A DNA stretch of 64,000 nt from Streptomonospora litoralis (lineage in GTDB: Bacteria > Actinomycetota > Actinomycetes > Streptosporangiales > Streptosporangiaceae): positions 5,017,101-5,081,100 of the forward strand of contig NZ_CP036455.1 in the NCBI RefSeq assembly GCF_004323735.1. The letters are read 5' to 3'. This document shows, piece after piece, positions 1 through 64,000 of this stretch. Position 1 is the first letter of the stretch, and every line of letters starts with the position of its first letter. The translations under genes and the position numbers were made by a program. Below the pieces are notes generated by a model. That model was given only the letters and a program-made list of their open reading frames with translations. It ran no database searches and was not told the origin of the DNA.

Positions 1-166
1 CGATGTCGAAGAACACCGTCCCGCTGAGCGCGAGATCGACCGCAGGGCTGTCGGGTTCGCGGTCGCCCGCGAGAACGTCGTGCGGCTGCCCCACAAGAGG
101 GGCCGACTCCAGCCGACCGCTGGCCTTCGCCGCCTGCTTTCCGTCCGCGCGTTTCTGCACGCCCAT
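1..166 (-). CDS. PfkB-family carbohydrate kinase, N-terminal fragment
   Basis: This is the 5' end of a minus-strand gene that runs off the left edge. About 55 codons are visible. After a polar N-terminal stretch of about 40 residues it reads VDLALSGTVFFDI, which resembles the first beta strand of PfkB/ribokinase-type sugar kinases of actinomycetes. Such kinases phosphorylate a sugar or nucleoside with ATP in the cytoplasm. Two in-frame ATGs lie 6 nt apart (172 and 166). A GAGG box abuts the first and sits 6 nt before the second, so 166 is preferred. It is divergent from a GH4 glycosidase gene, and a sugar-use pairing is plausible. The catalytic region is outside the window, so the family call rests on the N terminus only. 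Confidence 0.6.
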   Translation of the reverse strand, partial: MGVQKRADGKQAAKASGRLESAPLVGQPHDVLAGDREPDSPAVDLALSGTVFFDI

Positions 167-333
167 GGCCATCCTCGCGATTCCGCCCCGGCAGGGGCCT
201 GTTCACAAGAGTCCTAGAAGTGCAGGCTATGCAAGCAGGCCGCGCCGGGCACGCCCGTCCGGACGCCTCCGCCCGCACTGTGCGCAGACTACGGTTGACC
301 GGTGACACAATCCGGCGGGAAGGAGACACCGAC

Positions 334-1713
334 GTGCGACTGGCGATCCTCGGTGGAGGCGGGTTCCGCGTCCCGCTGGTGCACCGCGCCCTGCTTGCCG
401 AGTCCGCGCGCAGCGACGCCGTCGTCTCCGAGGTCGTGCTCTTCGACACCGACGAGCAGCGGATGCGCGGCATCCGGGCCGTGCTGGAGCGGCAGCGCGA
501 CGCCTACCGCACCTCTCACGGCGAGCCGCCGCTGACCGTCCGTGCCGAGGACACCCTGGCGGCGGCGCTGCAGGGTGCGGACACCGTGTTCTCGGCCATC
601 CGGGTCGGCGCGATGCCGGGGCGCGTGACCGACGAGCGCGTCGCACTCTCGGCCGGAGTCATCGGCCAGGAGACTGTCGGCGCGGGCGGCATCAGCTACG
701 GACTGCGTACGCTCCCGGTGGCGCACCGCGTGGCGCGCGCGATCGCCGAGCACGCGCCGAACGCATGGGTGGTGAACTTCACCAACCCGGCGGGCCTGGT
801 CACCGAGGCGATGTCGAGTGTGCTGGGCGATCGCGTGATCGGCATCTGCGACTCCCCCGTCGGCCTGACCCGCCGCGCCGCCCGCGCGCTCGACCTGGAC
901 CCGGCCGGGGTGCGTGCCGACTACGCCGGGCTGAACCACCTGGGGTGGCTGCGGGGCCTGTGGAGCGGCGGCCGGGACCGGCTGCCCGACCTGCTGGCCG
1001 ATTCCGACGCGCTGACCTCCTTCGAGGAGGGGCGGCTCTTCGGCGCCGAGTGGCTGCGGACCCTGGGTGTACTGCCCAACGAATACCTGCACTACTACTA
1101 CATGGCGCGCGAGGCCGCCGCCGCTGCGGCCGATTCCGCCCGCGAGGGGCCGACCCGCGGCGAGGAGCTGGCCGAGCAGCAGCGCGGGTTCTACCGCGAG
1201 GCCGCCGCCCGGCCCGGCGAGGCGTTCGAGCTGTGGGACCGCGCCCGTCTGGAGCGGGAGCAGGGCTACATGGCCGACAACCGCCGCGCATCCGGCGCCG
1301 GCGAACGCGCCGAGGCCGACCTGGAGGGCGGCGGCTACGAGGAAGTGGCGCTTGCGGTGATGCGCGCGCTGACCCGCGACGAGCCGACGCGGTTGATCGT
1401 CGACGTCCGCAACCGCGGTGCGCTGCCCGGGCTGGACGACGACGCCGTGGTGGAGGTGCCCTGCCTGGTGGACGCGGGTGGCGCCCAACCGCTGTCCGCC
1501 GCCCCGCTTTCGGGGCACCAGCTGGCGCTGGTGCTGGCCGTTAAGTCGGTGGAACGCGACGTCATGGAGGCGGTGCGCACCGGATCACGCACTCCGGCGC
1601 TGCGCGCCTTCGCCGCCCACCCCCTGGTGGACTCGGTCACAACGGCTCGCACGCTGCTGCAAGGCTACCTGGAGGCGTTCCCCGACCTGGGCGACGTGCT
1701 GCCGCGCCCGTAG
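334..1713 (+). CDS. 6-phospho-beta-glucosidase-type glycoside hydrolase, family GH4
   Basis: GH4 enzymes cleave phosphorylated or plain glycosides by an unusual NAD+- and Mn2+-dependent redox-elimination mechanism. The 459-aa product is the usual length. It starts with a Rossmann NAD-binding strand (LAILGGGGFRVP), continues with the VNFTNPAG motif near residue 150, the metal-ligand Cys in GICDSP near residue 173 and the metal-ligand His in LNHLGW near residue 200. GTG at 334 is chosen because it places the Rossmann strand at the N terminus and follows an AAGGAG box by 8 nt; in-frame ATGs further upstream would add unrelated sequence. It is divergent from a probable sugar kinase. The exact sugar (6-phospho-beta-glucoside or another) cannot be read from the sequence. 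Confidence 0.9.
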   Translation: MRLAILGGGGFRVPLVHRALLAESARSDAVVSEVVLFDTDEQRMRGIRAVLERQRDAYRTSHGEPPLTVRAEDTLAAALQGADTVFSAIRVGAMPGRVTDERVALSAGVIGQETVGAGGISYGLRTLPVAHRVARAIAEHAPNAWVVNFTNPAGLVTEAMSSVLGDRVIGICDSPVGLTRRAARALDLDPAGVRADYAGLNHLGWLRGLWSGGRDRLPDLLADSDALTSFEEGRLFGAEWLRTLGVLPNEYLHYYYMAREAAAAAADSAREGPTRGEELAEQQRGFYREAAARPGEAFELWDRARLEREQGYMADNRRASGAGERAEADLEGGGYEEVALAVMRALTRDEPTRLIVDVRNRGALPGLDDDAVVEVPCLVDAGGAQPLSAAPLSGHQLALVLAVKSVERDVMEAVRTGSRTPALRAFAAHPLVDSVTTARTLLQGYLEAFPDLGDVLPRP

Positions 1714-1821
1714 TCGAAGCGGCTGTCCCTGGGGCCGGGCACACATCCGGCCGACATGCCCGCGAGGCGCCGTGCAGCGGACCGCAGGTGCGTCCGCGGC
1801 GACGGCGACCGGCTCGACAGC

Positions 1822-2172
1822 TCACGGCCGTCGGGAACGGCGGATCTCCGCCACGATCTCCTCGGCCCGGTGCGTGCCGCAGCCGGTGGCGTCGCGGACG
1901 GCACCGGCCGCCTCGTTTTCGCGGCCCCGCTCGATCAGGCCGCACACGTGGGCGAGGGTCTCCGCCGGGAGGGGCGGCCCATCCGGCGACTCGGCGGCGT
2001 CGATCAGGGTGTAGCCGCCCGCGGGCGGCTCGGCGGAGGTGGCGGCGGCCGGTGCGGCCCCGCCCGGCTCCAGGTCGCCGTAGCTCCGCCGCACCTGTGC
2101 CGCGACCCAGGTCCCCAGGCCGAGCACGGCCAACGCGCCCAGCAGCGCCAGCAACATCAGCAGCAGGCTCAT
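1822..2172 (-). CDS. Small membrane-anchored protein with bL12 C-terminal-like domain
   Basis: The 116-aa product starts with one hydrophobic helix (MSLLLMLLALLGALAVLGLG, residues 1-20), followed by an Ala/Pro-rich linker. The last 45 residues follow the pattern of the ribosomal bL12 C-terminal fold: a helix with LIERGRENEAAGAVRDATG, then a second helix with AEEIVAEI. The spacing matches the usual xxLIxxGxxxxAIxxxRxxTG pattern. Small actinobacterial membrane proteins with such a domain are known, but their role is not. The gene is convergent with the GH4 gene and lies downstream of tRNA-Thr. Start ATG 2172 was chosen because it begins the membrane helix; a longer frame upstream would run into the tRNA terminator. 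The domain assignment is by eye. Confidence 0.6.
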   Translation of the reverse strand: MSLLLMLLALLGALAVLGLGTWVAAQVRRSYGDLEPGGAAPAAATSAEPPAGGYTLIDAAESPDGPPLPAETLAHVCGLIERGRENEAAGAVRDATGCGTHRAEEIVAEIRRSRRP

Positions 2173-2240
2173 GCCCAAGCATCTACCCGGTGTAGCTGAA
2201 TTCTCACCGAACGCACCCGGAGCCACCGTGCATGACGAAA

Positions 2241-2273
2241 GGCCCGGGGCGACCGATGCGGTCGCCCCGGGCC
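2241..2273 (-). terminator. Rho-independent terminator downstream of tRNA-Thr
   Basis: A perfect 14-bp inverted repeat (GGCCCGGGGCGACC / GGTCGCCCCGGGCC) surrounds a 5-nt loop. On the minus strand it lies 10 nt after the 3' end of tRNA-Thr and is followed by TTTCGT. This is a strong GC-rich terminator with a short T tract, typical of actinomycete tRNA genes. Confidence 0.8.
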
Positions 2274-2283
2274 CTCGCAGCCG

Positions 2284-2356
2284 AGCCGCCTGTCGGAATC
2301 GAACCGACGACCTATTCATTACGAGTGAATCGCTCTGCCGACTGAGCTAAGGCGGC
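2284..2356 (-). tRNA. tRNA-Thr (anticodon CGU)
   Basis: A 73-nt cloverleaf is present on the minus strand. The acceptor arm GCCGCCT pairs with AGGCGGC, with U as discriminator. The D arm contains AGCTCAGTCGGCAGAGC. The anticodon stem ATTCA/TGAAT encloses the loop with CGT, and the T arm contains GGTTCGATTCC. It reads ACG codons. The 3' CCA is not encoded. Confidence 0.95.
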
Positions 2357-2460
2357 ACAGCCCCGCCTGCGCGGGGCGGTCCCCAGTGTAGCGCCTCGGA
2401 ACACCCGACCGGTACGCGGAAAAGAGTCCGCCGCCGGCGCGGCCGTTGCCGATCCGGCCG

Positions 2461-3996
2461 CTACGAGCACACCGTGCCCTTCTCCGGCGGCTCCGCCTTC
2501 AGCAGATAGGTATCGACCGCGTCGTCGATGCAGGCGTTGCCGCGACCGTAGGCCGTGTGCCCGTCGCCGTCGCGGGTGAGCAGCACGCCCGACTCCAGTT
2601 GGCGGGCCATCGCCTCCGCCCAGGTATACGGGGTGGCGGAGTCGCGGGTGGTGCCCACCACCAGGATCGGCGGCGCGCCGGCGGCGTCCAGCGGCTCGTG
2701 CTCGGCCGCCGCCTCGTCGGGCCAGTAGGCGCAGGTCAGCCCACCCCAGGTGAGCGCCGCACCGAAGATCGGGGAGGCGTCGTGGGCTTCCTCGACGGCG
2801 TCTTCGAAAGCGGAGATGTCGCGGGGGCTCTGCCGGTCCGAGCAGTTCACCGCGACCAGCGCGGAGGTGTAGTTGGTGTACTCGGCGGAGTCTCCGCGGT
2901 TGTAGAGGTCCCCGGCCATCTCCATCAGCCGGGTGCCGTCGCCGTCGAACGCCTCGGCCAGGGCGGTGCGCAGCCGCGGCCAGGAACTCTCGCTGTACAG
3001 CGCCGAGTGGATGCCCAGCTCCAGCCAGGAGCGGGTCGCCTCGCGGCCGTCGTCGAGACCGTTGCGCAGCGGTTCGCGACCGGCATCGTCGAGCAGCCCC
3101 GCGAGGCGGTCGGTGGCCTGCTGCACCCCGGCCTCGGCGCCGCCCAGCGGGCACCGCGCCCGGTCCAGGCAGTCGCGGACGAAGGACCGCAGCGCGATTC
3201 CCGCCCCTTCGGCCTGCTGCATGCCGAGTTCGACGATGCCGGCCGAGGGATGCATCGCACCGTCGAGCACCAGCGCCCGCACACGCTCGGGAAACCGGTC
3301 GGCGTAGTGCGCGCCGAGGAAGCTGCCGTAGGACTTCCCGAGGAAGGTGAGCTTGTCGTCGCCCAACGCCGAGCGCAGCACGTCCACGTCGCGCGCGACC
3401 TCGTCGGTGCCCACGTGCATCATCAGGTCGCCGGAGAGTTCGCGGCAGCCCTCGACGAAGCCGCGGTTTACCCCGGCCAACTCCCGCAGCCCGGCGTCGC
3501 TGACCTCGGCGGGGTCGGAGTCGCCGTCCTCGCTGGTGAAGTCGATCGCGATGAAGTCGTCCATCCCGGACCGCCGCAGGCACGTGAGCGGAGCGCTGCG
3601 CTCCACGCCCCGCGGGTCGAAACCGACGACGTCGAAGCGCTTGCGCACAGAATCGCCGATGGTGTGGGCGGCCGCCGATTCGGCGTACTCGAACCCCGAC
3701 CCCCCGGGCCCGCCCGGGTTCACCACCAGCGATCCCAGCGGGTCGGGCGAGGAGGCGGGGATGCGCTGCACCGCGATCTCCAGCCGCTCCCCAGCGGGTC
3801 GTGTGTAGTCGAGCGGGACCTCGAACGTGCCGCACTCGGCGCCCTCGTCGCCGCAGTCGCGCCAGTCGATGTCCTGGCCGTAGAACTCGGCGAGCGCGTC
3901 GTCGGCGGCGCCCGCACCGCCGGGCGCGCCGCCACCGGTGCCGCTGCACCCGGCAGCCGCGGCGACCAGCGCCAGCGCCGCCGCACCCATCCGCAC
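2461..3996 (-). CDS. Secreted lipoprotein alpha/beta hydrolase, TAP-like (peptidase S33)
   Basis: This is a probable exported tripeptidyl-aminopeptidase-like hydrolase. It has a lipoprotein signal peptide with lipobox AAGC, an oxyanion region NPGGPGGSG, a nucleophile elbow GKSYGSFLG (GxSxG), and the C-terminal TAP-like domain carrying the Asp (near TTRDSATP) and the His (DGDGHTAYG). At about 511 aa it fits actinobacterial S33 lipoproteins such as the SlpD/SlpE type, which trim peptides outside the membrane. The start is uncertain: GTG 4008 lacks a visible ribosome site, GTG 3996 has GAGG 6 nt upstream, and ATG 3990 is also possible. All three give a usable signal peptide. It appears monocistronic. 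Confidence 0.85.
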   Translation of the reverse strand: MRMGAAALALVAAAAGCSGTGGGAPGGAGAADDALAEFYGQDIDWRDCGDEGAECGTFEVPLDYTRPAGERLEIAVQRIPASSPDPLGSLVVNPGGPGGSGFEYAESAAAHTIGDSVRKRFDVVGFDPRGVERSAPLTCLRRSGMDDFIAIDFTSEDGDSDPAEVSDAGLRELAGVNRGFVEGCRELSGDLMMHVGTDEVARDVDVLRSALGDDKLTFLGKSYGSFLGAHYADRFPERVRALVLDGAMHPSAGIVELGMQQAEGAGIALRSFVRDCLDRARCPLGGAEAGVQQATDRLAGLLDDAGREPLRNGLDDGREATRSWLELGIHSALYSESSWPRLRTALAEAFDGDGTRLMEMAGDLYNRGDSAEYTNYTSALVAVNCSDRQSPRDISAFEDAVEEAHDASPIFGAALTWGGLTCAYWPDEAAAEHEPLDAAGAPPILVVGTTRDSATPYTWAEAMARQLESGVLLTRDGDGHTAYGRGNACIDDAVDTYLLKAEPPEKGTVCS

Positions 3997-4008
3997 CGGG
4001 TACCTCAC

Positions 4009-4377
4009 CGCGCCGCCGCACCCATCCGAGTCCGCCCGGCTCGTATCCGCGACACGCGGAGCCCGCCGCCGGTGGCCGTCATCTTCTGCACAAGCGCCAC
4101 CCTAAGCCGTGTTCAAGCACGCCGGTCTGCTGTGCGGCCTTTCCGGGCCTTGGAACCGGGCGGGTGTCGGGTTGCCTGAACTGAAAAGCGGCGGCGACGG
4201 CGGTGCCCCTTCCGCCCCCGCAGGGGCTATCCCGCTCCCGGGGCCGGGCGGGGCGGCGTGCGGCGCTCCGGTCCGGCTCGCCCCTGCGAACCCCGGCATT
4301 ACGGACACGCGGTCGCCCGGTCCTGACCGGGGCTGTCTGTTGAGCCGATTCGGGGCGGCCGCTGCGACCGCCCGGTA
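4009..4377. other. Intergenic region, no gene supported
   Basis: This is the 3' flank of the delta prime gene and the upstream region of the S33 lipoprotein gene. Short open frames here have no family features and no convincing ribosome sites. A weak CCCGGTC/GACCGGG hairpin near 4318-4333 could end the delta prime transcript. Confidence 0.5.
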
Positions 4378-5568
4378 TCAGCCCTGGTAGAGGGCCGCCG
4401 TCATCGCCTCCATCGCGATCTGCGGATGGACGTTGGCTGCGATGCGTTCGCGGCAGAGCATGATGGCGTCGATGCGGCGCAGACTCGCCTCCGGAGTGGA
4501 GGCGCGCGCGACGCGGTTCAGGTCGCCTTCGTGGCTGGACGCGGACAGCTCCACTCGCGCGCCCAGCTGAAGAGTGAGCACGTCGCGGTAGAACGCCACC
4601 AGATCCATCAGCGCCAGGTCGTAGGTGTCGCGCTTGATGCGCGTGGCGCGTCGCTTCTGCTGCTCCTCCAGGTCCTTCAGCGCCCCCGACGCGCCGCGCA
4701 CGGCCTTGGCCACGCCCTTGCCGGTGGAACCCTCGCCGAACGCCGCCTTGAGGTCGGCGCGCTCCCGCTCGTCCAGCTCGGCGGTAGTGGCCTTCGCCTC
4801 CGCCTCCGCCAGCTCGTACAGCCGTGCCGCCGCGTCCACGCACGCACCGGTGCCGTCCAGCCGGGCCGGCATCCCCAACACCTCCGAGCGGCGCTTCCTG
4901 GCCTCGGGGTCGGTGGCCAGCTGCCGGGCTCGCGCGACGTGGCCGCCGGCGGCGCGGGCGGCCTCCTCGGCCTGTGCCGGGTCGATGCCCTCCCGGGAGA
5001 CCAGCAGGTCGACCACCGCCCGGGTCGGCGGAGCGACCAGGCTCACCTGGCGGCAGCGCGAGCGGATGGTGACGAGCATGTCCTCGGCGGTGGGCGTGCA
5101 CAGCAGCCAGACGGTGCGCGGCGAGGGTTCCTCGACGGCCTTGAGCAGCGCGTTGGAGGCGGCCTCGGTGGCGCGGTCGGCGTCCTCGAAGAGCACGACG
5201 CGGAAGCGCCCTTGGGTGGGCCGGGAAGCCGACTGCAGCACGAGCTCGCGGGTCTTGTCGACGCCGAAGCTCAACCCGCTGGGGCGCACGTAGAGCACGT
5301 CGGCGTGGGTGCCGGCGAGCACCTGGTGGCAGGGTTCGCACGAGCCGCAGCCGCCGCGGGGGCACTGCAGCGCGGCGGCGAACGCGCGCGCGGCCTCGGC
5401 CCGGCCGGACCCCGGCGGGCCGGTGAACAGCCAGGCGTGGGTCATACCCTCGCCCGGTCCTCCGGCGAGCAGGTCGGCGGCCGCGCGGGTGGCCGCGCGC
5501 AACCGCTCGGCCACGGCGTCCTGGCCCACCAGGTCGTCGAAGACCCCGGCTTCCCGTCGTTCGTCCAC
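4378..5568 (-). CDS. holB: DNA polymerase III subunit delta prime
   Basis: This is the clamp-loader subunit that, with gamma/tau and delta, opens the beta clamp during replication. The 396-aa product starts with VFDDLVGQDAVAERL. It carries a degenerate P-loop (GPPGSGR, Arg in place of Lys, as usual for non-ATP-binding delta prime) and a zinc module CPRGGCGSCEPC. It also has VVLFEDADRATEAASNALLK with the following EEPS and the sensor/Arg region TIRSRC. GTG 5568 is chosen because it lies just before the conserved VFDDLVGQ start; longer in-frame ATG starts add an unconserved, Arg-rich stretch. It lies downstream of the MFS-Tmk fusion on the same strand, an arrangement common in actinomycetes (tmk-holB), so co-transcription is likely. 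Confidence 0.93.
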   Translation of the reverse strand: MDERREAGVFDDLVGQDAVAERLRAATRAAADLLAGGPGEGMTHAWLFTGPPGSGRAEAARAFAAALQCPRGGCGSCEPCHQVLAGTHADVLYVRPSGLSFGVDKTRELVLQSASRPTQGRFRVVLFEDADRATEAASNALLKAVEEPSPRTVWLLCTPTAEDMLVTIRSRCRQVSLVAPPTRAVVDLLVSREGIDPAQAEEAARAAGGHVARARQLATDPEARKRRSEVLGMPARLDGTGACVDAAARLYELAEAEAKATTAELDERERADLKAAFGEGSTGKGVAKAVRGASGALKDLEEQQKRRATRIKRDTYDLALMDLVAFYRDVLTLQLGARVELSASSHEGDLNRVARASTPEASLRRIDAIMLCRERIAANVHPQIAMEAMTAALYQG

Positions 5569-5743
5569 GTCTGCGCCCCGCTGCCGCTGTATCGCCCGCT
5601 CGGCCCGGCCGATGCGGAGTTCCGCCCGGCCTGCCCACAGGATAGACCGGGCGGACGACATCCCGGCCGCGAGCAGGCCCCGGAAGCGGTCCGGCCGCCG
5701 GAGTCGGGGGACTCCGGCGGCCGTCGGCACGCGCTTTCGCGGA

Positions 5744-8191
5744 CTACTCCTTGATGGTGGGCATCATGCCGGTGATCGCCTCGGCGTCCTGCGGCACCGG
5801 GTCGGGCAGCAGCGGGCGGATGCGGCGCCGGATGTCGCGAGTGATCTCCTCGGCGGACTCGCGCGCGTCGACCACGACATAGCGGGACGGGTCGCGCTCG
5901 GCCAACTCGCGGAAGCCGCTGCGCACGCGCGCGTGGAACTCCTCCGACTCCCCCTCCATCCGGTCGGTGCTGCCGCCGAGGCGGGCGAGGCCCTGCTCCG
6001 GCGGGATGTCCAGCAGCACGGTCAGGTGCGGAGCGAGGTCCTCGGTGGCCCACTCGTTGACACGCTCGATCTCGTCGCGCGGCAACTCGCGTCCGGTGCC
6101 CTGGTAGGCCAGGGTCGAGTCGACGTAGCGGTCGCTGATGACGATGGCGCCGCGCTGCAGCGCCGGCAGGATCACCGACGCGACGTGCTCGGCGCGGTCG
6201 GCCGCATACAGCAGCGCCTCGGCGCGCGCCGACATGCCGGTGTGCTCCCGGTCCAGCAGCAGCGCCCGCAGCCGCATCCCCAGTTTCGTCGAGCCGGGTT
6301 CGCGGGTGGTCACGACCTCGAAGCCCTCGTCGCGCAGCCACACCGACAGCCGGCCGGCCTGGGTGGACTTCCCGGCTCCCTCGCCGCCTTCCAGGACGAT
6401 GAAGGTGCCGGGCAGGCTGCGCTCCTCCTGCTTCGCCTCGACGGTGGGCAGCGGAAGACCGCGCAGCGCGAAGAACAGCTCCTTGCTCAGCGGGGCCTCA
6501 CCGCGGGCGTCGACCCGGCGGTAGGTGACCGCCGACGCCGCGAGCACCAGCACCCCCGCGATCAGCAGCACCGCTCCGGTGCCCAGGAAGCCGTAGGTCA
6601 GCTCGCCGAAGGCGACCGCGTAGTCGCCGATGACAGCGGCGAGCAGCGGTGCGGCGACCATCGCGACCAGCAGCTGCGTGCGGGCCACCGCGTTGAGGTA
6701 GCCCAGCGTGCGGGTCCGGATGTCCTCCTCCAGCTCCTGGGTGAGCAGCGTCACGCCGGTCACCCAGGTGATGCCGGCGGCGGCGCCGGCCAGTGCCACC
6801 GCCACCGCGGCCACGACCATGTTCGGGATCAGGCCGGCGGCGAGCAGCGCCAGCGCCGCCGCGGCCATGCTCACGGCGAGCAGGCGCGGGCGGCTCAGGT
6901 GGTGCAGGATGCGCGGACCGGCCGCCATGCCCAGGCCCGCGCCGGCGAAGACGGCGGCGAACAGCACGCCGAAGCCGGCGTTGCCCGCGCCCAGGCTCGC
7001 CACGTGCAGGCGGGCCACGCCGGCCACGGCGGCGACGGCCGGGAACACGCTGACCATGCCGGCCAGCAGCCCCCGCACCAGCGGCGTCGTCCCGGCGAAC
7101 CGCCTGCCCTGCCAGAGCGTGCGCAGCAGGTTCTCCGGGCGGTAGCGGTGGCCGCCCGAAGCGGCCGCGGGGGCCGACTGCCCGGTGGCGGGCTGCGCGG
7201 AGGCACCTCGCGCAGCCGAAGGCCCCGCGCCGGCCGCGGGCTCGGGCGCCGGGGACAGCTGCGCCGTGGCCTCGTTGTCGGCGGCGACCGCGGGTCCGGT
7301 GGCCGGAGTCAGCGGGGCGGTGCGCTCGTTGGAGCGGGCGGCGTCCGCATCGCCCTCTGTGGTCTGCAGAGGGTCGGTGGTGCCGGTCGTGGCGAGCGGA
7401 GCGGTGCCCTCGGTGGTGGCCAGCGGGCTGGTGCGCTCGTTGTCGGCGGCCGCACCCGCCGCGGCGGGAGGTCCCGCGGGGGCGGCCGTCGGCGGAGTCT
7501 CCGGCGCCGCTCGGCGCGGCTTGGGCAGCAACCAGGCGGACAGGGCCGACGCGAGGAACACGGCCCCCGCCGCGTACAGCGACGCGTCGGTCTGCGGCAC
7601 CAGGAACGCGTCGGCCGAGGCCGCGCCGCCCGAGCCGGGCACCAGCGCGCCGACCAGCCAGCTCAGCGACGCGAGTACCGCGAATACCGCGGCGGCGACG
7701 GGCGCCGCACCGTAGACGGTCAGCAGGCCCAGCCGTGTGGCGTGGGCCTGCTTGCGCTTGGGAACCAGCTCGCCGAGCATGGCGTCCTTGGCCGGAGTCC
7801 AGGCCAGCGCGGCGATCTCGGCGAGGAACCCGGCGATCAGCAGCCAGTCCAGGCGGCCCGCGATCGGAATGGACAGGTAGAGGAGGGCGCGGGCGGCGTC
7901 GGCGGCGGCCAGCGTCAGCCGCCGGTCGAACCGGTCGGCCAGCAGGGCGGCCAACGGGCTCAGCAGCACCGGCGGCGCCAGTTTGACGGCGGCGGCGCCG
8001 GCGACCGCGTAGGCCCGCACCAACGGGTCGGCGTCGGCGGTCAGCGCGGCCGCCAAGGCGACCAGGGCGAGCAGGCCGAGCCAGTCGCCGAGGCTGGAGA
8101 GCGACAGCGAGACCCACAGGCGGCGGAACGGCTTGCTGGAAAGTACGCCGCGCGCCTCGCCCGGCGCTCCTAAGGGGGCAGATCTGCTCAT
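5744..8191 (-). CDS. tmk: MFS transporter-thymidylate kinase fusion protein
   Basis: This 815-aa protein joins two functions. Residues about 20-590 form an MFS-like membrane domain with many hydrophobic helices. It is interrupted at about 235-350 by a low-complexity Ala/Pro/Thr linker with repeated TT-E-TAPL-type units. From about residue 597 a complete dTMP kinase follows: P-loop GGEGAGKSTQ, the substrate loop TREPGSTKLG, ISDRYVDSTLAYQG and the lid region EGESEEFHARVR. Tmk makes dTDP from dTMP and is essential. The same fusion is known from Streptomyces and relatives, so it is a lineage trait rather than an assembly error. Whether the membrane part transports anything is unknown. The kinase would face the cytoplasm. 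holB follows on the same strand. Confidence 0.92.
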   Translation of the reverse strand: MSRSAPLGAPGEARGVLSSKPFRRLWVSLSLSSLGDWLGLLALVALAAALTADADPLVRAYAVAGAAAVKLAPPVLLSPLAALLADRFDRRLTLAAADAARALLYLSIPIAGRLDWLLIAGFLAEIAALAWTPAKDAMLGELVPKRKQAHATRLGLLTVYGAAPVAAAVFAVLASLSWLVGALVPGSGGAASADAFLVPQTDASLYAAGAVFLASALSAWLLPKPRRAAPETPPTAAPAGPPAAAGAAADNERTSPLATTEGTAPLATTGTTDPLQTTEGDADAARSNERTAPLTPATGPAVAADNEATAQLSPAPEPAAGAGPSAARGASAQPATGQSAPAAASGGHRYRPENLLRTLWQGRRFAGTTPLVRGLLAGMVSVFPAVAAVAGVARLHVASLGAGNAGFGVLFAAVFAGAGLGMAAGPRILHHLSRPRLLAVSMAAAALALLAAGLIPNMVVAAVAVALAGAAAGITWVTGVTLLTQELEEDIRTRTLGYLNAVARTQLLVAMVAAPLLAAVIGDYAVAFGELTYGFLGTGAVLLIAGVLVLAASAVTYRRVDARGEAPLSKELFFALRGLPLPTVEAKQEERSLPGTFIVLEGGEGAGKSTQAGRLSVWLRDEGFEVVTTREPGSTKLGMRLRALLLDREHTGMSARAEALLYAADRAEHVASVILPALQRGAIVISDRYVDSTLAYQGTGRELPRDEIERVNEWATEDLAPHLTVLLDIPPEQGLARLGGSTDRMEGESEEFHARVRSGFRELAERDPSRYVVVDARESAEEITRDIRRRIRPLLPDPVPQDAEAITGMMPTIKE

Positions 8192-8593
8192 AGCGATGAA
8201 GTATCGACTGTTCTGGTGCTGGGAATCGGGCTATCGGCCCGGATCGGGCCGGGTGCAGCGAAGTCCGCGTCGCGCCGCGGGGCAATCGTCAGCCTAGTGC
8301 GAAACGTGAGAAAGGCGATAGCTCGCTCGGACGCGCGGGTCCGAAACTCCCGCACAGCGCGCAGTGCGGGATTCGATGGAGCGTCCGCGGCACTGTAACG
8401 CCGGGCGCACATCGGCGCTACCCCGGTCGGCGCGACGCGGACGGAGGACGGCATTCGAACCGGCACGCCCGGCCGCCCCGACCTGCGAGTAAGCGGCATG
8501 CGCGGCGGGCGTGACGATCCCGTCACACCCGGAACCCGCTCTTCGGGACACGCGGCGGCGCGGCTCGGCGGGGACGCGAGAGGACCGGGGCGG
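8192..8593. other. Intergenic region between topA and tmk, no gene supported
   Basis: About 400 nt separate two same-strand genes and should hold the end of the topA transcript and the tmk promoter. Short open frames on both strands are Arg-rich shadows without family features or ribosome sites. No clear hairpin was found. Confidence 0.5.
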
Positions 8594-11488
8594 TCAGGAC
8601 TGCTGGGAGCCGCCGCGGGGTGTGCCGTCCTTGGTGCCCGACCGGGACGCCGTTCCGGCGGTGCTCTTCTTGGCGCGCGTCGTCTTCGCACCCGTCGACT
8701 TGGCCGCCGCGGAACCCGAGTCGGCGGATGCGGACCCCGACGAGCCCGACTTGGCCGAGCCCGACTTCGACGACGAGGACGACTTGGCCGACCCCGACTT
8801 CTTCGCCGCCGACTTCTTGGCGGGAGCCTTCGCACGCCGGTCCGCCAGCAGCTCACCGGCACGCTCGTCGGTGATCGCCTCCACCTCGTCTCCCTTGCGC
8901 AGCGAGGCGTTGGTCTCCCCGTCGGTGACGTAGGGGCCGAACCGGCCGTCCTTGACGACCATCGGCTTGCCGGTCTCGGGGTCGTTGCCCAGCTCGCGCA
9001 GCGGGGCCGCGGCCGCCGCCCGCCGACCGCGCTGCTTGGGCTGGGCGAACAGCTCCTTAGCCTGCTCCACGGTGACCGTGAAGATCTGCTCCTCTGTCTC
9101 CAGTGAGCGGCTGTCGGTGCCCTTGCGCAGGTAGGGACCGAAGCGGCCGTTCTGCGCGGTCACCTGCTCGCCGTCGATCTCGCCGACCACCCGGGGCAGC
9201 GACAGCAGCTTCAGCGCGTCCTCAAGGGTGATGGTGTCCAGCGACATCGACTTCAGCAGGGAGGCGGTACGGGGCTTGACCGCCGTCTTGGACTTCGACT
9301 TGGACTTGGCGGTACCGCCGGAAGACGCGCCGTTCTCGGAGTCCTCCAGCACCTCCGTGACGTAGGGTCCGAACCGCCCGTTGCGCGCCACGACCTCCCG
9401 CCCGGTCTCGGGGTCGGTGCCCAGCTCGCGGTCACCGCTGGGCTGGGCGAACAGCTCCTCGGCCTTGTCCGGGGTGAGCTCGTCGGGGGCGAGGTCCTCG
9501 GGGATGTTCACCCGCTGGCCGTCGCGCTCCATGTAAGGCCCGTAGCGCCCCACGCGGATCATGATGTCGGTACCGGCCAGCGGGAAGGAGCTGACCTCCT
9601 TGGGGTCGATCTCGCTGAGTTGGTCGCCGACGAGGTCCTTGAGCCCGGACTCGTCGTCGCCGCCGTAGTAGAACCGGCGCAGCCACGGCACGCTCTCGGT
9701 CTCGCCGCGCGCGATGTCGTCGAGCATGTCCTCCATGCGCGCGGTGAAGTCGTAGTCGACCAGGTTGCCGAAGTGCCGCTCCAGCAGCTGCACCACCGCA
9801 AAGGCGAGGAAGGACGGCACCAGCGCCGAGCCCTTCCGGAACACGTAGCCGCGGTCCAGGATGGTGCCGATGATCGACACGTAGGTGGAGGGTCGGCCGA
9901 TCTCGCGGTCCTCCAGCTCCTTGACCAGGCTGGCCTCGGTGTAGCGCGCCGGCGGGCGGGTGCTGTGGCTCTCGGCCTCGATGTTCTCGGCCTTGAGCGG
10001 GTCGTCCTCCTCCAGCGCCGGCAGGCGGCGTTCGCGGTCGTCCAGTTCGGCGTTGGGATCGTCGGACCCCTCGACATAAGCCTTGAGGAAGCCGTGGAAG
10101 GTGATGACCTTGCCGGTGGCGGTGAACTCGGCCACTTCGCCGGCGTTGGAGGTGCCGGTCACCTTGACGGTCACCGACTCGCCGACCGCGTCCTTCATCT
10201 GGGAGGCGACCGTGCGCTTCCAGATCAGCTCGTATACCCGGAACTCCGCACCGGTCAGGCCGGTCTCGGCGGGGGTGCGGAAGGTGTCGCCGGCGGGGCG
10301 GATCGCCTCGTGGGCCTCCTGGGCGTTCTTGACCTTGCTGGTGTAGACGCGCGGCTTGTCGGGCACGTGATCGGCGCCGTAGAGCCGAGTGGCCTGGTCG
10401 CGGGCGGCCGCGATGGCGTTGTCCGACAGCGTGGTGCTGTCGGTGCGCATGTAGGTGATGAACCCGTTCTCGTACAGCCGCTGGGCGACCTGCATGGTCT
10501 GCTTGGCCGACAGGTTCAGCTTGCGCGAGGCCTCCTGCTGCAGCGTGGTGGTGCGGAAGGGCGGGTAGGGGGAGCGCTTGTGCGGCTTGCGCTCCACCGA
10601 GCGAACCGCGAAGTCGCTGCCGACCAGGCGCTGCACCAGCCCGTGCGCGGCCTCCTCGTCCAGGTGCAGCACGCCCGTCGCCGAGCGCAGTTCGCCCGAG
10701 GCGGTGAAATCGCGGCCCACGGCCACGCGGGCGCCGTCGAGGCTTACCAGGGAGGCGGTGAAGGTGGCCGGGTCCTCGGGGGTGCCGCGGCCCACCGAGT
10801 CGAAGGCGGCCTTGAGGCCCCAGTAGTCGGCGGAGACGAAGGAGATACGCTCGCGCTCGCGCTCGACGACCAGCCGCGTGGCCACGGACTGCACGCGGCC
10901 CGCCGAGAGCTTGGGCATGACCTTCTTCCACAGCACCGGGGAGACCTCGTAGCCGTAGAGGCGGTCGAGGACGCGGCGGGTCTCCTGGGCGTTGACGAGG
11001 CGCAGATCGAGGTCGCGGGTGTTCTCGGCGGCGTGGCGGATGGCGTCCTTGGTGATCTCGTTGAAGACCATGCGGCGCACGGGCACCTTGGGCTTGAGCT
11101 CCTCGCGCAGGTGCCAGGCGATCGCCTCGCCCTCGCGGTCCTCATCCGTGGCGAGGTAGAGCTCGTCGGCCTCCGCCAGCAACTCCTTCAGCCTTTTGAC
11201 CTGCGGCTTCTTTTCGGAGTTGATGACATAGAGCGGTTCGAAGTCGTGCTCGACGTCCACCCCGAGCCGCGCCCACGGCTCACCCTTGTAGCGCGCCGGG
11301 ATCTCGGCGGCCTTGGTGGGCAGGTCGCGGATGTGGCCGATGCTGGCCTCCACGACGTATCCCCGGCCGAGGTAGCCGGCGATGGTATTGGCCTTGACGG
11401 ACGACTCGACGATGACCAGCCGGTTGCCGCCCTGCTGCCCGGTTTCCTTCGAGCCGTTCTCGCCGGCGCTGCCCTTCTTGGGTGGCAC
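8594..11488 (-). CDS. topA: DNA topoisomerase I (type IA)
   Basis: TopA relaxes negative supercoils by single-strand passage. The 964-aa protein has the Toprim domain at the N terminus (RLVIVESSVKANTIAGYLG; acidic cluster DEDREGEAIAWH). The catalytic Tyr lies in FITYMRTDSTTLS near residue 346. Four C-terminal repeats each carry a GR(F/Y)GPY core (in RVGRYGPY, RNGRFGPYV, QNGRFGPYL and KDGRFGPYV) and replace the zinc fingers of the E. coli enzyme. The last 75 or so residues are a Lys/Ala/Ser-rich basic tail, as in other actinobacterial TopA proteins, where it helps DNA binding and processivity. Start ATG 11488 gives MPPKKGS directly before the Toprim domain. It is divergent from a DUF5703 gene. 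Confidence 0.97.
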   Translation of the reverse strand: MPPKKGSAGENGSKETGQQGGNRLVIVESSVKANTIAGYLGRGYVVEASIGHIRDLPTKAAEIPARYKGEPWARLGVDVEHDFEPLYVINSEKKPQVKRLKELLAEADELYLATDEDREGEAIAWHLREELKPKVPVRRMVFNEITKDAIRHAAENTRDLDLRLVNAQETRRVLDRLYGYEVSPVLWKKVMPKLSAGRVQSVATRLVVERERERISFVSADYWGLKAAFDSVGRGTPEDPATFTASLVSLDGARVAVGRDFTASGELRSATGVLHLDEEAAHGLVQRLVGSDFAVRSVERKPHKRSPYPPFRTTTLQQEASRKLNLSAKQTMQVAQRLYENGFITYMRTDSTTLSDNAIAAARDQATRLYGADHVPDKPRVYTSKVKNAQEAHEAIRPAGDTFRTPAETGLTGAEFRVYELIWKRTVASQMKDAVGESVTVKVTGTSNAGEVAEFTATGKVITFHGFLKAYVEGSDDPNAELDDRERRLPALEEDDPLKAENIEAESHSTRPPARYTEASLVKELEDREIGRPSTYVSIIGTILDRGYVFRKGSALVPSFLAFAVVQLLERHFGNLVDYDFTARMEDMLDDIARGETESVPWLRRFYYGGDDESGLKDLVGDQLSEIDPKEVSSFPLAGTDIMIRVGRYGPYMERDGQRVNIPEDLAPDELTPDKAEELFAQPSGDRELGTDPETGREVVARNGRFGPYVTEVLEDSENGASSGGTAKSKSKSKTAVKPRTASLLKSMSLDTITLEDALKLLSLPRVVGEIDGEQVTAQNGRFGPYLRKGTDSRSLETEEQIFTVTVEQAKELFAQPKQRGRRAAAAAPLRELGNDPETGKPMVVKDGRFGPYVTDGETNASLRKGDEVEAITDERAGELLADRRAKAPAKKSAAKKSGSAKSSSSSKSGSAKSGSSGSASADSGSAAAKSTGAKTTRAKKSTAGTASRSGTKDGTPRGGSQQS

Positions 11489-11707
11489 GCTCTTCCCCTA
11501 CATCTCGCCTTGCGCTGTCTGTGCGACCGGTCAACGGGATCGCCAGCCATCGGAATTCCCAGCCACTGACGGTAACCGACGACAACGGGATCCGCTTGCC
11601 GGACCGCGCGATCCGGCCGTCCCCGTCGCGACCGGCCCACCCGCAGCCGGGGCCCGGTAGCTCACGTGTACGAACGGTATGGCACGAACGTCGCCGACGG
11701 TCGCAGA

Positions 11708-11902
11708 ATGAAGAGGATGCTTGAGTACGAATACCGGGAGATCCGCTTTCCGCGCGGCACCTCGCGCAGCGCCACCAGGCAGGCGCTGACCGAGCAGGCC
11801 GAGTATGGGAAGTGGGAACTTGCCCGGGTACGCCTGTTTCCCGACGGGAGCCGGAGCGTCACCCTGCGCCGGAAGATCCTGCGACAGCTCCGCCTGATGT
11901 GA
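11708..11902 (+). CDS. DUF5703 family small protein
   Basis: The 64-aa basic protein matches the small actinobacterial DUF5703 family as I know it: an N-terminal EYEYREIRFPRGTSRSA, then EQAEYGKWELARVRLFPDG and a basic end with VTLRRKILRQ. Function is unknown; the pattern of one beta-rich domain with many Arg/Lys suggests nucleic-acid or ribosome contact, but that is inference. Two in-frame ATGs 9 nt apart (11708 and 11717) are possible. The AGAGG directly before the second favours neither spacing well, and 11708 may be nearly leaderless. It is divergent from topA. Confidence 0.75.
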   Translation: MKRMLEYEYREIRFPRGTSRSATRQALTEQAEYGKWELARVRLFPDGSRSVTLRRKILRQLRLM

Positions 11903-12284
11903 TTTCCACCACATTCGAGGCCCGGTGCGGCTCGGCGCGCCCGCGCTGACCGCATCCGGCCGGGCCGTTTCCCGCGCACAGGCAAGCGGCGAGCCCCCTC
12001 GGATGCTCCGAGAGGACCGCCGCCGCGACCGGGTCCGGCCCACCCGCCTGTCCACCACGACAACCTTGCTGCGGGAGAGCGGCACCGGCCCGGCGCCGGT
12101 CCATCACGAAAGCCCCGAAAGGACTCGCCGCTTCAGCGTCGCGGCCGCCGTCCCCGCTCCCCCGCCTGTCCACCACGACATTTCCGATGGCAGGAGAGCA
12201 CCGCGCCGGCCGCGCGCCGGTTCTTCGAAATCCGCGGCACCGCTCCCGCCGGCTGCGGGGAGGGCGGAGCCGCGGCGGCCCGGT
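11903..12284. repeat. Gene-free region with imperfect tandem repeat (20-bp exact core)
   Basis: The sequence CCCGCCTGTCCACCACGACA occurs at 12043-12062 and again at 12161-12180, 118 nt apart. After each copy a similar 45-50 nt follows, with a (G)CGGGAGAGC or GCAGGAGAGC start, a CG-rich self-complementary block (CCGGCCCGGCGCCGG; GCGCCGGCCGCGCGCC) and a CGAAA end. No open frame is convincing here. It lies just past the 3' end of the multi-chaplin gene, so it may hold duplicated terminators or another structured RNA element. Confidence 0.55.
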
Positions 12285-13802
12285 CTACAGACCCAGGTCC
12301 GTGTCGACCTTCTCCTCGACCTCGCCGAGGGCGTCGGTCTCCTCGGCCTTCTCCGCCGCGGCCTCGGGCAGGCCGGACAGCTCCGCGGGAGCCGCCGCGG
12401 CCGGAGCGGGGACGTCGGCGGGCATCTGCGCCTCGACCGCCTGCGACCCGGGGACCTCCGCGTTCAGCGGCAGGGCGCCGGAGGGGTCGGGCAGCTCGTT
12501 GCGCAGCGGCAGCTCCTCGGTCACGCGGTCGGCGACCTCGGAGGTCTCGGGCAGCCCGTGGCTCATCGACCGGGTGTCGGCGGCCTGGGGCAGCTCCTGG
12601 GCGTGAGAGGTGTGGTTGCGGAGGTCCTCGCCGGCGCCCTCGACCACGGCGGCGCCGGTGTCGTCGGAGGCCGCGCCCGCGGTGCCCAGCACCGCGCCCA
12701 CCGCGTTGCCCGAAACGTTGACCGGCACGTCGCCGTCGAGCACGGCCTGGTTGCCGCCCAGGATCGAGCCGTTGCCCGAAGTCGTGATGTCGTCGCCGCC
12801 GCGGTCGACGACGATCGAACCCGTGTCGTCGGAGGCGGCGCCCGCGACGCCGCCGACAGCGCCGATCGCGTTGCCCGACGCGTTCACGGGTACGTCCAGG
12901 TCGGCCACCGCCTGGTTGCCGCCCAGGATCGAGCCGTTGCCCGAGGTCATGATGTCGTCGCCGCCGTCACCCGCACGCTGGTGCAGGACCGGGCCGGCGT
13001 CGACGCTGTCGGGGCTGATGTGCACCGGGCGGCCGAGGTTGGCCCACTCCAGCAGGCCTTCGCCGGAGGGCGCGGCCTGGTGGTCGCGGTGGTAGCCGTC
13101 GTGGCCGTCCTTTCCGCCGTGACCGTCGTGGCCGTCCTTGTGGTCGTGGCCGTCCTTGTGGTCGTGGTCGCCGTGGTCCTTGTGGTCGTGGTGGTGGTGA
13201 CCGCCGTCCTCGACCACCAGCGAGCCGGTGTCCTTCGAGGCCGCACCGGCGACGCCGGCGACCGCGCCGACGGCGTTGCCCGACACGTTCGCCGGGACGT
13301 CCAGGTCGGCCACGAGCTGGTTGGCGCTACCCAGCGCACCGTTGCCGCTGGAGGCGACGGTGTCGCCCATGTGGTGGTGGCGCCCGCCGTCGCCCTCCAC
13401 GACCGCGGAGCCGGTGCCGTGGGAGGCGGCGCCCGCGGTGCCCAGCACCGCACCCACCGCGTTGCCCGAAACGTTGACCGGCACGTCGCCGTCGAGCACG
13501 GCCTGGTTGCCGCTCAGCAGCGAGCCGTTGCCCGACGTGTAGGGCCCGCCGTCGCCGCGGTCGACGACGGCGGCGCCGGTGTGGTCGGAGCGGGCGCCGG
13601 CGACGCCGCCGACGGCGCCGATCGCGTTGCCGGAGGCGTTGACCGGCAGGTCGACGTTGCCGACCAGCTGGTTACCGCTCAGCGCGGAGCCGTTGCCGGT
13701 GGTGGCGGGGTGGCTGTCGGCGAAGGAGACGCCGGCGCCCAGGGCCACGAAGCCGGCCGTGAGAACGGCCGCCTTTGCGGATGTGCGAACCCACTTCTGC
13801 AT
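12285..13802 (-). CDS. Secreted multi-chaplin-like repeat protein with His/Asp-rich insert
   Basis: The 505-aa protein has a Sec signal peptide (residues 1-29, cleavage after SFA). It has five chaplin-like units starting near residues 34, 89, 151, 286 and 341. Each follows the plan SGNGSxLxGNQxVxDxDVPVNxSGNAxGAV. Unlike standard chaplins, the whole protein contains no cysteine. Between units 3 and 4 (residues about 202-241) is a dense His/Asp/Lys/Gly stretch that could bind metal ions. The last 110 residues are acidic and rich in Ala, Glu and Pro. Units 2 and 5, and units 1 and 4, are near-identical at DNA level, indicating internal duplication. Chaplins coat aerial hyphae as amyloid; a surface role is likely. 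ATG 13802 follows an AAAGGA box by 8-9 nt. Confidence 0.82.
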   Translation of the reverse strand: MQKWVRTSAKAAVLTAGFVALGAGVSFADSHPATTGNGSALSGNQLVGNVDLPVNASGNAIGAVGGVAGARSDHTGAAVVDRGDGGPYTSGNGSLLSGNQAVLDGDVPVNVSGNAVGAVLGTAGAASHGTGSAVVEGDGGRHHHMGDTVASSGNGALGSANQLVADLDVPANVSGNAVGAVAGVAGAASKDTGSLVVEDGGHHHHDHKDHGDHDHKDGHDHKDGHDGHGGKDGHDGYHRDHQAAPSGEGLLEWANLGRPVHISPDSVDAGPVLHQRAGDGGDDIMTSGNGSILGGNQAVADLDVPVNASGNAIGAVGGVAGAASDDTGSIVVDRGGDDITTSGNGSILGGNQAVLDGDVPVNVSGNAVGAVLGTAGAASDDTGAAVVEGAGEDLRNHTSHAQELPQAADTRSMSHGLPETSEVADRVTEELPLRNELPDPSGALPLNAEVPGSQAVEAQMPADVPAPAAAAPAELSGLPEAAAEKAEETDALGEVEEKVDTDLGL

Positions 13803-14075
13803 GTGGGAGTCCTTTCGAGACGTGTGTGCAGCTGAGTGAGATGGATGCCGCGGATCCCGCGCCCCTGGAGTGAGGCGCGATCCGGCGCGGCCGGTTTTCG
13901 TTCCGCGGCTGCGCACCTGGGGGGTACGGGCTACGCGGAACGCGGGAGGCGTGTCCGCCGCTCGGTGCCGGTTCGGGCGGAGCGGACGGCGCACACCGGG
14001 GCAGCTCCCCTCCGGCTGAGGAGAGGCTGACGTGAGTCCCGCGGACGTGGCCGCGTCGCGGAACTCGCGTCAACC

Positions 14076-14096
14076 CCCCGGTCCGCGGGACCGGGG
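14076..14096 (-). terminator. Hairpin terminator after the cell-wall chaplin gene
   Basis: A perfect 9-bp inverted repeat (CCCCGGTCC / GGACCGGGG) with a 3-nt loop lies 12 nt past the stop codon of the LPXTG chaplin gene. A second small hairpin (GAGCCG/CGGCTC) lies between. The T tract is weak, as is usual in high-GC genomes. Confidence 0.6.
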
Positions 14097-14108
14097 AGCC
14101 GATCCGGC

Positions 14109-14867
14109 TCAGGCCGAGTTCTTGGTCTTGCGGCGCACTGCCACCACCAGGCCCAGGCCCGCGAGCACCGAGGCACCGGCGGCCCCCAGCAGCGGAAGCA
14201 GCCCGGCGCCGGTACGCGGCAGGGTGCCGCCCGCCTCGTTCACCGGGGGCGTGGCACCGGTGTCGGCGGGCGGGGTCTCACCGGCCGGGGTCGACGGGGC
14301 GGGGGAAGGCGCATCGGTCTCTCCCGGAGTGCTGGGACTCTCGCTGGGGCTGGGGGTGGAGCTGTGGCTGGGACTCGGGCTCGGGTACTCCGGGGGCACA
14401 GTGGGCGTGGGCTCGGGCGTGGGCTTCGGCGACTCGTAGGAGTCCGGCGGGGTCTCGCCGTCCTCGCACTTCGCGCCCGCGTTGCCCACCACGCCCACGG
14501 CGTTGCCGCAGACGTTCACCGGCGCATCGGCGTCGGCGCCGACCTGGTTGCCGCCGCCGATGGAGCCGTTCCCGCTGGTCGTGGTGTCGCCCTCGGATTC
14601 CGAGACCGACGCGCCGCCGCCCGATCCCTTGGGGCCGCCGGTGCCGGTGGAGGCTTGCCCTCCTTCGCAGGAGGCTCCGGCGGTGCCGAGCACGGCGACG
14701 GCGTTTCCGCAGATGTTGACGGGCACGTCGGCGTCGGCCACGGCCTGGTTTCCGCCGCCGATGGAGCCGTTCCCGCTGGTCGTGGTGTCGGCGTGGGCGA
14801 GCGGGACGACGGAGAAGAAACCGGCGGCCATGAGTGCGGCGAACGCCGTGGTGGTTTTCGTGGACAT
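14109..14867 (-). CDS. Long chaplin with two chaplin domains and LPXTG-type cell-wall anchor
   Basis: This 252-aa surface protein has a signal peptide (1-27, ending AHA). It has two chaplin domains at about 29-67 and 96-134, each with the pair of Cys expected to form an intradomain disulfide (NICGN...SCE and NVCGN...KCE). A Pro/Ser/Thr/Glu-rich wall-spanning linker follows. The sorting signal is LPRTG at about 216-220, a hydrophobic helix and a RRKTKNSA tail. It fits the long chaplins (ChpA-C type) that sortase links to peptidoglycan and that help aerial growth. ATG 14867 begins the signal peptide and has AAGGA about 9 nt upstream. It sits between the Cys-free multi-chaplin gene and a secreted protein gene on the same strand. 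Confidence 0.92.
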   Translation of the reverse strand: MSTKTTTAFAALMAAGFFSVVPLAHADTTTSGNGSIGGGNQAVADADVPVNICGNAVAVLGTAGASCEGGQASTGTGGPKGSGGGASVSESEGDTTTSGNGSIGGGNQVGADADAPVNVCGNAVGVVGNAGAKCEDGETPPDSYESPKPTPEPTPTVPPEYPSPSPSHSSTPSPSESPSTPGETDAPSPAPSTPAGETPPADTGATPPVNEAGGTLPRTGAGLLPLLGAAGASVLAGLGLVVAVRRKTKNSA

Positions 14868-15046
14868 ATGGCGATTCCTTGCGAGTCGTAGTGGGTCGTA
14901 CTGATGCGTGGCAGGTGGCGAGGCGTGCTTCGACACGCGTCCGAGGTACGGAAACGCTGAGCGAAGACGAAAGCGCCCGGCAGGAGGCGGGCGCAGCGAC
15001 GCGCCGCTTTCAGGCGTGCACGCTGGGCACGCCCGTGCGGCGCGTA

Positions 15047-16111
<1,065 letters not shown>

Positions 16112-16311
16112 GGACGACCCTTCGACGAACACCGGTTACGGATGCGGCGCGACCCGCCGCCCGGACTGTTCGCGGAGCAAAACTCCTGCGAACTGACAGT
16201 CACCGTAACACCACTGAGGGCAATGTGAAGGAGGGAAACAGGGAAACCGGCCGAGGATTTTTTCCCGACCGGTTTCGCGGTATCGCAAAGCGGGCAAAGA
16301 CGACGTTCTCG

Positions 16312-16334
16312 CCGGTCGGAGAGCCACCGACCGG
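16312..16334 (-). terminator. Hairpin terminator after the M20 peptidase gene
   Basis: An 8-bp perfect inverted repeat (CCGGTCGG / CCGACCGG) with a 7-nt loop lies about 20 nt past the M20 peptidase stop on the minus strand. There is no T tract. Confidence 0.5.
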
Positions 16335-16352
16335 AGTGAGCCGCCGGGGCGC

Positions 16353-17675
16353 TCAGCTCAGGTCGAAGAAGCGGTCGAGGACCCGCACGCCGAACTGCAG
16401 CCCGTCGACCGGCACGCGCTCGTCCACACCGTGGAACATCCCGGCGAAGTCGAGTTCCGGAGGCAGGCGCAGCGGGGCGAAACCGTAGTTGCGGATACCC
16501 AGCGTCTGGAAGCTCTTGGCGTCGGTTCCGCCGGAAAGGCAGTAGGGCACCGCCTTGGCGCCCGCGTCCTCGGCCAGCAGCGACTCCGACATCGCGGTGA
16601 CGATCCCGCCTTCGAACTCGGTCTCGACCGAGGGCAGGTGGTGGATGAACTCGCGGCTGACCTTGGGGCCGAGCAGACGGTCGATCTCGGCGAAGTACTC
16701 CTCCTCCAGCCCCGGCAGGAACCGGCCGTCGACCTCCGCGGTGGCGGCGCCGGGAATGACGTTGGCCTTGTAGCCGCCGTTCAGCACGGTCGGGTTGGCG
16801 GTGTGGCGCAGCGTGGCGCCGATCATGTTGGCCACCGAACCCAGACGGGCGACCGTCGACTCCACGTCGTTCTCGTCGAACTCGATGCCGAACTCGGCGC
16901 AGATCTCCTCCAGGAAGGTGCGCACGGTCTTGGTGAGCCGAACGGGGAACCGGTGGCGGCCCAGTCGCGCGACGGCCTCGGCGAGCTCGGTGACGGCGTT
17001 GTCGTCGTTGACCATCGACCCGTGCCCGGCGGTGCCGCGGGCCGCCAGCCGCATCCAGGCGATGCCCTTCTCGGCCGTCTCGATCAGGTACAGCCGCCGG
17101 TTCTCACCCACGGTGACGCTGAACCCGCCGACCTCGCTGATCGCCTCGCTGCAGTCGGCGAAGAGCTCGGGGTGCTGCTCCACCAGCCACCGGGCTCCCC
17201 AGGTGCCGCCGGCCTCCTCGTCGGCCAGGAATGCGAGCACGATGTCACGCGGCGGCCGGCGCCCTTCACGCATCCGCTGACGCAGGACGGCGAGGATCAT
17301 CGCGTCCATGTCCTTCATGTCGACGGCACCGCGGCCCCAGACGCACCCGTCGGCGATCTCTCCCCCGAACGGATCGCGCGTCCAGTCCGCGGCGGCGGCC
17401 GGCACCACGTCCAGATGCCCGTGCACCAGCAACGGCGCCCGCCCCGGATCGGCCCCCGCGACCCGGGCGACCACACTGCTGCGCCCCGGATGCGACTCGT
17501 AGATCGCCGGCTCGATCCCGACCTCGTCCAACTTCCCCGCGACATACTCCGCAGCCGCCCGCTCCCCGGGACCGGAGTTGTCGCCGTAGTTGGACGTATC
17601 GATCGCGATGAGCTCCCGACACAACTCCACGACCTCACGCTCGGCCGCACTCGCCTCTCCACCGACACCCGCCAT
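16353..17675 (-). CDS. M20/M25/M40 family metallohydrolase (dipeptidase/acylase-like)
   Basis: This 440-aa cytoplasmic dizinc hydrolase cleaves small peptides or acyl-amino acids. The first metal His lies in VHGHLDVVP, the bridging Asp in GRGAVDMKDMDAM, and the Glu pair in FLADEEAGG. A dimerisation domain with GTAGHGSMVNDDNAV follows, and the last metal His region is near the C terminus (LDFAGMFHGVDERVP). The length matches the family. It lies upstream of and divergent from tRNA-Leu. The substrate cannot be assigned from sequence; succinyl-diaminopimelate desuccinylase is less likely because the Gly-His-rich region looks like the broad M20 dipeptidase group of actinobacteria. Confidence 0.9.
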   Translation of the reverse strand: MAGVGGEASAAEREVVELCRELIAIDTSNYGDNSGPGERAAAEYVAGKLDEVGIEPAIYESHPGRSSVVARVAGADPGRAPLLVHGHLDVVPAAAADWTRDPFGGEIADGCVWGRGAVDMKDMDAMILAVLRQRMREGRRPPRDIVLAFLADEEAGGTWGARWLVEQHPELFADCSEAISEVGGFSVTVGENRRLYLIETAEKGIAWMRLAARGTAGHGSMVNDDNAVTELAEAVARLGRHRFPVRLTKTVRTFLEEICAEFGIEFDENDVESTVARLGSVANMIGATLRHTANPTVLNGGYKANVIPGAATAEVDGRFLPGLEEEYFAEIDRLLGPKVSREFIHHLPSVETEFEGGIVTAMSESLLAEDAGAKAVPYCLSGGTDAKSFQTLGIRNYGFAPLRLPPELDFAGMFHGVDERVPVDGLQFGVRVLDRFFDLS

Positions 17676-17811
17676 GACGCGTACCGCCTCCTCTCACCAC
17701 CGGCTCTGCACGACCCTTCCATGGTCCCCCCGAACCAGAAAACGATGTCCGCCTCACCGCTGACCTTTGCTATGGTTAACCCAGCCCGCGCACCGAGCGC
17801 AGGGTTGCTAC

Positions 17812-17896
17812 GTCCGGGTGGCGGAATAGGTAGACGCGCTAGCTTGAGGTGCTAGTGCCCGTTAAGGGCATGGGGGTTCAAGTCCCCCCTCGGACA
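17812..17896 (+). tRNA. tRNA-Leu (anticodon GAG)
   Basis: This 85-nt class II tRNA has acceptor GTCCGGG pairing with CTCGGAC, with A as discriminator. The anticodon stem CTAGC/GCTAG encloses loop TTGAGGT (anticodon GAG). There is a long variable arm (TGCCCGTTAAGGGCA) and T arm GGGGGTTCAAGTCCCCC. No CCA is encoded. Its 3' half overlaps, on the opposite strand, the tail of a serine-recombinase remnant, so it is probably the attachment site of an integrative element. Confidence 0.95.
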
Positions 17897-18340
17897 CTTT
17901 CGAATCTCCTATGAGATCGGAGCTGAGGACCACCTCAGCCTGAACGGTCTCCTCACCGGGGCTGTAGGTCGCCCTTAAGCCGAGCTGCTTGTACAGCTCG
18001 GCTTTGTCATTGGAGTCGGCCCCGTCCAGAACCCGGACGATGTCGCCCAATTCATGCACCATCTGGGTGATGGTCGCCTCGTCCAAGCGATCGCTGGGGG
18101 CTTGCAGGCGCTTCAGCTTGGCCTGGGCGGCTTGGCGCTGGTTCTCGGCCTCAGTGATCCACTCGATCACGGCTGAGGCCGCCGCGCCCCCGTCCAGGGC
18201 ATCGCGGTACTGGCGAAGCCGGCGCTCGCACTCCTCGATCTCCATGCGGATCCGCTGCTCCTCGGCTGCGTGTTCGTCGTGTCCTTGATTGGCCGCCATG
18301 GCGGCGATGGTCTCGTCGATGCGGGGGCGCGCCCTTGGCG
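17862..18340 (-). pseudogene. C-terminal remnant of a large serine recombinase, ending antisense in tRNA-Leu
   Basis: The frame reads RIDETIAAMAANQGHD, then an EEC-ERRLRQYRDALDGGA coiled-coil stretch and a MVHELGDIVRVLDGADSNDKAELYKQLGL segment. These match the C-terminal part of actinobacterial serine site-specific recombinases. It ends in SEGGLEPPCP, encoded by the reverse complement of the tRNA-Leu 3' half, a signature of elements that insert at tRNA genes. The N-terminal resolvase domain with the catalytic Ser and the recombinase domain are missing. Upstream, the sequence switches abruptly to another gene (a lipoprotein start), so this is a deletion remnant. It would not be an active integrase. 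Confidence 0.8.
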
Positions 18341-18645
18341 ACGACGCCGTCCTCGGCTCGCCCTCTCAGGTTGTCGCGGGCGTACTCCAGAGCCTGGCCG
18401 GTGGCATAGCGCTCAAGCGCCGTCAGATCAGGGTCGGTACTACGGGATTGCTTGGTGATCGCGCCCCACAGGCCGGTATACGCACCCATCGCTTCGTCGG
18501 CGGCCGACGGTGGGGAAGATGTGTTCGCCTGTGAGGGAGACTCCGTGGGCGCGGCGGGTCCGCCGTTCGACGATGTGCATCCCGCGGCGGCAAGCACCGC
18601 CAGCGCGATGCCGCCTATCAGCGCCCCACAGTGCGCATGAGCCAT
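18340..18645 (-). pseudogene. 5' half of a small lipoprotein gene, cut by deletion
   Basis: ATG 18645 begins a lipoprotein signal peptide (hydrophobic core GGIALAVLAAAGC with lipobox AAGC), then a Ser/Pro-rich linker and the segment AYTGLWGAITKQS...LERYATGQALEYARDNL...GVVAKGAP. This resembles a conserved domain of small lipoproteins from actinobacterial mobile elements. After AKGAP the frame loses similarity and the DNA continues as recombinase sequence in another frame. The joint lies near 18330-18345. The missing parts of both genes indicate one deletion that removed the interior of an integrated element. Confidence 0.6.
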
Positions 18646-19160
18646 CGGTCACCCCATGACTTCACCGTGTTCCCGACCGAAATCCGACTCCCGAGAGTAA
18701 TACGACCGTCACTCTGATTGAAGGGAGTTCTCCGGCGGAAGCGAGGGATAACCGGATCCTCACGGAGAGGTAAGCCTGCAGGCGAAAGAAAGGGACGCCA
18801 ACCTCGTGTCTAGTGATCATTTCTCTAGTGAAGAGCGATGTTCGAGACGGAAAGGTCACTTGTGATCTCCCGTCCCATGGCGGCACAGACTCCAGCGCAG
18901 CGCTCGACAAACGCCGGTACCGACGGCCCCCTCATCTCGTTCGTGCGGGGATCAGTGATGTTCGGTCAGCCGCTTCGGGGCGCCCTTGAGCCTCTTCTTC
19001 ACCAGTCGGCCGCGCGCCGGCTCCAGCACCGACGAGGCATCACGACGGCTCCGTCGCAGGGGACGGACCGCCCGAACCGACGTCGACTCGCGCAGCGGAT
19101 CTGTGACATCCTCGGCAGTAAGCTCGGTGACCGCTTCCTGCCGCATCCCTTAAGGCACCT
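18646..19160. other. Intergenic region, no gene supported
   Basis: This stretch between the lipoprotein remnant and the NUDIX gene is somewhat less GC-rich. A possible 108-codon plus-strand frame (18838-19164) and short minus frames show no family features and poor codon bias. It may be further debris of the element at tRNA-Leu. Confidence 0.45.
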
Positions 19161-19592
19161 ATGACCGCTGCTGCGACAGAGATCATCGTCCGCGCTGTCA
19201 TCTGCCGCGACGGCCGACTCCTCTTGGCGCGTCAACGCGACAAGTCCTGGTGGTTCCTGCCGGGTGGCCACGTCGACCCCGGCGAGCGGGTGGAAGCCGC
19301 TTTGGTCCGCGAGTTGGGTGAGGAACTCGGTACCGCGACCACGATCACAGGATTTCGTGGCGCGGTCGAGCACGGCTACATCGAAGACGGCATCACGCAC
19401 CACGAGCTCAATCTCGTATTCGAAGTCGCCATCACCGGCACCGAGCCGGTCAGCCATGAAGATCATCTCGAGTTCCACTGGGTAGCCCTGGATCAGCTCG
19501 TCGATGCGGACGTTCGGCCGGGCGCTCTCAAAACCGCCCTCGTCACCGCCGGGGACCGCCCCACGCAGTTCTGGCACGGGTGGAACGGCTGA
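19161..19592 (+). CDS. NUDIX hydrolase
   Basis: This 143-aa cytoplasmic pyrophosphohydrolase has a complete NUDIX box, GGHVDPGERVEAALVRELGEELG (split here as GGHVDPGE, VEAALV, RELGEELG), matching GX5EX7REUXEEXGU. Such enzymes hydrolyse nucleoside diphosphates linked to another group. The specificity cannot be read. The ends carry the usual beta strands (IIVRAVICRDGRLLLARQ). ATG 19161 follows a weak TAAGGC box. It is followed 95 nt later by a P-loop kinase-like gene on the same strand. Confidence 0.9.
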   Translation: MTAAATEIIVRAVICRDGRLLLARQRDKSWWFLPGGHVDPGERVEAALVRELGEELGTATTITGFRGAVEHGYIEDGITHHELNLVFEVAITGTEPVSHEDHLEFHWVALDQLVDADVRPGALKTALVTAGDRPTQFWHGWNG

Positions 19593-19686
19593 CGGGTCAG
19601 CCGCGGACAAATACCACTCTGCGGGAACAGGCCTTTTGCGCGTGCAGACCCTGCCGGGCGCCCACGCGTCTCTACCCTGGTGGGCC

Positions 19687-20199
19687 ATGAAGAAGGTCGC
19701 GATCGTCGGCTGCGGCGGCAGCGGCAAGTCACACCTGGCCCGCGCACTGGGCCAGGTCCTCGACGCCCCGGCCACGCACCTGGACGCCGCCTTCTACGAC
19801 GACGAGTGGAACGCCCTGCCCATGGACGAGTTCGCCCAGCTGCAGCGCGAGTTGGTCTCCCAGCCTCTTTGGGTGATCGACGGCAACTACAACTCGACAC
19901 TGCAGATCCGACTCGAAGCCTGCGACACGGTGGTCTTGATGGACGTCTCCACGATCGCCGCGCTCTACGGGATCTTCTCGCGGCAACTCCGGCACGGGGC
20001 TGGGCACAAGGGCAACGGAGTGCACAACCGCGTCCACTGGGGCGTGCTCACGTACGTCGCGACGTATCGCCGCAGGATGCGGCCGCGCGTGATGGCGAAG
20101 ATCGAGGAGTTCGCCGCCGACCGGGCCGACGTGGTTCTGCTGACCAACCGGCGCCAGACACGACGCTGGCTGCGGGAGGTCGCCGCCGAACAGGCCTGA
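19687..20199 (+). CDS. P-loop ATPase/kinase of the topology-modulation (FlaR-like) group
   Basis: This 170-aa protein has Walker A GCGGSGKSHLA at residues 8-18, a THLDAAFYDDEW segment, WVIDGNYNSTLQIRLEACDTVVLMD (Walker-B-like; ends in LMD) and a basic lid region with VHNRVHWGVLTYVATYRRR. This is the layout of the small adenylate-kinase-like proteins annotated as topology modulation or AAA family proteins. The substrate is unknown. The ATG at 19687 begins directly before the first beta strand. Its downstream neighbour is convergent and the two share a strong terminator. Confidence 0.85.
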   Translation: MKKVAIVGCGGSGKSHLARALGQVLDAPATHLDAAFYDDEWNALPMDEFAQLQRELVSQPLWVIDGNYNSTLQIRLEACDTVVLMDVSTIAALYGIFSRQLRHGAGHKGNGVHNRVHWGVLTYVATYRRRMRPRVMAKIEEFAADRADVVLLTNRRQTRRWLREVAAEQA

Positions 20200-20261
20200 C
20201 CGCTCCGCATCGCTCACGGGCGCGTTCGCGTGGGCGATGCTCAGCCTCCCAGGAGGTCATA

Positions 20262-20314
20262 CCGGCAGGTGCGGCACCGCCGACACCGATCCGTCGGCGT
20301 GCCGCACCTGCCGG
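20262..20314. terminator. Bidirectional terminator between convergent genes
   Basis: A 22-bp inverted repeat with one bulged C has arms CCGGCAGGTGCGGCACCGC... and ...GCGTGCCGCACCTGCCGG, around an 8-nt loop. It lies between the ends of the P-loop gene (+) and the VOC gene (-), and would serve both. Confidence 0.8.
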
Positions 20315-20323
20315 GGTTGAATG

Positions 20324-20686
20324 TCAGTCCTGCGGCGCGACGCGGATCCGGTTGCCATCGGGATCGGCTGCCAGGAAGGTGCGGCCGAATCCCGCGTCAT
20401 GAGGCTCATGCAGGATCGTGACGCCCGTGGACTGCCACTGCTGGAAGACGGCTTCGAGTTCCTCAGGGCCACCGTCGATGGCCAGGCAGACCTCGCTGGT
20501 TCGGGGGACCTCGGCGAGACCCTCGAACTGCTCCGCCCACAGGGCCAGGTCGGCACCGGGCCCCAGGTCGAAGGCGATGTAGCCCGGGGTTTCCAACGAC
20601 GGGCCGATACCGAGAAGCTCACCGTAGAAGCGAGCTGCGGCCGGCGCGTCGTTCACGTAGACGATGGTCACCACGGATGCGGACAT
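20324..20686 (-). CDS. VOC (glyoxalase/bleomycin-resistance fold) family protein
   Basis: This 120-aa VOC protein shows VTIVYVNDAPAAARFYGELLG at the N terminus and the end motif GRTFLAADPDGNRIRVAPQD. These are typical of the two beta-alpha-beta-beta-beta units of glyoxalase-fold proteins. Members bind metal and either modify or sequester small molecules such as drugs. ATG 20686 is chosen because it has AAAGGGA 8 nt upstream and starts the fold; an upstream frame to 20794 overlaps the divergent regulator. It is divergent from a WYL regulator 106 nt away, which probably controls it. Confidence 0.88.
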   Translation of the reverse strand: MSASVVTIVYVNDAPAAARFYGELLGIGPSLETPGYIAFDLGPGADLALWAEQFEGLAEVPRTSEVCLAIDGGPEELEAVFQQWQSTGVTILHEPHDAGFGRTFLAADPDGNRIRVAPQD

Positions 20687-20792
20687 GGTCTGTTCCCTTT
20701 CGATCGATCGTGGGCTGCGTGATCGGCACGCAGACACAGACTGACCTGCATATGCGCCGGATGATGGCGCAATTTCTGCCACGATCGAGACC

Positions 20793-21749
20793 ATGACCCC
20801 TGACCGGTTCTTCTCCCTGATGTTACTTCTTCAGTCGCGAGATGCCGTGACCACCACCGACCTCGCCGCGGCGCTGGGAGTATCGCTTCGAACGGTCACC
20901 CGGGACCTGAACTGGCTGCGGGAGGCCGGATTTCCCGTGGCCGCACAGCGTGGCCGGTCCGGAGGAGTCACCGTGCTCCCCGGCACGGGGCTCGACCTCA
21001 GCCGACTCACCCCGGGTGAGAGGCAGACCCTGTCGGTGACGGGACTGGATGACAAGCAGCGGGACGACCTCAACGCCTCCACCGAGACCCGGCACGCGCT
21101 CGCCAAGCTCGCCACGACACATCCGGGCCACTCTGAGGACCTGATTCCGCTCACCGAGGCCGTACAGGTCGACAGTCGCCCCTGGCTCCAATCACGACTC
21201 GACGGCACACCCCCGGCTGCGCTCATCGGCCCGGTGCGGCGGGCCCGGCAACTGCGGATCGAGTACAGCAGCTCTCACGAATCACCACCGAGCACGCTCG
21301 TCGTCGATCCCTACGGGCTCCTCGCCAAGGCCGGCATCTGGTATCTCGTCGCCGACTGCGACCGAGCACCACGGATGTTCCGCCTCGAGCGGATCACGTC
21401 ATGGACTGAAACCGGTCACCGACGACGGCTACGTCCCCGCCAGACATTGCACAGCGTCACTGCCGGCCTCACCGCACAGTGGGAACACGACCACGTCGTC
21501 GAAGTCTCCGCGACCATCGACGCATCCCAGCTCGAACGTGCGCACCGGATCTTCGGACCACGCCTCCGCCTGCAGAAGCACGCAGACGAAACCGCCCCCT
21601 ACGAGGCCACCATCAGGTTCCTGCACCTTGAAGATGTGCGGGCGCTGCTGCCGTTCGGCAGGTCCATCACCGTGCATGGGCCCGTCGAGGCCAAGGCGCG
21701 TCTACACGACCTCGCTCCCGAGCTGGCCGACCATCACAGGCCGTCATGA
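20793..21749 (+). CDS. HTH-WYL transcriptional regulator (YafY/DeoR-like)
   Basis: This 318-aa regulator has an N-terminal winged helix of the HTH_11 type (LLQSRDAVTTTDLAAALGVSLRTVTRDLNWL). A wing (GFPVAAQRGRSGGVTVLPG), a WYL domain (RIEYSSSHE... VDPYGLLAKAGIWYLVADC, FRLERITSW) and a WCX-like C-terminal domain follow. WYL domains sense small ligands or nucleic acid. The gene is divergent from the VOC gene, and a shared intergenic operator is likely. TPDRFFSLM is the usual N-terminal pattern for the family, which supports ATG 20793. Confidence 0.92.
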   Translation: MTPDRFFSLMLLLQSRDAVTTTDLAAALGVSLRTVTRDLNWLREAGFPVAAQRGRSGGVTVLPGTGLDLSRLTPGERQTLSVTGLDDKQRDDLNASTETRHALAKLATTHPGHSEDLIPLTEAVQVDSRPWLQSRLDGTPPAALIGPVRRARQLRIEYSSSHESPPSTLVVDPYGLLAKAGIWYLVADCDRAPRMFRLERITSWTETGHRRRLRPRQTLHSVTAGLTAQWEHDHVVEVSATIDASQLERAHRIFGPRLRLQKHADETAPYEATIRFLHLEDVRALLPFGRSITVHGPVEAKARLHDLAPELADHHRPS

Positions 21750-21880
21750 ATCTACTTGGCCCACGATGGTCGGTACGCATCTCATGAGATCACCGGCGCG
21801 CGCCGGGAGCACCACCCCATCCGTTGTCCGTGAGGGCGCTGCCGGGATCGGAACTACAAGGAGGTTCCCCGGCGGCAGGG

Positions 21881-22123
21881 TCAGGTGCGCACGGCCGGAG
21901 ACGACCAGCTACCGCGCGGCCTCGGCCGGTGGGTGCGCCACCAGGCCAGCAGCGTGAGGCCGTCGATGCTGTCGCGTTCGTGCAGCCCTTCGGCGTCCAT
22001 CAGGTAGAAGTGGCCGCTGCGTTCGCCGAACCAGACGATCAGGCCGGGATGGGCGGCCTGCACGTTGGCAGCGGCGGTGTGCTCGGCGGCATAGCGAGGG
22101 GTGCGTCCCCAGCGTGCAGTCAC
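21881..22123 (-). CDS. Small hypothetical protein, last gene of a three-gene unit
   Basis: This 80-aa protein reads MTARWGRTPRYAAEHTAAANVQAAHPGLIVWFGERSG, then HFYLMDAEGLHERDSIDGLTLLAWW. It has no recognised domain, but the alternating hydrophobic pattern looks like a genuine small folded protein. Its ATG overlaps the stop of the DUF6907 gene by 4 nt (ATGA), so translation is probably coupled. It belongs to a minus-strand operon HATPase-DUF6907-this gene. Confidence 0.65.
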   Translation of the reverse strand: MTARWGRTPRYAAEHTAAANVQAAHPGLIVWFGERSGHFYLMDAEGLHERDSIDGLTLLAWWRTHRPRPRGSWSSPAVRT

Positions 22124-22530
22124 GATTCCTCCTCGGATGTGGAAGCGGCCCGGTGGGCGGCGGTGCGCATCCCCTCGGCCAGCTCGGGATCGCCGTGCGG
22201 CACTGCCTCTACCGCTTCAGCGAGCGAGCGCGCCTGGGCGGGGGTGATCCGGGCGGTGTAGGCGCCGCTGCCGGCTGGGGCGTGCATCCGCAGTTCGACG
22301 TACGGTGCTGCCGGTTGCGTGTGGGGGGCGCGGCCGTCGATGCGCTCGTGCCCGATCACGGCCACGGTCAGGGCGACGGTGCCGTGGGTCCCGCGGTAGG
22401 TGGTGCTTTGGTGGATGCACCACGCCTGCCCGCGGATGGATCGTTCGGGATGTCTGCCGCGGCACCACCAGGGGCATCCGGGCGTGTTCATGTCCTGCGG
22501 GGCGGCCGCGGGGGCGTGGGGGCGGATCAT
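22120..22530 (-). CDS. DUF6907-like protein
   Basis: This 136-aa protein has a CPWWCRGRHP motif near its N terminus (two Cys and a His, a likely metal site), then an H-S-x-T-Y region, alternating strands and a helix ARSLAEAVEAV near the C terminus. This is the pattern of the actinobacterial DUF6907 family, of unknown function, often found beside HATPase regulators. It overlaps both neighbours by 4 nt. ATG 22530 is preferred; GTG 22539 is possible. Confidence 0.6.
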   Translation of the reverse strand: MIRPHAPAAAPQDMNTPGCPWWCRGRHPERSIRGQAWCIHQSTTYRGTHGTVALTVAVIGHERIDGRAPHTQPAAPYVELRMHAPAGSGAYTARITPAQARSLAEAVEAVPHGDPELAEGMRTAAHRAASTSEEES

Positions 22531-23108
22531 GGTGACCACCCGCCGGGAACGTCGGCGCTGAACCCATCGAGCGCCTCGAGGTCGTCGGTTTCCTGCCGAC
22601 CGGGGTGCGCGCCGGTGGACGGGAGCGCGGCGCCCGGCTGCTGTGGGCCGGGACTCCGATGGGCCGGGCTCGCTTCATCCCGCGCCGCGGTTTCGTCCAG
22701 CGGAGCCGAATCGAAGACGAGCAGTGCCCATACGGAGTGGCCGCCGTCGGCATGGTCGATGGTTCCCCAGGCACGGGCGGTGGACTCGATCAATAAGAGT
22801 CCGCGGCCTTCGGTCTCCACCCCACCGGGGGTGCGCAGACGGGGCACGGTCGGTGTGACAGGGCGCGGGCCGTCATCGGCGACTTCGACGACGCACCCGC
22901 ACACCAGGGGCGCGACGGTCAGTCCGATCCTGCCGTCGGGCAATCCGCTCCTCGTGTGGCGATAGGCGTTGGTGACGAGCTCCGAGACGATGAGCTGGGC
23001 CTCGAAGAGCAAGGGATGACTCGGACCGAGGACGGTGGTGACCCGGGGCCGAGCGATGCCGGCGGCTTCGGGAGTGCCGGGGAGCCAGCACTGGTGTTCG
23101 GGGGACAT
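22527..23108 (-). CDS. ATP-binding protein, HATPase_c_2 (anti-sigma factor kinase-like)
   Basis: This 193-aa regulator has a single GHKL ATPase fold: N box ELVTNAYRHT, G1 region VVEVADDGPRP and G2 region EGRGLLLIESTARAWG. Such proteins resemble SpoIIAB/RsbW and, in actinomycetes, act as anti-sigma factors or serine kinases. The C-terminal 55 residues are Pro/Ala-rich and variable. ATG 23108 has a perfect AGGAGG 7 nt upstream. It heads a minus-strand unit with the DUF6907 gene and a small unknown, and is divergent from an HTH-DUF5753 gene; this neighbourhood is common in actinomycete regulatory islands. Confidence 0.85.
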   Translation of the reverse strand: MSPEHQCWLPGTPEAAGIARPRVTTVLGPSHPLLFEAQLIVSELVTNAYRHTRSGLPDGRIGLTVAPLVCGCVVEVADDGPRPVTPTVPRLRTPGGVETEGRGLLLIESTARAWGTIDHADGGHSVWALLVFDSAPLDETAARDEASPAHRSPGPQQPGAALPSTGAHPGRQETDDLEALDGFSADVPGGWSP

Positions 23109-23358
23109 CCGCAGGCCTCCTGGAGGGCTCCGGGGCCAGGTCAAGACACCGTCACGGTCGTCACTGACGTGCGTGGGGCGAACCGGCGCCCCTGTGTCTG
23201 ACCGGGCCGGATGAAGGGCTGTTCCGAACTCTCAGTATCACGATCAACTCACACACACGCAATCCATACTGAGGAAATTTTCCCTAGCGTGGATTGCGGT
23301 AAGTTGGTTCGGTGATGTCCGATGCGCCAAACTGGAGCTGCGAACTGGGAGGTGTCGA

Positions 23359-24228
23359 GTGGGCCAGAGCCCGGCAGGCGTCGCGCGGCGGACGATCGCC
23401 CGCGTCATGCGGCAGGCCCGCGTGCGGGCGGGCATCAAATCCGGAACCGCCGCGCACCACGCCGGCATCGCGCCCGGAACCCTGACCAAGTACGAAAAGG
23501 CGGAGAACCCCTGGCCCGTCTCGGTCGTGCACCTGCTGGCCGAGTACTACGGGCTCTCCACCGACGACCGCGACCGCATCGTCAGCCTCGCCCGCCAGCG
23601 CGATCCCGGCTGGTGGCAGCGCCACGGCGACAGCGTCCCCGCCTGGTTCGAGCCCTACCTCGGACTCGAGCAGGAGGCCCACACCCTCCACAACTACGAG
23701 GACGGCACCGTCCCCGGCTTGCTGCAGACCGCCGACTACGCCAGGGCCGTCCTCACTGCAGACATCGACGCCGGCTCACACGACCAGATCGCCGCCCAAG
23801 TCGAGATCCGCACACGCCGCCAAGACCGGCTCACTGATGAAGAGCCGCTGACGTTCAACGCGGTCATCAACGAAGCCGCCCTCTACCGCGTCGTCGGCGG
23901 CACCGCGGTCATGCGCGAGCAGCTTCAGACGCTGCTGGATCGCGCCGAGTTGCCCAACGTCGACCTCCGGATCCTGCCGTTCGAGGCCGGCGCCCACACC
24001 GGCAGCGAAGGCTCCTTCGTCATCATGCAGTTCCCCGGCATCCTCGACGACGTCGCCGCCGGCGACGTGGTGCTGGTGGAATACCGCATCGGCGCGCTCT
24101 ACCTGGAAGAGGAGTCCGAAACCACCTCCTTCTCCCAGGTCTTCCAGCGTCTACGGGAAACCGCGCTGACCCCTGAGGAGTCCCGGCGACGTATCCAGCA
24201 CCTGCTCCAGGAGAGATACGCACCATGA
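23359..24228 (+). CDS. XRE-family regulator with DUF5753 domain (Scr1-type)
   Basis: This 289-aa protein has an N-terminal HTH (VMRQARVRAGIKSGTAAHHAGIAPGTLTKYEKAENP), then the DUF5753 domain from about residue 85 (EPYLGLEQEAHTLHNYEDGTVPGLLQT ... DLRILPFEAGAHTGSEGSFVIMQF). The domain is thought to sense a ligand. GTG 23359 follows GGGAGG by about 6 nt. Its stop overlaps the ATG of a DUF397 gene (ATGA). DUF5753-DUF397 pairs are one of the most common regulator pairs of actinomycetes and have been likened to antitoxin/toxin pairs, though this is not proven. Confidence 0.93.
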   Translation: MGQSPAGVARRTIARVMRQARVRAGIKSGTAAHHAGIAPGTLTKYEKAENPWPVSVVHLLAEYYGLSTDDRDRIVSLARQRDPGWWQRHGDSVPAWFEPYLGLEQEAHTLHNYEDGTVPGLLQTADYARAVLTADIDAGSHDQIAAQVEIRTRRQDRLTDEEPLTFNAVINEAALYRVVGGTAVMREQLQTLLDRAELPNVDLRILPFEAGAHTGSEGSFVIMQFPGILDDVAAGDVVLVEYRIGALYLEEESETTSFSQVFQRLRETALTPEESRRRIQHLLQERYAP

Positions 24229-24434
24229 GGCACGAGGCGACCAACGAAAGCCCTGGATTGCGCTGGCACAAGTCCAGCTACTCCGGCGGCGCGGGCGGCA
24301 ACTGCGTCGAGGTCGCAGCTGTTTCCGACGAACGTCTGATCCGCGACAGCTACCAGCCGGAGGCGGGCGTTCTGGAGTTCTCGGTTCGGGAGTGGACAGC
24401 GTTCCTCGCCTCGGCTCGGCGCGAGGATCTGTAG
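24225..24434 (+). CDS. DUF397 domain protein
   Basis: This 69-aa protein has the family signatures LRWHKSSYSGG, NCVEVA, IRDSYQP and EFSVREWTAFLA. DUF397 proteins pair with XRE-DUF5753 regulators; BldB is a distant relative. It is translationally coupled to the upstream regulator by a 4-nt overlap. Confidence 0.93.
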   Translation: MRHEATNESPGLRWHKSSYSGGAGGNCVEVAAVSDERLIRDSYQPEAGVLEFSVREWTAFLASARREDL

Positions 24435-24506
24435 GGCTGCTCGGCCTGCTCCCCCAGGTGTGTGGCGCCTTCAGCCATGCCTGCTCACTCCACCGCTATG
24501 AGGGAC

Positions 24507-25229
24507 TCACTCTCCAGCACGAACAGTGAGAACACGGCCAACAAGGTCACGGATATCGACCGACTCCAACGTGCCCAGGACCAGGTCCGCTCCCACTTCC
24601 GTCAGCTCATCGACGGAGCTGGTTCCAGAGGCGACTGCGATGACGCCCACTCCGGCCTCTCGCGCCGCTGCGATGTCCTTGGGGGTGTCTCCGATAAGGA
24701 CGGCCCTCTCCCTCGGCACCGGCATGCCCCCTCGTTCCGCAGCTCGGGCGAGAGCGACCTCGACCAGCCGCGGCCGGTAGGAGTCGTCGTCACCGTAGGC
24801 TCCTACTGCCAGGTCCAAATGGCGATCCAAGCCGAACGCGCTCAGCTTGACCTGCGCCGCTCGTCTTGTGTTGCCCGTCAGCGCACTCTGCATCACGCCG
24901 GGTTCCGTCGCCAGGGCACCAAGGGCCTCCTCGACGCCGGGCAGGACGCGCCCCCGCTCCCGGAGTTCATCCGAACGGGCGCGGTACCCGTCCGCCTGTG
25001 CGGCGGCGAAACGCTCGAACAGCCCTTCCTCGCGGTCCTTGATCCCATTGAGCTCCAGGGTCTTCTCCAATAGCACCGGTTCCGTGTGCCCGTGGGCCGT
25101 GGCCATGCCGGCGCTCATCGTGGCTCCGGTGGCCTTCTCGAACGCTTCCCGGAACACAGTGCTGCCCACACCGCGGGTCTCGATCAACGTGTGGTCGACG
25201 TCCCAGAGGACGAGGCAGCGGGGCAGCAT
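24507..25229 (-). CDS. HAD superfamily hydrolase (phosphoglycolate phosphatase-like)
   Basis: This 240-aa HAD phosphatase has motif I DVDHTLIET (nucleophile Asp; a His replaces the usual Gly), motif II SALTGNT and motif III/IV IGDTPKDIAAAREAG. An alpha-helical cap lies between. It probably dephosphorylates a small metabolite. ATG 25229 is preferred to ATG 25265 because GGAG lies 6 nt before it and the fold starts two residues later; the longer form adds MARARFPLLEPP and has no ribosome site. It is divergent from an HTH-TPR regulator. Confidence 0.88.
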   Translation of the reverse strand: MLPRCLVLWDVDHTLIETRGVGSTVFREAFEKATGATMSAGMATAHGHTEPVLLEKTLELNGIKDREEGLFERFAAAQADGYRARSDELRERGRVLPGVEEALGALATEPGVMQSALTGNTRRAAQVKLSAFGLDRHLDLAVGAYGDDDSYRPRLVEVALARAAERGGMPVPRERAVLIGDTPKDIAAAREAGVGVIAVASGTSSVDELTEVGADLVLGTLESVDIRDLVGRVLTVRAGE

Positions 25230-25312
25230 CGGCGGCTCCAACAAGGGGAATCGGGCGCGGGCCATTTACCATGTACCCCCACGGACGCTGTTCCAGCCAG
25301 GAGGGCGGGATC

Positions 25313-26521
25313 ATGTCGCTGGGTCAGATCTTCGCGCAACGTGTGCGGTGGCATCGCACTCGGCAGGGTAAATCCCAGGCAGTGGTAGCAGGACTCGCGG
25401 GCCTTAACGCCGAGTACCTCGGACAGATCGAGCGTGGATACCGGATCCCGTCATTGGATGTCGTCGAGGCTATCGCCGGAGCTCTCGGGGTTTCCGTGCC
25501 CGAACTGGTAGCCGAGAGCAGTGAGCGCCCCTCACCCGCTCCCGACGTTCTATTGGCGTCTGAACTGCACCGCGCTCTTCTCCTCCAGCAGGAAGCCTCC
25601 TCTGGCCGCAGTACCGACGAGCTACAGGAAGCGGTCGAACACGCCTGGCGCCTCTGGCAAGGGGCCGCGGACCGCTACAGCCGTCTGGCCGCTGTGGTCC
25701 CCGACCTGATCGGTGACGTCGCTACAATCAACGCCCCCGGAGCAACCGATCCCCTCCTTGAGCACCGAGTGGCAACCGACGCCTATGCTCTCTTGCGGAC
25801 TGTGGCTCGGCGCATCGGGCGCCCCGACCTGGCGTTGGTCGCGGCCGATCGTGAGCGTCGGGCCGCCGAACAGACAGAGGACGATGTCCGCCTGGCACGG
25901 GCGAATTGGAACCTCGCACACGCGTTGCTGGGGCAGCAGGAGCCCCAAACAGCCGAGGAAATCGCCTTAGCGGCCATCGCCGATATCAAAGGGCATGGAA
26001 CCCGCGAAGCCGCAGCGATCAGCGGCGCGCTGTGGCTGGCCGCCGCTGTGGCCGCCGCGCGTAGTCAACGAAGATTCGCGGCCATCGAGCGCATCAGGGA
26101 CCATGCTCGCCCCCTCGCGGAAAAAACCGGGGAAACCAATGTGGGGCGAACCGCCTTCGGACCGACCAACGTCGCCCTACACATGGTCAGTGTCGAACTC
26201 GAGGACGGCCACACCGCCGACGCCCTGGCTATCGCCGACGAAATCGATCCGGCTCCGCTCCAATCACGTGAGCGCCGCACAACTCTCGCGCTCGACCTCG
26301 CCCGCAGTCACGCAATGCGGTCCGAGCCAGGGGCTGCGCTGCTGCATCTGCTAGAAGCCGAGCAGAGCAGCGCTGAGGAACTTCGCTACAACCCGACGGC
26401 GCACGACACCGTGCGCCGGGTATTCCAGCGCGCCCGTCCGTCGCTTCGCAAGCAGCTCACCGCTTTCGCCCAGCGTGTCGGCATCGAAGACGAACTCGCC
26501 GCCGGTCACACGCTTTCCTAG
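25313..26521 (+). CDS. XRE-family regulator with TPR-like helical domain
   Basis: This 402-aa regulator has an N-terminal HTH (FAQRVRWHRTRQGKSQAVVAGLAGLNAEYLGQIERGYRIPSLDVVEAIAGALGV). A long all-helical region with repeated Ala/Leu/Arg helices, typical of TPR-containing actinobacterial regulators, follows. ATG 25313 follows an AGGAGG box by about 7 nt. It sits at the start of the plus-strand run that contains the lanthipeptide genes and may be a cluster-associated regulator; a role in that cluster is inference from position. Its codon use is less GC-biased than that of the P450 genes downstream. Confidence 0.85.
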   Translation: MSLGQIFAQRVRWHRTRQGKSQAVVAGLAGLNAEYLGQIERGYRIPSLDVVEAIAGALGVSVPELVAESSERPSPAPDVLLASELHRALLLQQEASSGRSTDELQEAVEHAWRLWQGAADRYSRLAAVVPDLIGDVATINAPGATDPLLEHRVATDAYALLRTVARRIGRPDLALVAADRERRAAEQTEDDVRLARANWNLAHALLGQQEPQTAEEIALAAIADIKGHGTREAAAISGALWLAAAVAAARSQRRFAAIERIRDHARPLAEKTGETNVGRTAFGPTNVALHMVSVELEDGHTADALAIADEIDPAPLQSRERRTTLALDLARSHAMRSEPGAALLHLLEAEQSSAEELRYNPTAHDTVRRVFQRARPSLRKQLTAFAQRVGIEDELAAGHTLS

Positions 26522-26618
26522 CTCTGCGCTAGGACGTCGCAACGCTAGTAGGCCTGGTTACACCCTTCCGTAGGTTCGTCCTCGCTGCATGATCCACCAC
26601 GCTGCGAGGAGACAAGGA

Positions 26619-26834
26619 ATGGCCGACTGCCGAACGCCTTTGGCGACATGCGCGTCCGCAGTGGCGCGGGCGCACCGATGCCACCGGCCAGTGTCCGTCG
26701 ATGGACACAGCATATTCGGGCAAGGACCGGACTTCGCTATCCGCAAGACCTTCGGGACAACACCGGCCGTTCGCCAATACGTCGTGTGGTCGGGCAGCGA
26801 ATGCGCACCGGCCAATGAGGCAGGTGCGTCGTGA
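26619..26834 (+). CDS. Small hypothetical protein, coupled to the next gene
   Basis: A 71-aa frame starts at ATG 26619, which has GAGGAGA about 7 nt upstream, and ends in a 4-nt GTGA overlap with the next gene. The protein has three Cys, several Arg and His, and the segment DGHSIFGQGPDFAIRK. No family is recognised. The ribosome site and the coupling are the main evidence that it is real. Confidence 0.45.
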   Translation: MADCRTPLATCASAVARAHRCHRPVSVDGHSIFGQGPDFAIRKTFGTTPAVRQYVVWSGSECAPANEAGAS

Positions 26835-27418
26835 GCAGAGCTGACGACAATGCCGCTGGCGCCCTGGCCCGTCTGCGCTGGCATTATCCCCACTGGGACA
26901 TCCGGTATTACGCCGCCACCTCGCTGCCCGAACGCGGCGTGTTCGTGGCCAGCATCGCACCGGCTCCCGAGTTCCTTAGAGGAGTTCTAACCGCAGCGGC
27001 TGCCAGCGAGGAAGGGCTCCTTCGGCAGTTGGAGATCCATGACCCCGTGGCGAGCCGCATCGCAGAGGCCGCCGGCACGGGCACGCGGGATCTCCCTGCA
27101 GGCGAAGAAGCTGTAGCTCGGCTTCAGGGGCAGCATCCCCGGTGGCGGATCCGCTACGAGACCGGCCCCGGCGGCGGCCGGTTCGTGGCCACACGGCCAC
27201 GAACGGCTGAGCAGGCCGCGCTCGGGCTGCTGGAGACCGTGACCGCCGCCAACGCCCTGGAGCTGGCGCACCGCCTGGCCTACCAGGACGCCCTGACCGC
27301 CGGCGCGGAAGCGATCGCCCAGGACATCGATATCGATCCCGAAGACCTGATCGAGGGCGCCGCCGACCTGGTCGCCGGCTGCGAGGAACTTCTGCGCCGT
27401 GCCGCCGGAAGCTTCTGA
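26831..27418 (+). CDS. Hypothetical protein with an internal duplication
   Basis: This 195-aa protein contains two similar segments of about 35 residues. The first has ALARLRWHYPHWDIRYY...VFVASIAP (residues about 11-44) and the second AVARLQGQHPRWRIRYETG...RFVATRP (about 94-124). Each looks like a helix followed by two strands. Each segment is followed by helices; the C-terminal 65 residues are helical and acidic. No known domain is recognised. It starts with GTG in a 4-nt overlap with the upstream small gene and lies 77 nt before the P450 pair, so it may belong to the same transcript. Confidence 0.7.
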   Translation: MSRADDNAAGALARLRWHYPHWDIRYYAATSLPERGVFVASIAPAPEFLRGVLTAAAASEEGLLRQLEIHDPVASRIAEAAGTGTRDLPAGEEAVARLQGQHPRWRIRYETGPGGGRFVATRPRTAEQAALGLLETVTAANALELAHRLAYQDALTAGAEAIAQDIDIDPEDLIEGAADLVAGCEELLRRAAGSF

Positions 27419-27495
27419 CGCAACGCCACCGGTGCACTCGGACCGGACCGGGTTCCCGCTCGACCGCCCCTCCCTCGTGTGAAAGCGACACCGCC

Positions 27496-28833
27496 ATGCC
27501 ACCGGTCCCCGAACCCCCACCGCCGCTGCTGCGGCTGGATGATCCCGTCCTGGACCTGCCCACCGCCCTCGACCGCCTCGACGAGGAGCACTTCCAGCGC
27601 GGGCTGGTGCCCGTCGAGCTGGAGAAGGGCGTGCCCGCCTGGCTCATGATCAGCCTGCCCGTGCTGCACCGGGTCCTCAAAGACGAGCACTACTTCGCGC
27701 GAGATCCCCGCGCTTGGCGCGACCTGTGGAACGGCACCATCCCCGACACCAGCCCGCTGCAGGCGCTGTATCCGCCTCGCAGGAACGCCTTGTCGGTCGA
27801 CGGCGGCGAGCACCAGCGGCTGCGTACGGCGCTGACCGGAGCCTTGCAGGAGGTGTCCCTGGCGCTGCTGCCCGCCCGCATCCGCGAGATCGCCGACGTG
27901 GTCATCGACGGGTTCTGCACCCGGGGCCGGGCCGACGTGGTCTCCGAATACGCCTCCGTGCTGCCGCTGCTGGTGCTGTGCCGCTTGTTCGGCATGGACC
28001 AGCCCGCGGGGCTGCGGGTGGGTATGGCCATGCAGCGCCTCTGGGACGGCGAGGCCGACGCCGGCCACGCCCACCACCAGCTCCAAGACCTGCTGCTGGA
28101 GCACGCCGCCTACCGCCGCGCCCACCCGGGCCGCGACATCACCAGCGGGATGGTCGCCCGCGGGCTGGACGATGAGGAGATCCGCGACCAGCTCGCGCTG
28201 ATCATGGCCGCCGCACACGACCCCATCGCCCACGCACTCGCCAACACGCTGGCCGACCTGTTGCAGACGTCGCGGATGCACATGGTCGGCTCCACCTGGC
28301 TGATCAGCGAGACCCTCAACCACGGGGTGTGGCGCCACCCGCCCTTGGAGACCCTGGTGGGCCGCTTCCCCACCGCCGACGGGCTCGAGGTGGGCGGCTA
28401 CCGGCTGGCGCGCGGCGACTGCCTGGTCATGGGCTTCGGCGCCGCCCAGCGGCACCAGCTGCGCACCGCCCCGCCCGAACCCTCCAACCGGGCCTATCCG
28501 GTGTTCGGCATGGGCCCGCACGGGTGCCCGCAGCTGGGCCGCGACATCGCCCTGGCCATCGCCCAGACCGGGGTGGAGCGCCTCCAGCAGCGCCTGCCCG
28601 ACCTGCGCCTGAGCGAGACCGATACTCCGCGGCGCGCCTCGACGGTCATCGCCGGACGCCGCGCTCTTCCCGTCACGTTCACCCCCGCCCGCCCGATCAC
28701 ACCCGCCGCACCACACCAGGAGGAGAAGTGGAATCCCACTCGCCCCGCACCCGCATCCGTCTCGAACTCGAGGACCCCGCCACCAACACGCAGCGTCTTC
28801 GCGAGGCTGGCCCGGTGGCTGCGGTCGAGCTAG
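27496..28833 (+). CDS. Cytochrome P450 lacking the K-helix EXXR motif (CYP157-like)
   Basis: This 445-aa P450 has a heme-binding loop FGMGPHGCPQLGRDIA (Cys near residue 344), so it should bind heme. The K-helix region reads LNHGVWRHPP (about 274-283), where the normal Glu and Arg of EXXR are replaced. The I-helix has AAAHDPIAHAL instead of AGxDTT. N-terminal features (ELEKGVPAWL, HYFARDPRAWRDLW, NALSVDGGEHQRLR) resemble the CYP157 family of Streptomyces, which is known to lack EXXR and to be encoded beside CYP154. The last 45 or so codons overlap the next P450 gene by 106 nt in another frame; the homologous part ends near ALPVTFTPARP, so the tail may be a frameshift product or read-through. 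Activity is uncertain. Confidence 0.85.
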   Translation: MPPVPEPPPPLLRLDDPVLDLPTALDRLDEEHFQRGLVPVELEKGVPAWLMISLPVLHRVLKDEHYFARDPRAWRDLWNGTIPDTSPLQALYPPRRNALSVDGGEHQRLRTALTGALQEVSLALLPARIREIADVVIDGFCTRGRADVVSEYASVLPLLVLCRLFGMDQPAGLRVGMAMQRLWDGEADAGHAHHQLQDLLLEHAAYRRAHPGRDITSGMVARGLDDEEIRDQLALIMAAAHDPIAHALANTLADLLQTSRMHMVGSTWLISETLNHGVWRHPPLETLVGRFPTADGLEVGGYRLARGDCLVMGFGAAQRHQLRTAPPEPSNRAYPVFGMGPHGCPQLGRDIALAIAQTGVERLQQRLPDLRLSETDTPRRASTVIAGRRALPVTFTPARPITPAAPHQEEKWNPTRPAPASVSNSRTPPPTRSVFARLARWLRSS

Positions 28834-29936
28834 CCGGCCTGCACCTGTGGGCCGCCTGCGGCGACGAGGCCCTGCGCACCGTCCAAGGCGATATCTCCGG
28901 CACGTTCCTGCGCGGCGCCGAGAACTGGCCCGCCCTGCAACGCGGGGAGATCGACCGGACCCATCCGCTGGTGGCGCTGGTGGGCGACCTGCGCAGCCTG
29001 CTCGCCCTCAACGGCACCGAACACGAACAGATCCGGCGGCTGCTGCGGCCCGCCTTCACCCCGGCCGCCGTGAAACACCGCCGCCCCCAGATCGAGGCCA
29101 TCACCGACCGCCTCCTGGACGAAATGGAAGCCGCCGGGCCGCGGGCGGACCTGCTGGACTTCGCCTGGCAGCTGACCGTGGAGGTGTTTCTCGACCTGTT
29201 CGGGCTGGGCCCCGAGCACGCCGAGAAGCTCACCGACATCACCACCCGCGCCTTCGCCCTCTCCGACCCCGGCGTGCACGCGGAGGCCCGCGCCTACATC
29301 GCCGACCTGCTCGACCACACCCCACCCGACACCGCCGGCGGCGAACTGCTCTCCTTGCTGGCCACATCCCAGCGCGACGGTGACGTGTCGCGCGCCGACG
29401 CGATCGACACCTGCTACCTGCTGATCGTCGCGGGTTTCGACACCACCCTCGGGGCCCTGCTGAACGCCGCCCACGCCCTGGCCGCCCACTCCGACCAGCG
29501 CGACCTCGTCCAGTCGGGAGAGGTGAGCTGGTCGGAGGCGGTCGAGGAGTGCCTGCGCCGCTACAGCTCCGTGGCCACCCTCCCGATCGTCTTCACCACC
29601 CGCGAGGTCGAGCTGTGCGGCACCGAACTGCCCGCCGGGGCCGGGGTGCTGCTGGGTATTTCCGCCGCCGGGCTCGACCCCCACCGGTGGCACGACCCCG
29701 AGGTCTTCGACGTCACACGCAACCCCAAGGGGCATCTGGCCTTCGGGCACGGCATCCACTACTGCCTGGGCGCCCACCTCGCCCGCCTGGAACTGGAAAC
29801 GGCTCTCTCGCGCTTGTTCACCCGCTTCCCCCACCTGGACGTGGCGGGTCCGGTGCCGCCGCTGCCCAGCTTCATGATCCGCCGCCCCGCCGGCCTGCCG
29901 GTGAACCTGAACCCCGGCACTGCCCGCGCCGCCTGA
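28728..29936 (+). CDS. Cytochrome P450 (CYP154-like)
   Basis: This 402-aa P450 has all core motifs: I-helix VAGFDTTLGALL, K-helix EECLRR (EXXR intact) and heme loop LAFGHGIHYCLGAHLARLE with the Cys near residue 346. It uses O2 and electrons from a ferredoxin to oxidise a small molecule. GTG 28728 follows AGGAGGAG closely and gives VESHSPRTRIRLE; the gene starts inside the 3' end of the upstream P450 gene. The CYP157-like plus CYP154-like order is the one seen at the end of Streptomyces conservon operons, but no conservon genes lie here. A lanthipeptide tailoring role is possible but only by position. Confidence 0.92.
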   Translation: MESHSPRTRIRLELEDPATNTQRLREAGPVAAVELAGLHLWAACGDEALRTVQGDISGTFLRGAENWPALQRGEIDRTHPLVALVGDLRSLLALNGTEHEQIRRLLRPAFTPAAVKHRRPQIEAITDRLLDEMEAAGPRADLLDFAWQLTVEVFLDLFGLGPEHAEKLTDITTRAFALSDPGVHAEARAYIADLLDHTPPDTAGGELLSLLATSQRDGDVSRADAIDTCYLLIVAGFDTTLGALLNAAHALAAHSDQRDLVQSGEVSWSEAVEECLRRYSSVATLPIVFTTREVELCGTELPAGAGVLLGISAAGLDPHRWHDPEVFDVTRNPKGHLAFGHGIHYCLGAHLARLELETALSRLFTRFPHLDVAGPVPPLPSFMIRRPAGLPVNLNPGTARAA

Positions 29937-30070
29937 TCGGCGACTTCTCTCGGTGGCCGCATCCTCCGGCGACCAGCACGAGCGCAGGCAAGACGCCAAC
30001 ACCGCCTTCGGCCCCACCGGCGTGCTCTCCGAAGCTGCAAACCACCTCTGTGTATGACAGGTGCATCACC

Positions 30071-30901
30071 ATGTCCGACCACACACCCGCTCCCCCGACC
30101 GGCGTCGACCCTTACACCCCCAGCGCCGCCCGACTCTATGATTTTTATTTGGGCGGCAAGGACAACTACGCCGCCGACCGCGACGCCGGCACCGAGCTCC
30201 TGGAACGCATCCCCGAGCTGCACAGCACCGCCCACGCCAACCGGTACTTCCTGCGCCGCGTCGTGCGCCACCTGGCCGCCGAAGCCGGGATTCGCCAGTT
30301 CCTGGACATCGGCTCCGGGCTGCCCACCCAGGACAACGTCCACCAGGTCGCCCAGCGCCACGCCCCCGGAGCCCGCGTCGTCTACGTCGACAACGACCCC
30401 ATCGTGCTCGCCCACGCCCACGCGCTCCTGGCCGAGGACCCCGCCACCACCGCGGTCGCCGAAGCCGACCTACGTGACCCCGCCGGAATCCTCGCCCACC
30501 CCCGGATCCGGGGGATGATCGACTTCACCCGGCCGGTCGCCGTGCTGATGATCGCCGTCCTGCACTTCCTCACCGACGACGACCGCCCCTACGAGGTGGT
30601 GGCCGCGCTGCGCGACCGACTGTGCCCGGGCTCCTACATCGCCGTCTCCCACCTGGAAAACGAGACCAGCCCCCAGCGGGCGGCATTCATGGAACAGGTC
30701 TACGCCCGCAGCTCCGCCACCTTGAAAGGGCGCAGCCACGCCGAGATCCGCCGGTTCTTCACCGGTCTGGAACTCGTGGAGCCCGGTGTGGTGCCCATCT
30801 CCCAGTGGCGCCGCGACCCGGACGAGCCCTATTGGCCGCCCGAGCAGGCCTGGGGCGACGGCGGCCTCGGCCGCCTTACCCAACGGCCGCCCGCGGGCTG
30901 A
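30071..30901 (+). CDS. SAM-dependent methyltransferase, DUF574 type (Methyltransf_19)
   Basis: This 276-aa protein has the family's opening AARLYDFYLGGKDNYAADRDAG, a SAM-binding motif FLDIGSGLPTQDN, VVYVDNDPIVLAHA with the acidic residue after strand 2, and DFTRPVAVLMIAVLHFL. DUF574 methyltransferases are abundant in actinomycetes, often near regulators and P450 genes; their substrates are mostly unknown. ATG 30071 begins the conserved region about 135 nt after the P450 stop. A role in modifying the lanthipeptide is possible by position only. Confidence 0.9.
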   Translation: MSDHTPAPPTGVDPYTPSAARLYDFYLGGKDNYAADRDAGTELLERIPELHSTAHANRYFLRRVVRHLAAEAGIRQFLDIGSGLPTQDNVHQVAQRHAPGARVVYVDNDPIVLAHAHALLAEDPATTAVAEADLRDPAGILAHPRIRGMIDFTRPVAVLMIAVLHFLTDDDRPYEVVAALRDRLCPGSYIAVSHLENETSPQRAAFMEQVYARSSATLKGRSHAEIRRFFTGLELVEPGVVPISQWRRDPDEPYWPPEQAWGDGGLGRLTQRPPAG

Positions 30902-31166
30902 GGGGGACACGGCTCTGTCTCGCACCGGCCGAGGGGTGGCCCGCTTCCCGCGCGGGCTTACCGAGGCGTCGGGCTCCCTGGCCGAGCCGACACACAACAC
31001 CAACCACTACGGGCCCACCACCCGGGGCAGGGACTGGGTGGACCAGGCGCCACCCCGCCCACCCTGCACCGGCGCACCCCGCGCCGGCGCACCGGCCCGC
31101 CCCGGAGCCCGGCCCTCGGTCCTCCTTGTGTCCGCCGCTTCCCGCACCGACGTGTAACGGAGTTGT

Positions 31167-33089
31167 ATGAACCGGCGCCGCCCCGCCCCGGCCACCCCCG
31201 CAGGACTGCCCGAACTGGCCACCAGCCGATTCCACCCCTGGTTCGGCGACCTGCAGCGCCTATCGCTGTGGCGCATGCTCACCCGCCTGCCCGCCCTCAT
31301 CGCCACCGCCCTGCGCTGGAGCTGGAAAGCCAGCCCCCGCGACACCCTGCTCACCGTCGGCCTCAACATCGCCGCCGGCGCCCTCTCCGCGATCGTGCTC
31401 ACCGCCGTGGTCGGCATCCTGCAAGGCCTGTTCGCCCAGGGCCCCACCCCCGAGCGGCTGCAGGCCGCCCTGCCCTCGCTCCTGCTGGCGGGCGCGGCCA
31501 TGGTGACCCGGGCCGCACTGCGCTCCGCAGCGATCTGGGCCCAAGGCCGACTCACCCCCATGGTCGAACGGGCCGTGGAGGTCGAACTCGTCTCACTCAC
31601 CACCGCCACCCGCCTGGAGGCCTTCGACGACTCCGACTGGTGCGACCAGATCCACCGCGCCCGCACCCTGGGCGTCTACGAAGCCGGACGCATCACCGGC
31701 TACGCCGCCGACATCGCCACCGAACTCATCAGCCTGCTGGCCGTGGCCACCGTCGTCACCGTCCTGCACCCCGTGCTGCTGCCGCTGCTGGCGCTGACCG
31801 TGGCCCCGGTCGGCTGGGCCGCGATCCGCTCGGCCCGGATGCGCTACGCCCGCATGCGGGCGCTGAGCACCTCCAACCGGCTGCTGTACATGTACACCCA
31901 CGCCATGACCGAGCGCGAGGCCGCCGCCGAGCTGCGCGCCTACGCGATGCGCCCCATGCTGCTGGCCGAATTCGCCCGCATCTCCGACCATGTGCGCGAC
32001 GCCCTCCTGGCCGTGGTTGGCCGTCAGACCACCACCCGCGCTGTGGGCGACGTGCTGGGCGGCATCGCCACCCTGGCGACCTACGCCGCCCTGGTCGCGC
32101 TGCTGCTGGCCGGGCTGATGCCGCTGGCGGTGGCCGGGGCCGCCTACCTCGCCCTGGGCCAGGGCAAAGCCGCCCTGGATCGGCTCATGAACGCCGTCAA
32201 CTCCTGCTACGAATCCGGCCTCTACCTGTCGGACCTGCTGGAGGCCTTCGACCAGGCCCGCCGCCGCACCCCGCCCGCCGCCGGCACCACCTCCCCCGGA
32301 CCACTCGAAGAGCTGCGGGTGCAGGGTGTGGACTTCGCCTACCCCGCCGCCGAGGCCAACGCGCTCACCGGAGTCAGCATCACCGTCGAACGCGGCCGGA
32401 TCGTGGCCCTGGTCGGCGAGAACGGGTCCGGCAAATCCACCCTGGCCACCCTCATCTCCGGGCTGTATGTGCCCGATGCCGGCACCATCACCTGGAACGG
32501 CACCGACATCGCCGACCTGGACCCCGACGAGCTGCACGCCCGGATCGGGCTGATCCGCCAGCAGTACCACCAGTGGCCCTTCTCCGCCGAACGCAACATC
32601 ACCATGGCCGCCCCCGGGACCGCCGACCCCGACCGGCTGGGCCGGGCGCTGCGGCTCAGCGGCGCCGACCAGGTGGTCGCCGACCTCGCCCACGGGCTGG
32701 ACACGCCGCTGGATACCCGGTTCAAAGACGGCGCGGACCTCTCCGGCGGGCAGCGCCAGCGCATCGCCGCCGCCCGCGGCCTCTACCCCCAGGCCGATCT
32801 GGTCATCGCCGACGAGCCCACCGCCGCCCTGGACGCCCGCGCCGAGGAGCGGCTGTTCTCCACATTCCAGGCCGCCGCCGACGGGGCCGCGGTGCTGCTG
32901 ATCACCCACCGGCTGGCCAGCACCCGCAGCGCCGACTGGATCTACGTCCTCGACCACGGCCACGTCGTCGAACAGGGCACCCACACCGACCTGATCACCC
33001 ACGGCGGGCTCTACGCCGAGCTCTACGGCATCCAAGCCGCCGCCTACAACGGAGCCACCCCGCACCGGCACACCGAAGAATTTCTATGA
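31167..33089 (+). CDS. ABC exporter (fused permease-ATPase), probable lanthipeptide transporter
   Basis: This 640-aa half transporter has about six membrane helices in residues 60-330 and a C-terminal ATPase: Walker A GENGSGKST, Q loop RQQYHQW, signature LSGGQRQR, Walker B DLVIADEP and the switch His in LITHRLAS. There is no N-terminal C39 peptidase domain, so leader removal must be done by another protease. It is one of the standard parts of actinobacterial class I lanthipeptide loci and probably exports the modified peptide. ATG 31167 lies 7-8 nt after GGAG. The last codons form an ATGA overlap with a short unassigned frame. Confidence 0.9.
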   Translation: MNRRRPAPATPAGLPELATSRFHPWFGDLQRLSLWRMLTRLPALIATALRWSWKASPRDTLLTVGLNIAAGALSAIVLTAVVGILQGLFAQGPTPERLQAALPSLLLAGAAMVTRAALRSAAIWAQGRLTPMVERAVEVELVSLTTATRLEAFDDSDWCDQIHRARTLGVYEAGRITGYAADIATELISLLAVATVVTVLHPVLLPLLALTVAPVGWAAIRSARMRYARMRALSTSNRLLYMYTHAMTEREAAAELRAYAMRPMLLAEFARISDHVRDALLAVVGRQTTTRAVGDVLGGIATLATYAALVALLLAGLMPLAVAGAAYLALGQGKAALDRLMNAVNSCYESGLYLSDLLEAFDQARRRTPPAAGTTSPGPLEELRVQGVDFAYPAAEANALTGVSITVERGRIVALVGENGSGKSTLATLISGLYVPDAGTITWNGTDIADLDPDELHARIGLIRQQYHQWPFSAERNITMAAPGTADPDRLGRALRLSGADQVVADLAHGLDTPLDTRFKDGADLSGGQRQRIAAARGLYPQADLVIADEPTAALDARAEERLFSTFQAAADGAAVLLITHRLASTRSADWIYVLDHGHVVEQGTHTDLITHGGLYAELYGIQAAAYNGATPHRHTEEFL

Positions 33090-33281
33090 CCAGCACCGTC
33101 GCGGACGTGGCCGACCCGTCTGCTCCGTGTTCTGGAAGAGGAATCCACCAATGCGATATCCACCCGGCAGTCACACGCTCCCCGGGCACGCCTCCCCTGC
33201 CGCCGACCCTGCAGGCGGTCGGCGGGACGGTTCCCTGGCCCCGCAGATGGCGATCCGGACCGTCGGATGCAGGGAGTGAGT

Positions 33282-33701
33282 GTGGAAGCCAACCACCGGC
33301 TTCGTGGAGCGCGAGAGGCGTGTACATCGCCGGCGGCTCCGGACCGGCCGATGAGCCGGGCCGAACTGGCCGAAGCGGTCAACGACTACCTATGGCGCAC
33401 CGAGGGCAAAGCCTACGCGCTGGATGGCCACACCATCGCCCGCTACGAACGCGGCAGAGTGCGCTGGCCCAACGCGAACTATCGGGCCGGACTCCGCGCG
33501 ATCTTGCGCGTAGCCGACGACGCGGGGCTGGGTTTCCACCCCACACCGCGTGGCAGCAGCGCGCCGCCCGCGCCAGATCGCGAACGCTCCGAGGCGATGG
33601 GAACCGAGGAGTTTTCGCCTTCGAGGAGCAGCTACCCGCGTTCCGGTTTCGGCGGCTCCGCCAAGACGGCGCCAGCGGCTCCGATCCCGGCAGCACACTG
33701 A
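33282..33701 (+). CDS. Short HTH (XRE-type) protein, possible cluster regulator
   Basis: The 139-aa frame shows RLRGAREACTSPAAPDRPMSRAELAEAVNDYLW, then HTIARYERGRVRWPNANYRAGLRAILRVADDAGLGF. This is the N-terminal HTH of a large actinobacterial family whose members usually continue for another 250-350 residues of TPR-like helices. Here the conserved part stops near residue 92 and is followed by low-complexity sequence, so the gene is either a natural short form or a truncated regulator. GTG 33282 follows AGGGAG by 5 nt. It lies 340 nt before the precursor gene, where an inverted repeat could be its operator. Confidence 0.65.
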   Translation: MEANHRLRGAREACTSPAAPDRPMSRAELAEAVNDYLWRTEGKAYALDGHTIARYERGRVRWPNANYRAGLRAILRVADDAGLGFHPTPRGSSAPPAPDRERSEAMGTEEFSPSRSSYPRSGFGGSAKTAPAAPIPAAH

Positions 33702-33925
33702 CGGCATCAGGGCCATCCGCCTGATGGTCGAAGCATCCAGTCGCCCAGGTCAACGCCGGGGAACGCGTCTGGCCGTCAGCGGTCTACCGCGGTCGGTCGG
33801 AGCCGTGGCGGTGGCCTCGGCCGTGGGGCGCCGTGGCCGCTCCAGATTGCCCTTCGGTGCACCGCAGAATGCCCTGCCGTACCCCGCACGCTCCTGGAAA
33901 AGTGACCGTGTGGCACCCACGGAGC

Positions 33926-33956
33926 GCACTGTCACGAGCACCGTTCGTGCCAGTGC
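33926..33956. promoter_or_regulatory. Inverted repeat upstream of the lanthipeptide precursor gene
   Basis: The arms GCACTGTCACGA (33926-33937) and TCGTGCCAGTGC (33945-33956) are complementary at 11 of 12 positions around a 7-nt spacer. The repeat is 86 nt before the precursor ATG within a 340-nt gene-free stretch. It could be a regulator operator or an RNA hairpin in the leader. No clear -35/-10 pair could be assigned. Confidence 0.5.
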
Positions 33957-34041
33957 GCGTGGAGCCATACAGCAGAGAAACAACCCCGCGGGTCACCACC
34001 TTCGTCCCGTGGTTCCGCAACAGATGTTGGGAGTGCAGTTG

Positions 34042-34227
34042 ATGAGCACGTCGACCATTGATCAGCCCGCCGAGCTGCAGCAGATCACCGATCCCGGCAA
34101 CGAGACGGATCCGTTCGGCCTCGACATCACCTTCATCGAGAACACGCCGGCGACCGAGACGGAACTGCTGTGCAGCACCGGCGACAACTGCGGGAGCTCG
34201 TGCCCGAGCGCCTGCACCACGTCGTAG
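34042..34227 (+). CDS. FxLD-family class I lanthipeptide precursor
   Basis: The 61-aa precursor has an acidic leader with the FxLD motif as FGLDITFIE (Phe25-Glu33) in place of the FNLD box of nisin-type leaders. The C-terminal core has four Cys (44, 50, 54, 58) and Ser/Thr at 45, 46, 52, 53, 56, 59, 60 and 61 plus Thr 35, 38 and 40. Up to four (methyl)lanthionine rings are possible. Asp48 (in TGDN) is the only Asp after the leader motif and is the likely target of the FxLD-type methyltransferase. ATG 34042 has GGGAG about 8 nt upstream; ATG 34024 in frame is possible. A strong hairpin follows, then lanB. The leader cleavage site is not evident. Confidence 0.93.
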   Translation: MSTSTIDQPAELQQITDPGNETDPFGLDITFIENTPATETELLCSTGDNCGSSCPSACTTS

Positions 34228-34243
34228 GACCAGGCAGACGGTG

Positions 34244-34274
34244 CGGGTCACGTCGGAGCCGTCCGACTGACCCG
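34244..34274 (+). terminator. Hairpin between precursor and lanB (probable partial terminator)
   Basis: A 13-bp stem (CGGGTCA-GTCGGA pairing with TCCGAC-TGACCCG, one bulged C at 34251) closes on a GCCG loop. It lies 16 nt after the precursor stop and 32 nt before the lanB start. It is not followed by a T tract. Such hairpins in lanthipeptide operons let many precursor transcripts end early or be protected at the 3' end, so that the precursor exceeds the enzymes. Confidence 0.75.
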
Positions 34275-34305
34275 TCCTGTTCGCACGGAGAACGGAGCGA
34301 GGGTG

Positions 34306-36342
34306 ATGACGCGCTCACGGCGCAGCCTGTACCGGGGGGCCGGTGAGGGAATGCTGCGCGCCGCAGCGAACCTCACCGGACCCGACATGCCTCCATGGCC
34401 AGAACCCACGGCGGCCGTGGAACGCTGGCGTTCGTGGTTGGCAGCCGTGTGGGTCGATGACGCCTTTCGTCACGCCGTGTCCACTGCCAGCCCGGACTTG
34501 GCACGCCGGGTCCAGTCCGTCCTCGACGGACGCTCGCCGAAGCCGCGTCGGGTACGGCGGGCGGCACTGGCTACAGCCCGCTACGCCATCAGGTACACGC
34601 AGCGATCCACGCCCTTCGGCTTGTTCGCAGGCGTCGCACCGGTCACTTTCGACGACGCGGCCGAGGCACACGTCGGGCGTCAGCACCTGGCTGCGGGCAG
34701 GCCGGACCCCGTCGCGCTGGAGAAGATGATCAGCGCCTGGGAGACCGACGCCGCGCGCATGGCCGAGGTCGACGTATGCGTCAACAACCTGGCACGCCGG
34801 CGAGGCGACCGCATCTACATTCCCGGCGAAGGGCCGTCGGAGGTCTCACTCGCGCTGACGCCTGCGGTCGAACTGGTGCTGGAGGCGGCGCGGTCACCGA
34901 TCCGGTTTTCGGCCCTGGCGGACAAACTTGCCGCCGAGTTCACCGACAAAGCCGAGGCCCACTGGGCCGGCATGCTCACGCAGCTGTTGCGGGTACGGCT
35001 GCTTCGGTCGGCCCTGCGGGCGCCCGCCACCGTCGTCGATCCGGCTGACCACTTGCCCTCGGCTCTGCGGGAGGAGGCGGAAGACAGCCCGGCGGCGCCG
35101 GACCTGCGGCTGGACGCGACGGTGCAGCTTCCGACGGCGGTCGTGACGGAGGCAGAGACCGCCGCGACCGTCCTCACCCGCCTCGCTGCGTATCCGACGG
35201 GTACCCCGGCATGGCAGCGCTACGCCGAAAATTTCGCCGATCGCTACGGTGAGGGCGCCGAGGTGCCGCTGGAGCTCGTGACAGACCCAGAGGAAGGGCT
35301 GGGCTTGCCCGAGGGGTTCGGCGAGATCTCGCAGGCGCCTCGGCCGATGACCTTGCGAGATCGGCTGCTTCTGGAGCTGGCCACCACTGCGGCTGTGGAG
35401 GGCCGCCGAGAGGTGGTCCTGTCCGAGCCGGTGATCGAACGGTTAGAGGCTGCCGCCGGCACGCGGGCGCTCACTCCGCCCCATCTTGAACTGTGCGCCC
35501 AGGTCCAGGCCGACTCGATGCGTGCCGTGGACCGAGGCAACTTTCGCCTGCGGGTTTCCACCGTCTCCCGCGCGGTCGGCTCGATGACGGGCCGGTTCTG
35601 GCACCTGTTCTCCCACACCGGTTCGGGATGTGCGAGCCTGCCCGCGGTCGAGCCCGGCGCGGAATCGGCTCAGCTGTCCTTCCATTCCGCACGCACCTCA
35701 GGGGACCTGCTCACGCGGGCCCCGCAGGTGCTGCCCCGGTTGGTCAGCGTCGGAGAGTTCCGGTACCCCACACCCGGAGTACTGTTTCCGTCCGACCTGG
35801 CCGTGGGGCTGCGCGAGGGCCGCCTGTACCTCGCCCAAGCCGCCACCGGCACGCGGCTGGAGCTGCTCGCTCCTACGGCGATCAACTTCCAGTGGAACAA
35901 CTACACCCCCGCTCTGGTCCGGTTCGTTGCCGAGATCAGCCGGGCCGGGGTACCACAGGTGACGTGGTTCGACTGGGGAGCCGCATGGACGCTGCCCTTC
36001 ACGCCCGCGCTGCACTACCGGCGATCCGTCCTGGTCCCCGCGCGATGGAAGCTGCACGCTCGCGATCTGCCCGGCCGCGGCGCGACACCGCGGCAATGGG
36101 CCGACGGGCTCCATGAGTGGATGCGCCGGTTCCGCGTTCCCGACCGCGTGGTCCTGGTAGAAGACGATCAACACCTTCCTCTCGACCTGCGGCACGACCT
36201 GCACCGGGATCTGTTGCGCAACCATCTCGGCGCGAGCCGGACCGGCGTCGCCGTCGTGCAGGAGGCGCCGCCGCCCGATGCCGACGGATGGCTGGGCGGA
36301 CGCGCCAACAGCGTCGTCATCCCCTTGGAGGCGCGTCCATGA
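34306..36342 (+). CDS. Class I lanthipeptide dehydratase, LanB N-terminal (glutamylation) part
   Basis: At 678 aa this is a short LanB: it matches the lantibiotic dehydratase N-terminal domain and lacks the C-terminal elimination domain, which is found instead at the start of the methyltransferase gene downstream. Visible family segments are SLYRGAGEGMLRAA, RYAIRYTQRSTPFGLFAGV (the conserved TPFG region), FRLRVSTVSRAVGSMTGRF, LSFHSARTSGDLLTRAPQVLP and LFPSDLAVGLREGRLYL. LanB glutamylates Ser/Thr of the core using glutamyl-tRNA(Glu). ATG 34306 has GGAG 8 nt upstream; GTG 34303 directly before it is also possible. It overlaps lanC by 4 nt. Confidence 0.93.
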   Translation: MTRSRRSLYRGAGEGMLRAAANLTGPDMPPWPEPTAAVERWRSWLAAVWVDDAFRHAVSTASPDLARRVQSVLDGRSPKPRRVRRAALATARYAIRYTQRSTPFGLFAGVAPVTFDDAAEAHVGRQHLAAGRPDPVALEKMISAWETDAARMAEVDVCVNNLARRRGDRIYIPGEGPSEVSLALTPAVELVLEAARSPIRFSALADKLAAEFTDKAEAHWAGMLTQLLRVRLLRSALRAPATVVDPADHLPSALREEAEDSPAAPDLRLDATVQLPTAVVTEAETAATVLTRLAAYPTGTPAWQRYAENFADRYGEGAEVPLELVTDPEEGLGLPEGFGEISQAPRPMTLRDRLLLELATTAAVEGRREVVLSEPVIERLEAAAGTRALTPPHLELCAQVQADSMRAVDRGNFRLRVSTVSRAVGSMTGRFWHLFSHTGSGCASLPAVEPGAESAQLSFHSARTSGDLLTRAPQVLPRLVSVGEFRYPTPGVLFPSDLAVGLREGRLYLAQAATGTRLELLAPTAINFQWNNYTPALVRFVAEISRAGVPQVTWFDWGAAWTLPFTPALHYRRSVLVPARWKLHARDLPGRGATPRQWADGLHEWMRRFRVPDRVVLVEDDQHLPLDLRHDLHRDLLRNHLGASRTGVAVVQEAPPPDADGWLGGRANSVVIPLEARP

Positions 36343-37409
36343 CCGCGCCGACGCTACCCAGAACCCAGGATCTGTCCGACGGCGCGCTGGGCACCGCACT
36401 CCTGCACGTCGAACGCGGGGATACCGCATCGGCCCGCAGCACCCTTGCGCAGGCGGTTGCGGACGGGATCAGCACCGGAGGCAACGCGTCGCTGTTCCAC
36501 GGGGCCCCGGCGCTGGAATTCGTCCTGCTCCGGGCCGGAATCACGCGACGGGATGTGTGCGCCGCGGTCGACCGCGTTGTGGCCGCTCGCCTCACCGCAG
36601 CGCGTCGGCGACAGGAATCGGGGGTGCTGCCGCATGTGGCGGAATTCGACCTCATTCGGGGGCTGACCGGTCTTGGTGCGCTGCTGTTGGCCCGAAGTGA
36701 GGCCGCGCCGTTGTTGAAGGACGTCCTGGTCTACCTGGTCTCGCTGTCGCGACCGGTCCGCACCGAGGAACGTGAGATGCCCGGCTGGTGGTCGGATGTG
36801 GGCCCTTCCGGTGAGGAGCTCGACGGCGGCCACGGCAACAACGGTGTCGCCCACGGCATTGCCGGGCCCCTGGCTCTGCTGTCACTGGCCGCCCGGCACG
36901 GCGTCCAGGTACCAGACCAGCGCGAGGCCATCGCGGTATTCGACCACTGGCTCGACACCCACGGCTGCAACTACTGGACGAGTGACGATCAATTGCGGGC
37001 GCCCGGTCCGCCCACGCCGGTGCCGACGCGTCCGTCCTGGTGCTACGGACGCGCCGGCACCGCCCGCGCCCAGCACCTGGCCGCGATCGCCTTGGGCGAT
37101 CCGTCCCGCCGACGCGCGGCCGAGAACCAGGTCATACAGACCCTGACGGATGCGGTCTGGCTCGACCGCATCACCGACGCCACTCTGTGCCACGGCTGGG
37201 CCGGGCTACTGACCGTCGTCCGCGCCGTCGCCGAAGACAGCCCAGCCGCGGCGCGGTTCACCCCGCTGATCGCGGACCTGCACCGGCGTCTCGCCGCCGA
37301 CCGGGAACGGCTGCCCGAACGCGGACTCATGGAAGGCCGGGTGGGGGCGCAGCTGCCCGTGGAGGCCACCGACGCCACCGGCTGGGCGCGTCTCCTGCTG
37401 ATCACCTGA
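36339..37409 (+). CDS. Lanthionine synthetase C (cyclase)
   Basis: This 356-aa LanC-family zinc enzyme adds Cys thiols to dehydroalanine/dehydrobutyrine to form lanthionine rings. The catalytic and zinc motifs are clear: GHGNNGVAHGIAG (His172 as probable acid/base), SWCYGRAG (zinc Cys235) and LCHGWAG (zinc Cys284 and His285). The length is near the lower end for LanC proteins. The start overlaps the lanB stop in ATGA, so the two are translationally coupled. It works with LanB and the FxLD methyltransferase on the peptide encoded at 34042. Confidence 0.95.
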   Translation: MTAPTLPRTQDLSDGALGTALLHVERGDTASARSTLAQAVADGISTGGNASLFHGAPALEFVLLRAGITRRDVCAAVDRVVAARLTAARRRQESGVLPHVAEFDLIRGLTGLGALLLARSEAAPLLKDVLVYLVSLSRPVRTEEREMPGWWSDVGPSGEELDGGHGNNGVAHGIAGPLALLSLAARHGVQVPDQREAIAVFDHWLDTHGCNYWTSDDQLRAPGPPTPVPTRPSWCYGRAGTARAQHLAAIALGDPSRRRAAENQVIQTLTDAVWLDRITDATLCHGWAGLLTVVRAVAEDSPAAARFTPLIADLHRRLAADRERLPERGLMEGRVGAQLPVEATDATGWARLLLIT

Positions 37410-37461
37410 ACCGGACGGGCATCCGCATGCCGCCGCACCAACTAAGGAGCTTGCCACGACC

Positions 37462-39513
37462 ATGAAAGACGAGGACGAACGTCTTCCCGGAGCCGCTGAG
37501 GAAGGCTGGTGGAGCGCTAGCGTGTGGTTCGCGGGTGAGGCTGGAGTGAGCTCGCACGCCGCTCAGGCTCTGTGCTCGACGCTGGCCGACCAGCGCTTCC
37601 ACTTTGTGCGCAAGGACGGCGGGCTGAGACTGCGCACGCAGCACTGCGCAGCCCATCACCTGGATGCCCTTGTCGCCGACCAGGTGGCCACGAGGTGGGT
37701 GGGCACCGTCTACGAGCCGGAGACCGAAGCCTTCGGCGGTAGCGCGGGCATGGCCATCGCGCATGCCCTGTTCTGCGCCGACAGTCCCTCCGCCTTGATG
37801 GAGACCGGCGCCCCGGGCGCCAGGGAGCGCTGCGTCCTGTTGCTGTCGGTCCTGCTCCGACACGCCGGCCTGGATCCGTTCGAGGTCGGCGACGTCTGGA
37901 CGAAGCTCGGCGCGTTGCGGCCACCGCTCACCCCGCCCGCCGGCTCTGCGCGTGACAGTGCGGTGGCGGCCATGCGGCGCCTGATGAACGCCGACGCCCA
38001 GCATCGGCCGAACGCCGAGGCCGACTGGGCCGAGCGCGTCACCGCGTTCACCGACGCCGGCCGCCGGCTGAGGTCCCTGGCCGACCAAGGGCGGCTCACG
38101 CGGGGCCTGCGGGCGGTGCTGGCCCACCATGCCGTCTTCGCCTTCAACCGCGCCGGAGTTCCCATCGACCAGCAGGCCGCAACGGCCTGGCTGGGCAGCC
38201 ACGTCGCCTTCGCCGATCGACAGGATGCTGACGTGTCCACCCATCTGTCCGCTCATTCGACAACCGATGCAACCCGAATGGAGACCATGACTTCCGCCAC
38301 CGACCCCGCCGACCTGCGCGACGAACTCGTGAACCGCCTCGTCGGCAGCGGCCACCTCCGCACCCCCGAGGCCATCGCCGCCTTCCGGGAGGTCCAGCGC
38401 GACCGGTTCCTGCCCGGCGTCGACCAGCACGCCGCCTACGCCGAGGACGCCGTATCCATCAAGCACGATGACACCGGCGACATGATCTCCTGCATCTCCG
38501 CCCCCTCCATCGTCGCCACCCAACTGGAGCAGCTGGGCGCCCGGCCCGGACACAGGGTGCTGGAAGCCGGAGCCGCAACTGGTTACAACGCCGCCCTCCT
38601 CGGCCGCCTCGTGGCGCCCGGGGGCCATGTGTGGACGGTCGACGTCGACCAGGACCTCGTCGAGGGCGCCCGCAAGAACCTCGCCGAAGCCGGCGCCTCC
38701 AATGTCACCGCCGTCCTGGGCGACGGCGCGGCCGGTTGGCCGGACCACGCCCCCTACGACCGCATCCAGTTCACCGTCGGCGCCGGTGACGTGCCGGCCC
38801 GGATCCTCGACCAGCTCGCCCCGCACGGACGCCTGGTCCTGCCCATGCGCATCCGCGGCAGCATCTCCCGCAGCTTCGCCTTCGAACGTGACGGCGACGC
38901 CTGGAAAACCGTCTCGTGCGAGATGGCGACGTTCATCCCCCTGCGCAAGGGCGTGTGCGACGACGTCTACACGCGGGTTCCCATGGCCGGTGAGGGCAAC
39001 GTGCTCCTGGAGACCTTCAGCGAGCAGGACGTGGACCGCGAAGCGATCCGCACCGTCCTCGACCAGCAGCAGGCCAAGGTCTACTCCGGCGTGAAGTTCC
39101 GCCAGGGCGACCCCTGGGAGTGGCTCTACCTGTACCTGGCGGCTGTGCTGCCCAACGGCCTGTCCCGCATGCCGGGTGCCCGCCCCGGCTTCACCCCGCA
39201 CTTCGGCTGGGGCTCGATGGCCGCCCTCGACGGCGGCAGCCTGGCCTACCTGACGGTGCGCGAGGGCGAGGACGCGCAGGGCCGGTTCTGGGAGATCGGC
39301 GTCATCGGCCATGGCCCGTGCGCCGACGAGCTCGCCGAGCAGGTCGCGGGCGAGATCGTCGCGTGGGATGAGGGCTGGGGCAACACCGCGCCCAGCCCCA
39401 CCTTCCGCATGGCCCTCGGCGAGGCGCGCGACCGGCTGAAGACCAACGATCCGCGCTTCGTCATCGACAAGCCTCACAGCCGCCTGGTCATCGACTGGCC
39501 GCGCCGCAGCTGA
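37462..39513 (+). CDS. FxLD-system methyltransferase fused to LanB-type elimination domain
   Basis: In this 683-aa two-part enzyme, residues about 15-250 match the SpaB C-terminal/thiopeptide-type domain that eliminates glutamate from glutamylated Ser/Thr (segments STLADQRFHFVRKDGGLRLR, CADSPSALMETG, RERCVLLLSVLLRHAGL). Residues about 275-683 form a protein-L-isoaspartate methyltransferase-like domain of the FxLD system, with YAEDAVSIKHDD, SAM motif VLEAGAATGYNAALLG near 366 and a conserved end GRFWEIGVIGHGP. Relatives methylate an Asp in the peptide, giving an aspartimide and then isoaspartate. It thus supplies the half missing from the short LanB. ATG 37462 has AAGGAG about 15 nt upstream, a longer spacing than usual. 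Confidence 0.9.
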   Translation: MKDEDERLPGAAEEGWWSASVWFAGEAGVSSHAAQALCSTLADQRFHFVRKDGGLRLRTQHCAAHHLDALVADQVATRWVGTVYEPETEAFGGSAGMAIAHALFCADSPSALMETGAPGARERCVLLLSVLLRHAGLDPFEVGDVWTKLGALRPPLTPPAGSARDSAVAAMRRLMNADAQHRPNAEADWAERVTAFTDAGRRLRSLADQGRLTRGLRAVLAHHAVFAFNRAGVPIDQQAATAWLGSHVAFADRQDADVSTHLSAHSTTDATRMETMTSATDPADLRDELVNRLVGSGHLRTPEAIAAFREVQRDRFLPGVDQHAAYAEDAVSIKHDDTGDMISCISAPSIVATQLEQLGARPGHRVLEAGAATGYNAALLGRLVAPGGHVWTVDVDQDLVEGARKNLAEAGASNVTAVLGDGAAGWPDHAPYDRIQFTVGAGDVPARILDQLAPHGRLVLPMRIRGSISRSFAFERDGDAWKTVSCEMATFIPLRKGVCDDVYTRVPMAGEGNVLLETFSEQDVDREAIRTVLDQQQAKVYSGVKFRQGDPWEWLYLYLAAVLPNGLSRMPGARPGFTPHFGWGSMAALDGGSLAYLTVREGEDAQGRFWEIGVIGHGPCADELAEQVAGEIVAWDEGWGNTAPSPTFRMALGEARDRLKTNDPRFVIDKPHSRLVIDWPRRS

Positions 39514-39517
39514 GCCC

Positions 39518-40618
39518 ATGATCCCCCCGATCGCCACCCGCATTCCGCTGGTGCGTCGCCCCAAGGCTCCCGCGCTGCCGTTAGAGCAACGCATCGCCCA
39601 CGTCACGGGGCTGGCCGATGAGTCCGCTGGCGCGAGCCACCACGACCTCGTGGCCCGCGCCAGCGGAGTCCTCAACTACGCCGCGCTGATCGCCTCCGAC
39701 GCCGCGCTACCCGACCTGGCCGCCGACCTCTGCTGGAAACAGCACCGCGCCTTCGCCGACGCCGGCCGTCTCACCGGAGAGATCGCGGTCATGGCACTCA
39801 TGCCGTTGATCAACCTCTCCCGGCTGCTGACGCGCGAAGGCGACGGAGAAGGCGCCTACGACGTACTCAAGCAGCTCTACCGCACCGCCCACGCGCGCAG
39901 CTCGACCCACATCCGCGGCCACGACGTCGACCTATCGGCCCTCACCGCCACGGAATCGGACCACCACGATGTCTGCAAGGCACTGTGGGTCGCACTCCTC
40001 GTCGACGGCGCCCGGGCCCTGGCGCGCATCGGATGCTGGACCCAGGCCGCCGAAGCCATGACCGCCCATCGCGGCGTCGGGCACCGCCTTCTCGACGGCC
40101 GCCAGATCATGATCATGTCGCTGATGGAACGGGGCCTTTACCAGCAAGCGCGCGATGCGATCGAGGCCACCGCGCCCACCGAAGAATGGGAGAACGCCAT
40201 CGCGGCCCTGCTGCAAGTGGCCTGCCGTCCTGCAACCGCGCCGGCCTCCGCGCAAGAACGGGACGAGGCACTGCTCGGGGCGGGAGCGGTGCTCACCTCC
40301 CCTGACCCTGCGACTGCGCTGTTCCAGACCCGCGTCGGCCTGGCCGCTCTTGAACTAACCCACCACCACACCGGCCCCCACACCGCCGGATTACACGACC
40401 CCATCGTCGACGCGGCCCGTCTCGACGCCTACGCCGCCCGCGACACCCTCACCCACCCCCTCGTCGGCGCCCACTTGGATGAGGAGCAGAGAAGCCACCT
40501 CGAATCCATAGTCGCCGAATCCGGGCTCGGCGCCGGCAGGCTTTCACCAACTCACATGGAGACCCTGACCGCCGCGTCCGAACGCGCCGAAGCCGCTCTC
40601 CGCAGACTCCTGGCGTGA
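39518..40618 (+). CDS. Helical-repeat protein of unknown function at the end of the lanthipeptide operon
   Basis: This 366-aa protein starts 4 nt after the methyltransferase stop, so it is almost certainly co-transcribed with it. It is Ala/Leu/Arg-rich and all-helical in appearance, with helix pairs such as DLAADLCWKQHRAFADAG and MSLMERGLYQQARDAIEAT that look TPR-like. There is no HTH, signal peptide or catalytic motif. It might be a scaffold or regulator for the pathway. I do not recognise a named family. Confidence 0.75.
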   Translation: MIPPIATRIPLVRRPKAPALPLEQRIAHVTGLADESAGASHHDLVARASGVLNYAALIASDAALPDLAADLCWKQHRAFADAGRLTGEIAVMALMPLINLSRLLTREGDGEGAYDVLKQLYRTAHARSSTHIRGHDVDLSALTATESDHHDVCKALWVALLVDGARALARIGCWTQAAEAMTAHRGVGHRLLDGRQIMIMSLMERGLYQQARDAIEATAPTEEWENAIAALLQVACRPATAPASAQERDEALLGAGAVLTSPDPATALFQTRVGLAALELTHHHTGPHTAGLHDPIVDAARLDAYAARDTLTHPLVGAHLDEEQRSHLESIVAESGLGAGRLSPTHMETLTAASERAEAALRRLLA

Positions 40619-41128
40619 GGGGAGTTCGTGCTCCCGACGGCACCTCAGAGGAGGACGGCGCCCCAGCGCCATCAGCCTTTGACCACCGGGGCCTGCGCCC
40701 CCGGTATCGACGCGCTGCTCACCGACTCTGGAGAAAGGTTCGGCGGCCACGACGATCCCGGCCACGGGCAGCAGACATTGCTGTGACCGCACGACGCTGA
40801 GAACGGGGCAAGGTGTGACCACGAGTCTCCCGTCCGAGGCGAACGGGACTCATGAACCGTGGCTACGGCCACACCCGGGGAGGCCGCATCACAGACGCCG
40901 GCGCCGTTTCCAGCAACCAATCCACTGTTGCGCCCCGGCTCTGGCGCAGGCTGTATTGCCTGTCGCCGACCCGGACGGGCTCGGTGTGCTGATCGTAGCC
41001 TGCTGCAGCAACAGAGGAGGCACAGTGGAACGCCATCGGCGCGGCCTACAGACGACTTTCCGCTGTACAGCGGGAGAACAGCTAGAGGCAGCGTCCCCGA
41101 GCGAACCGATCACAACCAAGGAACCCGC
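40619..41128. other. Intergenic region, no gene supported
   Basis: About 510 nt lie between the helical-repeat gene and the APH-fold kinase gene. Long frames run through it, but their translations are low-complexity and without family features. It probably holds the end of the lanthipeptide transcript and a promoter for the kinase. An AAGGA box at the 3' end serves the kinase start. Confidence 0.45.
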
Positions 41129-42205
41129 ATGCCCAACTCCGCCGGCCTTTCCGCTACCGTGGCCCGCGTTCTGGACGAACGCTACGGGCTGGCCCCTGCG
41201 CAGCTGTCTCCGGTGCGCGGCGGCCAACACACCGTCAACCTGCGCGCCGATAGTGGCAAGCGCGCGATGTTCGTCAAAACGTACGAGGATTCCGCCGACC
41301 TGGCCACCGAACGCCGCGCGATCGCGCTCTCGGAGTTCGCCGGCGAAAACGGCGTCCCCGTCTCCCCCGTTATCGACAACCGAGAAGGCGATCCCATAGA
41401 CACCAGCTCACCGGTGGCGATGTCGGTATGGGAGTGGATGCCCGGCAGCGCGGCCCAGGAACTGAACCCTTCTATCGCCGAGCAGGCGGGTCGTGCGCTA
41501 GGTCATCTGCACCGCGCCACCGCTGACCTGACCGAAAGCCGTCGGCCCGCCGGCCCCGTGCAGGACGCATGGCGCGGTATTGACACCGACGGCATCTCCG
41601 CCACCATCGACCATCTGCTCGGCATCATCGAGGAACGGGTACACGCGGGGCAGGCCGGCCCTTTCGACACCCTCGCTGCCCGCACCCTGACGGAGCGGCG
41701 GGCGATGCTCCCCGCCCTTCCCTCCCTCGCCGCGGAACTTCCCGGGGATCTCACCGTCCAGGTCTTGCACGGCGACTACGCCCCCCGCAACCTGCTCTTC
41801 GACGACGAAGGACGACTCACAGCCGTCCTCGACTTCTCACCGCCAACCCCTGGACTCCTCGCTTATGACATCGGCCGCGCCGCGCTTTTCGCCACGACTC
41901 TCGCGCGCGGCGACTGGCTCGACTGCGCCAACGCCCTCCTCACCGCCTATCTCGACGTCAACCCGACCGTCACAGCTTCGGACCTGCAAGCTTGTTACCA
42001 CGTCCCCGTCATTCAACTTCTACGCAGTCTCTACGGCATCAAACAGCACTACCTCAGCCCCGGCATCGACCAGGCCGACCTCGACGACTTCTGGCACATG
42101 CGCCACCGCGCCGCCCAGACTCTGCTGGAGCATCGCGGATCAATCGAGGACATGCTCACCAAGCTGGCCCACCACCTCCCACCGACGAGGCCGTCGCGAT
42201 GCTGA
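41129..42205 (+). CDS. Phosphotransferase of the APH (aminoglycoside/choline kinase-like) fold
   Basis: This 358-aa protein has a protein-kinase-like N lobe with a Lys in RAMFVKTYEDS. The catalytic loop is VLHGDYAPRNLLF (HxDxxxxN), and the metal-binding segment is AVLDFSPPTPGLLAYDIG. APH-fold enzymes phosphorylate small molecules, from antibiotics to homoserine or thiamine. No resistance subfamily can be recognised. ATG 41129 has AAGGA 7 nt upstream. It lies 510 nt after the lanthipeptide genes on the same strand; a second APH-fold gene lies beside the decayed FxLD locus at 45.6 kb, so a link with such loci is possible. Confidence 0.88.
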   Translation: MPNSAGLSATVARVLDERYGLAPAQLSPVRGGQHTVNLRADSGKRAMFVKTYEDSADLATERRAIALSEFAGENGVPVSPVIDNREGDPIDTSSPVAMSVWEWMPGSAAQELNPSIAEQAGRALGHLHRATADLTESRRPAGPVQDAWRGIDTDGISATIDHLLGIIEERVHAGQAGPFDTLAARTLTERRAMLPALPSLAAELPGDLTVQVLHGDYAPRNLLFDDEGRLTAVLDFSPPTPGLLAYDIGRAALFATTLARGDWLDCANALLTAYLDVNPTVTASDLQACYHVPVIQLLRSLYGIKQHYLSPGIDQADLDDFWHMRHRAAQTLLEHRGSIEDMLTKLAHHLPPTRPSRC

Positions 42206-42984
42206 CCGGTCAGGAGGGCCGATCTCGACTACTCCACCGACACGCCGTCCCTAATCAAGGAGAGCCATGTCCTGACCCACTCGCTGGGCGAACGTCGTCG
42301 CTACACCCTTCGATACCGGCATTGCCACGAGGTCGGGGAGGTCGACCATCCCCATGTCCACGCCGCGCACGGGCGCTCTGTAAGGCTGTGAACTGGACGA
42401 GGAGCGGCGGCACCGGGTCAGCCAAGTGCGTGAGCGGCTGGCAGCTCACGCCCACTTCGACGACGATGAGCCTCGCCACGCCGGGAGCTCACCGTGAACG
42501 AATCAGCAGTCGCGACCCGATGCGCCCCTGGTCGCCCTGAACCTGGAAGGCACCGGAGCCCAGGACCGCGACGACGAGGCCATCCTCGAAATCGGTCTTT
42601 CCGGACGTGGACCTCCTACCGGGTGCATCCAATTGCCACCGGCTCCGCGTCCGTGCCTTCTCCGGCGAAGCTGCCTGAGAACCGCCTCGTCTATGCCGCG
42701 GGTGCTCACTCCGCCATGCACACCGTCCGCGAAGCCGAGATCCGGCTGCGGACCTGGGGGTTGGACTTGTCCCCGCCGAGGCAGCACGTCCTCAGCCAGA
42801 TCGACAATCACCACCACTGCGGTGGCCGGTCCGAGCGCGGAACCCACCGCGATGGCGGTCGTGGCGGCTCCGGCGGCAGGACTCACCCCCTCATGAAACG
42901 CCGGGCGATCGACATGTCCGAGGACGGACCACCCGTGCGACGCGCCCCTCGCACTCCGTGCCTACCGCCCGCGAGGGGAGCAGT
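42206..42984 (+). pseudogene. Gene graveyard: fragments of unknown and exonuclease-like genes
   Basis: No intact gene lies in this stretch. A fragment at about 42384-42496 reads ELDEERRHRVSQVRERLAAH, then HFDDDEPRHAGSSP and a stop. It looks like a genuine protein end. Overlapping that stop, a GTG with start-like context leads, after one frameshift, into PLVALNLEGTGAQDRDD, EAILEIGL (about 42517-42594). This resembles motif Exo I of DnaQ-type exonucleases, with Asn in place of the first catalytic Asp. Similarity then stops. A fragment of Arg/Ser-rich sequence continues to the DUF5753 remnant. The exonuclease call is tentative. Confidence 0.4.
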
Positions 42985-43354
42985 TCAGCGATACGGCGGG
43001 GCGCGGATCATCGACGAAGCCGCGCTACGGCGTCCGCTGGGCGACGCGGAGGTGATGCGCAAGCAAGGCGAATACCTGCTGCGCGTGGGGCAACTCCCCC
43101 ACATCGACCTCCAGGTGCTGCCGTTCAGCGTCGGTGCGCATGCGGCGCTGGGCTCAGCGTTCACCGTCCTCGACTTCTTAGGGGCGGTGGATCCAACGAT
43201 CATCTTCACCGACAGCATCGGCGGCGGATTGTTCGAGGAATCGCCCGAGGAGGTCGACCAGTACGTGGCGATCTTCGGCGACGTCCAGGGCAGCGCTTGA
43301 GTACCGTCGCCAGCGCCCAGTTCATCGAGGATGCCCGGTCCACCCCGAAGAAGT
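42985..43354 (+). pseudogene. C-terminal remnant of an XRE-DUF5753 (Scr1-type) regulator
   Basis: The frame contains ARIIDEAALRRPLGDAEVMRKQ, LPHIDLQVLPFSVGAHAALGSAFTVLDF and the end FEESPEEVDQYVAIFGDV. These match the last third of DUF5753 regulators such as the one at 23359. The N-terminal HTH and first half of the sensor domain are missing. At about 43296 a one-base shift moves the family's tail (LSTVASAQFIEDA) into another frame. An intact DUF397 partner follows at 43362. So the regulator is dead while its partner gene remains. Confidence 0.75.
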
Positions 43355-43361
43355 GAGCACC

Positions 43362-43556
43362 ATGTCCCACCCCACACCTGAGTTCCGCAAGAGCAGCTAC
43401 TCCACCCGGAACTCGCAGAACTGCGTCGAGGTCGCCGACCTGGACGGCGGTGCCGGCGCCGTCCGCGACAGCCAGCACCCCGACCACGGGCGCCTGGAGT
43501 TCACCTCCGCCGAATGGCGGGCCTTCCTCGCCCACGTCAAGTCGGACCAGGTGTAG
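43362..43556 (+). CDS. DUF397 domain protein (orphan partner)
   Basis: This 64-aa protein has FRKSSYST, NCVEVADL, VRDSQHP and EFTSAEWRAFLAHV, all typical of DUF397. Its usual partner, an XRE-DUF5753 regulator, is present directly upstream only as a decayed remnant, so this gene is an orphan. ATG 43362 is preferred to GTG 43353. A terminator hairpin follows. Confidence 0.9.
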   Translation: MSHPTPEFRKSSYSTRNSQNCVEVADLDGGAGAVRDSQHPDHGRLEFTSAEWRAFLAHVKSDQV

Positions 43557-43575
43557 CTCCACCGCCACAACACGT

Positions 43576-43605
43576 CGGCCCCTCCACCGTGCTGGTGAGG
43601 GGCCG
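43576..43605 (+). terminator. Hairpin terminator after the orphan DUF397 gene
   Basis: The arms CGGCCCCTCCACC and GGTGAGGGGCCG pair with one bulged base around a 5-nt loop, 20 nt after the DUF397 stop. From here to 43905 no gene is supported. Confidence 0.65.
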
Positions 43606-43905
43606 GCGCGCACCTGAGTGCTCCGCAGAGCATCGCGGCAAGCCTAACCATGGCTGGCCACGGCTTCGGAGGAACGTCGGGACAGCACGTCTACGAGCGT
43701 CCACCCTCCGGGCTTTCCCGGGAGCGTCCGTCCGGTCGGCGAGGATTCCGCGACCGGAGACTCGAATGCCAAGTCGTAGAGTGGTCGGTGGTGGTCGGCA
43801 TCGTCGCCCCTGCTACGCACGCGCCGCGTTTCCACACATGGCGTCGGCGGGCGAGGAACCAGGGCTCGCCACCTCCCAGCATCACAATGTCTGGTTGGGA
43901 AGCGC

Positions 43906-44547
43906 ATGATTCGGTCTGTTGTCTTTGATGTCGGCGAGACGCTGCTAGACGATACTCGTGAGTGGGCCCGGTGGGCTGACTGGATTCAGGTGCCGCGGCA
44001 CACCTTCTCTGCGGTGCTGGGTGCGGTTACCGCGCAGGGACGCGATAACTCCGAGACCTTCACCTACTTCAAACCCGATTTCGACCTCGCGCGTGAGCGG
44101 CAGGCCCGCGAGGAGGCAGACCAGGGCGAACACATCGAAGAGACTGATCTCTACTCCGACGTACGACCTACGCTCCAAGCGCTACGAGATCAGGGAGCGT
44201 GGCTCGGTATTGCCGGAAACCAGACACGGCGCGCTGCAGAACTATTGCGCCAGCTGGATCTTCCTGTCGATCTCATCGCCACCTCGGGTGAATGGGGTGT
44301 CGCCAAACCCGCACATGGATTTTTTGAACATGTCAAATATATGGCGTCGGGGACTGCCCGTGAGATCGTCTATGTTGGGGACCACCGAGACAACGACGTC
44401 CTTCCCGCCGCGGCTGCAGGTCTGAACAGTGCACTGATCCGCCGCGGCCCCTGGGGGTACCTGTGGGCGTCAGACTCTCGGGTGACCACACACGCCACCT
44501 GGGTAATCGACTCGCTTGCTGAACTTCCCGATTTGCTCAGGCCGTAG
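43906..44547 (+). CDS. HAD superfamily hydrolase
   Basis: This 213-aa HAD protein has motif I FDVGETLLD (nucleophile Asp, second Asp replaced by Glu), a small helical cap (residues 20-85), motif II LGIAGNQT, Lys in WGVAKPAHGFF and motif IV YVGDHRDNDVLPAAAAG. Glu at the second motif I position suggests phosphonatase- or dehalogenase-like rather than classic phosphatase chemistry, but the substrate is unknown. Base composition is less GC-rich than its neighbours, consistent with recent transfer. It is convergent with the APH-fold gene at 44703, with a hairpin between. Confidence 0.88.
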   Translation: MIRSVVFDVGETLLDDTREWARWADWIQVPRHTFSAVLGAVTAQGRDNSETFTYFKPDFDLARERQAREEADQGEHIEETDLYSDVRPTLQALRDQGAWLGIAGNQTRRAAELLRQLDLPVDLIATSGEWGVAKPAHGFFEHVKYMASGTAREIVYVGDHRDNDVLPAAAAGLNSALIRRGPWGYLWASDSRVTTHATWVIDSLAELPDLLRP

Positions 44548-44574
44548 CCTGCATCTGCCTTGCCGATTGACTAT

Positions 44575-44594
44575 CAGGGGGGCGGTACCCCCTG
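44575..44594. terminator. Hairpin between convergent HAD and APH-fold genes
   Basis: A 7-bp inverted repeat (CAGGGGG / CCCCCTG) with a 6-nt loop lies 27 nt after the HAD stop, in a 155-nt gap between convergent genes. Confidence 0.5.
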
Positions 44595-44702
44595 AACCGC
44601 GTCCCCGTCGTGTGGGCAGCGCTGAATCCTCCCACCAGGGCAAATGTCCCTGCCCGGGACTGACGGAGGTGGAAGGGAATGTACCCCCAGTTCCCGGCAG
44701 GT

Positions 44703-45593
44703 TCAGAAAGCCCTCCAGGTCCATGGACGGGGGATGTCACCGCGCAGACACCGGATGCGGTGCCGGGCCTCCTCTGCGGCACCGGGGCGGGTTGCGGCCT
44801 TGCTGAGGGTGAAACACACCCAGCGCAACTCTTGAATCTCCGCCAGGGTGCCGAAGCCGGGTGCGGTGGTCACGTCATAGCCGCCGTAGGCGGTGACGAA
44901 GGCGTTGTAGTCCTCGTCGGAGATCCGGGCGAAGTCGGTATGGTCCACGGCCAGGGAGACCAGATCGGCGTCCCGCGGGCCGAGGGCGACCTTCTCAAGG
45001 TCCAACACGATGGGCGGACCTTCCTCGGGGACGGCCACGTTGCCTTGCCAGGCATCACCGTGAACCACTCCGCAGCCTCCCACAGCGCCAAGCTTCAGGT
45101 GCTGCTCACGAAGGTCGGCAAGGCGCCGAGTCAGCCATGCTCGATCTTCGGGATCCAACGCCTGGGCGGTACTGATGTGGTCGGGATCGATGCCGGCGAA
45201 CGGATCGAACCGAGGCAGCCGCAGTTCTTCGGGTATCGGCAGCCTGTGAATGGTGCCTAGGACAGCACCGAGCTCGCCCGGTGTGGCGGGCCGGTGGGGT
45301 GGCAGCAAACGCCACCAGGTGACCGGGCTACCGTCGATGACGGTCGGCTGGGGAACGCCGGTAAGGGCGTGGACGACCGGCACCGCGCAGCCTTCCAACC
45401 AGCGGGAAACGTCCACTTCGCGCTCGGCGACCGCGCAGGTCCCCGGCCGCCCGACGCGGGCGACGACGCGATCGGGCAGCCGGTAGAGGACGTTGGCACC
45501 ATCGCGGATCAGTTCAGCGCCGTCGGCCTTGATGCCCGCAGCGCGTGCCGCAGCGGTAAGGACGGCACTGGTGTCGAGGACGTGGGAGCTCAC
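44703..45593 (-). CDS. Phosphotransferase of the APH fold (second copy type)
   Basis: This 296-aa protein has an N lobe with NVLYRLPDRVVARVGRPG, catalytic loop VVHGDAWQGNVAV (HxDxxxxN) and metal segment IVLDLEKVALGPRDADL. It belongs to the aminoglycoside phosphotransferase/phosphotransferase enzyme family but to a different branch from the gene at 41129. GTG 45593 starts 12 nt after the stop of a decayed FxLD methyltransferase fragment on the same strand, so the two were once an operon. The substrate is unknown. Confidence 0.87.
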   Translation of the reverse strand: MSSHVLDTSAVLTAAARAAGIKADGAELIRDGANVLYRLPDRVVARVGRPGTCAVAEREVDVSRWLEGCAVPVVHALTGVPQPTVIDGSPVTWWRLLPPHRPATPGELGAVLGTIHRLPIPEELRLPRFDPFAGIDPDHISTAQALDPEDRAWLTRRLADLREQHLKLGAVGGCGVVHGDAWQGNVAVPEEGPPIVLDLEKVALGPRDADLVSLAVDHTDFARISDEDYNAFVTAYGGYDVTTAPGFGTLAEIQELRWVCFTLSKAATRPGAAEEARHRIRCLRGDIPRPWTWRAF

Positions 45594-45605
45594 GCAGAGA
45601 TCTTC

Positions 45606-46160
45606 TCAGGTGTTTTCGGTCGCCACGGCAACGGCGTCGCGGATCAGGTCGGCGACGTCCTCCAACAGGGCGCGCTTCCGGGGCCATGGCCGATGACGCC
45701 GAACTCCCAGAGCTTTTCGTCCTCAGCTGTCTTCTCGTTCAGCAGCCGCCGGGCGAGGTAGGTGACCGCTCCCTTGTCCACGGCCGCCGTGGAGGACGGG
45801 TACGGGTCCTCGGTAAGCACCGTGCCCTTGGCGGTCTGCGGGAACAGCATCCGGATCAGGCCGGAGGGCAGGGAGCAGGAGACGAACAGCTCCATCCACT
45901 CCGGGCTCTCCATGGCTCGGACCTTCATGCCGGCGGCGAGGTACATCCGGCGGCCGTCGCATGCCACCGCGAGGTCAGCCGGGGTGAGTACGGCGGCGGA
46001 GGCGACCCGGTGTTCTTGCAGGCTTTATGACCAGTGGCAGAACGGAAGGGGGCCGGGTCACGTGGTCGGTGTCGGGCAGCAGTGGGGGGAAGGAGAGCTG
46101 GGCGGGAACGGTATCGGCGTCGGCAGCAGGCAGATCGGCCCTACATGGGCTGAGTTCCCG
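45606..46160 (-). pseudogene. Decayed lanB-FxLD methyltransferase deletion fusion
   Basis: Read on the minus strand, the first part (about 46155-45920) is a LanB piece: RADLPAADADTVPAQLSFPP and HVTRPPSVLPLVI, then after a frameshift VLTPADLAVACDGRRMYLA. It aligns with LSFHSARTSGDLLTRAPQVLP and LFPSDLAVGLREGRLYL of the intact LanB. Directly afterwards comes the tail of an FxLD methyltransferase (MKVRAMESPEWMELFVSCSL, PSGLIRM, LWEFGVIGHGP), then another frameshift, and LLEDVADLIRDAVAVATENT with the stop at 45606. The rest of lanB, lanC and most of the methyltransferase are missing. It is the deletion relic of a second FxLD locus. Confidence 0.75.
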
Positions 46161-46455
46161 GCCGCCGCTCCAGCGCACACGGCACGCGCGGAGCGGCGCC
46201 CCGGCGCCCGCACGTCGGCCACCACCCACGTTCTCTGGAGGAGGCCGTGTTCCACGTTCGTCGGGCGTGTCTTCTGTCAGCCCGCCGCCCCCGACCTCGC
46301 CCTCACCCGCCAGCGCCTGAGTGACCTTGACGCTCGCTGATGGGGCCTATAGGACAGCGAGGACAGTCTCACTACCGCGTGCGCCGTCCCGTAGGTCGCT
46401 CTGGGGCTAGGGTCGCTGGAGCGGCTCTGGTTGCGGCGAGTAGAAGTGGACGGGC

Positions 46456-47223
46456 ATGGACAACGAAAGCACCGCGCGGCTGGCTGTACTCATCGACGCC
46501 GACAACGCTCAGCCCTCCATCGCCGTCAACCTGCTGGCCGAGGTCGCCCAGTACGGAACCGCCCACGTCAAGCGCGCCTACGGCGACTGGACCGGCACGT
46601 CCCTCAAGGGGTGGAAGGAGCAGCTGCTCACCCAATCGATCCAGCCCATGCAGCAGTTCGCGTACAGCACCGGCAAGAACGCCACCGACGCGGCCCTGGT
46701 GATCGACGCGATGGACCTGCTGTATACGGACCGCTTCGACGGGTTCTGCATCGTCTCCAGCGACAGCGACTTCACCCGCCTTGCCGCGCGTATCCGTGAA
46801 TCCGGACTGACCGTCTACGGGTTCGGGGAACGCAAAACGCCCAAGCCGTTCGTTTCGGCCTGCGACAAGTTCATCTACACCGAGAACCTCGTCTCCACCC
46901 AGAAAACGCCGGCGGAGACCGAACAGCCACTGCAGCAGGGGCAGGCCAATGGTGCTTCCGTCCTCCCGGCCTCGGACGCTGGACTGGCGAGCCTATTGCG
47001 CGAGGTGGTCGCCGCGGCTTCCAACGACGACGGCTGGGCGCACCTGGCAGCCGTCGGGAGCATCGCCCGCAAGCGCCAACCCGACTTCGACCCCCGCAGC
47101 TACGGCCACGCCAAACTGATGAGCCTGATCGAGGCGACCGGACTGTTCAATCTGGCCAAACGCGATCCCGGCGGCGGGAATCCTCCCGTCGTCTACGTCC
47201 GCGACCGCAGCCGCGCAAGCTGA
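46456..47223 (+). CDS. NYN-domain (PIN-like) protein with C-terminal OST-HTH/LOTUS-like domain
   Basis: This 255-aa protein has an N-terminal NYN nuclease-like domain with the acidic residues expected for metal binding: VLIDADNAQPS, NATDAALVIDAMDLLY and VSSDSDFTRLAARIRE. A C-terminal helical domain (LREVVAAASNDDGWAHLAAVGS, DPRSYGHAKLMSLIEATGLF) fits OST-HTH/LOTUS RNA-binding domains. The pairing is known in bacterial LabA/DUF88-type proteins, which are likely RNA nucleases; a role in RNA turnover or defence is inferred. ATG 46456 opens the domain directly. It is a single plus-strand gene. Confidence 0.88.
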   Translation: MDNESTARLAVLIDADNAQPSIAVNLLAEVAQYGTAHVKRAYGDWTGTSLKGWKEQLLTQSIQPMQQFAYSTGKNATDAALVIDAMDLLYTDRFDGFCIVSSDSDFTRLAARIRESGLTVYGFGERKTPKPFVSACDKFIYTENLVSTQKTPAETEQPLQQGQANGASVLPASDAGLASLLREVVAAASNDDGWAHLAAVGSIARKRQPDFDPRSYGHAKLMSLIEATGLFNLAKRDPGGGNPPVVYVRDRSRAS

Positions 47224-47333
47224 TGCCCACCGCGGGGCCATGGCGGGACGCGGCAGATCAGACTGCCGCGCTGGAGACACTGTCGACCGGCCACCGCACC
47301 GGTACCGGGACGTCGGCGGCGTTCCCCACCCGA

Positions 47334-48197
47334 TCAAGAACGAGATGACGGCGTCGTAGGATCTCCGGCCTCCTGCGAGGCGAGCACGGCTTGGCCCCAC
47401 TGGACCAGCACCGCCGCACTCTGCACCAGTTCCTCGAGCAACTCCCGATCGTCGGCGGCACGCGCTTCGCTCAACTCTTCGAACGCCAGGTCGTAGAACG
47501 TAGGCGGATGCCCGGCGTCGTCGACGTTGCTCTGTGCGCGCTCGGCTTGAGGCCGGTGCTGGGGGCCGTTGCCGGAGGACAGGTTCTGGATGCCATACAT
47601 CCGCTCCTGCCGCCGGCGCTCCGCGGCGATCCGGTTGAACATGAGCTCTAGCGAGCCGGGCACGCCCGCGTCTCCGAGGTCCGCCTCGGCGGCGGGACCT
47701 GACGCGGCCGCGGTTTCCCCGTTGTGCGGGAACCTATGGAGGGAGAACGGGGCACCGGTCAGGTAGGCCTCGATCGCTTGGGCGCAGTAGCCGACGGTCG
47801 CATCCGGCAGCCGGTGGGCGGGGTTCCAGGCGATCTGCGCGTGCTTGTCGGGTTCGGCGTTGACCGGCACTCCTTCCCACGTTCGGGCGGCGAAGAAGAC
47901 GTGCAGGCGGCTCCCGTTCTCCGCGCTGTGCATGACGTGGGCCGGTTCCAGGTCACCGGGCGCCAGCACGATCCCCAGCTCCTCGCGGGCCTCTCGAACC
48001 GCCGCGTCGACGACCGACTCGTGTGGCTCGACCTTGCCCGCCACGCTCGCATGCCAGTACAGCGGGGCGTAGGCAGCGTTCGCGCTGCGCCGGGTAAGCA
48101 GCACCCGGCCGCGGTCGAAAAGCAGCACGTGCGCTGCGAGGACGGCGGCGGATCGGGCTTCCTCGCTCGCCAGGTTCTCGAACATACGATCGCACAT
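47334..48197 (-). CDS. NUDIX hydrolase fused to a MazG-like C-terminal domain
   Basis: In this 287-aa protein, residues about 17-155 form an IPP-isomerase-like NUDIX domain with box GKVEPHESVVDAAV followed by REAREELGI. Residues about 185-280 contain ELMFNRIAAERRRQERMYGIQN and YDLAFEELSEARAADDRELLEELVQSAAVLVQWGQAV. This resembles the MazG/dATP pyrophosphohydrolase-like helical domains that carry an ERRRQD..WGxQ opening and an E-rich helix. Both parts would act on nucleotide pyrophosphate bonds, suggesting a nucleotide-pool sanitising enzyme. The C-terminal assignment is by eye. Confidence 0.8.
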   Translation of the reverse strand: MCDRMFENLASEEARSAAVLAAHVLLFDRGRVLLTRRSANAAYAPLYWHASVAGKVEPHESVVDAAVREAREELGIVLAPGDLEPAHVMHSAENGSRLHVFFAARTWEGVPVNAEPDKHAQIAWNPAHRLPDATVGYCAQAIEAYLTGAPFSLHRFPHNGETAAASGPAAEADLGDAGVPGSLELMFNRIAAERRRQERMYGIQNLSSGNGPQHRPQAERAQSNVDDAGHPPTFYDLAFEELSEARAADDRELLEELVQSAAVLVQWGQAVLASQEAGDPTTPSSRS

Positions 48198-48687
48198 AGT
48201 GCCAGCATGGCCTGAAGTGTGTCCGCGCCGCAGCTAAACAACGAATGACGTCAAGACGGGCCGCTATAGCTCTCCATTTGGCACGCCGGTGCACTCGACG
48301 CCGTCCTGGTCCGCAGCCTCCGTCGCCCTTCCACTGTCTGGAGATTGCTGGCCGGACGGCTCCACCGTTCCGAGAACGTCGTCAACTGGCGGTCCGCCTC
48401 TCGGGCCCTGCCCCCAGCGACGGCTCGCCGCCACCCACAACATGGGCCGGTGACCACCGAACATTTCCGGCAGTGTGGTGCGCGAGGTCCGAGCGACGAC
48501 ACCCAATATTGGGCCGACTGCTGGCGACCGCTCAAACGCACACTCCGTCCCGGAATTTGCGGCGGCCACGACCGGGCCTGCGACATCGTGGGGACCGTGC
48601 AGTCCGCCATCTAGCCCATCTATTTGTCGCTATCGACCTGGCTGCGGCCGCCGAGCAAATCGAACACCTCACCACAGGGAGCGACGC
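48198..48687. other. Intergenic region, no gene supported
   Basis: Between a minus-strand NUDIX gene and a plus-strand methyltransferase gene. A 101-codon minus frame at 48264-48569 has no family features or ribosome site. Divergent promoters are expected here but none could be assigned. Confidence 0.45.
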
Positions 48688-49491
48688 ATGAGTCACTTCA
48701 CCGGAACCGCTACATACTACCGCCGGTACCGTCCCGGCATTCCCGACGATGTGACGTCGGTTCTCGACCACGCCGCCCCCACCCGTTCCAAAGGTCGGCG
48801 GCGCCTCCTGGACGTCGGCACCGGGACCGGGCTGGTGGCCGAGGCCCTGCTGGATCGCTTCGACGACATCATCGGCGTCGACAGCGACGCCGACATGCTG
48901 GCCGCGGCCGAGTCGGCGCTGCGTCCCAAGCTCCCCGAGCACTCCCGCTTATCCCTCGTCCAGAGCACGGCTGAGGACTTCACCCCGCCCACCGGCTGGC
49001 AGGCCGAACTCGTCACCATCTGCCGCGCGTTTCACTGGCTCGACCAAGGCACGGTCCTGTCCCTGCTGGACGAGCAGGTCGCTCCCGACGGCGTGGTCGC
49101 CATCTTCAGCGACAGCAGCTTCTGGACCGCCAGCAGCCCGTGGAAGGAAGCAGTCCGCGACGTCGTGAAGAGCTGCCTCGGCGAGGAACGGCGCGCGGGT
49201 GCCGGTACGTTTCAGCACCACAACCGCCCCTATAGCGACCTCCTGGCGGAATCACCCTTCGACGCAGTCGAGGAAGTCCGCGTACCCGTCGAGTGCACCT
49301 GGACCGCGGAAAGCATCCTCGGCTACCTCTACTCCACATCCTTCGCCGCACCCCACCTCTTCGGGGACCGGGTCAAGGAATTCGAGGCCGCCGTGAAGCA
49401 CCGGCTGGCCGAGTTCAGCGGCGACGACACGTTCCCCGAGGAGAACGAGTTCCTCATCCGTCTGGGACGGCGCAGCCGCAATGGCGGCTGA
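48688..49491 (+). CDS. Class I SAM-dependent methyltransferase
   Basis: This 267-aa protein has the Methyltransf_11/25 pattern: YYRRYRPGIPDDV, SAM motif I LLDVGTGTGLVAEALL, acidic motif II IGVDSDADMLAAAE, motif III ELVTICRAFHWLDQ (FHW as in ubiquinone/UbiE-like small-molecule methyltransferases) and a C-terminal helical part. The substrate is unknown. ATG 48688 has GGGAG 7 nt upstream. Confidence 0.9.
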   Translation: MSHFTGTATYYRRYRPGIPDDVTSVLDHAAPTRSKGRRRLLDVGTGTGLVAEALLDRFDDIIGVDSDADMLAAAESALRPKLPEHSRLSLVQSTAEDFTPPTGWQAELVTICRAFHWLDQGTVLSLLDEQVAPDGVVAIFSDSSFWTASSPWKEAVRDVVKSCLGEERRAGAGTFQHHNRPYSDLLAESPFDAVEEVRVPVECTWTAESILGYLYSTSFAAPHLFGDRVKEFEAAVKHRLAEFSGDDTFPEENEFLIRLGRRSRNGG

Positions 49492-49705
49492 GAGCCAGGT
49501 GCGGTTACGGGCAGCCTTAGGGCCGAACTGAGCGAATAGTCGATCCTTTGCCTGCCGGTCGGATCGCTGGAACAGAACAGCCCGCACCTGCCGCTCAACA
49601 CCGACATGGTCACCCCCGAACGCGGCAATCGCAGCCAGCTCCGTTAACCGGCGACGCCGTGAATCCACGCGGCGTCTCGCCTGACCTCCGAGCAAGGAGA
49701 TTCCT

Positions 49706-50209
49706 ATGCCCCGAGCACCGTTCCAGGTCCTTGTCGTCCCCTTCCGCCGCATCGGTGAGCTGGTCGAGTTCGCCATACTGCGGCGTGAGGACATGGATGT
49801 GTGGCAGGCGGTCGCCGGCGGAGGCGAGGCTGGCGAGACACCGCAACAGGCCGCCGCTCGCGAAGCCGACGAAGAACTCGGACTCACCGAATCCGTTTCG
49901 CTCTACCCGTTGCAGACCACCGCCAGCATCCCCGCGCGGATCTTCGCCGACCGCGACAGTTGGCCTGTAGGGACCTACGTCATCCCTGAATACACCTTCG
50001 CCGCCGACCTGACCGGTGTGGACATCAAAATCTCCGATGAGCACACCGCCGTCCAATGGCTGGATTACCAAGCCGCCCACGACGTCCTGCGGTTCGACAG
50101 CAACCGCACGGCTCTGGGCGAACTCAACGAGCGCCTCCGCGCTGACGACCTGCCCCAAACCGCCGCGTGCCACCAGCCCCACCGAGCCCGGGCCCGCTGT
50201 CCCCGGTAA
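49706..50209 (+). CDS. NUDIX hydrolase (NudB/dihydroneopterin triphosphatase-like)
   Basis: This 167-aa protein has NUDIX box GGGEAGETPQQAAA followed by READEELGL. The opening QVLVVPFRRIGELVEFAILRRED and WQAVAGGGE are typical of the NudB-like branch. It hydrolyses a nucleoside triphosphate or similar compound. The last 20 or so residues are basic and probably not part of the fold. ATG 49706 lies 9 nt after AAGGAG. It is followed by methyltransferase debris and then two more NUDIX genes on the other strand. Confidence 0.9.
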   Translation: MPRAPFQVLVVPFRRIGELVEFAILRREDMDVWQAVAGGGEAGETPQQAAAREADEELGLTESVSLYPLQTTASIPARIFADRDSWPVGTYVIPEYTFAADLTGVDIKISDEHTAVQWLDYQAAHDVLRFDSNRTALGELNERLRADDLPQTAACHQPHRARARCPR

Positions 50210-50297
50210 CGCCGGGCTGGAGGGTGCCCCGGAATACTCGCCCCGCTGAGCACGGCAGCCCAATCTCGGCGAACACCTGAGCGTCCGTGAGCTGCCG

Positions 50298-50540
50298 CCC
50301 CGTACTTCGGCTGGGGCTCGATGGCCACCCTGGACGGCGACAGCCTGGCCTACCTGACGGTGCGCGAGGGCGAGGACGCGCCGGGCCGGTTCTGGGAGAT
50401 CGGCGTCATCGGCCATGGTCCGCGCTCAGGCGAGCTCGCCGAGCAGGTCGCGGCCGAGATCGCAGCCTGCTGGTCGGTGGGAACTCCGACGCGGTTGGAG
50501 ACGAAAACGGCATGGTGGGCCAACACCGCCCGGGATCGTG
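50298..50540. pseudogene. Inverted junction of two fragments of an FxLD methyltransferase gene
   Basis: Positions about 50298-50465 (+) encode FGWGSMATLDGDSLAYLTVREG and WEIGVIGHGP. At DNA level they are nearly the same as about 39195-39362 of the intact FxLD methyltransferase gene. Directly joined, on the minus strand at about 50464-50533, is RAVLAHHAVFVSNRVGVPTDQQAA, matching residues about 217-240 of the same protein (38112-38181). So two distant parts of one gene lie end to end in opposite orientation. Neither can be functional. It is separate from the decayed copy at 45.6 kb, which holds its own version of the first segment. Confidence 0.8.
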
Positions 50541-50600
50541 CTCGGAATCGATCTGTCGGCCACGCACGCCGGGTGTGTCGCGCCGGTACCCCACCCCGGT

Positions 50601-51254
50601 TCACCAGAACAGGTGGGTGCGTTCGCCGGTGAGGTAGCGGCGGGCGGCGATGAACATCCGCAGGTACAGCTGGTCGACGGTGAGATAGCCGGGGACCAGG
50701 TCTTCCCGCCTCAGCGCGCCGTCCAGGAGTTGGCGGTGGCCGTCCTGGCCCTCGCGCACCAGATACCGGGCCGGAGCCTCGGTGGCCTCGGCGCCGGCCA
50801 GGGCGATGGCGTCGTCGAGGTCTACTTCGACGAGCCCGGAGACTTCGGCGTCGTCCAGCGGGATGTCGGCCATGTCGAGGTCGAGGGGCAGGAGATGCCA
50901 GTACTGGAATTCGTGCTCGACCCACCCGGGGGCCAGGGTGACGGCGGTCTGGCGGATCCCCAAGGGCTGAAGATCGGTGTAGGGAACCTCGAGGCCGAGT
51001 TCCTCACGCAACTCCCGAACGCCCTCGGAGACGCTCTCACCGGCGTGGTAATGGCCGCCGACGGTGAAGTCGGCGTAGTCGGGCCGGTCGAAGACGTAGC
51101 GGCCGGGGCTCTTCTTCTGCAGCAGCACGGTCGCTGCATCGGGGTTGAGGGCCAGACAGGAGAAAGTGCGGTGCCACAGGCCCATCTCGTGGGCGACCTT
51201 CTTGTCCTCGGCCCCCAGGTGTTCGTTGCGGTCGGTGTAGATGTCGATCAGCAT
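50601..51254 (-). CDS. NUDIX hydrolase (IPP isomerase-like group)
   Basis: This 217-aa protein reads DIYTDRNEHLGAEDKKVAHEMGLWHRTFSC, as in the IPP-isomerase-like NUDIX group, with box GGHYHAGESVSEGV followed by RELREELGL. The spacing between the first Glu and the Arg is one residue shorter than the consensus, as I recall for this subgroup. The downstream half includes FQYWHLLPLDL and a helical end. The substrate is unknown. It is followed 80 nt later on the same strand end by FxLD debris. Confidence 0.88.
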   Translation of the reverse strand: MLIDIYTDRNEHLGAEDKKVAHEMGLWHRTFSCLALNPDAATVLLQKKSPGRYVFDRPDYADFTVGGHYHAGESVSEGVRELREELGLEVPYTDLQPLGIRQTAVTLAPGWVEHEFQYWHLLPLDLDMADIPLDDAEVSGLVEVDLDDAIALAGAEATEAPARYLVREGQDGHRQLLDGALRREDLVPGYLTVDQLYLRMFIAARRYLTGERTHLFW

Positions 51255-51333
51255 GGGGCTGAGCTTCCCGGTCGCGGTGGTGTGGCCGTGCCGGCGGGGC
51301 AGGGAGCGGCGTAGCGGTGGAACCGGAAGCCAG

Positions 51334-51810
51334 TCAGGCGACGGAGGCCGCTTCGGAAAGCAGCGCCGCCCGGTTGTCCAGGATGAACTCCTTCAACGGA
51401 GCCGGCTTGAGGTCGAGCGCGGCGAGGCCGTCTCCACGCAGCGCGACCCGGTCGAGTTCGTAGCTACCGCGTGCCGGATCGCTGAATTCCGTCCCGGTGC
51501 GGGTGGATTCGTCCAAGGCCGACAGCCGGGCAACGAAGAAGTGGTGCACGACGTCCCCGTCTTCGCCGGCGTAGCTGAACAGGAACACGTGCGAGGCGAC
51601 GGTCGCTGTCGCGCCCAGCTCTTCGGCGAGTTCGCGATGCAGGGCCGCCTCGACGGATTCGTCCGTTTCCTCAACGCCGCCGCCTGGGGTAGTCCAGTAC
51701 GGCGGCTCGTTCGGTTTCGTCCGCTTGATCAGCAGCAGACGCCGCTGGTCGTCGATCAGAATGGCCCGCGCCGCACGCCGCTGCACGCTGCCGACCCTCT
51801 GCTCCGTCAT
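51334..51810 (-). CDS. NUDIX hydrolase (MutT-like)
   Basis: This 158-aa protein has QRRAARAILIDDQRRLLLIKR, PPYWTTPGGGVEETDESVEAAL and RELAEELGA, a full NUDIX box. The WTTPGGG pattern suits the MutT/ADP-ribose pyrophosphatase-like branch. ATG 51810 is chosen because it starts just before the fold; longer in-frame starts lack ribosome sites. It lies upstream of another NUDIX gene on the same strand, 79 nt away. Confidence 0.88.
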   Translation of the reverse strand: MTEQRVGSVQRRAARAILIDDQRRLLLIKRTKPNEPPYWTTPGGGVEETDESVEAALHRELAEELGATATVASHVFLFSYAGEDGDVVHHFFVARLSALDESTRTGTEFSDPARGSYELDRVALRGDGLAALDLKPAPLKEFILDNRAALLSEAASVA

Positions 51811-51936
51811 TGCCGGATATATTACAGCGGCGCGTTGGCACATGAGGGTGTCCCATGGATACGGATATCGAAAGCGGCGGTCCTTTAACATCTCCCCGCC
51901 GGTCGCAGAGGCGCTCTGGGCCCACAGGTGACCATC

Positions 51937-52075
51937 GCGAGGTGGGGATATTGATTATTCGAGCGGGCGTGAACCCACCGGTGGCGATAGGCTTCGACCG
52001 CGGACGCCCTGACCGGGATAAGGCGAGTCTTCCCGGGTGGATTCAAGTGCATCTGATCGATATCCCCACCATCGC
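51937..52075. promoter_or_regulatory. Long-spaced inverted repeat upstream of trpS
   Basis: The left arm GCGAGGTGGGGATATTGAT (51937-51955) and right arm ATCGATATCCCCACCATCGC (52056-52075) are complementary except for one mismatch and one extra base, with a 100-nt spacer. A palindrome CCACCGGTGG lies inside the spacer. The element ends 99 nt before the trpS ATG. It may be a long-range stem in the trpS leader, or the ends of a tiny inserted element. No T-box core or Trp-codon run was seen. Confidence 0.45.
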
Positions 52076-52174
52076 CCCGGTCATCGACGCGATCGAATCT
52101 GCTGGCCCGGGCCGACCGTGACGCCTATGTGGGCACCACGACCGACCGACACCTGTGCGAAGGACCCCACCGCC

Positions 52175-53233
52175 ATGACAGATCAGCGGATGCTCACCGG
52201 CGACCGCCCCACCGGGAAACTGCACCTGGGCCACTACGTGGGCAGCATCGCCAACCGGGTCAAACTGCAGCACCAGTACGAGACCTGGCTCATCCTCGCT
52301 GATCTGCACATGCTCACCACCAAGAACGCCCGCAGCGACATCGACGAGATCTCGGGCAACGCCCGCCAGATGGTGCTGGACTCCCTGGCCGCCGGCATCG
52401 AACCCGAACGCGCGACGTTCTACCTGCAGTCGGCCATCCCCGAGATCGGCGAACTCAACACGCTCTTCCAGAACCTGATCACCGTCCCGCGGCTGGAGCG
52501 CATCCCCAGCCTGAAAGACATGGCCAGCGACGCCTCCAAAGAGGAAATGCCCTACGGGCTGCTCGGCTATCCCGTCCTGCAGGCCGCCGACATCCTCTGT
52601 GTTAAGGCCAACGTCGTTCCGGTCGGCAAGGACAACCACGCCCACGTCGAAGTGACCCGGGAGATCGCCCGGCGCTTCAACCACCTCTACGGCGAGACGT
52701 TCCCCGTGCCCGAACTCGTCACCAGCGAGGTCTCGACCCTGGTGGGCACCGACGGCCACGCCAAGGCCAGCAAGTCGCTGGGCAACGTCATCTACCTCGC
52801 CGACAGCGCCGAGGAGGTCCGCACGAAGGTCGCGGCCATGTACACCGACCCCAACCGGGTCCGGGCCGACGTCCCGGGCACCGTCGAGGGCAACCCGGTG
52901 TTCATCTACCACGACGCCTTCAACGACGACCCGGCCCAGGTCGCCGACCTGAAGGAGCGCTACCAGGCGGGCACGGTCGGCGACGTCGAGGTCAAGGACA
53001 AGCTCGCCGCCGCGATCAACCGGTTCCTCGACCCGATCCGCGAGCGCCGCGCCGCCTTCGAGGCCCAGCCCGGCCTCGTCGATCAGATCATCGTCGAGGG
53101 CACCGAGCGCACGCGCCGCGAAGTCCAACAGGTGGTGTTCGAGGTGCGCAAGGCCATGGGGCTGGCCGGGGCCTACAACCAGCTGCGCCGCAAGGCCGAG
53201 CGGGCCCAGAAGAAACCTGCGACTCAGACCTGA
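52175..53233 (+). CDS. trpS: Tryptophan-tRNA ligase, probably accessory copy
   Basis: This 352-aa class I aminoacyl-tRNA synthetase charges tRNA-Trp. The HIGH-like motif is LHLGHYVGS within RMLTGDRPTGKLHLGHYVGS, and the KMSKS-like loop is KASKS in GHAKASKSLGN. Other blocks are PYGLLGYPVLQAADIL and VPVGKDNHAHVE. The GDRPTGKLHLGHY type differs from the SGxQPSGxLxxGNY type of most bacterial housekeeping TrpRS, so this may be a second copy, as found in streptomycetes where one form resists indolmycin. ATG 52175 has AAGGA about 11 nt upstream. It is followed by a divergent-type SerRS. Confidence 0.92.
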   Translation: MTDQRMLTGDRPTGKLHLGHYVGSIANRVKLQHQYETWLILADLHMLTTKNARSDIDEISGNARQMVLDSLAAGIEPERATFYLQSAIPEIGELNTLFQNLITVPRLERIPSLKDMASDASKEEMPYGLLGYPVLQAADILCVKANVVPVGKDNHAHVEVTREIARRFNHLYGETFPVPELVTSEVSTLVGTDGHAKASKSLGNVIYLADSAEEVRTKVAAMYTDPNRVRADVPGTVEGNPVFIYHDAFNDDPAQVADLKERYQAGTVGDVEVKDKLAAAINRFLDPIRERRAAFEAQPGLVDQIIVEGTERTRREVQQVVFEVRKAMGLAGAYNQLRRKAERAQKKPATQT

Positions 53234-53460
53234 CCGGCCGCGTCTTCACGGATCTCCGCTTCCGCAGCTCACGCGTGGCGACGGATGACGGCACCGGGAC
53301 CGCCGATAGCCACTAAAGAAGCCTGTCCTGCCGCAGGGAGGAGACTGTGGCCGATAGGGGCCGATGCGCCGAGTACGTCGGCGATAACGTCGGTGAACCA
53401 CCGCGTTGCCCGTCAACGTAGAGGGGCAGCTATCCATACCGCTGGAGGAGTACCAATCCG

Positions 53461-54753
53461 ATGCATGATGCCCGCGCGCTGATCGACATGGGTGAAGACA
53501 CCGTCCAGAAACTCGCCCGCCGCGGCTACAAGCTGGACCTGTCTGCATTGGAGAGCCTCCAGTCCCGCCGCAACCACAGCATCCACACCGCCGACGAACT
53601 GCGCGCCGAATCCAAACAGGTCGCCAAGCAGGTCGGCGAGACCGCCCGTTCGGGCGGCGATGCCGACGAGCTCAAGGAGCGCGCCCGCAGGCTCAAGGAG
53701 GAGATCCGGGATCTAGAGACCGCCCAGGAAGACCTCGACCGCGAACTGCGCGATTTCCTGCTCCAGATCCCCAACATCCCGCTGGATGCGGCCCCCGAGG
53801 GCGACTCCGAAGACTTCGCCGTCGAACTGCGCAAGGTCGGCACCCCACCGGCCTTCGACTTCGCAGCGAAGGATCACGTCGATCTCGGCGAGGCCATGGG
53901 CATCCTCGACTTCGCCCGGGCCACCAAGCTCTCCGGCCCCCGCTTCAGCGTCGCCCGCGGTATCGGCGCCGCGCTGGAACGCGCCCTGGCCACGCTGTTC
54001 CTGGACATCCACACTCGCCGCCACGACTACACCGAATACAGCGTCCCCTATTTGGTCACGGCGCAGACCATGACCGGCACGGGCCAGCTGCCCAAATTCG
54101 AAGAGGACCTGTTCAAGACCGGTGTCGCCGAGCGGGACCTCTACCTGGTCCCCACCGCCGAGGTGCCGCTGACCAACCTGTTCGCCGAAGAGATCATCGC
54201 GCCTAAGGACCTGCCGCTGGCCCTGACCGCCCACACCCCCTGCTTCCGCTCCGAAGCCGGCTCATACGGCCGCGACACCCGCGGCATCCTGCGCCAGCAC
54301 CAGTTCTCCAAGGTCGAGATGGTGCGCATCTGCGCGGCCGAGGAATCCCAGACGGAGATGGCGCTCATGGTCGGCCACGCCGAGGCCTGCCTGAAGGAGC
54401 TGGGCCTGGCCTACCGGGTGGTTGAGCTGGCCGCCGGCGACATGGGTTTCTCCGCCCAGCTCACCCACGACGTCGAGGTGTGGCTGCCCAGCCAGGGCAC
54501 CTACCGCGAGATCTCCTCGGTCTCCGACTGCGGCACCTTCCAGGCCCGCCGCGCCGGCATCCGCACCCGCGGCGCCGACGGCAAAACCACCCCGGTGGCC
54601 ACCCTGAACGGCTCCGGGCTGCCCATCGGCCGCACCCTCGCTGCCCTGTTGGAGCAGAACCAGCAGGCCGACGGCTCGGTGGCACTGCCCGAGGCACTCG
54701 TCCCCTATCTCGGATTCCGCCGCATCGCGGCGGATGGCGCCCCCCAGGAGTAG
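53461..54753 (+). CDS. serS: Serine-tRNA ligase, probably accessory copy
   Basis: This 430-aa class II synthetase has an N-terminal coiled-coil arm (residues about 25-105, with DELRAESKQVAKQVGETARSG and RRLKEEIRDLETAQ). Motif 2 has TPCFRSEAGSYGRDTRGILR followed by QHQFSKVEM, and motif 3 is LNGSGLPIGRTLAALLE. The start MHDARALIDMGEDTVQKLARRG differs from the MIDLRxLRxxP start of housekeeping SerRS, so it is likely a paralog. Second SerRS genes serve as self-resistance to seryl-tRNA synthetase inhibitors or supply seryl-tRNA to biosynthesis. ATG 53461 has GGAGGAG upstream with a long 11-nt spacer. It lies 227 nt after trpS. From 54754 to 55000 no gene is supported. Confidence 0.93.
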   Translation: MHDARALIDMGEDTVQKLARRGYKLDLSALESLQSRRNHSIHTADELRAESKQVAKQVGETARSGGDADELKERARRLKEEIRDLETAQEDLDRELRDFLLQIPNIPLDAAPEGDSEDFAVELRKVGTPPAFDFAAKDHVDLGEAMGILDFARATKLSGPRFSVARGIGAALERALATLFLDIHTRRHDYTEYSVPYLVTAQTMTGTGQLPKFEEDLFKTGVAERDLYLVPTAEVPLTNLFAEEIIAPKDLPLALTAHTPCFRSEAGSYGRDTRGILRQHQFSKVEMVRICAAEESQTEMALMVGHAEACLKELGLAYRVVELAAGDMGFSAQLTHDVEVWLPSQGTYREISSVSDCGTFQARRAGIRTRGADGKTTPVATLNGSGLPIGRTLAALLEQNQQADGSVALPEALVPYLGFRRIAADGAPQE

Positions 54754-55000
54754 CCACGTGCTCGTCGGCGTCTGCGACTTCCCCGGCACCTACGCCTTCC
54801 CGCCCCACGGCGCCGACGAGCACCTGGTGGGCCGAGCGGTTCGCGCGGGGGCAAACCCTCGTACGCGTGTGTCCGGCTCATTGTCGTCGAATGCGGTGGC
54901 CGACCGTCGCGGGCGCGAAAGACCCGAGTGACACCTGTGTTCCACGGCCACCGAGAGGTATCGGGGCCGTAGGCCATGTGTCAGCCTCCGGGCGGCTGGC

Positions 55001-55786
55001 CTATGGATGGACACGTTCGTAGAGAAGCTCCTCCACCTGCCACATCTCACGCTCCACGGCCTCGGTGAGGTTGGCGTCGTCGAAGAAGACGCCGAACTCG
55101 ACGTTGTTGTGTTCGGCGCTCCACGAGAGGTTCGCGCTGGTGACGAGCAGGAACCGGTGATCGACCGCGAGGAACTTGGCGTGGTTGCGGACATAGCCGC
55201 CGTCGAACTCCGTGGTGCGCAGCACCGTGCCAGGGTTCAAATGGGCCGCGACTTCGTTCGTGGTCGGAGACCAACGGTTCGGCGCCTGATCGGCCGCACG
55301 AGCATCGAGGTAGACCCGCACCGTGACCTCCGGTCGGCGTGCGGCGTCTCGTAGCGCGCCCCACAGGCCGGAGGACCGTTGGAAGTTGTAGGTCGAGCAG
55401 GTGACAGAGCGTCGGGCCCCTTCCACCATGTGCACCACGGACCTGGTCAACGGGCCGCTCTTGGCCAGGTGACCGGGCATAGTCCAGATCGGGTTCGCGG
55501 CCGTGGGGGCAGCGCGGGCGCCTTCCACCGCGCGCAGTACCGCCACGGCCGATCGCCGATCCGCCGGTCCGAAGCCGGCGGGGGCCAGTAGGGCTCGCAC
55601 CTCGGCCCGGCGTCCCCCGGACAGAGCGCGCAGCGCCGCGGTCAGGGTCTGGCCGTCGTCCAAGCGGTCGGCCAGCGCGCGGGCCTCGGTTCCCGACAGC
55701 AGCGTCCCGAGCTGGTGCGCTGCCGCGGGGTCGAGAGAGGGGAAGGGCTCGTGGGTGGGGCTATTCGGGGGATGGGAAGAAGCCAA
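55001..55786 (-). CDS. drmC: DISARM phospholipase D-like protein DrmC
   Basis: This 261-aa PLD-superfamily protein has an HKD-type motif NHAKFLAVD followed by LVTSANLSWSAEHNNVEFGVFF. The N-terminal half is helical with ALADRLDDGQTLTAALRAL. It is the last gene of a drmMI-drmA-drmB-drmC set and overlaps drmB by 26 nt. A TTG start at 55786 with GGGAG 6 nt upstream is the best supported. In the characterised DISARM system DrmC was reported to be dispensable for protection, so its role may be auxiliary, for example nucleic-acid cleavage; this is from memory of the family. Confidence 0.88.
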   Translation of the reverse strand: MASSHPPNSPTHEPFPSLDPAAAHQLGTLLSGTEARALADRLDDGQTLTAALRALSGGRRAEVRALLAPAGFGPADRRSAVAVLRAVEGARAAPTAANPIWTMPGHLAKSGPLTRSVVHMVEGARRSVTCSTYNFQRSSGLWGALRDAARRPEVTVRVYLDARAADQAPNRWSPTTNEVAAHLNPGTVLRTTEFDGGYVRNHAKFLAVDHRFLLVTSANLSWSAEHNNVEFGVFFDDANLTEAVEREMWQVEELLYERVHP

Positions 55787-57830
55787 GGTCGCTCCCGGGC
55801 AGGTTGATCAGGAATCTCCGATCGAGGAAGCGATTGGCGCGCTCGCACGAGGTCTCCGAGGCCATCGCGCAGCAGTGGCAGGCGGCGCCGTGCAAGAAGT
55901 CCTCCGGGTCCTGCGGCGTGCGCATGGCGCAGATCGGGTCGGAGGGGCAGCGGGTCGCACGTCGCAGGGCGGCGTTGAGCACCCGCTCCAGGCGGTCGGG
56001 CTCACTGAGCTGCACCAGCCCGCCGAGGGTGCCGTCGCTGTCGGAGGCGGTGGTGCACACCAGAAGCCCTGCCGCCGGGTCGCGTCCCTCGTCCTCTGGC
56101 CAGGCATAGATCCGCTCGCTGAGACTGGCGGCGTTGTACCCGCAGGTCATGGCCATCTCTCGGATCAGCACGTGAGCCAGGGTGTGCACCAGCCAGTAGC
56201 GCGGCGCTTTCAGCCGGGTCTCGGGATCCACGCGCGCGGCGGTCTCGGAGAATCGGCGGTAGAAGTTGCGGGTGTGGGACTTGCGGTGGGCCCGCCACAG
56301 CTTCGAGTCGCGGACACGCTCCTCCCACGCGGCCACGGTCGGCTCGTCGAGCTTGAGGAAGATGCCTTCGCCGCGGTCCTCGGTGGCCACGGTCCATTCC
56401 GGGCGGGTGCGAGTCAGCGGGACCAGTCGCTGGGGCAGGTCTCCCACCCGGTCCATGTCGTCGATGCGGGTGAATCCGAGGAGCGCGTTGACCTTGCGCA
56501 GGGATTCCACGGCCAGCACCTGGGAGATGGAGGCAGGCAGGTCCTCTCCCCGTTCGCGCGGGGACAGCACCAGGCCGCTGGCGTCGTCGGTGTGGTGTTG
56601 GCCGATCGGTTCGTACTGCAGATAGCGCCATTCCGGCACGAGCAGGTCCACCGGGTCCCACTCCCGGATGCGCTTCTCCTGGTCCTCGGCGGAGGTCTCG
56701 GGCTGCAGCGCCGCATCGACACTCTCGCGCAGCTCCTCATCCGAGAGTTCGTCGACGTCGAAGGCGATTCCCTGCTTGCCCCGCAGCACATCGCGCAGGA
56801 TCTCGGGGTCGTCCCGATACTTGGCGAGGCGCTCGCCGAGGACGCGCCGGATCTGGTCGGCGCGATCACCGGCCCGTTCTTCCGCGGATTCGGGCATGAC
56901 GATCACCGACTGGGTCGCCGGAAACCACAGGTTGGAGGCGCCGATGAGCATCAGATACGTCTGGGCCCGGCAGCCGCCCGGATCGAACGCATCCAGGTGC
57001 GGGTGCCGCCCCCGACACCGCGGCAGCTTGGTGCGCCCCACCTCGCCCTGGGCCTCGTTCATCGGGCGCCGCAGCCCACAAGAGGCACACTCGACGGTCG
57101 CAGCGGCGACCCACCCGGACGTGTGATCCACCATCTTCAGGGCCGGGAACTCCGCCTCGGAGCATGACCGACCGCGGTGCACCCACACCTCGTAGGGGAA
57201 CTCGTCGACGTGTCCGTCGGGGCAAGCCAGCAGGTAGCGCGCGGGCACTGCGCTGCGCCGGGCGGCCCTGGCGGAGCGGCTCCTCTTTCCGCCGCGGGCG
57301 GTCGTGGCGCGACGCCCCGGGCACTTCTCGTGTTCGAAGGTGGCCAGGTCGGTGCGGTAAGGGTGAGTGTTGCGGTACTGGAACTGCGCGAGGCCGCCGA
57401 GCATGTCGCAGCCGGTACAGCGCAGCCACTGTGGGAAGACCCGGGCCGGCACGCCCAGGTCGCTGCCCTCCACCGACAGGCTGGCCTTCTTCGGTTGCCA
57501 CGGGAACGGCCGCAACTGAACGTCGGGCGAGCGCAGCAACATCCGCACCGCGTCGCGCAACCGGGGCGCGTGGATCTCGGGGATGCCGTCGCGGCGGCGC
57601 CAGATCCGGTCCCACTCGTCCAGGCCGCAGGGCATGACGGTGAATTGCGGCAGATCCATGATCGCGCCGGGACCGTAGGTGTAGAGCAGCGACGACGGCC
57701 GCCCCGAGCCCACCTTGGCCCGGTTGTGCTTGGTGCCCTGCTTGGCCTCTTCCTCGATGTCGCCGAGCGGGTCCACCTGCTGGGAGGCGTCGTAGGCGAA
57801 CCGGAGGGGCGGGGTCGGTTCTGCGGTCAC
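55761..57830 (-). CDS. drmB: DISARM DUF1998-domain protein DrmB
   Basis: This 689-aa protein opens with GSGRPSSLLYTYGPGAIMDLPQFTVM, which is characteristic of DrmB. It has several Cys pairs that look like zinc sites (RCTGCD, VECASCG) and ends in the DUF1998 domain with LVHTLAHVLIREMAMTCGYNAASLSERIY, CPSDPICAM and AACHCCAMASETSCERANRFLDR. DrmB binds the helicase DrmA; together they recognise DNA ends or 5' overhangs and block phage replication. GTG 57830 has AGGAGG 5 nt upstream and overlaps the drmA stop by 4 nt (GTGA). The gene is fully open and of typical length. Confidence 0.93.
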   Translation of the reverse strand: MTAEPTPPLRFAYDASQQVDPLGDIEEEAKQGTKHNRAKVGSGRPSSLLYTYGPGAIMDLPQFTVMPCGLDEWDRIWRRRDGIPEIHAPRLRDAVRMLLRSPDVQLRPFPWQPKKASLSVEGSDLGVPARVFPQWLRCTGCDMLGGLAQFQYRNTHPYRTDLATFEHEKCPGRRATTARGGKRSRSARAARRSAVPARYLLACPDGHVDEFPYEVWVHRGRSCSEAEFPALKMVDHTSGWVAAATVECASCGLRRPMNEAQGEVGRTKLPRCRGRHPHLDAFDPGGCRAQTYLMLIGASNLWFPATQSVIVMPESAEERAGDRADQIRRVLGERLAKYRDDPEILRDVLRGKQGIAFDVDELSDEELRESVDAALQPETSAEDQEKRIREWDPVDLLVPEWRYLQYEPIGQHHTDDASGLVLSPRERGEDLPASISQVLAVESLRKVNALLGFTRIDDMDRVGDLPQRLVPLTRTRPEWTVATEDRGEGIFLKLDEPTVAAWEERVRDSKLWRAHRKSHTRNFYRRFSETAARVDPETRLKAPRYWLVHTLAHVLIREMAMTCGYNAASLSERIYAWPEDEGRDPAAGLLVCTTASDSDGTLGGLVQLSEPDRLERVLNAALRRATRCPSDPICAMRTPQDPEDFLHGAACHCCAMASETSCERANRFLDRRFLINLPGSDLGFFPSPE

Positions 57831-60800
57831 GATTCCTCCTCGGCCTCGGGCAGCTCCCACTGTGGTGTTCCCGGCGGCTCACGGTAGACGAGGCGTTCGG
57901 CGATCGGGCTCACCAGCAGGTTGATCTCCGGCTGCACCTCGCGCATGGAGTTGGCCACCGTGAACGGAGGCGCGTCCCGACTTCCGGCCGCGGCGCGGGC
58001 GTTTTCGGCGCTGATCATCAGCGGCCCGTATCGGGACTCGTCGGGAAGTCGCTCATAGACCAGCGTCTTGCGCAGTCCGGCAAGGTCGCCGCGTCGCTTG
58101 ATCCACTGGTCCAGGCGGTTATGCAGGCGCTGACGGGCGCGCTGGGCGGTGTGCTCGGCGCGATCGGCCGGTGCGGCCCGGGCGATCCGGTGCACCAGGG
58201 TGTCGATCAACTCGGCTGCGAACTCCCGTTCGGTCTCGATGCGTCCGGCGCCGTCTTCCGGCGATAGTCCTGCGGGCTGCTCGGCCTGCAGGACCCGAGC
58301 TGCGCTGACCAGAACCCCGTCCAGGCCGCGCTCCATCGCGGTCTCGGAGAACGGGGTCACCGACAGGGCCTCGACGCGGGCGTAGAAGGTCTCGTGGTAG
58401 TGGCGGAATTGCTCGAAATGCGCCAGATCGCGGGGGCGAGCCCAGTTGCCGAGGGTGACCACCAGGCCGGGACGCTCGCCGTCGCGGCCGACGCGCGAGG
58501 TGGCCTGGATGTATTCAGCGGTGTTCTTGGGTTGGCCCACCACCAGCATCAGCCCGAGCCGGCTGACGTCCACCCCCACCTGGAGCATGGAGGTCGCAAG
58601 GATCGCATCGAAGGGATTGTCCTGCCGACCTCGTGTGCGGGACTGCGGTCGCCCGGCATCCGCAGCTTGGGCGCGATCCCTTTTCGCGGCGGTGGAATCG
58701 ATCGCCGGGTCGAACCGCACCGCCATGTGGTCCAGGGTGGCGGTGATGTCGGAGTTGGACACTCGCGAGGTCAGTTCGGCGGTGTGCAGGGCGCCGAAGT
58801 CGGTGCCGGTGCGGCGTGGCAGCTTCGACCAGGGCCGTCCCTTGGCGAGCGTGGTCTGCACGTCATCGCCGAGGAATCGGGCCATGCCGGCCAACTCTCG
58901 GGTGGCGCTGAAATAGCCCACGAGGGACATGTACGGGTCGGCGGCCACCCCGGAGGAATCCAGGAGCAGCTGGCCGGAGGCCATGAGGACTTCGGCGATC
59001 CGGATCTCAGCGGTGGTCAGCCGCACGCCGGTGGTGCTGATACCGACGTAGCGGCGGCCGGGCGACTGCGCAGAGACCGGGACCTCCTTGGCGAAGAAGG
59101 TGCGCCCGGCATCCAGCACTTGGGGCGGGAAGATGGTGAGGTCTCGCCCGTAGAGGGACCGCACCTGTTCGGCGGCGTTGCGCGCGGTCGCGGTGGAGGC
59201 CACCAGGAGCGGTCGCACCGGTCGGCCATCGGGGGCACGCCAGGAGCACAGGACGTCGATCGCGGCCTCGAACAACCCAACCGTGGTGCCCAGGGCTCCG
59301 GTGATCAGGTGCAGTTCGTCCTGGATGATCAAGTCCGGCGGGCGCAGCCGCGGACTGGAATGAACGGCCGCGGCGGGCATCCCGTTTTTCGCCGGATGCT
59401 TGCTGCCGTCCTGCACAGCGCAGTGCCGGTAGTCGGGGTGCACGTAGCCGTGTCGATCGCAGCGTTGGGACACGCGGCCGAACAGGGCGGCGGCCTCCCC
59501 CTCGCGGGCCAGGCGGGCGAACTTGTCTACAGTCGCGATGACGAACGCCGGGGCGAGCCGGTAGATCTCCTCGTCCACGGCGAGCACGGGCAGACCCTCG
59601 CCGGCGGACCCGCCTTCGGAGAAGGGGCATTCGGCCAACTCGTCGCCGCAGAAGACCCGCACACGACGTAGGGCGTCATCGCCGCGCACGTTGCTTCCGG
59701 TGATCGGGGTGCCGCACCACGGGCAGCGCTTGAACTGCAGCACGGTCAGCCGGTGGCCGCGCCCTTGGTTGGCTTTGGCCAACTGCTCGTGGGCTTCTTC
59801 GTAACGCTTCGGGCTGACGTCGGTGCCCACCCACAGCCCGATCCGGAACGGCTCGGTCCCCCAGGTCGCCGGGTCCTTGGCGCGTTCCAGTTCCGCGGCG
59901 CACACCAGCGCGGTGGCGCGCTGGAACTGCTGGGAGGTCAACAGCCGCAGTGTGTAGCGCATCAGCACCGCGACACCCGCGCCACCGTCGAGCGGCCCAT
60001 CCGGGCTGGCCAGCACACCCTGGCGTCGGCGCACCGCGAAGGCGTAAGCGGCGAGCCCCAGGTAGGCCTCGGTCTTGCCGCCGCCGGTGGGGAAGAACAG
60101 CGACTGCGCCTTGGCCAGGTCGCCGGAACGCTGCGGCGCGGCGGGATCGGTGAGCATCGGCAGCTGCATGAGGATGAAGGCGAGCTGGAAGGTGCGCCAC
60201 GAATGGGCGCGGCTCCCCTTGTCGTCCAGCACGATGGTACGGGCGCGTCCGGCGTCCACCTGCGGGTTCTGGGCGCGATACTCCGCGACCTGGGTCTGGA
60301 TACGCTGGTCGGCCATCACCCGGTTCATGAACCGGAAGCAGCGCAGCGCCTCCTCGTCGGCCAGCAGATGCTCCAGCCCTTCGGCGAGCTGGTGCTGTAC
60401 CCGGCGCGCCTCGGTGACCGCGTCTTCGGCTTCCGAACGCAGGTGCTCCGGCAGTTCCGCGGCTCGGAGCTGCTCGCCGTCCAGCCAATCGCGGTAGCCG
60501 TGCACGATCGGCTCCAACCCCGCCTCCAGCTGACCGCGATCGGCATCGGCGAGCCGGATCATATCGAGCAGAGCGGCGTCGATCTCCTCCGCGGCGGTCT
60601 GCGGAGTCTCACAGGTCGGCAGCCAGGTGGTCCACACACGGCGGGCCCGGCGGGTGCCCTCGGCCTCTTCCCAGTCCACCGAGCAGGTGCGTCCGATGGC
60701 GAACTCCAGCGTGTCCCGGTACTGCAGATTCAATCGCCGGAGCTCGTCGTCACTCTCCTCCTGGGGATCGGTGACCACATCGGTGACCGGGAGGAAGGCC

Positions 60801-61627
60801 GCATCGTACTCGGCCTCGACTGCCACCTCGGTCTGATAAAGCCAGGCCTCTACCGGGATCTTTCGCGGGGTTTCCCGGTCGTTGCACAACGCCACCTCGA
60901 TCAGCCGGCGCCCGCGCGGCTCGTCGTCGTGGCGGTCCACCCGCAGCACCACCTCGTCCTTGAGCGGAAACGCGGCAGTGCTACCGGGCACAAGGTCGGC
61001 GATCGGGACCGTGACCGCGGCCTCGACCGGGGTGCGCTGGTAGCGACGCTTGCGGGATGCGGCACTGTGCTCGCCGTCGTCCTCCACACGCTGGTAGACA
61101 CCCCACGAGGCGGTTACGGTCACGGCGTCCAGGTCAAAGGGAATCTGGAAACGCAATCCCATGGACGCCGGGATCATAAGGCCGCGTTGCTGAGGCTGGT
61201 CCTCGGCGGCCGCACCGTCGCTGTCGCCGTCGGGCTCGGCGCTGCTGTCCTCAACGGGCGCCACCGGCACGCCGCGGCCGCTCTCGGCCGCGGTCGCATC
61301 GCCGATGTCAGCGCCGGGGCCGATTTCCGCCGAGTCGGGTGGGGCGTCGGCCGCTTCGCCGTCCTGCGGATCTTCCGCACTGTGGGCCAACCGGACCGGG
61401 GCGATACGGCCGATCATGTAAGCGGCGTCCGGCGCCCCCTCCAGCACCTCGTGTGACCCTCCGGCCGGGCCGAGCAGTTCGCGCCCCAGGATGTCGGCCA
61501 GGTTCTCCCGCGCGGTCCAGGATCGGTCGTCGGGTTCGTAAGTGAGCCGGTAGGGCTCGCGGCCGCCAGGGCTGGAGTTGGGGGCGTCTCCCGGGTTGCG
61601 AGGGGGTTGGGGGGCAGGCGTGGTCAT
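57827..61627 (-). CDS. drmA: DISARM helicase DrmA
   Basis: This 1266-aa SF2 helicase has Walker A FFPTGGGKTEAYLG near residue 515, the DEAH-type box IIQDELHLITG near residue 770 and the helicase C-terminal motif QVGVDVSRLGLMLVVGQP with IQATSRVGRDGERPG near 1010-1040. The N-terminal 500 residues hold family-specific domains and an acidic, Ala-rich linker (about 85-145). A CPWCG zinc pair lies near residue 640. DrmA uses ATP to move on DNA and, with DrmB, forms the core of DISARM. It overlaps drmMI by 4 nt (ATGA) and drmB by 4 nt, so the set is one operon. Confidence 0.94.
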   Translation of the reverse strand: MTTPAPQPPRNPGDAPNSSPGGREPYRLTYEPDDRSWTARENLADILGRELLGPAGGSHEVLEGAPDAAYMIGRIAPVRLAHSAEDPQDGEAADAPPDSAEIGPGADIGDATAAESGRGVPVAPVEDSSAEPDGDSDGAAAEDQPQQRGLMIPASMGLRFQIPFDLDAVTVTASWGVYQRVEDDGEHSAASRKRRYQRTPVEAAVTVPIADLVPGSTAAFPLKDEVVLRVDRHDDEPRGRRLIEVALCNDRETPRKIPVEAWLYQTEVAVEAEYDAAFLPVTDVVTDPQEESDDELRRLNLQYRDTLEFAIGRTCSVDWEEAEGTRRARRVWTTWLPTCETPQTAAEEIDAALLDMIRLADADRGQLEAGLEPIVHGYRDWLDGEQLRAAELPEHLRSEAEDAVTEARRVQHQLAEGLEHLLADEEALRCFRFMNRVMADQRIQTQVAEYRAQNPQVDAGRARTIVLDDKGSRAHSWRTFQLAFILMQLPMLTDPAAPQRSGDLAKAQSLFFPTGGGKTEAYLGLAAYAFAVRRRQGVLASPDGPLDGGAGVAVLMRYTLRLLTSQQFQRATALVCAAELERAKDPATWGTEPFRIGLWVGTDVSPKRYEEAHEQLAKANQGRGHRLTVLQFKRCPWCGTPITGSNVRGDDALRRVRVFCGDELAECPFSEGGSAGEGLPVLAVDEEIYRLAPAFVIATVDKFARLAREGEAAALFGRVSQRCDRHGYVHPDYRHCAVQDGSKHPAKNGMPAAAVHSSPRLRPPDLIIQDELHLITGALGTTVGLFEAAIDVLCSWRAPDGRPVRPLLVASTATARNAAEQVRSLYGRDLTIFPPQVLDAGRTFFAKEVPVSAQSPGRRYVGISTTGVRLTTAEIRIAEVLMASGQLLLDSSGVAADPYMSLVGYFSATRELAGMARFLGDDVQTTLAKGRPWSKLPRRTGTDFGALHTAELTSRVSNSDITATLDHMAVRFDPAIDSTAAKRDRAQAADAGRPQSRTRGRQDNPFDAILATSMLQVGVDVSRLGLMLVVGQPKNTAEYIQATSRVGRDGERPGLVVTLGNWARPRDLAHFEQFRHYHETFYARVEALSVTPFSETAMERGLDGVLVSAARVLQAEQPAGLSPEDGAGRIETEREFAAELIDTLVHRIARAAPADRAEHTAQRARQRLHNRLDQWIKRRGDLAGLRKTLVYERLPDESRYGPLMISAENARAAAGSRDAPPFTVANSMREVQPEINLLVSPIAERLVYREPPGTPQWELPEAEEES

Positions 61628-64000
61628 GCGCCCTCGCCTTCGTTGTCGGCACTGTCTTCGGCGTCGTCCGGGGGCGGCGGAGCCTCTCCCTGGGCGGCGG
61701 CTCGGCGGTGGTTCTCCTCCAACAGCCGATCCAGGATTTCAACCCGGGCCTCGGGGCCAACCGTCCAGCGCAGCATGCGTCGGTAGGTGTGGAAACCGTG
61801 CTCCAGCGGCACATCGTCCCACCCGTAGGCGACCATCACCGCTTCGTCCAATTCTTTATGGATTTGCCGCAGCCATGATACATCCGCATCGGCGGAACCT
61901 TCTACATCCGGATCATTGACGAGATTATAAATCTGCGTCAACCCAAGCCCACGGCGCAACATGATTTCTCGGCGATCGAAATCTAGAGTCGCCCCAATTG
62001 TATCAAGAAAATCGTATGGTTTTGGCCGAGGGAACGTCAAAAACACATCAGAGGGTGAATAGTTAATGTCAGTACGCATTGTTGATCCATATTTCACCGC
62101 CCAAATTTGATGCAAGCTTGACGACAATACGGCCTGATCCGAAAAAGAATCCGTCGCAAATACACCAAGCTTATGACTGAACACTTGACCGGTCGGAACC
62201 CGCGCTGGCATCACCGTCTTACTAACGAGAGCAATGGCGAGCACCTCATCCATTCCAGAGATCGCTTTGCGCATAGCCCTCCCTGCCCTATAAAAGAGCC
62301 ACCAAGGTGCCGTCCGGGCAGCTTTTGTCCTAGTCGCCCGATCGGCTTTAACTCGGTTGAGAACACGCTCATAAGGAAGACTGTACTGTCGCGCTTCAGC
62401 CTCACTGCGCTCGTTGAAGTCAATAACCCATCTCGGTGCTGACTGATCTGGCCGAGAGTTAATATCTTCGCCGTTTAGATAGGGAAAGAGAACGTCCGAG
62501 TTCGCGAAATCCGCAACTATCCAGGATTGAGCCTCTTCAAAATCAACAATAAACCCTTTACCAAGAACAACAGATCCCTGGAATGCGATATTCGCGTTCT
62601 CTGTCAGTCGTGCAGGATCACCTTCCACCCGACCAGCGGGTTCCAGCAAGCTGGAGATGCGCTTCACGGCCAGGTCATCAGCCACACGGAGCGCTTCCGG
62701 GGCGATGGAACGGCGGGTGCCCCAGACTGCGGCGAACTCCAAGTTCGCTGCAGCAGCTGGCCAGGACTGGCTCTGGATCGCGCGAGTAATGGTGAAACCC
62801 TTATCCACCATTTGAGCGAGTCCGACTTCACGAGTGTCTCCCTGAGCAACAGTATTGGTTGCGATCAGGCCAAGGGTGCCCCATTCGGTCAGCAAGGACA
62901 TAGACCGCAGAAGGCAGTAGCCCACGAGGTCCGCACGTCCGCGCCGCCCGTTCGCCAGAATGTGAACGAACCAGTCTCGCATATTGGTGCCCAGGGCCGC
63001 AGTGAGCTTTTGCCCTCCCAAGAACGGCGGATTTCCGACTACTGCGTCGAAACCACCGCGTTCGATCACGTCTGGCACGGCCAAAAACCAGTGCAGCGGC
63101 TTCCAGCGCTCATAGTCGGTTTCCACTGTGGGGCTCAGCCCAGCCGAAAGGAGCTCTTCCAGTAGCGCTCGGTTCGGTTGCTCATGTTCGGCAGGGTAAG
63201 CGCGGGCGGCAGCGAGGCGCAGGTTCTCATAGGCTTCGTTGAGCTTCTTGCCAGGCTTTCCACCGTGGCGGAGCCCGACGGCTACTACTCCGTCGGCGAG
63301 CTCAGCGAGCTGGCCAGTGAGCTCTTGGTACTCCCGCCACTGACGACGCTTGGTGGCGGCCGAACGCTGAGGGTCATCGTCACTGACTTCGCTAGCCAGG
63401 CTTCTCCGCAACGCTGCGGCGCGCCGAAGCACTCCGTCGACGTCGAGCTGCTCTACGCTGCGCTGGTCGGTCCCCATCTCGAACAGCCGGCCCTGGTCAG
63501 CTTGGGCCGGCTCAATGTGCAGGGCCTTGAGCTGGCTGGCGTCCGTGAGTCCCAGCAGGGAGTTGCCGTGCAAGACCTTGTCGTCAACGAAGGAAAACGG
63601 CAGCTTGGGATCAAGCGAGACCAGCCACAGCGAGAGCTTGCACATCTCCACGGCCATGCTGTTGATGTCGGCACCGTAGAGACACGTGGCCACCACCTTG
63701 CGGAGGGCACGCACGTACAGCTCGTGTGCGCTGCCCGCAGCCACCCTTTCGTCGCGCCACGCTTCCACCAGTCGGCCCGCCAAGTAGCGGGCGGCGGCTA
63801 CGAGGAACGCACCGGAACCGCACGCGATGTCGGCGACCTTGAGGTCCAGGATCTGCTCAGAGGACAGCAGTCGCCAGGCGGACTCGTGGGAGGTGTCGTG
63901 CGGGCCGGGGCGGTAGACCAGTGGCTCTAGGGCGTGCCGCACCACCTTCTCGGCCAAGGGACGCGGGGTGTAGTGCGCACCTGCGGTGGCACGGGAGGGG
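61624..64000 (-). CDS. drmMI: DISARM N6-adenine DNA methyltransferase DrmMI, 5' end outside the window
   Basis: At least 792 residues are visible. The frame is open to the right edge, beginning SRATAGAHYTPRPLAEKVV (motif X region), then motif I DIACGSGAFLVAAARYLAG and the amino-methyltransferase motif IV FDAVVGNPPF (NPPF for adenine). It methylates adenine to mark host DNA as self, here as part of class 1 DISARM. The C-terminal half from about 62880 down to 61850, which should hold the target-recognition region, is clearly AT-richer than everything around it (for example runs such as AAAAACACATC and AATTTGATGC). This suggests that this region came from a different source. Confidence 0.92.
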   Translation of the reverse strand, partial: PSRATAGAHYTPRPLAEKVVRHALEPLVYRPGPHDTSHESAWRLLSSEQILDLKVADIACGSGAFLVAAARYLAGRLVEAWRDERVAAGSAHELYVRALRKVVATCLYGADINSMAVEMCKLSLWLVSLDPKLPFSFVDDKVLHGNSLLGLTDASQLKALHIEPAQADQGRLFEMGTDQRSVEQLDVDGVLRRAAALRRSLASEVSDDDPQRSAATKRRQWREYQELTGQLAELADGVVAVGLRHGGKPGKKLNEAYENLRLAAARAYPAEHEQPNRALLEELLSAGLSPTVETDYERWKPLHWFLAVPDVIERGGFDAVVGNPPFLGGQKLTAALGTNMRDWFVHILANGRRGRADLVGYCLLRSMSLLTEWGTLGLIATNTVAQGDTREVGLAQMVDKGFTITRAIQSQSWPAAAANLEFAAVWGTRRSIAPEALRVADDLAVKRISSLLEPAGRVEGDPARLTENANIAFQGSVVLGKGFIVDFEEAQSWIVADFANSDVLFPYLNGEDINSRPDQSAPRWVIDFNERSEAEARQYSLPYERVLNRVKADRATRTKAARTAPWWLFYRAGRAMRKAISGMDEVLAIALVSKTVMPARVPTGQVFSHKLGVFATDSFSDQAVLSSSLHQIWAVKYGSTMRTDINYSPSDVFLTFPRPKPYDFLDTIGATLDFDRREIMLRRGLGLTQIYNLVNDPDVEGSADADVSWLRQIHKELDEAVMVAYGWDDVPLEHGFHTYRRMLRWTVGPEARVEILDRLLEENHRRAAAQGEAPPPPDDAEDSADNEGEGA

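Follow-up and report, generated by a model that had tools for sequence, protein, structure and literature searches.

Within a 64,000-nucleotide stretch of the Streptomonospora litoralis genome (hereafter the window), an FxLD-type lanthipeptide precursor is encoded next to a LanB that ends at its glutamylation domain, which raises the questions of which neighbouring genes belong to the pathway and which protein would complete the dehydrations. An earlier note, made from this sequence alone, had described a class I FxLD locus extending upstream to two P450s, a DUF574 methyltransferase and an ABC exporter (Table 1). The class is borne out by profile searches: the precursor, with its FGLD leader, scores 56.6 bits against TIGR04363 (FxLD; cut-off 30), LanB 555.5 bits against Lant_dehydr_N (PF04738), LanC 95.8 bits against LANC_like (PF05147) and the methyltransferase 419 bits against TIGR04364 ("methyltransferase, FxLD system"; cut-off 320). 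Precursor, LanB glutamylation domain with LanC, and PIMT-like methyltransferase are all found, which supports membership in the FxLD class I clusters as far as sequence can tell. The proposed boundary did not survive the comparison with relatives. The order precursor, LanB, LanC, lyase/PIMT fusion, TPR-like protein is found on one strand in 59 of the 68 named loci and is constant in all 59 that have all six features; this conserved order limits the predicted operon to five plus-strand genes at 34042-40618, including a fifth conserved gene that the inventory of the earlier note, otherwise real, had left unnamed. All five reading frames are intact and overlap or lie at short spacing. Two relatives are incomplete, with neither a contig cut nor N runs: one keeps the precursor and most of LanB only (L068), the other precursor, LanB and LanC without the fusion (L105). 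An ABC gene lies 3' of the fifth gene in 20 of the 61 named loci whose sequence extends 2.5 kb or more beyond it, and no such gene occupies that place in the window. The HTH-like ORF preceding the precursor is found in 4/68 named loci (36-41% identity), while the ORF at the left edge of the piece is an HTH regulator, a correction to the earlier note. In a scan of 33000-42400, no promoter or terminator signal rose above that of shuffled sequences, and the NF033400 family has no match in this genome.

Table 1. Features in and around the predicted FxLD operon (positions in the window).
Feature	Position	Strand	Remark
HTH regulator ORF	25271..26521		left edge of the piece
P450-A, CYP157-like	27496..28833	+	no ExxR; in the flanking block and probably outside the operon
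P450-B, canonical P450	28728..29936	+	PF00067, 72.4 bits; flanking block, probably not part
DUF574/Methyltransf_19 methyltransferase	30071..30901	+	PF04672, 342.5 bits; flanking block, probably not part
ABC exporter	31167..33089	+	flanking block
Variable region holding the operon, 18.9 kb	33081..51977	.	3.57 kb in congener G026
HTH-like ORF upstream of the precursor	33267..33701	+	HTH_31, 15.1 bits, below cut-off
FxLD lanthipeptide precursor, 61 aa	34042..34227	+	TIGR04363
Split LanB, glutamyl-tRNA-dependent glutamylation domain only, 679 aa	34303..36342	+	PF04738
LanC cyclase	36339..37409	+	PF05147; start overlaps LanB stop
Fusion of syn-type glutamyl lyase domain (aa ~1-265) and PIMT-like O-methyltransferase (aa ~276-683)	37462..39513	+	TIGR03891, TIGR04364
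TPR-like helical-repeat protein	39518..40618	+	last gene in the 59 named loci with all six features

LanB had been called short, and it is indeed a LanB; split-clade LanBs run no more than 3 aa past the glutamylation domain, where other FxLD LanBs have a median tail of 288 aa. Its elimination domain is missing, and the one in the operon forms the N-terminal part of what had been taken for a methyltransferase alone (TIGR03891, 105.6 bits, residues 39-247). The operon would thus be of a known kind with an unusual split, LanB consisting of the glutamylation domain and the one elimination domain being fused to a PIMT. Among the matches listed, 22 split-clade relatives share 60-75% identity with this LanB and the others reach at most 47%, except for a degraded 56% fragment and a second, 64% piece in G313. 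In the LanB tree (midpoint root) the split proteins are a single clade (100/100) that falls within the coi-like full-length LanBs, and this nesting suggests that the clade probably arose by loss of the anti-lyase. The fused domain appears to bear the published syn-lyase signature, Lys for Tyr and Ala or Thr for NisB Arg826 (K51/A90 here), in agreement with PMC9486935 (section 9) and with the K46A result (PMC9011353, section 11). Lys is found in 58 of 59 fused domains, with one gap; Ala (56/59) or Thr (3/59) occupies the Arg826 place, an equivalence resting on a short NisB match (E 0.1) plus the papers; Arg56, Arg58 and Glu87 are present in 59/59. In the same alignment, which contained no LanB tail, fused and stand-alone lyases of full-length-LanB loci have Lys in 32/32 and Ala in 31/32 (Val in 1/32), so that the signature alone does not mark the split clade.

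The precursor carries DPFGLDI in its leader and CSTGDNCGSSCPSACTTS as its core (residues 44-61). Precursors were obtained from the named loci except L145, L151 and L156 (3/68), and the core is almost invariant across genera among the 66 compared, 15 other precursors having the identical one. The search patterns required T.D.C, which in part predetermines the invariance at core positions 3, 5 and 7; the first left S10, P12, S13 and A14 free, and a second, stricter core pattern lost no row. Asp48, itself demanded by the pattern, is in every precursor found, and position 17 is other than Thr in 4/66. As a unique trait, core conservation is weakened by an FxLD subclade of five loci (L073-L077) that is likewise near-fixed; the control set held 45 loci, 35 with a core recovered and 10 without. 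The spacing agrees with that of CoiA1 (T43, C47, T50, C51, C55, T57), with Ser at the Thr50 place in all 66 split precursors. That Ser also occurs in 4/37 cores of full-length-LanB loci (4/19 of those fitting the whole spacing), and 3/16 coi-like cores (L165-L167) carry it alongside a full-length LanB; 65 loci entered this comparison, 51 with a long-tailed LanB being grouped (18, 26 and 7) and 14 unplaced. The Thr-to-Ser change was rejected as proof, being a single event in one clade that is also seen in those four full-length-LanB cores. A literature search for the core strings returned a single paper, on an unrelated matter.

We consider it quite probable that 34042-40618 is a lanthimiditide class I operon of a clade derived from coi-like clusters, working as follows, with the chemical steps, ring pattern and stereochemistry given as predictions from the sequence. 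LanB would transfer glutamate from Glu-tRNA onto core Ser and Thr and, because LanB is without an elimination domain of its own, the fused lyase domain would eliminate it, turning Ser into Dha and, given the syn-lyase signature, Thr into (E)-Dhb. LanC, whose translation holds GVAHGIAG, WCYGRAG and LCHGWAG, motifs that we take to have a Zn-ligand role, would close T46-C50 (ring A), S53-C58 and T60-C54, a topology assumed to be that of CoiA1 because the spacing matches. The PIMT domain would methylate D48 inside ring A, leading to an aspartimide and isoAsp, and the TPR-like protein would probably assist assembly. Its AlphaFold model (pLDDT 89.7) gave no Foldseek match at E 0.001 or below (best 0.024, NlpI) and VIA-align Z scores up to 12.1 against generic TPR proteins, a range that the tool warns of for helical repeats, and a sequence search of solved structures gave no useful match; the matches being unspecific, TPR-like is used as a label implying no function.

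The published systems resemble this operon in different respects. The coi cluster of Streptomyces coelicolor (CoiA/B/C/SA/H) is also class I with a PIMT, has the same core spacing and a syn-lyase fused to the PIMT (CoiSA), which by signature is found here too, and includes an extra gene of unknown function, CoiH, of which the fifth gene is a possible counterpart. However, its LanB is full-length with an anti-lyase (PMC9011353, PMC9486935), while here that domain is gone and Ser stands at the Thr50 place. The olv cluster (OlvA/B/C/SA) shares the class and has a PIMT-installed isoAsp in a MeLan ring (PMC13001092), as predicted here, but its LanB is full-length and the cluster is described without an additional lyase domain (PMC9486935). 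The spt cluster (SapT) likewise has a split LanB and a syn-type lyase (PMC9011353, PMC9890492), and a separate glutamylation protein with a syn-type lyase as the cluster's only lyase is what the sequence presents here; SptBb is nevertheless a separate protein, with no PIMT fusion described for it, unlike the fusion in the window. The class I precursor families I 1-4 of Walker et al. 2020 are also actinobacterial, with a conserved Asp, a PF01135 methyltransferase and no characterised member (PMC7268733). Methyltransferase-fused syn-lyases are said to accompany a full-length dehydratase in their clusters (PMC9486935, section 9, with an ambiguous Figure 7 legend), and "almost all" of a 426-member group have two elimination domains (PMC9011353, section 11); with such wording, the split-plus-fused type may already sit in these sets without being discussed.

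When the elimination activity of CoiB was disabled, the fused syn-lyase did all dehydrations and CoiC, facing three Thr residues converted to (E)-Dhb, closed no rings (PMC9486935). Ring A, formed on Thr46, would hence call for a LanC that accepts (E)-Dhb, or for another factor. We tentatively propose, at somewhat less than an even chance, that the anti-lyase was lost, that all Thr-derived rings including the aspartimide ring A are allo-configured from (E)-Dhb, and that LanC adapted to (E)-Dhb with a TPR-like partner, giving a widespread lanthipeptide family with one near-fixed product in at least five actinomycete families (labels from the LanB tree set) that was not singled out in the literature searched.

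The upstream genes are all present on the plus strand, as had been described. P450-A, which we take to be CYP157-like, has the K-helix ETLNHGVWRHPP with no ExxR, scores 12.8 bits against Pfam p450 (cut-off 22.8) and matches the NCBIfam P450 models weakly (best 45.8 bits, below cut-off). It is present in 0/22 split-LanB loci of the order (L055 and L068 with less than 1 kb upstream), where P450-B has a single match (35%, opposite strand). Relatives thus carry the lan genes without these P450s nearby, a result that the earlier note had itself named as removing them from the locus, and they are probably neighbours rather than pathway parts. Still, a co-directional P450 pair lies upstream in 6 of the 59 named loci whose sequence there extends 7 kb or more, all six in Streptomyces, and three of four copies of the cassette in G026 have other FxLD-type genes no more than about 13 kb away, one of these copies (74-93% protein identity) directly upstream of another FxLD LanB, L001; as raw counts, the linkage looks above chance. 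It is conceivable, though we would not favour it, that the pair is a regulatory neighbour, namely accessory P450s of CvnE type whose conservon was lost or left behind and which are tied to FxLD genes through expression, as for Cvn8. Conservon-type neighbours accompany the P450 pairs at the four Streptomyces loci checked of the six, with Robl_LC7 genes at L106, L141, L097 and L149, DUF742 at L141 and a PF03029 nucleotide-binding gene at L141 and L097. Conservons are described as having P450s among their accessory signalling proteins (PMC13343842), CYP157 proteins without EXXR are linked to conservons (PMC3599690), and the Cvn8 conservon of S. coelicolor represses an adjacent lanthipeptide cluster, although as described there it carries a GAF protein and not a P450 (PMC8510531). 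Moreover, the window P450s share only 31-36% identity with those of the Streptomyces pairs, and no Robl_LC7 or DUF742 gene is found among the window ORFs scanned around them.

DNA identity to G026 is 94-95% up to 33080 and 96% from 51978, synteny ending at the ABC gene stop, so the operon lies in a variable island. There it stands beside two fragments of a similar methyltransferase (around 45674-45982 and 50294-50542), and the split clade is present in one of six genomes of the genus. These features, with the incomplete L068 and L105, would fit an operon acquired horizontally in the recent past and now silent or decaying in this genome; this is unlikely, the five ORFs being intact and closely set and the core equal to that of 15 other precursors. 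We hold it quite unlikely that the P450s, DUF574 enzyme and ABC exporter serve the pathway in tailoring and export, so that its product would also be oxidised or further methylated. They are adjacent to the operon and co-directional with it, and the upstream pairs, the G026 cassettes and the ABC genes beyond the fifth gene speak for such a role; but P450-A lacks ExxR and is absent from the 22 split loci, the block is kept at the same place without FxLD genes in two congeners (L002 and L006), and three congeners keep the ABC exporter (89-96% identity) where a LanB is missing. Gene order (22 + 68 relatives) and these two congeners leave P450 tailoring unsupported as an essential part, and most of the earlier claim falls with it.

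The preferred reading makes the fused domain the lyase of the pathway, and it is very unlikely that a separate full-length or thiopeptide lyase acts in trans to give ordinary anti-derived MeLan rings, the fused domain being accessory: the sole other TIGR03891 gene found in the genome (C1:1434097-1435038, L158) has Tyr at the Lys51 place, read by eye, and several relatives hold another full-length FxLD LanB, but that gene lies 3.6 Mb away, within a thiopeptide-type cluster, this LanB has no second match in the genome, and the fused lyase keeps its key residues in the clade.

The corrected boundary keeps the P450s from being cloned as tailoring enzymes, and a core this close to fixed suggests a single conserved target or role. 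The operon looks like a natural counterpart of the disabled-CoiB experiment, the same cut having apparently been made by evolution and persisting in many genera. How LanC copes with it would reveal what determines the stereochemistry of rings in class I lanthipeptides.

The FxLD cluster in the window (G000:C1:5017101-5081100), from a 5.8-Mb actinomycete genome, is genuine: family profiles match all four of the FxLD genes proposed in the earlier note (precursor, LanB, LanC and FxLD-system methyltransferase). The unit is an operon of five genes (34042-40618), since the same order on one strand, fifth gene included, is kept in 59/59 complete loci of named genomes. The proposed boundary stopped one named gene short on one side and was wrong on the P450 side.

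Features of the operon, the upstream block and the downstream island (window coordinates)
Feature	Position	Match or remark
HTH regulator	25271-26521	ORF at left edge of the span first proposed
195-aa protein	26831-27418	two similar halves by eye; no Pfam match
P450-A	27496-28833	upstream of operon; no ExxR
P450-B	28728-29936	upstream of operon
DUF574 methyltransferase	30071-30901	upstream of operon; PF04672
ABC exporter	31167-33089	upstream of operon
Small HTH-like ORF		upstream of operon
FxLD precursor	34042-34227	TIGR04363, 56.6 bits (cut-off 30)
LanB	34303-36342	PF04738; protein stops where glutamylation domain stops
LanC	36339-37409	PF05147
Lyase/PIMT-like fusion	37462-39513	TIGR04364, 419 bits (cut-off 320)
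Fifth operon gene	39518-40618	regular member in relatives' loci
FxLD methyltransferase-family fragments	45674-45982 (-); 50294-50542 (+)	downstream, same variable island
Island, right half	46456-51891	NYN/LOTUS protein, four NUDIX genes, a methyltransferase

Within the fusion, residues 39-247 match the lantibiotic elimination domain family (TIGR03891, 105.6 bits) and residues 283-679 the FxLD-system methyltransferase, a PIMT relative. In NisB-type LanB a single protein serves both Ser/Thr glutamylation and glutamate elimination; here the fused domain would be the sole possible source of elimination within the cluster. The only other lyase match in the genome lies 3.6 Mb away, with Tyr at the Lys51 place by eye, in a cluster assigned to the thiopeptide type from weak TbtD/PbtD and SagB-type matches and one strong NshR/TsnR match nearby. 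This locus (L158, G000:C1:1426000-1443999) holds an 889-aa LanB-like ORF, a 313-aa lyase and a pyridine-synthase-like gene, with an NshR/TsnR-family rRNA methyltransferase nearby (477.6 bits vs 425).

Among the matches listed from a LanB search of 345 genomes of the order, at least 22 are split-type relatives (60-75% identity; open frames of about 550-880 aa). The remainder of the listed matches reached at most 47%, mostly at about 1000 aa, the exceptions being a 56% match to a degraded fragment in G146 and another, at 64%, to a second piece in G313. Around these 22 we found the precursor and LanB in all 22, LanC, the lyase part and PIMT in 20 each, the PIMT of L050 being a different one (36%), and the fifth gene in 19; contig ends cut L050 and L071, and less than 1 kb lies upstream in L055 and L068. 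The scan of named genomes yielded 68 split loci, in Streptomyces, Nonomuraea, Actinomadura, Streptosporangium, Microbispora, Frankia, Saccharopolyspora, Streptoalloteichus and others, and all six features are present, some in pieces, in 59 of them. Most of the nine incomplete ones (L090, L101, L103, L105, L110, L145, L146, L151, L156) sit at a contig end; L145 misses the precursor and the LanB start. L105 has no fusion although 8 kb follows downstream, and the uncut L068 keeps the precursor, most of LanB and nothing more of the operon. Both lie on continuing contigs without N runs, and decay or rearrangement is possible.

Two marks distinguish syn-lyases, namely Lys in place of a Tyr and a hydrophobic residue where NisB has Arg826 (PMC9486935, section 9). 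In the split clade (59 aligned fused domains, unnamed duplicates dropped), Lys51 occurs in 58/59 with one gap, Arg56, Arg58 and Glu87 in 59/59, and the Arg826 place, equated through a short NisB match (E about 0.1), holds Ala in 56/59 and Thr in 3/59. Lyases from full-length-LanB loci, whether fused or stand-alone, show these marks too (32 rows). The SapT lyase, to judge from sequence alone of the same kind as the fused domain, leads to (E)-Dhb and D-allo-L-MeLan (PMC9890492; PMC9011353). The main text of PMC9486935 places methyltransferase-fused syn-lyases in clusters with full-length LanB. By its domain make-up the operon would be a new variant, of uncertain priority, in which LanB is split and the cluster's sole lyase, of syn type, is joined to the PIMT.

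A midpoint-rooted tree of 60 LanB glutamylation domains unites all 20 split rows (100/100) and places two coi-like rows of full length as their sister (100/99), all within a coi-like group (96/98), a label taken from gene order; L003, first grouped there by gene order, falls elsewhere. The simplest account would be that a coi-like ancestor lost its LanB elimination domain once. The fifth-gene family tracks the syn-lyase, since it occurs in 17/18 full-length-LanB loci with a fused lyase, 11/26 with a stand-alone lyase and 0/7 with neither. The protein is predicted to fold as a TPR-like helical repeat (pLDDT 89.7), with unspecific structure matches; coi contains CoiH, described as without known function (PMC9486935).

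The 66 precursors (65 named plus the window) hold only 11 distinct 15-residue cores, with a mean pairwise identity of 93% and a pN/pS of 0.14, against 0.46 in the conserved leader part. Over 12 residues, the 35 cores taken as controls from full-length FxLD loci average 61% identity vs 93% in the split clade. A near-fixed core as a trait unique to the split clade is ruled out by control subclade L073-L077, whose cores are nearly fixed as well; these end in TPGSAGIANC and have few cysteines. The core spacing (T46, C50, S53, C54, C58, T60) equals that published for CoiA1 (T43, C47, T50, C51, C55, T57), and D48 would sit within ring A, the arrangement known from OlvA-type lanthimiditides (PMC13001092). 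At the place of coi Thr50, Ser stands in 66/66 split precursors vs 4/37 full-length-LanB precursors. Ser yields Dha, and Dha has no E/Z forms. CoiC requires (Z)-Dhb at two positions (PMC9486935), and the Ser would for that reason remove one of them; the other, the Thr43 place, is still Thr, where LanC would have to use (E)-Dhb, or the model is incomplete.

The P450s, DUF574 methyltransferase and ABC exporter had been proposed as pathway parts, and gene order in relatives speaks against this. FxLD operons occur without P450-A (0/22 split loci of the order), as without the ABC gene (0/22); P450-B was found in 1/22 (35%, opposite strand) and DUF574 in 2/22. A G026 stretch without lan genes matches window 18325-33080 at 94-95% DNA identity; the match breaks off no more than 10 bases from the ABC stop codon and returns at 51978 (96%), with 18.9 kb between in the window vs 3.57 kb in this congener. 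Congener G075 has the same block without lan genes at that place (L006, L022), and its genome gave no match to the window LanB; the ABC gene is 89-96% identical in three congeners lacking LanB there. The P450 block is independent of the operon. Since the LanB clade occurs in 1/6 genomes of the genus, arrival of the operon in the window genome appears likelier than loss in congeners. Downstream, one of the methyltransferase fragments shares 92% identity over 172 nt with the methyltransferase gene of the operon, and the fragments hint at earlier FxLD genes in the island; no integrase or transposase was found among the island ORFs scanned (46456-51891).

The placing of such P450s near FxLD genes nevertheless does not look random. 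G026 has four P450 cassettes (84-95% identity to P450-A), three of which have other FxLD-type genes at a distance of about 13 kb or less: L001 leads directly into a full-length-type LanB, L003 faces a LanB cluster and L004 accompanies an FxLD-type methyltransferase alone. The cassettes (L001, L002, L003, L004) comprise the 195-aa protein, also in the G075 copy, an ExxR-less P450, a canonical P450 and often DUF574. Of the 59 named split loci that have 7 kb or more upstream, 6 show a pair of co-directional P450 genes ahead of the precursor, all in Streptomyces (L091, L097, L106, L113, L141, L149), with conservon-type genes beside the pair in 4/4 of those checked: Robl_LC7 in L106, L141, L097 and L149, joined in L141 and L097 by a PF03029 nucleotide-binding gene and in L141 by DUF742 too. 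No conservon gene was found among the window ORFs scanned. Absence of EXXR and a link to conservons are both reported for CYP157 proteins (PMC3599690), and P450-A shares the former; CvnE accessory proteins of P450 type are described (PMC13343842), and the Cvn8 conservon represses an adjoining lanthipeptide cluster (PMC8510531). Because of the conservon genes by the Streptomyces pairs, the missing ExxR and these published links, a regulatory tie between the P450s and FxLD operons is a better guess than tailoring.
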